26,938 bases of DNA from a virus. Of the stretch, positions 1-26,938 are shown in pieces. Under the pieces are notes generated by a model. It ran no database searches. It worked only from the letters and a program-made list of their open reading frames with translations, and was not told where the DNA came from. The position numbers and the translations under genes are program-made. The stretch is from positions 1-26,938 of IMG/VR virus record IMGVR_UViG_3300038552_000062; one strand, given 5' to 3'. The first letter of the stretch is position 1; each line of letters begins with the position of its first letter.

Positions 1-69
1 ACTCGAAAGGCATAAACCCGCCCGGGCCGGGGTTCCCGCCCGATGGCGGCGAATTGCGAGGAAAACCCA

Positions 70-513
70 ATGGGATCAAGAGGCAGGAAGTCTGCGGCGG
101 CCATGTCGGTGCCCGCGGTCGGGGCGGAGGTCGTCCCGCTGAAGTTCGCCGGCCCGAAGCGGCCGAACGTGACGCTGACGCCCCGGCAGGCGGTGGTCTG
201 GCGCTCGGTGATGGACTCGCCGATCTCGGAGCTGATCGAGCCGGAAGCCTACCCGTTGCTCTACGAGTACTGCCGGGTAAGCGAGCAGGCCGAGAGGGTT
301 GCGGAGATAGTCAACTCGATGACCGACGAGCAGCTCGTCTCCGACGGAGGGGCCGCTCGGCTGGACCGTTATCTGGCGTGGCAGGAGCGGATCTCCCGGA
401 CGCTCTCGAACCTGGCCGTGAAGCTCAGGATCGCGCCGTCGGCCAGGACGCACAAGGACCATGCAGCCACAGTCGCAGCCAAGCCCCGCGGCGCGAAGCC
501 GTGGGAGGGCTAG
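70..513 (+). CDS. terS: Phage terminase small subunit, P27 family
   Basis: This is the DNA-recognition subunit of the packaging motor, which brings the large terminase to concatemeric phage DNA. The protein is 147 residues long from this start. It opens with the MGSRGRKS motif typical of P27-family small terminases and ends in a basic tail (RTHKDHA, KPRGAKPW), as expected for the family. An in-frame ATG at 43 would add nine residues, but the ATG at 70 has a GAGGA ribosome binding site 8-9 bases upstream and restores the usual family N-terminus, so 70 is preferred. The 3' end overlaps the large terminase by 53 bases, which supports the pairing. Family assignment is from recognised motifs and context. 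Confidence 0.85.
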   Translation: MGSRGRKSAAAMSVPAVGAEVVPLKFAGPKRPNVTLTPRQAVVWRSVMDSPISELIEPEAYPLLYEYCRVSEQAERVAEIVNSMTDEQLVSDGGAARLDRYLAWQERISRTLSNLAVKLRIAPSARTHKDHAATVAAKPRGAKPWEG

Positions 514-2017
514 GAAGTCCAAGAAATTACTGACCCGCGGCGAGCGCAACGCCGCGTGGATCGAGCGGTACTGCAGGGTCCCGGAGGGCATCCTCGTCGG
601 GAAGACGATCCGGCTCTCGACCGAGCAGCGGGATTGGCTCTGCCAGATCTACGACTCGCCGACGCGGACGTTCATCCTCTCGATGGGGCGCAAGAACGCG
701 AAGACCACATTCGCGGCGCTCCTGGTCCTGCTCCACCTAGTCGGTCCTGAGGCGGCGCCCAACGGGCACCTGTTCTCGGCGGCTCAATCGAGGGACCAGG
801 CGGCGATCCTATTCGGTCTGGCGGCGAAGATCGTGCGTATGTCGCCGGATCTAAAGCGATTCGTGACGGTTCGGGATACGGCGAAGCAGCTCTGGTGCGA
901 GGAGCTTGGGACTCTCTTCCGGGCGCTTTCCGCCGAGGCTTCGACGGCCTACGGGCTCTCGCCATCGTTCATCGTCCACGACGAGCTGGGGCAGGTCTCC
1001 GGGCCGAGGTCGGATCTCTTCGAGGCACTGGAGACCGCGAGCGGCGCGCAGGCGAACCCGCTGTCGGTGATCATCAGCACGCAGGCGCCGACGCCGGCCG
1101 ACCTCCTCTCGACGCTGATCGACAAGGCGCTACAGGAGCCGGACGCGCGGGTCAAGGTGGTGCTCTACTCCGCGCCGCTCGAGGATCCGCCGTTCGACGA
1201 GGCGACGATCCGCAAGGCGAACCCGCACTTCGACGCGTTCATGAACAAGGACGAGGTGATGCGGCAGGCCGAGGAGGCGAAGAGGCTCCCGGCCCGAGAA
1301 TCGGCGTTTCGGAACCTGATTCTCAACCAGCGGGTCGAGGCGCACAACCCGTTCGTCGCCCGCGCAGTCTGGATCGAGAACGGCGCGCAGCCGACGTTCG
1401 ACCGGAAGAAGAAGCTCTACGGCGGCCTGGACCTCTCGGCCGTCAACGACCTCTGCGCGCTCGTCTGGGTGACCGAGGACGGGGACGTCTACCCGACGTT
1501 CTGGCTGCCGGGCGAGGGGCTGCTCGAGAAGGCGCGGAACGACCGGGTCCCTTACGACCTCTGGGCGCGGGACGGCCTGTTACTGACGACGCCCGGTCGC
1601 TCGGTCGAGTACGAGTACGTGGCGAATTACCTGAAGACATTCTTCCGCGAGAACACCGTCCAGGCGCTCGCCTTCGACCGGTGGAACATGCGCTTCCTCC
1701 GGCCGTGGCTCGAGAAGGCCGGGTTCACGGCGGGCGAGCTGGAGCGCTTCAAGGAGTTCGGGCAGGGCTTCGTATCGATGTCCCCGGCGCTGCGGGCGGT
1801 CGAGGAGCGGCTGCTCGCGAAGCGGTACCGGCACGGGAACCATCCGGTGCTCACGATGTGCGCGAGCAACGCGGTGGTCGTCACGGACCCGGCCGGGAAT
1901 CGGAAGCTGGACAAAAGCAAGGCGCGGGGCCGGATCGACGGGCTCGTCGCGCTCGCGATGGCGCAGGGGGTGATCCCCGACAAGCCGCCGCCGCAGTACC
2001 GGATGATGATCCTCTAA
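461..2017 (+). CDS. terL: Phage terminase large subunit
   Basis: This is the packaging ATPase and nuclease that drives DNA into the procapsid and cuts it. The 518-residue length fits the Terminase_1 type of HK97-like phages. The ATPase domain has a Walker A-like GRKNAKTT at residues 76-83 and a Walker B strand (FIVHDEL) with D174 and E175. The C-terminal RNase H-like nuclease has the expected acidic positions: D324 in GGLDLS, D406 in AFDRWN and D493 in GRIDGL. The ATG at 461 lies inside the small-terminase gene with an AAGGA just upstream, and the LTRGER...CRVPEG start of the family follows at residue 24. An intrinsic terminator follows the stop. Confidence 0.95.
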   Translation: MQPQSQPSPAARSRGRARKSKKLLTRGERNAAWIERYCRVPEGILVGKTIRLSTEQRDWLCQIYDSPTRTFILSMGRKNAKTTFAALLVLLHLVGPEAAPNGHLFSAAQSRDQAAILFGLAAKIVRMSPDLKRFVTVRDTAKQLWCEELGTLFRALSAEASTAYGLSPSFIVHDELGQVSGPRSDLFEALETASGAQANPLSVIISTQAPTPADLLSTLIDKALQEPDARVKVVLYSAPLEDPPFDEATIRKANPHFDAFMNKDEVMRQAEEAKRLPARESAFRNLILNQRVEAHNPFVARAVWIENGAQPTFDRKKKLYGGLDLSAVNDLCALVWVTEDGDVYPTFWLPGEGLLEKARNDRVPYDLWARDGLLLTTPGRSVEYEYVANYLKTFFRENTVQALAFDRWNMRFLRPWLEKAGFTAGELERFKEFGQGFVSMSPALRAVEERLLAKRYRHGNHPVLTMCASNAVVVTDPAGNRKLDKSKARGRIDGLVALAMAQGVIPDKPPPQYRMMIL

Positions 2018-2035
2018 ACAGAGATCCTCCCCTTG

Positions 2036-2062
2036 ATCCCGCTTCGGCGGGGTTTCTTTTTT
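2036..2062 (+). terminator. Intrinsic terminator between terL and the capsid gene
   Basis: A 5-bp CCCGC/GCGGG stem, extendable to 7 bp with flanking A-T and G-U pairs, closes a UUCG tetraloop (loop 2043-2046). It is followed by a T-rich tract, TTTCTTTTTT. The tract runs directly into the AGGAGG ribosome binding site of the next gene. No recognisable promoter lies between the hairpin and that gene, so the terminator may be leaky or antiterminated. Confidence 0.8.
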
Positions 2063-2073
2063 CAGGAGGCTGA

Positions 2074-4143
2074 ATGCCTATCCCCAAGCCGAACGACGGC
2101 GAGAGCCAGGACGACTTCATCGGTCGGTGCATGGGCGCGCTCTCAGACGAGTTCCCGGACGAGGCGCAGCGGGCCGCGGTGTGCCATTCCGCGTGGGACC
2201 AGAAGTCGATGCCGCTGCGGCGAGCATATTCGACGTTCGTCGTGAAGAGTATCTCGGAAGAGCAGCGGATCGTAGAGGGCATCGCGACCACGCCAACGCC
2301 GGATAACGTGGGCGACATCCTGGAGCCTCTGGGGGCGAAGTTCACGATCCCGATGCCATTCATCTGGCAGCACGACCATGAGCACCCGATCGGCGAGGTC
2401 TTCGCCGCAACCCCGACGAAGGCCGGCATCCCGATCAAGGCTCGGGTCAAGAATATCCCGGAGCCAGGCAGGCTCAAGGACCGCCTCGACGAGGCGTGGC
2501 AGTCGATCAAGTACGGCCTCGTCCGCGGGCTCTCCGTGGGGTTCAGGGCGAAGTGGGAGAACGTCGAGCCCATCAAGGGAAGCGGCGGCCTCCACTTCAA
2601 GCAATGGGACTGGCTGGAACTCTCCGCGGTGACGATCCCGGCGAACGTCGAGGCGTCCATCGCGACCATCAAGGCGGCTGACCTCAAGCAAGCGTCGCCG
2701 CATGTCAAAGCGCCCGGCGTCTCGGGCTCAACCTCAAGGAAAGTAGCCATGAAGACGTTCAAGGAACAGATCGCGGGATACGAGGCGACGCGCGCCGCGA
2801 AGGCGGCCGAGGCGGCCGAGATCATGAAGGGCGCAGGGGCTGAGGGCGAGACCCTCGCGGCGGACAAGCAGGAGGCGTTCGACACGCTCGAGCGCGAGAT
2901 CGACGCGATCGACGGTCACCTCAAGCGCCTGCGAGTGGCCGAGAAGCTGAACGCCGAGAGCGCTGCGCCGGTCGACCAGTCGGCCGCGCTCGGACAGGCT
3001 CGGCCCACAGTGCCGGCCTCCGTGAAGATGAAGTCGAACCTCGAGCCTGGCATCCGCTTCGCGCGGATGGCGATGGCGATCGCACGCGCCAAGGCGGGAT
3101 CTTCGCAGGGCGGCGGGACGGCGGAGGACCACTACCGGCGCGACCGCGCATGGATGGACTCCGCTCCGGAAGTCGCCCTCGCGCTGAAGGCCGCCGTGAA
3201 CGCTGGCGACACGACCACGGCGACGTGGGCGTCCGAACTCGCCTATGCGCAGAACATCGCGTCCGAATTCATCGACTACCTGCGTCCGCGGACGATCATC
3301 GGGCGGGTCTCCGGGTGGCGCAACGTGCCGTTCAATGTGCGCGTGGCAAGCCAGACCTCGGGCTCGACGGGCTACTGGGTCGGGCAGGGCAAGCCGATCC
3401 CGATGAGCCAACTCGCGAACTCGAGCGTCTCTCTGGGGATCGCGAAAGTCGCCGGCATGGTCTCGATCGACAAGGAACTTGCGCGGCTCTCCACGCCGTC
3501 GGCCGAGCTGATGGTCCGTAACGATCTGGCCGCCGAAGTGCAGGAAACGCTCGATCTCTCGCTGATCGACCCGAACCAGGGCGGGCAGACGAACATCCAG
3601 CCGGCGTCGCTCCTCTACGGCGTGACCCCGGTGACGCCGAGCGGCACGAACTACGCCGCCTTCGTCACGGACGTGAAGAGCCTGTTCTCCACGGCGATCA
3701 CCGCGAACCTCGACATCTCGCAGGCGGTCTGGGTGCTCTCGCCGACGACGGCGCTCGCGCTCTCACTGATGGTCACGTCGCTCGGCAATCCGCAGTTCCC
3801 GGGGCTGACGATCAACGGCGGGACGCTGATGGGTCTTCCTGCGATCACGACCACGCAGGCGACGATCGCCGGCTCGCCCCAGTACGCGAACATCATGGTG
3901 TTGATCTTCCCAGGAGAGGTCTTCCTCGCGGACGACGGCACGGCGATGGTCGAGGCGAGCGACCAGGTGGCGATCCAGATGGACAACGCGCCGACGAACC
4001 AGTCGACCGCGACGGCCACGGCGACGACGATGGTCTCGATGTTCCAGACCGAGTCGATCGCGATCAAGGCGGTCCGGTACATCAACTGGGCGAAGGCGCG
4101 CTCGCAGGCGGCAGCCTTCATCCAAGCGGCGGCCTACGCGTAA
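2074..4143 (+). CDS. Fused HK97-type prohead protease and major capsid protein
   Basis: This 689-residue protein joins two functions usually made separately. Residues 1-45 hold the PNDGESQDDF...DEFPDEAQRAAVC segment often found at the start of phage prohead proteases. Residues about 50-200 are the S78-type protease: WQHDHEHPIGEV carries the likely catalytic H100, RGLSVGF the likely nucleophile S154, and WLELSAVTIPAN closes the domain. Residues about 227-295 are Ala/Lys/Glu-rich and helical, like the HK97 scaffolding delta domain. Residues about 320-689 look like an HK97-fold capsid protein (GYWVGQGKPIP, AVWVLSP, GTLMGLPA, ...IFPGEVFLADDG). AGGAGG precedes the ATG. An internal start at 2749 could yield a 464-residue capsid protein without the protease. 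The protease should cut its own scaffold segment during maturation; the cut site is not evident. Confidence 0.92.
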   Translation: MPIPKPNDGESQDDFIGRCMGALSDEFPDEAQRAAVCHSAWDQKSMPLRRAYSTFVVKSISEEQRIVEGIATTPTPDNVGDILEPLGAKFTIPMPFIWQHDHEHPIGEVFAATPTKAGIPIKARVKNIPEPGRLKDRLDEAWQSIKYGLVRGLSVGFRAKWENVEPIKGSGGLHFKQWDWLELSAVTIPANVEASIATIKAADLKQASPHVKAPGVSGSTSRKVAMKTFKEQIAGYEATRAAKAAEAAEIMKGAGAEGETLAADKQEAFDTLEREIDAIDGHLKRLRVAEKLNAESAAPVDQSAALGQARPTVPASVKMKSNLEPGIRFARMAMAIARAKAGSSQGGGTAEDHYRRDRAWMDSAPEVALALKAAVNAGDTTTATWASELAYAQNIASEFIDYLRPRTIIGRVSGWRNVPFNVRVASQTSGSTGYWVGQGKPIPMSQLANSSVSLGIAKVAGMVSIDKELARLSTPSAELMVRNDLAAEVQETLDLSLIDPNQGGQTNIQPASLLYGVTPVTPSGTNYAAFVTDVKSLFSTAITANLDISQAVWVLSPTTALALSLMVTSLGNPQFPGLTINGGTLMGLPAITTTQATIAGSPQYANIMVLIFPGEVFLADDGTAMVEASDQVAIQMDNAPTNQSTATATATTMVSMFQTESIAIKAVRYINWAKARSQAAAFIQAAAYA
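2736..2751 (+). promoter_or_regulatory. Internal ribosome binding site and start for a separate capsid protein
   Basis: Inside the fusion gene, AAGGAAAG (2736-2743) lies five bases before an in-frame ATG at 2749. Translation from here would give 464 residues, starting MKTFKEQIAGYEA, which covers the delta-like helical segment plus the capsid domain. This matches the usual extent of an unfused HK97-type capsid precursor. The site lies exactly at the domain boundary, which suggests an ancestral separate gene whose upstream stop was lost, with both products possibly still made. Confidence 0.65.
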
Positions 4144-4166
4144 CAGCCTCGTTGCCATAGCGAGTT

Positions 4167-4203
4167 GCCCCCGGGAGACCGAAACCTCCCGGGGGTCCTT
4201 TTC
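4167..4203 (+). terminator. Strong intrinsic terminator after the capsid gene
   Basis: A perfect 10-bp stem, CCCCCGGGAG (4168-4177) with CTCCCGGGGG (4186-4195), closes an 8-base loop and is followed by TCCTTTTC. It stands 24 bases after the capsid stop codon and before the small gene at 4229. It would set capsid transcript levels above those of the downstream portal genes. Confidence 0.85.
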
Positions 4204-4228
4204 GAACAACGGATGAGGGGCCAGCGTC

Positions 4229-4432
4229 ATGGCAGATGGGTACATCCGAATGATCTCCGAGCAGCGCCACGAGTACTGTGGGCGCTGGCTCGAGCCGGGT
4301 GAGGCGTTCGACGCGGAGGCGCGCGACGTCCACATCCTAAAAGTGCTCGGGCGCGCACGCATCGCGGACGAGGACCTGACATACGGCACGCGCGCGATGA
4401 CCGCGCGCCGCGGCAAGCGCCAGCTGCAGTGA
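4229..4432 (+). CDS. Small hypothetical head-region protein
   Basis: This is a 67-residue soluble protein beginning MADGYIRMISEQ, with a central CGRWLEPGEAFDAEARD segment and a basic C-terminus (RRGKRQLQ). It has no membrane segment or metal-binding motif. Small proteins of this pattern (a charged start, an EPGE.FD core, then an alpha-helical ALGRA-like end) are common between head genes of phages, but I cannot give it a function. A GAGGGG ribosome binding site precedes the ATG, and the stop is 7 bases before the portal GTG. Its position between the capsid terminator and the portal suggests a virion assembly role. Confidence 0.7.
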   Translation: MADGYIRMISEQRHEYCGRWLEPGEAFDAEARDVHILKVLGRARIADEDLTYGTRAMTARRGKRQLQ

Positions 4433-4439
4433 AACTCCT

Positions 4440-5837
4440 GTGAAGCTCCTCGGCTGGCAGGTGCCATTCACCAAGCAGACGGACCAGAACACGGTCACGC
4501 CCATCGGCGAGCCGCTGCGCCTGTCCTCCGCGATGGGGTGGATCGTCGAGGCGTTCGGCGGGATGTGGTCGCGGAACCTAGTCCTCGACAACACCAACAC
4601 GCTGCTCGCGAACTCGGCCGTCTATGCCTGCGTGTCGCTGATCTCCGGCGACATCGCGAAGATGCGGATCAAGCTCCTCCGGCGGCAAGGGAACTTCTGG
4701 CCGGAGCTGACCGAGGACGAGCAGTCGCCGTTCCTCAAGGTCTTGAGGATCCCGAACAGGTATCAGACTTGGTACCAATTCGTCGAGCAATGGCTAATCT
4801 CGAAGTTGATCTGGGGGAACACCTACGTCCTTAAGGAGCGCGACTCCCGAGGGGTCGTGCGGGCGATGTACGTCCTCAACCCGCAGAGCGTGTACCCGCT
4901 CGTGGCGCCGGATGGCGACGTGTTCTATCGGATGGGGAAATGGGACCTCGCAGGACTGGAGGACGCGGTCACCGCGCCGGCGAGCGAGATGATCCACGAC
5001 CGCGCGAAGTGCCTGATGCATCCGCTCGTGGGAGTCCCTCCGCTCTACGCCGCGGCGATGAGCGGCACGCAGGGCAAGTCGATCCAGACGAACTCGTCGG
5101 TCTTCTTCAACAACATGTCGCGGCCGAGCGGACAACTTACAGCGCCGGGTCACATCGACGACGAGACCGCGCTTAGGATCAAGGAGACGTTCGAGCGGAA
5201 CTTCTCCGGCTCGAACATGGGCAAGATCATGGTGGCCGGCGACGGCCTGAAGTTCGAGACGTTCTCGATCCCGGCCGAGCAGTCGCAGTTGATCGAGCAA
5301 TTGAAGTACACCGTCGAGGACGTCGCCCGGCCGTTCCACGTCCCGCTCTACAAGATCGGCGCCGGCCCGGTTCCCTCCCTCGGGAGCGTCGGCGCGCTGA
5401 ACCAGGAGTATTACCAGCAGGCGCTGCAGCCGCATATCCAGTCGATCGAGTCGCTGCTCGACGTCGGCATGGAATTGCCCAACGACCTGGACGTCTCGTT
5501 CGACGTCGACGCGCTAATGCGCCTCGACCCGAAAGGCCGGATGGAAGCCGCGGAGATCGGCGTTCGGTCCGCGATCCTCAAGCCTGACGAGGCGCGGGCC
5601 GCGGAAGGCAAGCCGCCGGTCCCTGGCGGTAACAGCTGCTACATGCAGCAGCAGAACTACTCGCTCGAAGCGCTCGCGAAGCGCGACGCGCAGGACAATC
5701 CGTTCTCCATAGCCACAGCGGCGCAGCCTCCACCGGAGGTAGAGGACGACGAATCCGAAGACGACGAGGACGTGACCGAGGAGCAGCAGCGGTCCTTCCT
5801 CAAGCGCTTCGGGGAGGATCTTAGATGCGCCGCCTAG
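4440..5837 (+). CDS. Portal protein, HK97 family
   Basis: The portal forms the dodecameric ring at one capsid vertex through which DNA is packaged and ejected. The 465-residue sequence has the family pattern: ANSAVYACVSLIS near residue 60, WGNTYVLKER at about 125-134, LNPQSVYP near 146, MSRPSGQLTAPG near 226, and a late VEDVARPFHVP segment near 292. The C-terminus is strongly acidic (EDDESEDDEDV near residue 430). The GTG at 4440 gives an N-terminus (MKLLGW) like other members, although its ribosome binding site is weak and translation may depend on coupling to the gene just upstream. The gene follows the capsid gene rather than preceding it. It overlaps the fibre gene by 13 bases. Confidence 0.9.
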   Translation: MKLLGWQVPFTKQTDQNTVTPIGEPLRLSSAMGWIVEAFGGMWSRNLVLDNTNTLLANSAVYACVSLISGDIAKMRIKLLRRQGNFWPELTEDEQSPFLKVLRIPNRYQTWYQFVEQWLISKLIWGNTYVLKERDSRGVVRAMYVLNPQSVYPLVAPDGDVFYRMGKWDLAGLEDAVTAPASEMIHDRAKCLMHPLVGVPPLYAAAMSGTQGKSIQTNSSVFFNNMSRPSGQLTAPGHIDDETALRIKETFERNFSGSNMGKIMVAGDGLKFETFSIPAEQSQLIEQLKYTVEDVARPFHVPLYKIGAGPVPSLGSVGALNQEYYQQALQPHIQSIESLLDVGMELPNDLDVSFDVDALMRLDPKGRMEAAEIGVRSAILKPDEARAAEGKPPVPGGNSCYMQQQNYSLEALAKRDAQDNPFSIATAAQPPPEVEDDESEDDEDVTEEQQRSFLKRFGEDLRCAA

Positions 5838-6841
5838 ACGACCTCGCCTCCGAACTCGCCAGGCTCGTCCGCGAGTACGTCTCCGAGCGCGCCGCGCTTC
5901 TCGAATCGAAGATCGCCGCGAAGATGGAGCTGATGGAGGTCCGGCAAGGCCCCGCCGGTCTACCTGGCCAGAAGGGAGACCCGGGAGAACCAGGAGAGCG
6001 AGGTGAACAGGGCGAGCGCGGCGAGAAGGGCGAGCCAGGGGAGAGGGGCGAGAGGGGAGAAAAAGGCGAGAAGGGGGAAAAGGGCGAGGCCGGGGCAGAC
6101 GGCCTTCATGGAGAGAAGGGCGAAGCAGGAGTCCGGGGCGAGAAAGGTGATCCCGGCGAAAACGGCGTTGACGGCAAGGACGGGCTTGATGGCAAGGACG
6201 GCGAAAGAGGCGCGCCCGGGATCGACGGGAAAGATGGCCGGGACGGCATAGATGGTAAGAATGGCGCCGATGGCCTGAACGGCAAGGACGGCGCGCCAGG
6301 ATTGAACGGCAAGGACGGCATCGCGGGCGCGAAGGGGGAGGATGGCCGGGACGGGAAGGACGGCCGCGACGGGAAAGACGGCAACATCGGCAAGGATGGG
6401 AAGGACGGGGCGAACGGTCGCGACGCGGCCGAGCTGCCGATCCTCTCGACCATCGACCTCGAGCGCTCCTACGCGCCTGGGCAGTGGGCGCGGTTCCGCG
6501 GCGGGCTGTGGAAGTCGGAGTCGCAGACCAATGGCCTCGAGGGCTGGACCTGCATGGTCAACGGCCTGCACGAGACCTCCGCCGAGATGGTCGGCAAGTG
6601 TCTGACGGTGACGATCAGGCACTCCGACGGCACCGAGAGCGCAATGAGCCGCGTCCTGCCGGTGATGATCGACCGCGGCGTCTGGTCAGAAGGGGAGCCG
6701 TACGACAAGGGCGACTCCGTGAGCTACGCGGGCTCGAGCTGGATCGCGCAGGTCGACATGCCGACCGAGCGGCCCGGGACGGGGCAGCAGTGGCGGCTCG
6801 CGGTCAAGCGTGGCCGCGACGGCAAGGACGGCAAGAAGTGA
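5825..6841 (+). CDS. Collagen-like fibre protein with carbohydrate-binding-like C-terminus
   Basis: This 338-residue protein probably forms a trimeric virion fibre. Residues 1-40 are a likely amphipathic helix or coiled coil for trimer nucleation. Residues 42-200 are 53 uninterrupted Gly-X-Y triplets. The first half is dominated by GEK/GER/GEP units and the second by GKD/GRD/GID/GLN units, so the charge pattern changes mid-stalk. Residues about 205-325 are globular. RGVWSEGEPYDKGDSVSYAGSSW resembles the aromatic motif of small chitin/cellulose-binding (CBM5/12-like) modules seen on phage fibres. The last residues return to three Gly-X-Y triplets. GGGGAGGA precedes the ATG. Its place between portal and connector suggests a head or neck fibre; a role as tail fibre is possible. 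Confidence 0.85.
   Translation: MRRLDDLASELARLVREYVSERAALLESKIAAKMELMEVRQGPAGLPGQKGDPGEPGERGEQGERGEKGEPGERGERGEKGEKGEKGEAGADGLHGEKGEAGVRGEKGDPGENGVDGKDGLDGKDGERGAPGIDGKDGRDGIDGKNGADGLNGKDGAPGLNGKDGIAGAKGEDGRDGKDGRDGKDGNIGKDGKDGANGRDAAELPILSTIDLERSYAPGQWARFRGGLWKSESQTNGLEGWTCMVNGLHETSAEMVGKCLTVTIRHSDGTESAMSRVLPVMIDRGVWSEGEPYDKGDSVSYAGSSWIAQVDMPTERPGTGQQWRLAVKRGRDGKDGKK
5948..6424 (+). repeat. Gly-X-Y collagen-like coding repeat, 53 triplets
   Basis: Every third codon is glycine without interruption from codon 42 to codon 200 of the fibre gene. At the DNA level, short units such as GGCAAGGACGG recur many times in the second half, while the first half is very purine-rich. Such repeats are prone to slippage in multiples of 9 bases, so length variation between relatives is expected. 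Confidence 0.95.
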
Positions 6842-7440
6842 GCTGGGACATCCGGGAACTGACGGCTCCGACCTACGAGCCGGTGACGCTCGACGAGGCG
6901 AAGCTTTGGTGCCGGATCGAGGACGACGACGACTCGCAGGACGCGATGCTCCTCCTGCTGATCTACGCAGCGCGGGAGCGCGCGGAGGCGATCACTGCCC
7001 GGGCGTTCGCGCGCCGGACGTTCGAGCTTTCGATGGACGCGTTCCCGGAGGGCTCCGAGCCGATTGAGATCCAGAAGTCTCCCATCGTCTCGGTCGAGTC
7101 GGTGACCTACGCCACCGCGGACGGCGACGTCGCGATCGGCGGATCGCCGAGCGAGTTCCTCGTGGAGGTCCGGGGCGACAAGCTCCCCGGCAGGCTAATG
7201 CCGCTCTACGGGTCGAGCTGGCCGACCGCTACTCCCGAGGCCGGGTCGGTGCGGATCAGGTTCACCGCCGGGTACGCTCCCGGCAAGATCCCGCGGCGCG
7301 TGAGGCTCTGGATGCAGCAGCGGATCTCGTCGTGGTACGAGTTCCGGGAACATATCGTCGCCGGATCGGCGAACGCGCTCCCGAGGGACTTCGTCGACGG
7401 GCTGCTGGACGACCTACGGGCGCGGACGTTCTTCGCGTGA
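6838..7440 (+). CDS. Head-tail connector protein, gp6-like
   Basis: This 200-residue adaptor protein is expected to dock below the portal and join head to tail. It shows the family pattern: PVTLDEAKLWCRI near residue 15, a helical DAMLLLLIYAARERAEAIT segment (36-54), RTFEL near 60, then KSPIVSVESVTY at 80-91, as in HK97 gp6 and phiE125 gp8-like proteins. The GTG start overlaps the fibre stop (GTGA), with AAGGA upstream. A longer upstream open frame exists but reads through the fibre gene and has no support. The next gene overlaps the stop of this one by 4 bases, so the sugar island is translationally coupled to it. Confidence 0.85.
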   Translation: MSWDIRELTAPTYEPVTLDEAKLWCRIEDDDDSQDAMLLLLIYAARERAEAITARAFARRTFELSMDAFPEGSEPIEIQKSPIVSVESVTYATADGDVAIGGSPSEFLVEVRGDKLPGRLMPLYGSSWPTATPEAGSVRIRFTAGYAPGKIPRRVRLWMQQRISSWYEFREHIVAGSANALPRDFVDGLLDDLRARTFFA

Positions 7441-8102
7441 TCCTGCAGCGGCACTCGAACTGGCCGAACGAGAGACTGTCGACGGTCTCCAAGGGCTGGG
7501 AGGGCAGGACGGTCGTCTGCATCGCCACCGGCCCTTCACTGACCGCCGAGCAGGTCGAGCAGGTGCGGCTCTCTGCGGTGCCGACGATCACGGTCAACGA
7601 CGCGTACCTGATGGCGCCGTTCGCGGCGGTGACATACTTCGCGGACCTGAAGTGGTGGAAGTGGCACAAGGACCGGGCAGAGTGGAAGGCCTTCCAGGGG
7701 CAGAAGTGCAGCATCTGGATCGGCGGCGAGATGCCGGCGGACACGGCGGTCTACCTCCTCCGGAACGTGCCGGAGCAGAATGTCGGGCTCTCGCGGAACC
7801 CGGGGGCCGTCTGCACCGGGTCGAACAGCGGGTACCAGGCGATCAACATCGCGACGCTGGCAGGGGCCAAGCGCGTGGTCCTGCTGGGCTACGACGCGCA
7901 GTCGGTCAATGGCAGGGACCACTACTTCGGCGCGCACCCGGACAAGTCGAAACCACCGTACGACGCGATCAGGATCCGGTTCCGCGAGGCGGTGGCGGCG
8001 GCGAAGGCAATCGGGGTTGAGATCCTGAACGCGACGCCTGACTCGAAAATCGAGGCCTTCCGGAAGGTGACGCTTGCCGAGTGCCTACAACCTCCTGCGT
8101 GA
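7437..8102 (+). CDS. GPSL-motif protein, DUF115/MptE-like, possible sugar transferase
   Basis: This 221-residue protein starts at a GTG that overlaps the connector stop. It has a Rossmann-like start (VVCIATGPSL, GPSL at 32-35), VND near 53, FADLKWWKWH near 68 and a second Rossmann-type half, TGSNSGYQAINIA...GAKRVVLLGYD (127-153), then HYFGAHP. This GPSL plus GYQAINLA pattern is common in phage proteins and recalls DUF115/Maf-type flagellin glycosylation proteins and GT42-like folds. The exact reaction is unknown. It opens the glycan island directly after the head-tail connector. Biological role is inferred from fold resemblance and neighbours. Confidence 0.65.
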   Translation: MILQRHSNWPNERLSTVSKGWEGRTVVCIATGPSLTAEQVEQVRLSAVPTITVNDAYLMAPFAAVTYFADLKWWKWHKDRAEWKAFQGQKCSIWIGGEMPADTAVYLLRNVPEQNVGLSRNPGAVCTGSNSGYQAINIATLAGAKRVVLLGYDAQSVNGRDHYFGAHPDKSKPPYDAIRIRFREAVAAAKAIGVEILNATPDSKIEAFRKVTLAECLQPPA

Positions 8103-8904
8103 TCGGCCGTGGTATCGGCGCGAGGCATTCTCGCGCGGGCTGCGGGCGGCGGGCTACGCGGTCCGGGAGTGCAATCCGGTCTCCGTCTCCGTCGGCGACG
8201 TCCTGCTGATCTGGAACCGTTACGGGACGTGGGAGGCCGAGGCCCGCAGGTTCGAGCAGGCTGGCGGGACGGTCCTCGTGGCCGAGAACGGCTACATCGG
8301 GCGCGGCGGGACGGTGCCGAAGTTCGCGGTACACACCGCCCAAGGACCGCGGCCGGACGATTACTATGCCCTCGGCCTCGGGCACCACAACGACGACCGC
8401 GCGTGGGTGGCCGGAGGCCCGGAGCGCTGGCCGCTGCTCGGGCTCGAGATCAAGCCGTGGAGGACCGAAGGTAGACACGTCCTGATCCTCCCGAACCGGC
8501 CGTTCGGCGAACGCGGGCGCGCCATGCCGGACGGATGGGCCGAGAAGGCGGCGTCGAGGATCAGGGGCGAGACCGACCGCGAGGTCATGGTCCGCGCGCA
8601 CCCCGGGAACGACGCGCCGAAGAGGCCGCTCTCCGCCGACCTGGAGGGCGCTTGGGCGGCGGTTGTGTGGTCTTCAAGCGCCGGGGTCCACGCCCTGCTC
8701 TCCGGGATACCGGTATTCTGCGCGGGTCCGTACTGGTCGATGAAGTCGGCCGCCTCGACCGGGACCGTCGAGGACCCGACGCTGCCAGACAGGGCGCGGG
8801 CGTTCCATCGGCTCTCTTGGGGCCAGTGGACCTGTGCCGAGATAGAATCCGGGAGGCCGTTTGCTCGTCTGCTGTCCGCAGCCAGGGAAGGCGAAGTCGC
8901 GTGA
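8074..8904 (+). CDS. Putative glycosyltransferase, capsule-synthesis (KpsC/KpsS)-like, copy 1
   Basis: This is a 276-residue protein with a TTG start preceded by GGAAGGTGA and a 29-base overlap with the previous gene. The C-terminal half carries VRAHPGN (H176-P177), then ADLEGAWAAVVWSSSAGVHALLSG and PVFCAGP. This order (an HP motif, a Ser-rich loop and a G.PVF strand) is typical of Capsule_synth-type Kdo transferases and related GT-B nucleotide-sugar transferases. It is clearly related to the next gene over the final 90 residues (ADLEGAWA, ALL.G.PVF, W.WT..E). No membrane segment is present. Donor and acceptor sugars are unknown. Confidence 0.65.
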   Translation: MPSAYNLLRDRPWYRREAFSRGLRAAGYAVRECNPVSVSVGDVLLIWNRYGTWEAEARRFEQAGGTVLVAENGYIGRGGTVPKFAVHTAQGPRPDDYYALGLGHHNDDRAWVAGGPERWPLLGLEIKPWRTEGRHVLILPNRPFGERGRAMPDGWAEKAASRIRGETDREVMVRAHPGNDAPKRPLSADLEGAWAAVVWSSSAGVHALLSGIPVFCAGPYWSMKSAASTGTVEDPTLPDRARAFHRLSWGQWTCAEIESGRPFARLLSAAREGEVA

Positions 8905-9613
8905 GATCCTCGAAGCGCTTAGAGCAGGTCATCATGAGGTTGTACCCATCCACGGCGATCGTCGACGTAACGTCGTCGCGTTCTTCGGGGTCGTTGGACT
9001 TGAGCGCGACTTCCTTGACGTCAGGCGCGATTCTGACAGTGACTACCTTTACGGTGACAATGCCATGGTCGACCGGCTCAGAGGGAAGTTCTTCCGCTTC
9101 GCGCGGAACGCGTTCCAGGTCTCCACGCTCCAGCCGCCGGATTACCGCAGGCGCATCGCGCAAAGGCTCTTCGTAAGGCCGTGGCAGCGCGGCGGGAAGC
9201 ACGTGGTCGTGGTCGAGCAGTCGGCGCATTTCCTGGCGCTCTCTGGGACCGGGACGGACTGGCTCGCCAGGACGCTCGAGGTGCTGAGGCGCAGCACGTC
9301 CAGACCGCTTCGGGTGCGGCGCTGGAACAGGGACAAGGGCGGCGCCGCGGCGACGCTAGGGGCTGATCTGGAAGGGGCTTGGGCGCTCGTGACGCACATG
9401 AGCGCGGCGGCCAACGAGGCGCTCCTGGCCGGCGTGCCGGTGTTCGTGACTGGTCCCTGCGCTGCTACGCCACTAGCATCGGGGCCGCTCTCCGAGATCG
9501 AGAAACCGCGTTATATTGACGGCCGCGAGGAGTGGGCTGCCGGCCTAGCGAACTCCCATTGGACGATGGACGAGTTGAGGGACGGCACCGCCTGGAGGAG
9601 GCTGAGCGAGTGA
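8861..9613 (+). CDS. Putative glycosyltransferase, capsule-synthesis-like, copy 2
   Basis: This 250-residue paralogue of the preceding gene overlaps it by 44 bases. The start chosen is a TTG with GGGAGG four bases upstream (MLVCCPQPGK). Residues 168-200 repeat the ADLEGAWA...SAA..EALLAGVPVF..GP pattern of copy 1. The HP motif of copy 1 is not kept: the aligned stretch reads RVRRWNRDKG (151-160), so catalysis or ligand binding may differ. The N-terminal half is unlike copy 1 and not recognised. The gene probably arose by tandem duplication followed by divergence. Its stop overlaps the next start (GTGA). Confidence 0.6.
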   Translation: MLVCCPQPGKAKSREILEALRAGHHEVVPIHGDRRRNVVAFFGVVGLERDFLDVRRDSDSDYLYGDNAMVDRLRGKFFRFARNAFQVSTLQPPDYRRRIAQRLFVRPWQRGGKHVVVVEQSAHFLALSGTGTDWLARTLEVLRRSTSRPLRVRRWNRDKGGAAATLGADLEGAWALVTHMSAAANEALLAGVPVFVTGPCAATPLASGPLSEIEKPRYIDGREEWAAGLANSHWTMDELRDGTAWRRLSE

Positions 9614-10191
9614 AGGGCTGGATCGCCGTTCCCGGCATCCGCGAGGTAGCGGACCGGACGCTCGACGAGCAGATGCGCGGCCTGCGGGAGGCTTTTCCCG
9701 AGGCGAAGGGAAAGACCGTACTCGACCTCGGCTGCGCCGAGGGACTCATCGGCCGCGAGTTCGCGCTGGCCGGCGCCTCTCGGGTCGTCGGGATCGAGTC
9801 GCTGGAGGAGCACCTCACGGTCGCACGGATCGCCTGCGCGGACGCGCCACAGATGGAATTCGTCCAGGCGTACTTACAAGATTGGATCGCTGCGCACGAC
9901 CCGCCGGAGCAGTTCGACGTCGTCTTGGCATTGGGCATCATCCACAAGATCGGCGACCCGGGGTGGGCGCTGCGGTTCGCGTGCCGATCCTGTCGAGAGT
10001 TGCTGCTCTTCCGCGCCCCAGCGCACGCGTGGAACGGCTGGGTGACCGCGAAGCATCAGACGATGGGCAAGCACAGGGCAAAGTGCCACGTGCCCAGCGT
10101 GATGGAGGAGGAGGGCTTCTACTTCTCGCTGAAGATCGACGGCGCGAGGGGCGAGGCGGCCGAGTACTGGCGACGTAGGAAGAGCGCGTGA
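9610..10191 (+). CDS. Class I SAM-dependent methyltransferase
   Basis: This 193-residue protein has the SAM-binding motif VLDLGCAEG (37-45) followed by the acidic strand end VVGIES and a late FDVVLALGIIHKIGDP, which is the motif IV region. The C-terminal part (AKHQTMGKHRAKCHV and EGFYFSLK) could contact a substrate. GGAGGAGG precedes the GTG start by about 10 bases. It lies between putative glycosyltransferases, so a sugar or glycan O-methyl transfer is plausible, but the substrate is unknown. Confidence 0.8.
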   Translation: MKGWIAVPGIREVADRTLDEQMRGLREAFPEAKGKTVLDLGCAEGLIGREFALAGASRVVGIESLEEHLTVARIACADAPQMEFVQAYLQDWIAAHDPPEQFDVVLALGIIHKIGDPGWALRFACRSCRELLLFRAPAHAWNGWVTAKHQTMGKHRAKCHVPSVMEEEGFYFSLKIDGARGEAAEYWRRRKSA

Positions 10192-10406
10192 AGATAGTCA
10201 TAAAAATAGAGAACTGTGTCGGCAACGTCTGGATCGACGGCAAGAAGATCGACAAGGTCAAGGAATACTGCGTAAGGCATCGCGCTGGCGGGCCTCCGAT
10301 CGTGGAGATCACGACGCTGGCCATTCCGAATGAGTTCGAGTATCTGGCCGACGGCGTCACTGAGCTTAAGTATCTGCCAGGCAACATCAACGTGAAGGTC
10401 GAGTGA
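10188..10406 (+). CDS. Small hypothetical protein
   Basis: This is a 72-residue protein with 4-base overlaps on both sides (GTG starts, GTGA junctions). The sequence alternates short beta-like strands: MKIVIKIENCVGNVWIDG, then VRHRAGGPPIVEITTLAIP, ending in YLPGNINVKVE. It looks like a small all-beta domain, similar in pattern to small proteins found among phage structural genes. It has no catalytic motif, membrane segment or signal. The first 30 bases are A-rich compared with the surroundings. Function unknown. Confidence 0.65.
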   Translation: MKIVIKIENCVGNVWIDGKKIDKVKEYCVRHRAGGPPIVEITTLAIPNEFEYLADGVTELKYLPGNINVKVE

Positions 10407-11281
10407 CGACGCTCACCGCTTACCTCGACCTCGCGATCTGCCCGGTCTCCTACGACGCCGTGATCTTCATGGCGCAGGCGGAGATGGAGCGGCGGAGAGT
10501 TGGCGCCGACAGGCTCTACGTCTGCGTCGTCGGCGAGCCAAGGCTGAAGCCGCAGTACGACGAGGCCGAGGCTGATTGGCGACTCTGGAACATCGTCCTC
10601 CCTGCGGCGAAGCTCTTCGGAGCGCGCGTGATGCTCGCCGCGGACTGGCTCCAAGCCGAACGGGTAGCAAGCACGAAGGACTGGAAGCAGTGGCCGCCGG
10701 ACTGGCGGAAGCAAACGCTCAAGAAGCGGTGGCACCTCGTCGGAGGACTGATCGAACGCGCGGAGTCTGGAGAGCAGATCGCGAGGCCTACTGCATCGGA
10801 GCATGCGCTCCGGGCGGTCAGGAAGATCGCCGCGGGCCGCAAGTTCGTCACGATGACGATGCGGCAGACATATCTGACCGAGCGCAACAGCGACGAGGGG
10901 TCGTGGGGCGACGCAGCGCGTGCGATCGTCAAGAAGGGTTACTCGGTCCAGACGATCCGAGATACTGCGGTCGCGCTGCGAGAAGGTCACGGCTTCGCCG
11001 AGTTGAATCTCGATTTGCGAATGGCGTGGTACCAGACGGCCTCATACAACGTCGTCGCGAACTGCGGACCTGCCTCCCTGCTCTGGCTCTCGGATAGGCC
11101 ATACGTCATGCTAGGCGCAGAGTATCCGGCCGATGAGTGGAACGGACTGTTCGTGCAGCAAGGCCTGCCGCTGGGATCGAACTGGCCGTGGGCGCTGCCG
11201 AGCCAGACGATCTCCTACGGCAAGGAGGTCTCCGAGACGATCCTCACGGAGTTCGATCGGTGGGAATCGGCGACGAGCTGA
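10403..11281 (+). CDS. Putative glycosyltransferase-like protein, family A copy 1
   Basis: This 292-residue protein belongs to the same family as the one at 13204-13950. The shared core runs from VTMTMRQTYLTERNSDEGSW (residues 149-168) through a conserved LDLRMAWYQTASYNVVANCGP segment to LSDRPYVML (229-237). In both proteins an N-terminal Rossmann-like half is followed by an MTxR...RNS..W motif and an NxGP turn, which resembles a GT-B or GT9-like nucleotide-sugar-binding half. I do not recognise a named family with confidence. The N-terminus has YLDLAICPVSYDAVIFMAQAE. The GTG start overlaps the previous stop. No membrane segment is seen. Confidence 0.6.
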   Translation: MTTLTAYLDLAICPVSYDAVIFMAQAEMERRRVGADRLYVCVVGEPRLKPQYDEAEADWRLWNIVLPAAKLFGARVMLAADWLQAERVASTKDWKQWPPDWRKQTLKKRWHLVGGLIERAESGEQIARPTASEHALRAVRKIAAGRKFVTMTMRQTYLTERNSDEGSWGDAARAIVKKGYSVQTIRDTAVALREGHGFAELNLDLRMAWYQTASYNVVANCGPASLLWLSDRPYVMLGAEYPADEWNGLFVQQGLPLGSNWPWALPSQTISYGKEVSETILTEFDRWESATS

Positions 11282-12018
11282 TGGTAACCGGGATGGCGCG
11301 CGAAGCTCAGGCGCGCGATCCGAGACGGGTACGTATTGAGTACGAGAAGGGTAGGGTGAGATGGTCCGAGATCTGGGACAACAACCCGCGGATCGCCAAG
11401 TATGCGGAGGCGGGCGATTTTCAGGTCCTGCATCCAAGGAACGAGTACCTGCGGCCGTACTGCGTGGAGAAGACGGCCAAGCAGTGGACGTGGAGGGGCT
11501 ATAAGCCGCCGGTCGGAGAGATCTATTTCAGCGACTCCGAGATGGAGTTCGGCAAGATGGCATCCGGTTTCGTGATCGTCGAACCGAGGATCAAGCACGG
11601 GGCGTCGCCGAACAAGGCATGGCTGGATAGGTACTGGCAGAAGTTGGCGGGCCTCCTGAGAGCAGAAAATCTGATGCTCGCGCAACTAGCGCCGAGCACG
11701 ATCCAGACGATCAAAGGCGTCGGACTGATGCACACGGTCAGCTTCAGGCACGCTGCAGCGATCCTGAAGCACGCGCGGCTCGTGATCACGGTAGAAGGAG
11801 CGATGCATCACGCGGCGGCGGCGCTGGGAATTCCGGCCATCGTGATCTACGGCGGCTATATCTCTCCGGAGGTGACCGGCTACGAAGGGCAGACTGCGTT
11901 CTTCAGAGGAGGCGGATTGGGTTGCGGGATGCGCGTGCGCTGCAATCACTGCGCCCAAGCGATGGCGTCGATAAGGCCGGAGGAAGTTTTCGAGGCGGCG
12001 ATGTCCGCGATGCGATGA
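11260..12018 (+). CDS. Putative glycosyltransferase family 9 (heptosyltransferase-like)
   Basis: The start at GTG 11260 gives MGIGDELMVTG, the glycine-rich GIGDE(I/L)M opening common in GT9-like proteins. An ATG at 11281 would cut this motif, so the upstream GTG with GGAG about 8 bases before it is preferred (252 residues). Other signals are RWSEIWDNNPRIA near residue 33, FVIVEPRIK, a C-terminal ITVEGAMHHAAAALG followed by PAIVIYGGYISPEVTGY, which matches the sugar-nucleotide pocket of GT9, and a CNHC motif near the end. Expected role: adding heptose or another sugar from a nucleotide donor. It overlaps the previous gene by 22 bases and the next by 4. Confidence 0.7.
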   Translation: MGIGDELMVTGMAREAQARDPRRVRIEYEKGRVRWSEIWDNNPRIAKYAEAGDFQVLHPRNEYLRPYCVEKTAKQWTWRGYKPPVGEIYFSDSEMEFGKMASGFVIVEPRIKHGASPNKAWLDRYWQKLAGLLRAENLMLAQLAPSTIQTIKGVGLMHTVSFRHAAAILKHARLVITVEGAMHHAAAALGIPAIVIYGGYISPEVTGYEGQTAFFRGGGLGCGMRVRCNHCAQAMASIRPEEVFEAAMSAMR

Positions 12019-12626
12019 GCTACGAGGACTGCAACGCGCTCGGCGGGATGACCGCGTACAACTGGGAGATGGACCCGAAGCGGCTCGCGTTCCAGTTCGC
12101 GCGCTACAAGCATGTGGCGAAGATGCTGGAGGGGAAGAAGCGCATACTCGAGGTCGGGTGCTCCGACGGCATGGGCGCTAGGATCGTCCGGCAGCACGTC
12201 GAATGGCTAGTCGGGATCGATTCGGACGAGGCGGCGATTCACCACGCTAAACGTCTCATGTCAGAGGATTGGCCGATACATTTCGAGGCGCGGGATTTCA
12301 TGATCGGCGAGCCTCTCACGGACTACGATGCGGCGTACTCTCTGGACGTGCTAGAGCACTTCGAGCCGAGGAAGAGACACGATTTCCTCGCCAGAATGTC
12401 TCTAGCCGCTCCGATGGCGATCGTAGGAACGCCATCACTGGAGTCTCAGGCTCATGCCTCCGAGATCAGCAAGCGAGAGCATAAGGGATGCCTCACGAAG
12501 GCTGGGCTCAGGATCGCTATGGCTATGCACTGGAAGCACGTGATCGTCCTGGGAATGAACGATGAGACGCTCCACACTGGTCACGATGCGATGACGCACT
12601 ACCTGCTAGGGATAGGGATCGACTGA
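12015..12626 (+). CDS. Class I SAM-dependent methyltransferase
   Basis: This 203-residue protein has the SAM-binding loop ILEVGCSDGMG (44-54), the acidic residue in VGIDSDEAA after the second strand, and a motif IV-like YDAAYSLDVLEHFEP. The C-terminal MNDETLHTGHDAMTHY carries several His and Asp residues that may shape the active site. The whole pattern is that of small-molecule or sugar methyltransferases. The ATG overlaps the previous stop (ATGA) and its stop overlaps the next ATG by one base. Substrate unknown; glycan methylation is inferred from neighbours. Confidence 0.8.
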   Translation: MSYEDCNALGGMTAYNWEMDPKRLAFQFARYKHVAKMLEGKKRILEVGCSDGMGARIVRQHVEWLVGIDSDEAAIHHAKRLMSEDWPIHFEARDFMIGEPLTDYDAAYSLDVLEHFEPRKRHDFLARMSLAAPMAIVGTPSLESQAHASEISKREHKGCLTKAGLRIAMAMHWKHVIVLGMNDETLHTGHDAMTHYLLGIGID

Positions 12627-13207
12627 TGGCGCTCGATCGGATCAGCATGGAGATGATCGGAGAGCGCGCCGTCAAGCGCTCGGTCCTCTGCCTCGGCTAC
12701 CCGGACATGCCAGACGGGATGGACGCCGTCGGATGGCTGGACAAGTGCGGGGCGACCGCCGTCGACGTCGTAGACCTGATCGCGCATAAGGGCTGCGAGC
12801 GGATAGTGGACCTCAACGAGCCCCAGGAGTGGCCGAGGCGCTACGGGATGGTCATCAACCCCGGGACGCTGGAGCACTGCTTCAACCTTGGGCAGGCGTG
12901 GGCGAATGCGTGGGCCGCGGTGGACCTTCTAGGGCTGATGATGCACATCGCACCGGCGACGATGCTCAACCACGGATACTGGAACGTCTCGCCGGTGGCC
13001 TTCCGGGATTGGCTGAACATGAACGGCGGGGCCTTGATCGAGGAGCGCTTCGGCAGAAACGGGACCGCCGAGGACGTGAAGGTCGAGCCGATCAAGACGA
13101 GCAAATCCGGGCGCGGGCAACTCCCGCCGGAGACCGTGATCTACTCGCTGGGCGTCAAGGTGCTCGACCGTCCGTTGAAGTGGCCGACGCAGGCGCTCTA
13201 CAGATGA
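12626..13207 (+). CDS. Methyltransferase-like protein with degenerate SAM motif
   Basis: This is a 193-residue protein. The second half follows the pattern of class I methyltransferase C-terminal regions in surface-sugar clusters: VINPGTLEHCFN (77-87), AWANAWAAVDLLGLMMHIAP, then NHGYWNVSPVAFRDWL (115-130). The first half has a Rossmann-like LCLGYPDMPD and AVDVVDL but no canonical GxGxG loop, so cofactor binding is uncertain. It lies directly after a full methyltransferase (TGATG junction) and could act with it, or be a divergent enzyme. Function is tentative. Confidence 0.55.
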   Translation: MALDRISMEMIGERAVKRSVLCLGYPDMPDGMDAVGWLDKCGATAVDVVDLIAHKGCERIVDLNEPQEWPRRYGMVINPGTLEHCFNLGQAWANAWAAVDLLGLMMHIAPATMLNHGYWNVSPVAFRDWLNMNGGALIEERFGRNGTAEDVKVEPIKTSKSGRGQLPPETVIYSLGVKVLDRPLKWPTQALYR

Positions 13208-13950
13208 AGGCGCTCTACGACCTCTCGCGGTACCTGACGTCATTCAACTTCTTTGAATGGCTGGTCCAGTCCGAGGCCGATGGCGCGACGGAGGTCGTGT
13301 TCGACGCGAGGCGGATACGGTCCGACAAGTGGCCCGCGGACATCTCGCGGAAGCGCTTCGAGTCTATCTGCCTGCCGGGGCCTGCGCTGATCGGCCTGCC
13401 GCACTCGGTCATCCAAACGGACGCCGACGCGCACCTCCTCGCGGGAGCGCGCGACTTCGGCGAACCTGGCGGCGCGCGGCTGGTGAAGTTCTGCCGTCGC
13501 GGACGACGTTTCAAGCGGCTGACCTCTGTCAAGCCGGGCGGCAGCGAGCGCTACACCGTGACGCTTCGGAACACCCAGCGGTCGCCGGCACGCAACTCGA
13601 GCGAGGAGATATGGCGTGATTTCGCGCGAGGCATCGGCGCGCTGGTGATCCCGGACTACGAGGCGGTCCCAATCCACCTGCACGACAGGATGGCGCTCTA
13701 CGCCGGGGCGGAGATGAACTTCTTCTGCTCGAACGGGCCGGGTATCCTCTGCTCGCTCTCGCCCTACCCGTGCATGATGTTCAACACGCACCACGCGCGC
13801 GAGTCGTTGCTCGGTGATGGTATGAAGGAGGGCGAACAGTACCCGTGGATGATGCTCGGGAACCAGTTCGCAATCTGGGAGGAGGCGACCGGCGAGTCGC
13901 TGATGCGGCATTTCCTGGACTGGAAAGAACGTGTCCTTCGCATTGCCTAG
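13204..13950 (+). CDS. Putative glycosyltransferase-like protein, family A copy 2
   Basis: This 248-residue protein is a paralogue of the gene at 10403-11281. Shared landmarks are VTLRNTQRSPARNSSEEIW (119-137), LHDRMALYAGAEMNFFCSNGPG (159-180) and YPCMMFN (188-194), matching MTMRQTY..RNSDEGSW, NLDLRMAWYQTA...NCGP and RPYVML in the other copy. The N-terminal half (LYDLSRYLTSFNFFEWLVQ) differs. An NGP turn and a basic RRGRRFKR stretch near residue 98 could contact a phosphate-bearing donor. The ATG overlaps the previous stop (ATGA), and the 3' end overlaps the radical SAM gene by 20 bases. Reaction unknown. Confidence 0.6.
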   Translation: MKALYDLSRYLTSFNFFEWLVQSEADGATEVVFDARRIRSDKWPADISRKRFESICLPGPALIGLPHSVIQTDADAHLLAGARDFGEPGGARLVKFCRRGRRFKRLTSVKPGGSERYTVTLRNTQRSPARNSSEEIWRDFARGIGALVIPDYEAVPIHLHDRMALYAGAEMNFFCSNGPGILCSLSPYPCMMFNTHHARESLLGDGMKEGEQYPWMMLGNQFAIWEEATGESLMRHFLDWKERVLRIA

Positions 13951-15067
13951 ACCGATCCCGTCGGCCGGGCTGGCAGCTTATCGCGCGGAACTCGACGCTC
14001 GGTTGATGTCGAGCGCAGAGTGCGCGCGAAATTGGTCCAAGTGGGCATTAGGATTCGCTCGAACTGCGCAGGTCGACTATCTTCCGATCAAGCTCGACGT
14101 GGAGAACGTCAGCAGGTGCAACTTTGCCTGCACGATGTGCGCGGTGTCCAAGTGGCCGAAGCGGCAGCGCGCGGCGGACATGTCGCTGGAGTCCTTCAAG
14201 CGGCTGATCGACGAGCAATACGGGCTCGTGGAGATCAAGCTGAACGGCCTCGGCGAGGCGTCGATGCAGGGCGACGACTGGTTCGCCATGATCGCCTACG
14301 CTAGAGAACGAAGAATCTGGGTGCGCGTCACGACGAACGCCTCCCTCCTGCACATCAAGAACAACTGCCGCAAGCTCATCCAATCCGGCGTGAACGAGAT
14401 CGACATCTCCATCGACGGCGCTGACCGCGAGACGTTCGAGGCGATAAGGATCGGCGGGAACTTCGACCAAGTGATCGCGAACTGCGCGCAGCTCAACACA
14501 TCGCTCGCGGAGTCTAAGCGGCCGAGCGCGAAGATGTGGACGCTCGTGCAGCGCAGGAATTGCGACAACCTCGCGCAGCACGTCTGGCTCGCGGCGGAGC
14601 TGGGCTTCAAGCATCTCGTCTTCTCGGTGCAACTCCACGGATGGGGCGATGAGGACCTGGCGAAGAGAAACGCTGCGGAGGAGGTCGGAATCGGCGAGGA
14701 GGAGGCGCGCCTTCTGGTACGACTCGGCGAGCGCAAGTCGGTCCGCGTGGCGTTCTGGGATGTCTCCGACAAGTTCGAGAACGCGGACGGCAAGCGCTGC
14801 CCGTGGCCGTTCGAGCGGTCGGTTGTGACCTCGGATATGCGTACCGTACCGTGCTGCATGATCGGCGACCCGGACAAGTTCGAGATCGGGAAGGGCAAGC
14901 AGTTCTCGGAGAACTGGCGTGGCGAGGAGTACGCCGACTTCCGACGCGCGCACTTGACAGGCGCGATCCCGGACGTCTGCCGGGCGTGCTACCGAGCACC
15001 GACCGCCGGAGTCGACTCGACGCTTGGGCGTCCGCCGACACCAGGGCCGGCGGGAGGTGCTTCTTGA
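13931..15067 (+). CDS. Radical SAM enzyme with SPASM-like C-terminal domain
   Basis: This 378-residue protein has the radical SAM cluster motif C63xxxC67xxC70 (CNFACTMC), which holds a [4Fe-4S] cluster and cleaves S-adenosylmethionine. The TIM-barrel core continues with LNGLGEAS, VTTNASLL and DISIDGA, all typical. The C-terminal region carries C290, C308-C309, C350 and C353 in a SPASM-like arrangement (RCPWPF, VPCCM, DVCRACY), so auxiliary Fe-S binding is likely. In sugar clusters such enzymes do radical epimerisation, dehydration or deoxygenation; in peptide clusters they modify precursors. No precursor peptide is convincing here. The GTG start at 13931 has GGAAAG just upstream. Confidence 0.85.
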   Translation: MSFALPRPIPSAGLAAYRAELDARLMSSAECARNWSKWALGFARTAQVDYLPIKLDVENVSRCNFACTMCAVSKWPKRQRAADMSLESFKRLIDEQYGLVEIKLNGLGEASMQGDDWFAMIAYARERRIWVRVTTNASLLHIKNNCRKLIQSGVNEIDISIDGADRETFEAIRIGGNFDQVIANCAQLNTSLAESKRPSAKMWTLVQRRNCDNLAQHVWLAAELGFKHLVFSVQLHGWGDEDLAKRNAAEEVGIGEEEARLLVRLGERKSVRVAFWDVSDKFENADGKRCPWPFERSVVTSDMRTVPCCMIGDPDKFEIGKGKQFSENWRGEEYADFRRAHLTGAIPDVCRACYRAPTAGVDSTLGRPPTPGPAGGAS

Positions 15068-15077
15068 AGGAAGGCTG

Positions 15078-15218
15078 ATGACATACGCAAAAAGGCGGGT
15101 GAAGAAAGAGCGGACCAAGAAGTGCCACACCTGCTGGGGCGAGGGCAAGGTGACGAACCGGCTCGGTAAGCTCGTGAAGTGCCCGATCTGCGAGGGCACC
15201 GGCAAGGCCCCGGCCTGA
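15078..15218 (+). CDS. Small DnaJ-type zinc-finger protein
   Basis: This is a 46-residue protein with two CxxCxGxG motifs (CHTCWGEG and CPICEGTG), separated by a short basic hairpin. That is one DnaJ-type zinc-binding unit without a J domain. The N-terminus is basic (KRRVKKERTKK). The ATG at 15078 has GAAGGAAGG upstream; an upstream in-frame start lies within the radical SAM gene and lacks support. Likely roles are zinc binding with protein or nucleic acid contacts. Its stop overlaps the next ATG by one base, which fixes it as a coupled gene. Exact function unknown. Confidence 0.75.
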   Translation: MTYAKRRVKKERTKKCHTCWGEGKVTNRLGKLVKCPICEGTGKAPA

Positions 15219-16516
15219 TGGCTCGGGCGCTGATACTCGGCGGCGGCTTCGCCGGCACGACCGCTGCGCATCTCTTGAAGCGCGAGGGCTGGGACGTCAC
15301 GCTCGTCGAGAAGGAGCCGCATCTTGGCGGAGGATGTCGGACGTTCTTCCACGCTGGACATCCGTTCACATACGGACCGCGCGTGTACTACGGCTACAGC
15401 CAGCGCGTCTTCGACTGGGTTCACAAGTTCGTGCCGATCCGGCGCTTCCCGTTCGAGCTGCGGACGCTCGCGCATGAGCCGTTCGATTGGGACCGCAGGT
15501 TCTGGTCCTATCCTCCGCACGAAGAGGACATCGCGAAGTACCCGCGCGCCTCGCTGATTGAGCGCGAGCTTAACGAGCGGGACAACTCGGTAGAGCCGAA
15601 GGACTTCGAGGACTACTGGATCCGGAAGGTCGGGCCGACGATCTACGATATGTTCGTCGATCACTACTCGAAGAAGATGTGGATGATCGGCGACAATCGG
15701 ATCTTCGACATCTTCAAGTGGAGCGCCAAGGATCGGCCGCTCGAGAGCGGGACGCGCGAGGCATACAAAGGTTCGCTGCTCGGCTATCCGAGTAAGTTGT
15801 CTGGATATAACGATTATTTCGACGCGATGGTTGATGGCGTTAACGTCGAACTATCAAGAACAGAGCGTCGTTATCCTTGGCTAGATGATCGCTATCAGTT
15901 TGATGCGATCATCAGTACGATACCAATCGATGAATTGTGCGGTCACGAACTTGGCGAGCTGCCGTACGTCGGCCGCGATTTCCATCTGCTCGTGCTGCCG
16001 TGCAAGCAGGTATTCCCTGGCGATGTCCGGTTCTGCCACTACGCTTCGCCGCGCGACGAGTGGACTCGGGTGACGGAGTTCAAGAAGATCACCTACCACG
16101 AGAGCGAGGACACGCTCCTCGTGCTAGAGAAGCCGAGCAAGGCGAACAAGCTATACCCGTACCTCACGAAGGCGAACGAGGCGAAGGTCCGCGAGTATAT
16201 GGCGCTCCTGCCTCCGAACGTCCACTCGATCGGGCGGCTCGGGACCTACAAATATTCTACGATCGAGCAGACGATCGTACAGGCGTTCGCGTGCGTCGCG
16301 AAGATATTGGGCAAGCCTTCGGCAGAAGGGATCGAGGGTGAGTGGCGCGGGATCGGCGACGTGTCGATGATGAAGGACAGGAGGGAAGATGGCGAAGGGA
16401 ATGAAGTGGCCAAAGAAGTAGCGAGACCGTGGCCGTTCCCGACTGGCAACATTAGGGTGACGGACAAGCTCATGACGCCGGCCAAGCAATATGGTCACCA
16501 ACGGAACCCGAACTAA
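15218..16516 (+). CDS. UDP-galactopyranose mutase-like flavoprotein
   Basis: This 432-residue protein starts with an FAD-binding Rossmann motif (LILGGGFAG, G8xG10xxG13) followed by VEKEPHLGGGCRT. The TYGPRVYYG segment stands where UDP-galactopyranose mutases have their HxFHT-like motif. YWIRKVGPTIYDMFVDHYSKKMW, the LGYPSKLSGYNDYFDAMV stretch, IISTIPIDEL and the late RVTEFKKIT match the order of motifs in Glf proteins. The reaction would be ring contraction of a UDP-sugar to its furanose form using reduced FAD. A patch around 15781-15950 is AT-richer with unusual codons. The gene is longer than typical Glf (about 370-390) mainly at the C-terminus. Specificity is uncertain. Confidence 0.75.
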   Translation: MARALILGGGFAGTTAAHLLKREGWDVTLVEKEPHLGGGCRTFFHAGHPFTYGPRVYYGYSQRVFDWVHKFVPIRRFPFELRTLAHEPFDWDRRFWSYPPHEEDIAKYPRASLIERELNERDNSVEPKDFEDYWIRKVGPTIYDMFVDHYSKKMWMIGDNRIFDIFKWSAKDRPLESGTREAYKGSLLGYPSKLSGYNDYFDAMVDGVNVELSRTERRYPWLDDRYQFDAIISTIPIDELCGHELGELPYVGRDFHLLVLPCKQVFPGDVRFCHYASPRDEWTRVTEFKKITYHESEDTLLVLEKPSKANKLYPYLTKANEAKVREYMALLPPNVHSIGRLGTYKYSTIEQTIVQAFACVAKILGKPSAEGIEGEWRGIGDVSMMKDRREDGEGNEVAKEVARPWPFPTGNIRVTDKLMTPAKQYGHQRNPN

Positions 16517-16524
16517 CAGGATCA

Positions 16525-16614
16525 ATGGGAAACCTTTCGACGAGAAGGTATTTCGATAACTACGTCCGTGCTCACTGGGCGCTAGAGACGCCTTACCCGG
16601 AGGGCGGCGCATAG
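16525..16614 (+). CDS. Possible 29-residue small protein
   Basis: A short open frame fills the only sizeable gap inside the island. It has an AGGA sequence 3-4 bases before the ATG and ends two bases before the FkbM-type gene, whose GGAGGGCGG ribosome binding site lies in its last codons. The product, starting MGNLSTRRYFDNYV, is aromatic-rich (YFDNY, HWALE, PYPEGG) and has no match I can name. It may be a leader that couples translation of the next gene rather than a functional peptide. Confidence 0.4.
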   Translation: MGNLSTRRYFDNYVRAHWALETPYPEGGA

Positions 16615-16616
16615 AT

Positions 16617-17285
16617 ATGTTCCAGCACCAAGGGATGTTCCTCCCAGATGGCGAGCGGCACTTCCCAGAGTGGATGGATAAGAACGGCGAAATCGTCGAC
16701 GGTCGCGGTACATATCAGATCAAGAAGTGGCGCGCCTGCCTGCCATGGGTTAAGAATTGGAGACGCGCGGTCGACGTCGGCGCGCACGTCGGCTTCTGGA
16801 CCGTGCAGATGGCGCAGAGATTCACGATCGTCGAAGCCTTCGAGCCGGTGGCGGAGTTCCGAGAGTGTTTCTCCAGGAACGTCGGTGCGCGGGTGAACGT
16901 GAACCTGTATGGCGTGGCGCTCGGAGATAGATCCGCGACCGTCACGATGAGGCGAGATGCCGCGGACTCCGGTGGAACGCACGTCGGCATGGTCGGCGAA
17001 GCGTTGCCGACACCGCTCGCGACGCTCGACAGCTACCGATTCCAGGACGTCGACTTTCTGAAGGTGGACTGCGAGGGCTACGAGTTGGAGGTCCTCTACG
17101 GCGCGATGGAAATGCTCAAGCGCTGCAAGCCGTGCGTGATCGTCGAGCAGAAGGCCCACAAGATGAAGGCCAACTTCGGACGCGAAGGGCTGCCAGCATG
17201 CGACCTGCTGCGGTCCATCGGCGCGTTGATGCGAACCGCCATCGGCGGGGACTACGTCTTCGCGTGGGACGCGGACGACAGGTGA
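16617..17285 (+). CDS. FkbM-family methyltransferase
   Basis: This 222-residue enzyme has AVDVGAHVGFWT (51-62), the SAM-binding loop of FkbM-type proteins, an acidic VEAFEPVAEF after the second strand, and FLKVDCEGYELEVLYGA (147-162), the diagnostic DxEGxE segment of the family. FkbM members add methyl groups to hydroxyls, often on sugars in glycan clusters. The ATG has GGAGGGCGG upstream. Its stop overlaps the next GTG (GTGA). Substrate is unknown; sugar methylation is likely given the neighbours. Confidence 0.88.
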   Translation: MFQHQGMFLPDGERHFPEWMDKNGEIVDGRGTYQIKKWRACLPWVKNWRRAVDVGAHVGFWTVQMAQRFTIVEAFEPVAEFRECFSRNVGARVNVNLYGVALGDRSATVTMRRDAADSGGTHVGMVGEALPTPLATLDSYRFQDVDFLKVDCEGYELEVLYGAMEMLKRCKPCVIVEQKAHKMKANFGREGLPACDLLRSIGALMRTAIGGDYVFAWDADDR

Positions 17286-17989
17286 GCAGGCTCGAGCAAG
17301 GACCGGCAACGGAACTGATCCCAGAGCACAACACGTCCGAGAATGCCATCCCGAAGGGCTTCTACCTGGACGACGACTTCAGGTCGTGGGCGAAGTTCAA
17401 GACCACGTTCTCCCTGGTCCCGAACTGCTTCGAGGTGACTGACGGAGAGATACGCAAGCGGGCCGTCGGCGCGAAGCTCGTCCCGGACGTCGGGAACCAG
17501 ATCGCGCCGTTCGAGAGCGCGATGCTGTTGCTCGTCAAGATGGCGCGCGACACGCACGCCGCCGGAGGGACGGTCCTCTTCTGCGGGAACGGCGGGTCGG
17601 CGGCGATCTGCAGCCACATGGCGGTCGACTGGACCAAGAACGGCGGGATCCGTGCGATGGCGCTCCACGACGCGGCGACGCTGACCTGCTTCGGCAACGA
17701 CTACGGATACGAGCACGTCTTCGCCAAGCAGCTCGAGGCCTACGCCTGCGAGGCGGACATGGTCGTGATCATCTCGTCGAGCGGGCGCAGCCCGAACGTG
17801 CTGGCTACGGGGAGATGGTGCCGCGACAACCGCGTGCGGACTGTTACGCTCTCCGGCATGGAGCACACTAACGAGCTTAGACGGATGGGGGACTTGAACT
17901 TCTACGTACCGTGCAGGGACTACGGGATAGTGGAGCTGGCGCATACGTTCCTGCTCCACGCTGTGGTCTCCGTCAAGTGGCCGATGTGA
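17282..17989 (+). CDS. SIS-domain phosphosugar isomerase, GmhA-like
   Basis: This 235-residue protein carries a SIS domain from about residue 70. FCGNGGSAA (100-108) and IISSSGRSPNVL (163-174) form the phosphosugar loops, and CFGNDYGYEHVFAKQL matches GmhA proteins. At the position of the conserved Glu in GmhA it has Asp (D116 in MAVDWTKN), and VELAHTFLLH supplies the expected His (H221). The GmhA reaction converts sedoheptulose 7-phosphate to heptose 7-phosphate, the first step to ADP- or GDP-heptose. The related SHM..D.TKN.GIRAM subgroup occurs in surface-glycan clusters. It is directly followed by a matching nucleotidyltransferase, but no heptose kinase or phosphatase is in the window. Confidence 0.8.
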   Translation: MSRLEQGPATELIPEHNTSENAIPKGFYLDDDFRSWAKFKTTFSLVPNCFEVTDGEIRKRAVGAKLVPDVGNQIAPFESAMLLLVKMARDTHAAGGTVLFCGNGGSAAICSHMAVDWTKNGGIRAMALHDAATLTCFGNDYGYEHVFAKQLEAYACEADMVVIISSSGRSPNVLATGRWCRDNRVRTVTLSGMEHTNELRRMGDLNFYVPCRDYGIVELAHTFLLHAVVSVKWPM

Positions 17990-18390
17990 TAACGGTTCTC
18001 GCGAACGGCTGCTTCGACCTCTTGCATGCCGGACATATCAGGCACCTCCAGGAAGCTCGATCGATGGGAGACAGGCTGGTCGTGAGCCTAACGCTCGACG
18101 ACTTCGTGGCCAAAGGCTCCGGGCGGCCGGTCTATGGGTTTACCGACCGATGGCTGATGCTATCGGCGCTCTCGTGCGTCGATATGGTGATCGGCGTCAC
18201 CTCCCTTGCAGCAGCGATCCGAATCGTCCGCCCGCACGTAATCGCGAAGGGCGTGGACTGGAAGGAGATCGGCCTATTCCCGGAGGACCTCGCTGCGGCG
18301 CGAGAAGTGGGGGCCGAGATCAGGTTCACTAGGACGGCCAAGATGAGCACGACGGAGACTATAGAGAGGATCCGATGCGCGTCTGCGTGA
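17986..18390 (+). CDS. Nucleotidyltransferase, heptose-phosphate (HldE/RfaE C-domain)-like
   Basis: This 134-residue single-domain cytidylyltransferase-like protein has ANGCFDLLHAGH with the HxGH motif at H14-H17, a GRPVYGFTDR loop, IAKGVDW near residue 87 and a late STTETIERIR (121-130), which replaces the ISTT/STSxII signature of the family. This matches the C-terminal domain of HldE, which forms ADP-heptose from heptose 1-phosphate. Glycerol-3-phosphate cytidylyltransferase is an alternative. It has no kinase domain. The GTG start gives a GTGA junction with the isomerase gene; a GTG nine bases upstream is possible but less likely. Confidence 0.8.
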   Translation: MITVLANGCFDLLHAGHIRHLQEARSMGDRLVVSLTLDDFVAKGSGRPVYGFTDRWLMLSALSCVDMVIGVTSLAAAIRIVRPHVIAKGVDWKEIGLFPEDLAAAREVGAEIRFTRTAKMSTTETIERIRCASA

Positions 18391-19325
18391 CCGGCGGGTG
18401 CGGCTACATCGGGTCGGCGCTCGTCCCGAAACTCCTGGAGGAAGGCCACTCGGTTCGGGTCGTGGACGCGATATGGTTCGGCAACAGGCTCGAGCCTCAC
18501 GCCAATCTGGAGACGATCGAATACGATCTCCGCGGCGGAGACCCTCCGGTAGAGGGCTGCGCCGCCGTGATCCACCTCGCCGCCATCGCGAACGACCCGT
18601 GTGGTGATCTGCACGCGAGGCTAACGTGGGAGGTGAACGCCCTGGCCACGGTGAGGCTGGCTCAGAAGTGCGCGAAGCTGGGGATTAGGCAGATTATCTT
18701 CGCGTCCTCCGCTTCGATCTACGGCATCAAGGACAACCGCCCGGTGACCGAGGACGAGCCGTTCGAGCCGGTCTCCGACTACAACAAGACGAAGCTCGTC
18801 GGCGAGCGCGCGCTGCTCTCGTTCTCCAGTGACATGAACGTCCAGATCGTCAGGCCCGCCACGGTCTGCGGGTTCTCCCCGCGGATGCGTCTGGACGTGA
18901 TCGTGAATATGCTCACCGCGCAGGCAATCGAGAAAGGTAGGATCACCGCGCACTGCGGCGCGCACGGCGGCAAGCTGATGCGGCCTCATACGCACATCGA
19001 CGACCTGACCGACCTCTACGTCTGGCTCCTGGACCGGCCGCACCTAAAGGGGCCGTTCAACGCGGGGTTCGAGAACCTGTCTGTCGGGGACCTGGCCGAG
19101 GCGATCAGGGGCGAGACCGGCGCGGACGTAGAGTTCACCGAGGTCGCGGACAAGCGAAGCTACGCGGTCGACTCCTCCTCCTTGCGGCGGGCGGGTTTCG
19201 TCCCGCGATCCTCGGTGAACGATGCGATCCGCGAGATGGTCCTCGGGTGGAGGGCGGGCAAGATCAAGCGGGAGCCGACGTCGATCAACCTGGAGTGGAT
19301 GCGGTCGCAGGGGATCGACCAATGA
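18375..19325 (+). CDS. Extended SDR, NAD-dependent nucleotide-sugar epimerase/dehydratase
   Basis: This 316-residue protein has the full extended-SDR set: TGGCGYIGS (6-14) for NAD, DLRGGDP near residue 51, HLAA (67-70), SSASIYG with the catalytic Ser near 112, and YNKTK (Y136, K140). RPATVCGFSPRMRLDVIVN and the HTHIDDLTDLY segment follow, as in sugar epimerases acting on UDP-, GDP- or ADP-linked sugars. The active site appears intact, unlike the next gene. GAGAGGA precedes the ATG, which lies 16 bases inside the previous gene. Substrate unknown; a heptose or hexose nucleotide is possible. Confidence 0.88.
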   Translation: MRVCVTGGCGYIGSALVPKLLEEGHSVRVVDAIWFGNRLEPHANLETIEYDLRGGDPPVEGCAAVIHLAAIANDPCGDLHARLTWEVNALATVRLAQKCAKLGIRQIIFASSASIYGIKDNRPVTEDEPFEPVSDYNKTKLVGERALLSFSSDMNVQIVRPATVCGFSPRMRLDVIVNMLTAQAIEKGRITAHCGAHGGKLMRPHTHIDDLTDLYVWLLDRPHLKGPFNAGFENLSVGDLAEAIRGETGADVEFTEVADKRSYAVDSSSLRRAGFVPRSSVNDAIREMVLGWRAGKIKREPTSINLEWMRSQGIDQ

Positions 19326-20206
19326 AGATCCTCGTCCTCGGCGCGAGGTCGTTCTACGGCAGGTGGTTCTGCGACGTGGCGAGGTCGAAGGGCCACGACG
19401 TCTTTGGTCTTTCCCGCCCGGAGTTCGACCTGCTCGACGCGGTGAAGGTCCAACAGGCGGCTGACCTCCATTACGAATACGTGGTCAACTTCGCGGCGAT
19501 CAATATCGTCGCGGACTCCTGGCCGTTCGGCAGTCTTTACTACGAGGTCAACACGGCCGGGATGGCGAGGGTCGCGGATTCGTTCTCGTACCCGCACCTC
19601 GAGAAGTTCGTCCAGGTCTCGACGCCGGAGGTCTACGGGACGACTGGACAGGCCCTAAAGGAGGGGGCGCCGTTCAACCCGAGCACGCCCTACGCGGTCT
19701 CGAGGGCGGCGGCGGACCAGCATCTCTCGCTGATGCACAAAGAGTTCGGCTTTCCCGTCTGCTTCACGCGGACGGTGAACGTCTACGGTGAGCGGCAGCA
19801 AGATTACAGGATCGTCCCGCGTACGCTCTCCGCGTGCTACGGCGGACCGCGGCTAAAGCTGGAGGGCGGAGGCCGTTCCACTCGGTCGTTCATACACGTC
19901 GAAGACGCCGCGCGGGCGACGCTGCGCGTTCTAGAGGACGGCGCGGTCAGCGAGACGTACCACGTCGCCCACCCGACCAGGATCACGATCCGGTCGCTCG
20001 TGGAGCACATCGCCGAGATGTTCGGCAAGACGCTCGAGGACGTGGCGGATGAAGTCCCGGAGCGCGTCGGCAAGGACATGGCCTACGACCTCGACGACTC
20101 GAAGATCCGGCGCGAGCTGGACTGGCACGAGCAGATCGACCTCCCGGGAGGCGTCCACAGGACGATGAGGTGGTTCTGCGACCGGGAGATGGAGTTCGGC
20201 GCGTGA
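19322..20206 (+). CDS. Extended SDR, RmlB-like, with altered catalytic residues
   Basis: This 294-residue protein has the layout of dTDP-glucose 4,6-dehydratases: NFAAINIVADSW, VSTPEVYG (99-106), a YxxxK-type site, TRTVNVYGERQ, RSFIHVEDAARA and a C-terminal sugar-binding domain. Several key positions differ. The NAD loop reads GARSFYG (7-13), lacking the middle Gly. The TDE triad of RmlB is TPE (101-103). The catalytic Lys of YxxxK is Arg (YAVSR, Y124-R128, codon AGG). Such changes suggest altered or lost dehydratase chemistry. It is coupled to the previous SDR by an ATGA junction, so the two may act as a pair or heterocomplex. Confidence 0.8.
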   Translation: MKILVLGARSFYGRWFCDVARSKGHDVFGLSRPEFDLLDAVKVQQAADLHYEYVVNFAAINIVADSWPFGSLYYEVNTAGMARVADSFSYPHLEKFVQVSTPEVYGTTGQALKEGAPFNPSTPYAVSRAAADQHLSLMHKEFGFPVCFTRTVNVYGERQQDYRIVPRTLSACYGGPRLKLEGGGRSTRSFIHVEDAARATLRVLEDGAVSETYHVAHPTRITIRSLVEHIAEMFGKTLEDVADEVPERVGKDMAYDLDDSKIRRELDWHEQIDLPGGVHRTMRWFCDREMEFGA

Positions 20207-20478
20207 GGGTCATCCCGCTCTCGATCAAAGAGGCGGAGGAGTTCCTGAAGGCCCACGAGCGGCACTACAAGGCGCCGGTCGAGGCGATCTGCGCGATCGG
20301 GGTGGGAGACCAGGAGGGCGTCACGATCCACGGCGCGGCGATCCTAGGGAGGAGAGAACGCGACGTCGCGGAGCTGGCGCACATCTACTGCGACGGCGCG
20401 TCGCAGGCCTACTCGCTCCTCTACGGGGCCTGCTGGCGGGCGCTCAAGGCACTCGGCTACGAGAAGACTGTGCTATGA
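20203..20478 (+). CDS. XF1762-like phage protein, apparently C-terminally truncated
   Basis: This 91-residue protein starts RVIPLSIKEAEEFLKAHERHY, then AICAIGVGDQEG, ILGRR, HIYCDGASQAYSLLYGACWRALKALGY. This matches the order of motifs in XF1762-family proteins of phages and plasmids, which look like acetyltransferase-fold proteins. Those proteins usually run on for 40 or more residues with a conserved Ser-Leu-Arg segment after the GY..(I/V) strand. Here a TGA comes directly after EKTVL, so the end of the fold is missing. The GTG start overlaps the previous stop. The next gene is in the same frame 18 bases later. Whether the short form is active is unclear. Confidence 0.6.
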   Translation: MRVIPLSIKEAEEFLKAHERHYKAPVEAICAIGVGDQEGVTIHGAAILGRRERDVAELAHIYCDGASQAYSLLYGACWRALKALGYEKTVL

Positions 20479-20496
20479 GGCACGGCAGGCGGTAGC

Positions 20497-21174
20497 GTGA
20501 GGTTCGGCGCGATCCTTCAGGCCTACGAAAGAGGCCTGAGGGACCGCATGGGCGAGTTTGAGTGCCCGGTCCACCTCTGCCTCGGGCAGGAGGACGTCCC
20601 GGAGGCCCTCAAGGATCTGCTACGCCCGGAAGACTGGCTCTTCTCGACGCACAGGTCGCACGGCCACTACCTCGCCAAGGGCGGGGATCCTGGCAAGCTG
20701 ACCGCCGAGATCGAGGGCCGCGAGGACGGGATCAACGGCGGCTTCTCCGGCAGCCAGAGCTTCTCGGACGCCGCGATCAGGTTCCACTCGACCGCCATCG
20801 TCGGCGGGCTGATCGGGGCCGCGACCGGCGCCGCGCTGGCGCTGAAGTTCCAGGCCTCGAACGCGCTCTCGATCTGCTGCGTCGGAGACGCGGCTACCGA
20901 GCAGGGCGTCTTCTGGGAGTCGCTCAACTTCGCCTCCCTCCACGCATTGCCGATCGTGTGGGTCTGCGAGAACAACGGCCTCTCGGTCCACTCGCACTAC
21001 CAGCAGCGGCAATGCGCGCCGCTGACCTCTAGGATCGCCGCCTTCCGCGTCCCAGTGGCGCGAGGGGTCGACGGCCTCAGGACGATACTCAAGGCGAGGA
21101 CCGCCCCGGCGTTCGTGGAGGTCCCGTGCGAGAGACGGTGCAACCACGTCTCGGCCATGGAGGACCTGCGATGA
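20497..21174 (+). CDS. Thiamine-diphosphate-dependent dehydrogenase E1 alpha-like subunit
   Basis: This 225-residue protein corresponds to the cofactor-binding subunit of 2-oxo acid dehydrogenase or acetoin-dehydrogenase-type enzymes. FSTHRSHGHYLAKGGDP (49-65) matches the conserved R-HGH segment. VGDAATEQGVFWESLNFASLHALPIVWVCENN (129-160) is the thiamine-diphosphate and Mg binding motif, from GD to NN. It is compact: family members are mostly about 320 residues, and here the N-terminal part and several loops are short. GGFSGSQSF replaces the usual GGSMHL, a variant of the GSQH-type found in glycan clusters. The GTG start is supported by a purine-rich GGCAGGCGG upstream. It is coupled to the beta subunit by an ATGA junction. 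Confidence 0.82.
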   Translation: MRFGAILQAYERGLRDRMGEFECPVHLCLGQEDVPEALKDLLRPEDWLFSTHRSHGHYLAKGGDPGKLTAEIEGREDGINGGFSGSQSFSDAAIRFHSTAIVGGLIGAATGAALALKFQASNALSICCVGDAATEQGVFWESLNFASLHALPIVWVCENNGLSVHSHYQQRQCAPLTSRIAAFRVPVARGVDGLRTILKARTAPAFVEVPCERRCNHVSAMEDLR

Positions 21175-21770
21175 ACTTCATGCAGGCCGTCCGGGCGGCG
21201 CTAGACAACGCGCTGGCCGACAGATCCGTGGTCCTCCTCTCGCAGCTCGCTAGGTGGGGCCTCGGAGGGTTGACCTCCGGACTCTACGAGCGGCATGGAG
21301 ACCGAGTGATGACCATGCCGGTCGCGGAGAACCTGATGCACGGCGCGGCGATGGGGATGGCTTTGGCCGGAATGAGGCCGGTGGTCCTCAACGAGCGGAT
21401 CGACTTCCTGATGCTCGCGATGGACCCGCTCGTGAACCACATCCCGATCTGGCCGATGCGCGAGCGCATGAACATGCCGCTTACCGTGATCTCGGTCGTC
21501 GGAAAGGGGAAAGGACAGGGGCCGCAGCACTCCAAGAACCTGGTCGGTTGGTTCCGATCTCTGGACGGCTGGGACGTCCTCGAGCCTTCCTCGCCGGAGT
21601 CCGCGGCGGTTTCGCTGAAGTCAGCGATCTTCGGGTCACGGCCGACGATGTACGTGCTGCACAGGGAGTTTTTCAAGTCCGAGGGCGAGGTCTCGCTCCC
21701 GGTCACCGATCGCGTCCGAATCTGCGGCGCGTCTCAGCGCCACGAGCGCGCGTTCTACGAAGGAGACTGA
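21171..21770 (+). CDS. Thiamine-diphosphate-dependent E1 beta-like subunit, short form
   Basis: This 199-residue protein matches the pyrimidine-binding (Transket_pyr) domain of E1 beta: MPVAENLMHGAAMGMALAGMRPVV (49-72) with the activating Glu E53, DFLMLAMDPLVNH, a GKGKGQGPQHSKN loop (111-123) and VLEPSSPESAA. The transketolase C-terminal domain normally found after about residue 200 is absent. With the alpha subunit it forms the two halves needed for a ThDP active site. No E2 or E3 component is present, so a decarboxylase, carboligase or split-transketolase-like reaction on sugar or keto-acid substrates is more likely than oxidative decarboxylation. It ends the sugar island; the next gene is structural. 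Confidence 0.82.
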   Translation: MNFMQAVRAALDNALADRSVVLLSQLARWGLGGLTSGLYERHGDRVMTMPVAENLMHGAAMGMALAGMRPVVLNERIDFLMLAMDPLVNHIPIWPMRERMNMPLTVISVVGKGKGQGPQHSKNLVGWFRSLDGWDVLEPSSPESAAVSLKSAIFGSRPTMYVLHREFFKSEGEVSLPVTDRVRICGASQRHERAFYEGD

Positions 21771-21771
21771 A

Positions 21772-22185
21772 ATGGCCGTTCAATACTCGGTTGCTGTGAA
21801 CAACGCGCGACTGGACCAGATCGAAACCACGATCGGCACGAACGTCGCGCTGCTGATCTACTCCGGGCTTCCGCCCGCCACATGCGCGGCCGCACCAACC
21901 GGCACGCTGCTCGTCGCGATGAGCCTGCCGGCCGACTGGATGGCCGCGGCCTCGAGCGCGACCAAGGCGAAGACCGGGACGTGGTCCGGCACTGGCCTCG
22001 CGAACGGAACAGCCGGGTACTTCCGCGTCGCGAGCGGCTCGCCGACGGACGTCGCCGGGATCCAGGGCGTGATCGAGACGACCGGCGGATCTCCCACTGG
22101 AGACATGGGGCTCGACAACACGAGCATCAGCATCGGCCAGACGGTGACCGTGTCGACGTTCACGATCACGGCCGGCAACCAGTAA
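21772..22185 (+). CDS. Putative virion structural protein
   Basis: This 137-residue protein has LLIYSGLPPATCAAAPTGTLL, GTAGYFRVASG, IQGVIETTGG and a C-terminal IGQTVTVSTFTITAGN. This pattern is shared by many small phage proteins annotated near tail or head decoration genes, rich in Thr, Ser, Ala and Gly and likely all-beta. A strong ribosome binding site, GAAGGAG, lies inside the end of the preceding gene, and the ATG is one base after its stop. This suggests higher expression, as expected for a structural protein. Exact location in the virion is unknown. Confidence 0.65.
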   Translation: MAVQYSVAVNNARLDQIETTIGTNVALLIYSGLPPATCAAAPTGTLLVAMSLPADWMAAASSATKAKTGTWSGTGLANGTAGYFRVASGSPTDVAGIQGVIETTGGSPTGDMGLDNTSISIGQTVTVSTFTITAGNQ

Positions 22186-22189
22186 GAAT

Positions 22190-22513
22190 ATGGCCGGTAT
22201 CTGGGATCGAGTTGCCGCGCCGACGGACACCTCCGACAGGATCTCGTCACATCTCCTGAAGGCGGCGATGTTCTTGAGCGCGACCGGCGTCTTCTCAGCG
22301 CAGCAGTTGATCGACGGGCTGAACTCGACCATCGAGAACCCTCTGACGTCGGAGGAGTTGTCTGAGCTTAGTACGATCAGGACGTCGATCATCAACGCCG
22401 CGACGCTGGCAGACAAGATCGGCATCCTGGACCGCTTCGACTCTCTGAACATCGCCGCTGAGCAGGGCGTGCTCACCAACGAAGCGGTCTATCGCGCTCA
22501 GTTGGGGATCTGA
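22190..22513 (+). CDS. Small hypothetical protein of the structural region
   Basis: This is a 107-residue, mainly alpha-helical protein beginning MAGIWDRVAAPTD. Helical stretches include RISSHLLKAAMFLSATG, FSAQQLIDGLN and TSEELSELSTIRTSIINAATLADKIG. Proteins of this type often follow tail-associated beta-rich proteins in phages and may act as chaperones or connectors, but I cannot name a family. The ribosome binding site is weak; the start is four bases after the previous stop, so translation is probably coupled. The next gene begins at the base after its stop. Confidence 0.7.
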   Translation: MAGIWDRVAAPTDTSDRISSHLLKAAMFLSATGVFSAQQLIDGLNSTIENPLTSEELSELSTIRTSIINAATLADKIGILDRFDSLNIAAEQGVLTNEAVYRAQLGI

Positions 22514-23929
22514 ATGGCGCAGACCGTCTGCGTTGTAAATGCGGTCCTTCCCAGCGTCAACGGGCAGACGGTCGACTTCGTCAAGGAAGGGTTCGGCACT
22601 CCGTCCGCGGTCATCTTCATAGCAGGCGAGGCGAATACGTCAGCCAATCCGGCTGAGCACGCGAGGATCTCGATCGGATTCTGGGACGGAACGCAGGATT
22701 ACGCGGCTGGGATATACAGCGAAGACAATCTCTCTACGATGGCTGCACGCAGAGGCGGCGTGCCTGGATCGTCTGTGATCATGGTGATCGGAACAGGCTC
22801 GGTGCGCGCTAAGTACGATGCATCGGCGATAACCGATGGCGTCAGGCTGACCATGACCGAGGACGTCACAGTCCTCAATCGCTATTGCACCGCGATCATG
22901 ATCTCGGGTGTCTCAGCGAAATCCGGATCGCTGCAGATGAGCGTCACGCAGGACGCCTCCGTTGAATCTGGGTCCCTAGGGTTCGCTCCAGAGATGGTGT
23001 TCTGTTTGAGCATCGGCGTAAACGTAGAGAGCGATGACAATGAAATCAACGGGGTGATTTCGTTCGGGGTCGCTACAGCGTCTGCCCACCGGATGATCGC
23101 GTTCGGATCAAGCCATTCTGTTGCCGACGAACGAGCGAACATCCTGTTCAGCACCACGCGCTGCGTTGGACTGGTTAGCGCTGACACTAGTTTGTGGAAT
23201 GGCGAGATCACCACGTTCGGCGCGGACACGTTCACGCTTACCACCAGGGATGGAGGAAGCGGGTCATACGTCTATTTTCTTGCGTTGGGCGGCACGGACC
23301 TGGACTTCGATCTCGGGACTCTAAGCACGCGAACCACCACCGGGTCCGATCAGGTCGCGACGACGATAAACCCGGACGCGGTCATCTTAGCTCTGACGAC
23401 GGCTACCGGGACGTCGCTAGAGACCGGCTCCGGAGCCAACGGCTTCATGGTCGGTGTTGCCGACGACAACGGGCAATTCGCGCACAACATCTCGGTAAGC
23501 GACGGCTCTGGCACATCGAATTCCAATAGCACAGCGCATCTATCGCAGGCGATCGATCTCGACTCATCCGTCGGGACGACGCGGACCGACATGATCAACG
23601 CTACGGTCGTGTTCAACACGACGAACTTCGAGCTTTCCTACTCGACCGTCGACGCCACAGCGAGGAAGGGGTGGTGGGTCGCGTTCTCCGGTCAGTCGTT
23701 GACCTACACGCAGGAAAGCTACCGCTGGCGCTACGACGACGGCGACGAGGACGGCGCGACGTTCTCGACGTACCAGGACGAGGGCGGCTCTGCATCGATC
23801 AGAACCACGAAGCGTCTCCGCGTGATCGTCAACGTCGCCGGCAACCCCGGCAGCCCGGCAGGGAAGCAGTTCGAGCTTCAGTACAGGAAGGCCGGCTCGC
23901 CCACCGACGAGTGGAAGACGGTGCATTGA
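22514..23929 (+). CDS. Adhesin-like virion protein with C-terminal DDG domain
   Basis: This 471-residue Ser/Thr/Gly-rich protein starts MAQTVCVVNAVLPS, with FGTPSAVIFIAGEAN and SIGFWDGTQ in the N-terminal domain. The middle is beta-rich with repeated T/S clusters (TTTGSDQVATT, GSGTSNSNSTAHLS). The C-terminus from about residue 400 is a recognisable domain: YRWRYDDGDEDGATF, then RTTKRLRVIVNVAG and QFELQYRKAGSPTDEWKTV. The same domain occurs, less complete, at the end of the gene at 25914. The product is likely exposed on the tail or head surface. The Ser/Thr content makes it a candidate acceptor for the upstream sugar enzymes, by inference only. GC content is lower than in the left part. Confidence 0.7.
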   Translation: MAQTVCVVNAVLPSVNGQTVDFVKEGFGTPSAVIFIAGEANTSANPAEHARISIGFWDGTQDYAAGIYSEDNLSTMAARRGGVPGSSVIMVIGTGSVRAKYDASAITDGVRLTMTEDVTVLNRYCTAIMISGVSAKSGSLQMSVTQDASVESGSLGFAPEMVFCLSIGVNVESDDNEINGVISFGVATASAHRMIAFGSSHSVADERANILFSTTRCVGLVSADTSLWNGEITTFGADTFTLTTRDGGSGSYVYFLALGGTDLDFDLGTLSTRTTTGSDQVATTINPDAVILALTTATGTSLETGSGANGFMVGVADDNGQFAHNISVSDGSGTSNSNSTAHLSQAIDLDSSVGTTRTDMINATVVFNTTNFELSYSTVDATARKGWWVAFSGQSLTYTQESYRWRYDDGDEDGATFSTYQDEGGSASIRTTKRLRVIVNVAGNPGSPAGKQFELQYRKAGSPTDEWKTVH

Positions 23930-23946
23930 CCTAAAGAGGAAACGAC

Positions 23947-24405
23947 ATGGGCCAGCTCTACACGGTCTCGCGCGGTACGCACGCGCTGAGCACGTCCAAC
24001 GACTCGATCACGATCAACGTCCCGGCGGGGCGCGGCCTGAAGATCCACTACGGCGAGGTCACGGGCATGGCGTCCGCCGCGGCTGCAGGGGCTGAACTCG
24101 GAATCTTTCGCGTCACGTCGAATGGGGCAGGCTCTCCACAGGTGACGCTAGACCTCAAGGGCGTCGAGCCGAGCACGCAGGGAGTGGCCGGCTTCTCGGC
24201 CTCCTACTCCGCAGACGCGCAGCCCACGATCGAGTCCGCTCCGGTATGGCGATTCGCGTTCCAGCCGCTGGGAGGGAAGGACCGCTACCTCGCTCTTCCA
24301 GGAGGAGAACTGCGATTCTGGTCCGCGACGGCGCATCAGGTGAGCGTGCGCGGGATCTTCGGGACCTCGAACGCCGCGGTGCAACTCCTCGTCGAGCTTG
24401 AATAG
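23947..24405 (+). CDS. Putative virion structural protein
   Basis: This 152-residue beta-rich protein starts MGQLYTVSRGTHALSTS and continues with SITINVPAGRGLKIHYGEVTG, GAELGIFRVTSNGAG and ELRFWSATAHQVSVRGIFG. It is a single domain without cysteines, membrane segments or signal peptide. The layout recalls small phage decoration or tail-associated proteins with an immunoglobulin- or jelly-roll-type fold, but the family is not identified. GAGGAAA precedes the ATG by a good distance. Its TAG overlaps the next GTG by one base (TAGTG), linking it to the beta-helix gene. Confidence 0.65.
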   Translation: MGQLYTVSRGTHALSTSNDSITINVPAGRGLKIHYGEVTGMASAAAAGAELGIFRVTSNGAGSPQVTLDLKGVEPSTQGVAGFSASYSADAQPTIESAPVWRFAFQPLGGKDRYLALPGGELRFWSATAHQVSVRGIFGTSNAAVQLLVELE

Positions 24406-25913
24406 TGGGACTGCGGATCGCCAGGTCGAGGGGCTTCACCAGGCCGACGTTCGTTAGGTCTGGCGCGACGCAGCTCGTCATCCCTGAACGAATCGCGGCC
24501 GGGCAGCTCTTCGAGCGCGTGGATGCGCTGTCGGCGTTCGGCGTCACGACGCAGAGGACGATCGACGCGGCACTACTAGAGCGCAGAGATTTGCTCTCTT
24601 CTTCGGCCAGCACTGCGGGCGCAGAGCAGATCACGATCACCGCGGCGAGCGCTTCGCTGGCGGACGTTCAGGACGCGGTCGATGACGCGGTCGACGGCGA
24701 CGTGATTGGCATCCCGAACGGCTCTGCGACGTGGACTGGTGGAATCGTCACGACCAAGCAGATCAGGATCCGCGCGGTGAACATCACGCCGACCCCAGCC
24801 GGGATGGCGGGCACGGGCGCGACGACGCGCAACGTCGTCATCTCGAACGACACGCCTGCCGATAGTGGAACGGCGTTGTTCGACATGACTAGCGGGGACG
24901 ATTACCACGTCGGGATCGGCGGAATCCAATTCAACGAGACCAGCCCGAACTCGGAGGCACCGGGACCGCATGTGCGTTTCCACGGATCTGGCACGAAAGT
25001 CCCGCTGATCTACGAGTGCATGTTCTCGGTCAAGGACCGGATCAGCGGGCAGGGCACGGGCTCCGAGTCCGGGTCCGCGATCGTCATGACCGGCAACGGC
25101 GGTGTGATGTGGAACTGCGTGATTTCCGGGTATGGGTGGAACACAAACCCCGGGAACGTCGGGCCGTTCAACGGGTGCATCGCGCTCAAGAAGCCGCTGA
25201 ACGATCCTCCTGCTCCGGTGTGGACCGACGCGCACACCATCGGCACGGCAGATACGAACGGCCTAATCAATTTCTACATGGAGGATTGCGACTGCCTGAT
25301 CGTAGCGGCGTGCCCGGACGTGGACGAGCACCAGCGCGCCGTGATCCGGTACTGCTCGTATCAGGGGTCGGGGATCGTGACGCACGGGTTCACGTCCGGT
25401 TGGGGAGGCCGTCACGTGGAAGTCTACAACTGCGAATTCCTGCAGGTGGACACGGACGTAGCTCTTGGACAAGGCGGGCTGGACCCTAACTTCGGGAGAA
25501 ACGCGCCGCTCTGGATCTGGTGCCGCGCCGGTACCTACGTTATCACCGACAACTTCGTCGACGGCAGCGACATCGGCTACGGCTCCAGAGGGGCACTGTC
25601 GTGCAGCGACAACGTCGATCCTCCTGGAGCCTATCCGGTCCCCAGACAAATGGGATGCGGACATACCGGCGGGGCGGGCGGGGACACGTTCCCGCCTTAC
25701 TACATCGACCCGATCTACATCTGGGACCAGACCGGAGGCAGCGGCGCGCGCTACTCGGTAGACGTTGCGGACATCCCTGACTGGACCGACCATGTGCAGG
25801 CGAACCGCGATTACTTTACGGCTGACGGAAGTCACCCCAACGGGCAAGCGAGACCTTCGTATACGAAGTTCACCTACCCGCACCCCGCGCGGGCGGTGGT
25901 GGAGGGCGCATAG
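24405..25913 (+). CDS. Putative beta-helix (tailspike-like) protein
   Basis: This 502-residue protein has a helical N-terminal segment to about residue 70 (RDLLSSSAS), then ASLADVQDAVDDAVDGDVIGIPNGSATWTGG (81-112). That is the usual start of a right-handed parallel beta-helix, as in pectate-lyase-fold tailspikes. Strand repeats follow: VRFHGSGTKVPLIYECMF, GGVMWNCVISGYGW, NFYMEDCDCLIVA, HVEVYNCEFLQV and TYVITDNFVDG. The C-terminus ends in a YTKFTYPHP motif. A host glycan-binding or -cleaving role is likely; catalytic acids cannot be assigned. The GTG start overlaps the previous stop, with only a weak ribosome binding site. Confidence 0.72.
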   Translation: MGLRIARSRGFTRPTFVRSGATQLVIPERIAAGQLFERVDALSAFGVTTQRTIDAALLERRDLLSSSASTAGAEQITITAASASLADVQDAVDDAVDGDVIGIPNGSATWTGGIVTTKQIRIRAVNITPTPAGMAGTGATTRNVVISNDTPADSGTALFDMTSGDDYHVGIGGIQFNETSPNSEAPGPHVRFHGSGTKVPLIYECMFSVKDRISGQGTGSESGSAIVMTGNGGVMWNCVISGYGWNTNPGNVGPFNGCIALKKPLNDPPAPVWTDAHTIGTADTNGLINFYMEDCDCLIVAACPDVDEHQRAVIRYCSYQGSGIVTHGFTSGWGGRHVEVYNCEFLQVDTDVALGQGGLDPNFGRNAPLWIWCRAGTYVITDNFVDGSDIGYGSRGALSCSDNVDPPGAYPVPRQMGCGHTGGAGGDTFPPYYIDPIYIWDQTGGSGARYSVDVADIPDWTDHVQANRDYFTADGSHPNGQARPSYTKFTYPHPARAVVEGA

Positions 25914-26702
25914 ATGGCGTTCGCGTTGGTCCAGAGCGGCGATACCGGAGCCGGCGGGACTGGGATCTTCCCGACCCAATCCCCGACCGCAGGGAACATC
26001 ATCGTCGTGGCGATCAACTGGGAAGGGAATACTGGGGCGAACGACACCACGGTCGTGCAGAACGGCGGATCGTCGTTCGTGATGGGGACGAGGGTCGATA
26101 CGTCCGGCGGGGATCACCATTCGCAACTCGGATACCTGTTCGACTGCACGACGACCAATATATTCGACTTCACGTTCCCGACGAACACCACCAGCCCTGC
26201 GGTCGCGATGGCCGAATTCTCATCGTCCGATACCGAGTCGTTCGACACGCAGAATACAGGCAGCGGAAGCGGATTGTCTCTTGCCTCGGGATCGATCAAT
26301 CTTGGGGCTGCGGCCAATTGGCTCGTCCTTGGATTGGGCGGGTCTTACACCAGTTCTTCAACGTTCTCGGCGCATCAGATCAACGGCACGAACGCGGACG
26401 GGAGCCAAGCGGGCAGCAGCGGCGGCGGCGGTGGAGTGACGCTCTTCTGGAGGCTTCTCTCCGCATCGTTCACCGGTGGGACGGCGACCTGTACTCAGAC
26501 CGCAAACGATGATTGGGTCTGCAACATTCTTTCGCTCAAGGCTGGGGTCGGCGTGGCGATCGTGACGGAGCAAGAGGGTTTCCGGTTCCGCAACGACGAC
26601 GGCTCGGAATCCACCGCGACGTGGAAGCAGAACCAAGACGTGAACGCCACGATCGCTGTGGACCAGAACTTCCGTCTGCGCTTCCTGATCAACAAGCGGT
26701 GA
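25914..26702 (+). CDS. Adhesin-like virion protein with incomplete DDG domain
   Basis: This 262-residue protein starts MAFALVQSGDTGAGG, with SPTAGNIIVVAINWEGN and FDFTFPTNTTSPAVAMAEF in a beta-rich N-terminal domain, a Ser/Gly-rich middle (SSGGGGGV) and a C-terminal DDG domain: EQEGFRFRNDDGSESTATW, then NFRLRFLINKR and stop. Compared with the same domain at the end of the 22514 gene, the second half is missing and is found instead at the start of the next gene in another frame. GGAGG precedes the ATG, which directly follows a TAG. Its job is probably receptor contact on the virion surface. Confidence 0.7.
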   Translation: MAFALVQSGDTGAGGTGIFPTQSPTAGNIIVVAINWEGNTGANDTTVVQNGGSSFVMGTRVDTSGGDHHSQLGYLFDCTTTNIFDFTFPTNTTSPAVAMAEFSSSDTESFDTQNTGSGSGLSLASGSINLGAAANWLVLGLGGSYTSSSTFSAHQINGTNADGSQAGSSGGGGGVTLFWRLLSASFTGGTATCTQTANDDWVCNILSLKAGVGVAIVTEQEGFRFRNDDGSESTATWKQNQDVNATIAVDQNFRLRFLINKR

Positions 26703-26707
26703 GATAG

Positions 26708-26938
26708 ATGGCGTTCCGTCTGGAGTGGTCGCAAGGCTCTCCGGACAACTGGCAAGTCGTCCCGGTCGGCCCGGAAGCGATAACGCCCATCACGCTCGTG
26801 GGCGTGTCCGCGCAGACGGCTGCCACCACTAGCGCGATCTCCGTTGCGCTGCCGGCGAACACGCTGCCGGGGGACTTCATCGTCGTGATGATCGCGGCGG
26901 GGGGAGACACTCCTGCCACGACGGACGTCATAAGCCCC
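26708..26938 (+). CDS. Adhesin-like protein, N-terminal part, cut by the window end
   Basis: This open frame runs from ATG 26708 to the window edge, 77 codons without a stop. The first residues (AFRLEWSQGSPDNWQVVPVG) match the second half of a DDG domain, corresponding to QFELQYRKAGSPTDEWKTV in the 22514 gene. After a linker comes LVGVSAQTAATTSAISVALPAN, then LPGDFIVVMIAAGGDT, which resembles the N-terminal adhesin-like domain of the preceding gene. GGTGAG lies five bases upstream of the start. Either this is a real gene that begins with half a domain, or the two frames were once one gene now broken by an indel. Confidence 0.6.
   Translation, partial: MAFRLEWSQGSPDNWQVVPVGPEAITPITLVGVSAQTAATTSAISVALPANTLPGDFIVVMIAAGGDTPATTDVISP

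Follow-up and report, generated by a model that had tools for sequence, protein, structure and literature searches.

A sugar-enzyme island at the head-neck site of a phage is consistent with phage-encoded virion glycosylation

The window, i.e., the whole 26,938-nucleotide stretch of viral record IMGVR_UViG_3300038552_000062 that was analyzed here, encodes on the left flank of the island TerL, a protease-major capsid protein (MCP) fusion, a portal protein, a collagen protein, and a gp6-like connector. Between this connector and a virion structural gene on the right lie 21 tightly coupled open reading frames (ORFs), nearly all of the sugar type (Table 1; ORFs are designated by their start positions), which bears out the island of about 20 genes described in an earlier note on this DNA. 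The gene names given there were broadly right as well, with ORF 7437 now recognized as GT42/PmgO-like and with 8074/8861 and 10403/13204 forming two paralogous pairs. Both edges lie where they were placed: the GTG start codon at 7437 overlaps the TGA stop codon of the connector (7438 to 7440), while the E1-beta stop at 21770 is followed by an ATG at 21772. Around half of the 21 ORFs start with a 4-bp overlap, and internal promoters or terminators showed no excess over the shuffled expectation. The description of the setting as a head-to-tail operon needs one correction: no tail gene lies within the window, and a tail block was seen only in a related contig (G003; see below).

Table 1. Features of the island and of its flanks
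Feature	Position	Strand	Support
Collagen-repeat protein, phrog_1289 type	5825..6841	+	Pfam Collagen 1e-28, phrog_1289 4e-41
gp6-like head-tail connector (Ad1), left border	6838..7440	+	PF05135 2.7e-9, phrog_442 3e-24
GT42/PmgO-like putative glycosyltransferase	7437..8102	+	phrog_4603 4e-37
Putative glycosyltransferase, 8861 paralogue	8074..8904	+	alignment A2
Putative glycosyltransferase, 8074 paralogue	8861..9613	+	alignment A2
SAM methyltransferase	9610..10191	+	Methyltransf_31 1e-10
72-aa protein, no family match, no G003 match	10188..10406	+	
GT-B heptosyltransferase-like protein, 13204 paralogue	10403..11281	+	alignment A4
GT9 heptosyltransferase-like protein	11260..12018	+	PF01075 1.9e-8, above cut-off
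SAM methyltransferase	12015..12626	+	Methyltransf_25 1e-8
Methyltransferase-like protein	12626..13207	+	homology only; in G007, homologue located after capsid and TPR genes
GT-B, WaaC/TibC-like glycosyltransferase	13204..13950	+	AF2 model, pLDDT 92
Radical SAM/SPASM enzyme	13931..15067	+	PF04055 3e-14, PF13186 2.5e-5
46-aa zinc-ribbon (CxxCxGxG) protein	15078..15218	+	weak DnaJ_CXXCXGXG/anti-TRAP matches
UDP-galactopyranose-mutase-like flavoenzyme	15218..16516	+	PF03275 4e-25
FkbM methyltransferase	16617..17285	+	TIGR01444 9e-22, above cut-off
SIS sugar-phosphate isomerase, GmhA-like	17282..17989	+	gmhA 4.5e-26, below equivalog cut-off
Nucleotidyltransferase, RfaE/HldE domain II-like	17986..18390	+	TIGR02199 1.6e-27, below equivalog cut-off
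SDR epimerase/dehydrogenase	18375..19325	+	best PDB relative 6vo6
SDR, dTDP-glucose-4,6-dehydratase-like	19322..20206	+	TIGR01181 1e-45, below cut-off
Half-length XF1762 (Mom-like GNAT) protein	20203..20478	+	NF045478 3e-15, above cut-off
ThDP enzyme subunit, PDH E1-alpha-like	20497..21174	+	PF00676 1.7e-27; PDB PDH E1 alpha 2e-30
ThDP subunit, E1-beta/transketolase pyrimidine domain	21171..21770	+	PF02779 9e-17
Virion structural protein, right border	21772..22185	+	phrog_3758 1e-25; G003 same place, 71% identity
Ser/Thr-rich (23%) protein, candidate acceptor	22514..23929	+	composition only
Ser/Thr-rich (23%) protein, candidate acceptor	25914..26702	+	composition only

An assembly chimera at 7437 or 21770, the first objection to such an island, could be ruled out. 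Contig L002 spans the left junction with 99.97% identity over positions 2359 to 9219 of the window, both junctions are present again in the diverged contig G003, and the right junction is found once more in L036.

Among the putative glycosyltransferases (GTs), 11260 passes the curated Pfam cut-off for GT9 (34.4 versus 22 bits), while 13204, 10403, and 8074/8861 gave no Pfam match. Homologues of 7437 occupy the head-neck site of phages PAJU2 and PMG1 and include PmgO of P1, and a homologue of 8074 adjoins a GT42-like gene in Caulobacter phages; neither 7437 nor alignment A4 retrieved a related chain from the PDB by sequence, and phage scans with 11260 as the query returned nothing. Structure prediction, as the earlier note had advised for the GT-like proteins, gave a WaaC-type GT-B fold for 13204 (Z score against WaaC, 12.0; 212 positions aligned; rmsd, 3.6; other rows at about 8 or less), with a Z score of 10.3 against TibC, an enzyme that heptosylates adhesins (PMC4358343). 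This protein, which lacks a Pfam annotation, thus models as a WaaC/TibC-like heptosyltransferase. The match to TibC concerns the fold of the catalytic part, and heptose chemistry is presumably shared; the N-terminal beta-barrel of the TibC/BAHT family is missing from 13204, with the model aligning only to TibC residues 99 to 394. A GT-B fold is silent on the acceptor, and WaaC itself is an LPS-core enzyme. The predicted fold of 8074 was set aside as a poor model (pLDDT, 51). Three methyltransferases of the island, FkbM included, have Pfam support, with a fourth (12626) assigned by homology.

On the donor side, the scores for steps of the ADP-heptose pathway fall below the NCBIfam equivalog cut-offs (gmhA, 91.8 versus 209; rfaE_dom_II, 96 versus 181.5), and since the same applies to other equivalogs, the sugar is termed heptose-like here. 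No kinase family, and hence no heptose kinase, was matched in the window, an RfaE-I-like kinase being found only in L037. The mutase-like protein shares 64 to 73% identity with versions in other phages. The E1-alpha-like subunit passes its Pfam cut-off (96.6 versus 22 bits), with conserved GD..NN ThDP motif columns; membership in a PDH complex is not indicated, as the equivalog score is 140 versus 394 bits, the E1-beta protein consists of the pyrimidine domain only, and no E2 partner was found in the window. The half-length XF1762 protein, which has the same end point in other phages, weakly matches a Mom-like family, and hypermodification of DNA is within the capacity of viral GTs (Pyle et al. 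2024, as cited in PMC12619734), so that the island might place a sugar on phage DNA as a protection against restriction. With no gene for hydroxymethyl-pyrimidine synthesis in the window, GTs that are heptosyltransferase-like, and a late structural position of the island, we consider this the least probable of the explanations weighed here.

As previously claimed, neither a convincing membrane protein (hydropathy scan; two marginal hydrophobic segments fall within soluble enzyme folds) nor any family of flippase, polymerase, or initiating transferase (Wzx and Wzy included) was found in the window. The conclusion once drawn from this, in favor of a cytosolic acceptor, was too strong: LPS-core heptosyltransferases also act on the cytosolic side without a phage flippase. 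The main rival explanation is accordingly that the enzymes alter the LPS core or O-antigen of the host while it is being made, late in infection, which might, for example, block readsorption of progeny to debris or exclude other phages. LPS is the classical substrate of GT9/WaaC-like and GT42-like enzymes, which work on it from the cytosolic side and would not require a flippase from the phage, and related genes are present in D3-type phages.

The same gene order was sought in other phages. The diverged 55-kb contig G003 runs from TerL, MCP, portal, collagen, and connector into an island that retains 18 of the 21 genes in unchanged order (protein identity, 37 to 75%), followed by the same right-hand gene and, beyond it, head closure, neck, tail terminator, tail tube, and tape measure genes. 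Elsewhere, islands at this one head-neck site are graded from one to about 20 genes (L082, PAJU2, PMG1, L083, and G003/window), while JLK-2012, SOVA965, and RHph_X2_26 have none. Islands, small or full, thus occupy the site in several relatives and are missing from others, rather than being missing from every related locus. The smaller versions include those of cultured phages PAJU2 and PMG1 (D3-like), which share with the island a GT42-like gene, a methyltransferase, and an unassigned protein that looks GT9-like by eye but comprise few genes and no sugar-nucleotide enzymes. In Caulobacter giant phage CcrBL9, GT42-like, 8074-like, 8861-like, GT8-like, methyltransferase-like, and GT9 genes follow the tail genes in a row; that locus, unlike the island, lies at the tail-lysis boundary, and no nucleotide-sugar enzymes were seen there.

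A recurring core (SIS isomerase, nucleotidyltransferase, SDR, ThDP E1 alpha/beta, radical SAM enzyme, mutase, and GTs) also appears, in permuted order and interspersed among capsid genes, in phages of an unrelated type (L037, L038, and G007). There, a tetratricopeptide repeat (TPR) protein, absent from the window, follows the capsid gene after one small ORF; its C-terminal part matched no Pfam family, and the label "TPR glycosyltransferase" comes from inspection by eye. In the close E1-alpha clade, virion or packaging genes lie beside the cassette in all 10 phage rows. That unrelated phages carry the cassette among their head-neck or capsid genes argues against LPS modification, as known seroconversion genes usually lie elsewhere, in short cassettes with membrane proteins. 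Between G005 and G007, dN is low, like that of TerL (dS was near saturation, and dN alone was used). We found no report of such an island within a phage structural operon, although literature coverage was incomplete.

Cassette homologues also occur in bacteria, where they nest inside the phage clade, indicating that these genes move between hosts and phages. Such nesting would suit a set of O-antigen or metabolic genes that was acquired passively and plays no part in the virion; given an order kept at the protein identities above, low dN, recurrent insertion into one structural site, and the lack of Wzx, Wzy, and an initiating transferase, we regard that origin as unlikely. In just two, closely related, betaproteobacterial MAGs (TMED41 and TMED100), a homologous GT-SIS-SDR-E1 set follows a giant flagellin gene (an ORF of 1,874 to 1,875 codons, about 6.6 kb from the cassette). 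The flagellins of LSUCC0115 are on a different contig from the cassette, and none was found in a cassette-bearing Comamonadaceae MAG. The flagellin neighborhood in the two MAGs further weakens the case for LPS modification, which we hold to be possible but rather doubtful. FlmG, a TPR plus GT-B protein, glycosylates flagellin in the cytoplasm (PMC7591256); as proposed for the island, soluble enzymes there act on a self-assembling structural protein, and in the betaproteobacterial MAGs a cassette homologue lies next to flagellin, but FlmG uses pseudaminic acid, and the phage has no flagellin.

As for acceptors, the collagen protein proposed earlier is a weak candidate, since homologues occupy the same place in relatives without the island (in JLK-2012, the gene after portal, by position). 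The beta-rich Ser/Thr-rich proteins, also proposed, enter together with the island and are better candidates. The collagen protein is likewise kept where relatives carry a different island or a small one, in some cases far smaller.

We somewhat favor the explanation that the phage carries the island as a cassette for glycosylation in the cytosol, which would be expressed along with the virion genes, make an unusual heptose-like nucleotide sugar late in infection, and glycosylate virion proteins. This reading draws on gene content, colinearity, head-neck position, occurrence in two unrelated phage types, and the lack of a membrane component. Of the original interpretation, which offered virion glycosylation or late modification of the host surface, phage-encoded glycosylation by soluble enzymes in late expression has good support from the conserved placement and gene content; the sugar class and the acceptor role we infer. 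Recurrence of the set in unrelated viruses and beside bacterial flagellin genes suggests that such viruses probably put a sugar coat on their own virions. The SIS isomerase, the RfaE-II-like nucleotidyltransferase, and the SDRs, with a host kinase and phosphatase, would produce the heptose-like nucleotide sugar, which the ThDP pair, mutase, radical SAM enzyme, and methyltransferases may tailor. The WaaC/TibC-like, GT9, GT42-like, and 8074/8861 proteins would then move it onto virion proteins in the cytosol before or during assembly, the likeliest targets being the surface or fiber proteins encoded after the island. Such a coat would change adsorption, protease sensitivity, or particle recognition.

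Mycobacteriophage genes are known to glycosylate virion proteins of the capsid and tail tube (Freeman et al. 2023, as cited in PMC12619734). Phage genes would likewise put glycans on virion proteins in the case of the island, where GT genes are linked to virion genes, as expected of a phage virion glycosylation system. Mycobacteriophage virion glycosylation involves few GTs and donors from the host, whereas much of the donor pathway seems to be encoded by the island phage itself. To our knowledge, virion glycosylation has been demonstrated in very few phages, each with few enzymes. More tentatively, the island may be a transferable protein-glycosylation cassette that moves between bacterial flagellin loci and the virion operons of unrelated phages, with which a phage would produce an unusual heptose-like donor of its own and coat its virions in the host cytosol without relying on glycans supplied by the host. 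A donor-plus-transferase cassette in a structural operon, with graded natural versions and cultured relatives carrying a miniature version, makes the question directly testable. The island connects the coats of phages to the glycosylation of flagellin in the cytosol, and, because a single cassette combines ThDP and radical SAM enzymes, sugar chemistry of a new kind could come to light.

The window, which is the complete IMG/VR record of 26,938 bases, encodes, in order, the large terminase subunit (TerL), a protease-major capsid protein (MCP) fusion, the portal, a collagen protein, a gp6-like connector, the island and a set of structural proteins. All 21 ORFs of the island lie on one strand, about half of them starting in a 4-bp overlap. 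Three are small (72, 46 and 91 aa) and a few others lack an assignment; the rest encode sugar-type enzymes: a GT42-like protein, two pairs of putative glycosyltransferases (GTs), a GT9, methyltransferases, a radical SAM/SPASM protein, a mutase-like flavoenzyme, a GmhA-like SIS isomerase, an RfaE-II-like nucleotidyltransferase, a pair of SDRs, and the E1alpha and E1beta subunits of a ThDP enzyme. The description in the earlier note, a sugar-enzyme island inside a structural operon and devoid of evident membrane proteins, therefore holds: the sugar-type ORFs sit between connector and structural genes, and none of the 21 looks like a membrane protein.

The possibility that the junctions at 7437 and 21770 are assembly chimeras, raised at the same time, can be set aside. 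One contig (L002, IMG/VR 3300038551), which may not be independent of the window in its sample, is 99.97% identical across window positions 2359 to 9219 and thus spans the left junction, and the right junction was seen again in L036. More telling for the reality of the island, judging by the sequences, is its co-linearity with a diverged 55-kb phage contig (G003, 3300025971), where the gene order is that of the window, with proteins 37 to 75% identical, where 18 of the 21 island genes are co-linear and where both junctions have the identical arrangement. The best-conserved cassette protein is the 91-aa half XF1762/Mom-like GNAT; the copies in four diverged phages are 72 to 75% identical to that of the window, and a further copy (L072) is 78% identical. 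Between genomes G005 and G007, dN was 0.09 to 0.28 for cassette genes and 0.185 for TerL. Individual features observed in the window and in related loci are collected in the table.

Features observed in the window and in related loci
Locus	Coordinates	Feature	Remark
Window	4144-4439	MCP-portal gap of about 300 bases with no evident gene	Small ORFs at this spot in relatives
Window	15078-15218	Zinc-ribbon protein, 46 aa	Flanked by radical SAM and mutase genes
Window	17282-17989	GmhA-like isomerase (SIS)	
Window	18375-19325	SDR (SDR1)	
Window	20203-20478	Half XF1762/Mom-like GNAT gene, 91 aa	Same stop residue in four diverged phages
L036	6043-6891	Further MptE-like glycosyltransferase-type gene	Amid surface-protein genes 3' of the island
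L090, Caulobacter giant phages	9058-13547	Six-gene GT/methyltransferase run	Flanked by tail and endolysin genes
L092, phage P1	5944-6606	PmgO ("putative morphogenetic function"), homologous to the glycosyltransferase at 7437	pmgQ, close by, annotated as glycosyltransferase
L093, phage PAJU2	2992-3561	Homologue of the protein encoded at 7437	Deposited as "structural protein"
L028, TMED41	14-3400	Giant flagellin gene; betaproteobacterial genomes carry several (about 900-1900 codons)	ThDP E1 paralogues within 7-14 kb of some

Past the island and the surface proteins, G003 continues with head closure, neck, tail terminator, tail tube and tape measure genes, which places the cassette and the surface proteins that follow it between adaptor and head closure. 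At this boundary, relatives form a graded series of island sizes: JLK-2012, SOVA965 and RHph_X2_26 are island-free, L082 and the Pseudomonas phages PMG1 and PAJU2 carry a few genes, L083 carries about five, and G003 and the window carry the full set. In two further loci (L008 and L010), E1alpha and E1beta lie immediately 5' of the connector. The PAJU2 homologue of the putative glycosyltransferase at 7437 may be virion associated.

The cassette is also found in another type of phage. A profile search with E1alpha returned 52 viral loci, and in the E1alpha tree the ten close phage sequences form a supported group (99/98) within which four sequences from betaproteobacterial genomes are nested; virion or packaging genes adjoin the cassette in all ten. 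Five loci (L011, L012, L013, L037 and L038) belong to a phage type different from that of the window, with terminase and portal labels assigned by inspection and a capsid gene that, in G007, matches Phage_capsid_3. Here, the core cassette genes stand in a different order, with portal, scaffold and capsid genes scattered among them. A TPR protein is encoded 3' of the capsid gene, with repeats resembling those of O-GlcNAc transferase, although matches to TPR repeats are frequent in general.

Among bacteria, the cassette of the betaproteobacterial genome TMED41 comes after a gene whose product carries a flagellin C-terminal domain (E value of 2e-23); the genes that follow encode a radical SAM protein, a GT2, a GT of the A4 family (that of the paralogues at 10403 and 13204), SIS, SDR1, a methyltransferase-like protein, E1alpha and E1beta. 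About 6.6 kb separates the end of the flagellin ORF from E1alpha in both G010 (1,874 codons) and G011 (1,875 codons), and additional flagellins are encoded on the same G010 contig. In LSUCC0115, the cassette lies apart from the flagellins, and the flagellin-cassette link was seen in just two related genomes.

As to the role and chemistry of the cassette, both of which we infer, the sequences point to a heptose-like donor sugar, since the closest PDB relative of SDR1 is 6vo6, which we take to be a Campylobacter GDP-heptose enzyme, and since GmhA-like and RfaE-II-like proteins accompany it, although the island proteins did not reach the GmhA and RfaE-II equivalog cutoffs. A heptose-like product is likewise favored by the RfaE-I-like kinase that adjoins SIS, the nucleotidyltransferase, SDR1 and E1 in L037. 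The predicted fold of the A4-family protein at 13204 (pLDDT of 92) matched the heptosyltransferases WaaC (Z score of 12.0) and TibC (Z score of 10.3) across its full length, above unrelated structures.

Soluble enzymes that modify structural proteins have precedents in TibC, which heptosylates adhesins (PMC4358343), and in FlmG, by which flagellin is glycosylated in the cytoplasm (PMC7591256). Of the candidate acceptors for the sugar, the beta-rich proteins that enter together with the island are the likeliest. The collagen fibre, another earlier candidate, has lost ground, a collagen-type gene being present at the same place in PAJU2 and L083 with their small islands. The main rival acceptor is the lipopolysaccharide core of the host, because WaaC-type enzymes work on the cytosolic face.

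Phage glycosyltransferases, virion glycosylation and sets of sugar genes in phages are already known. The new element is a conserved donor-plus-transferase cassette that unrelated phages carry inside their virion operons and that has a bacterial counterpart linked to flagellin.
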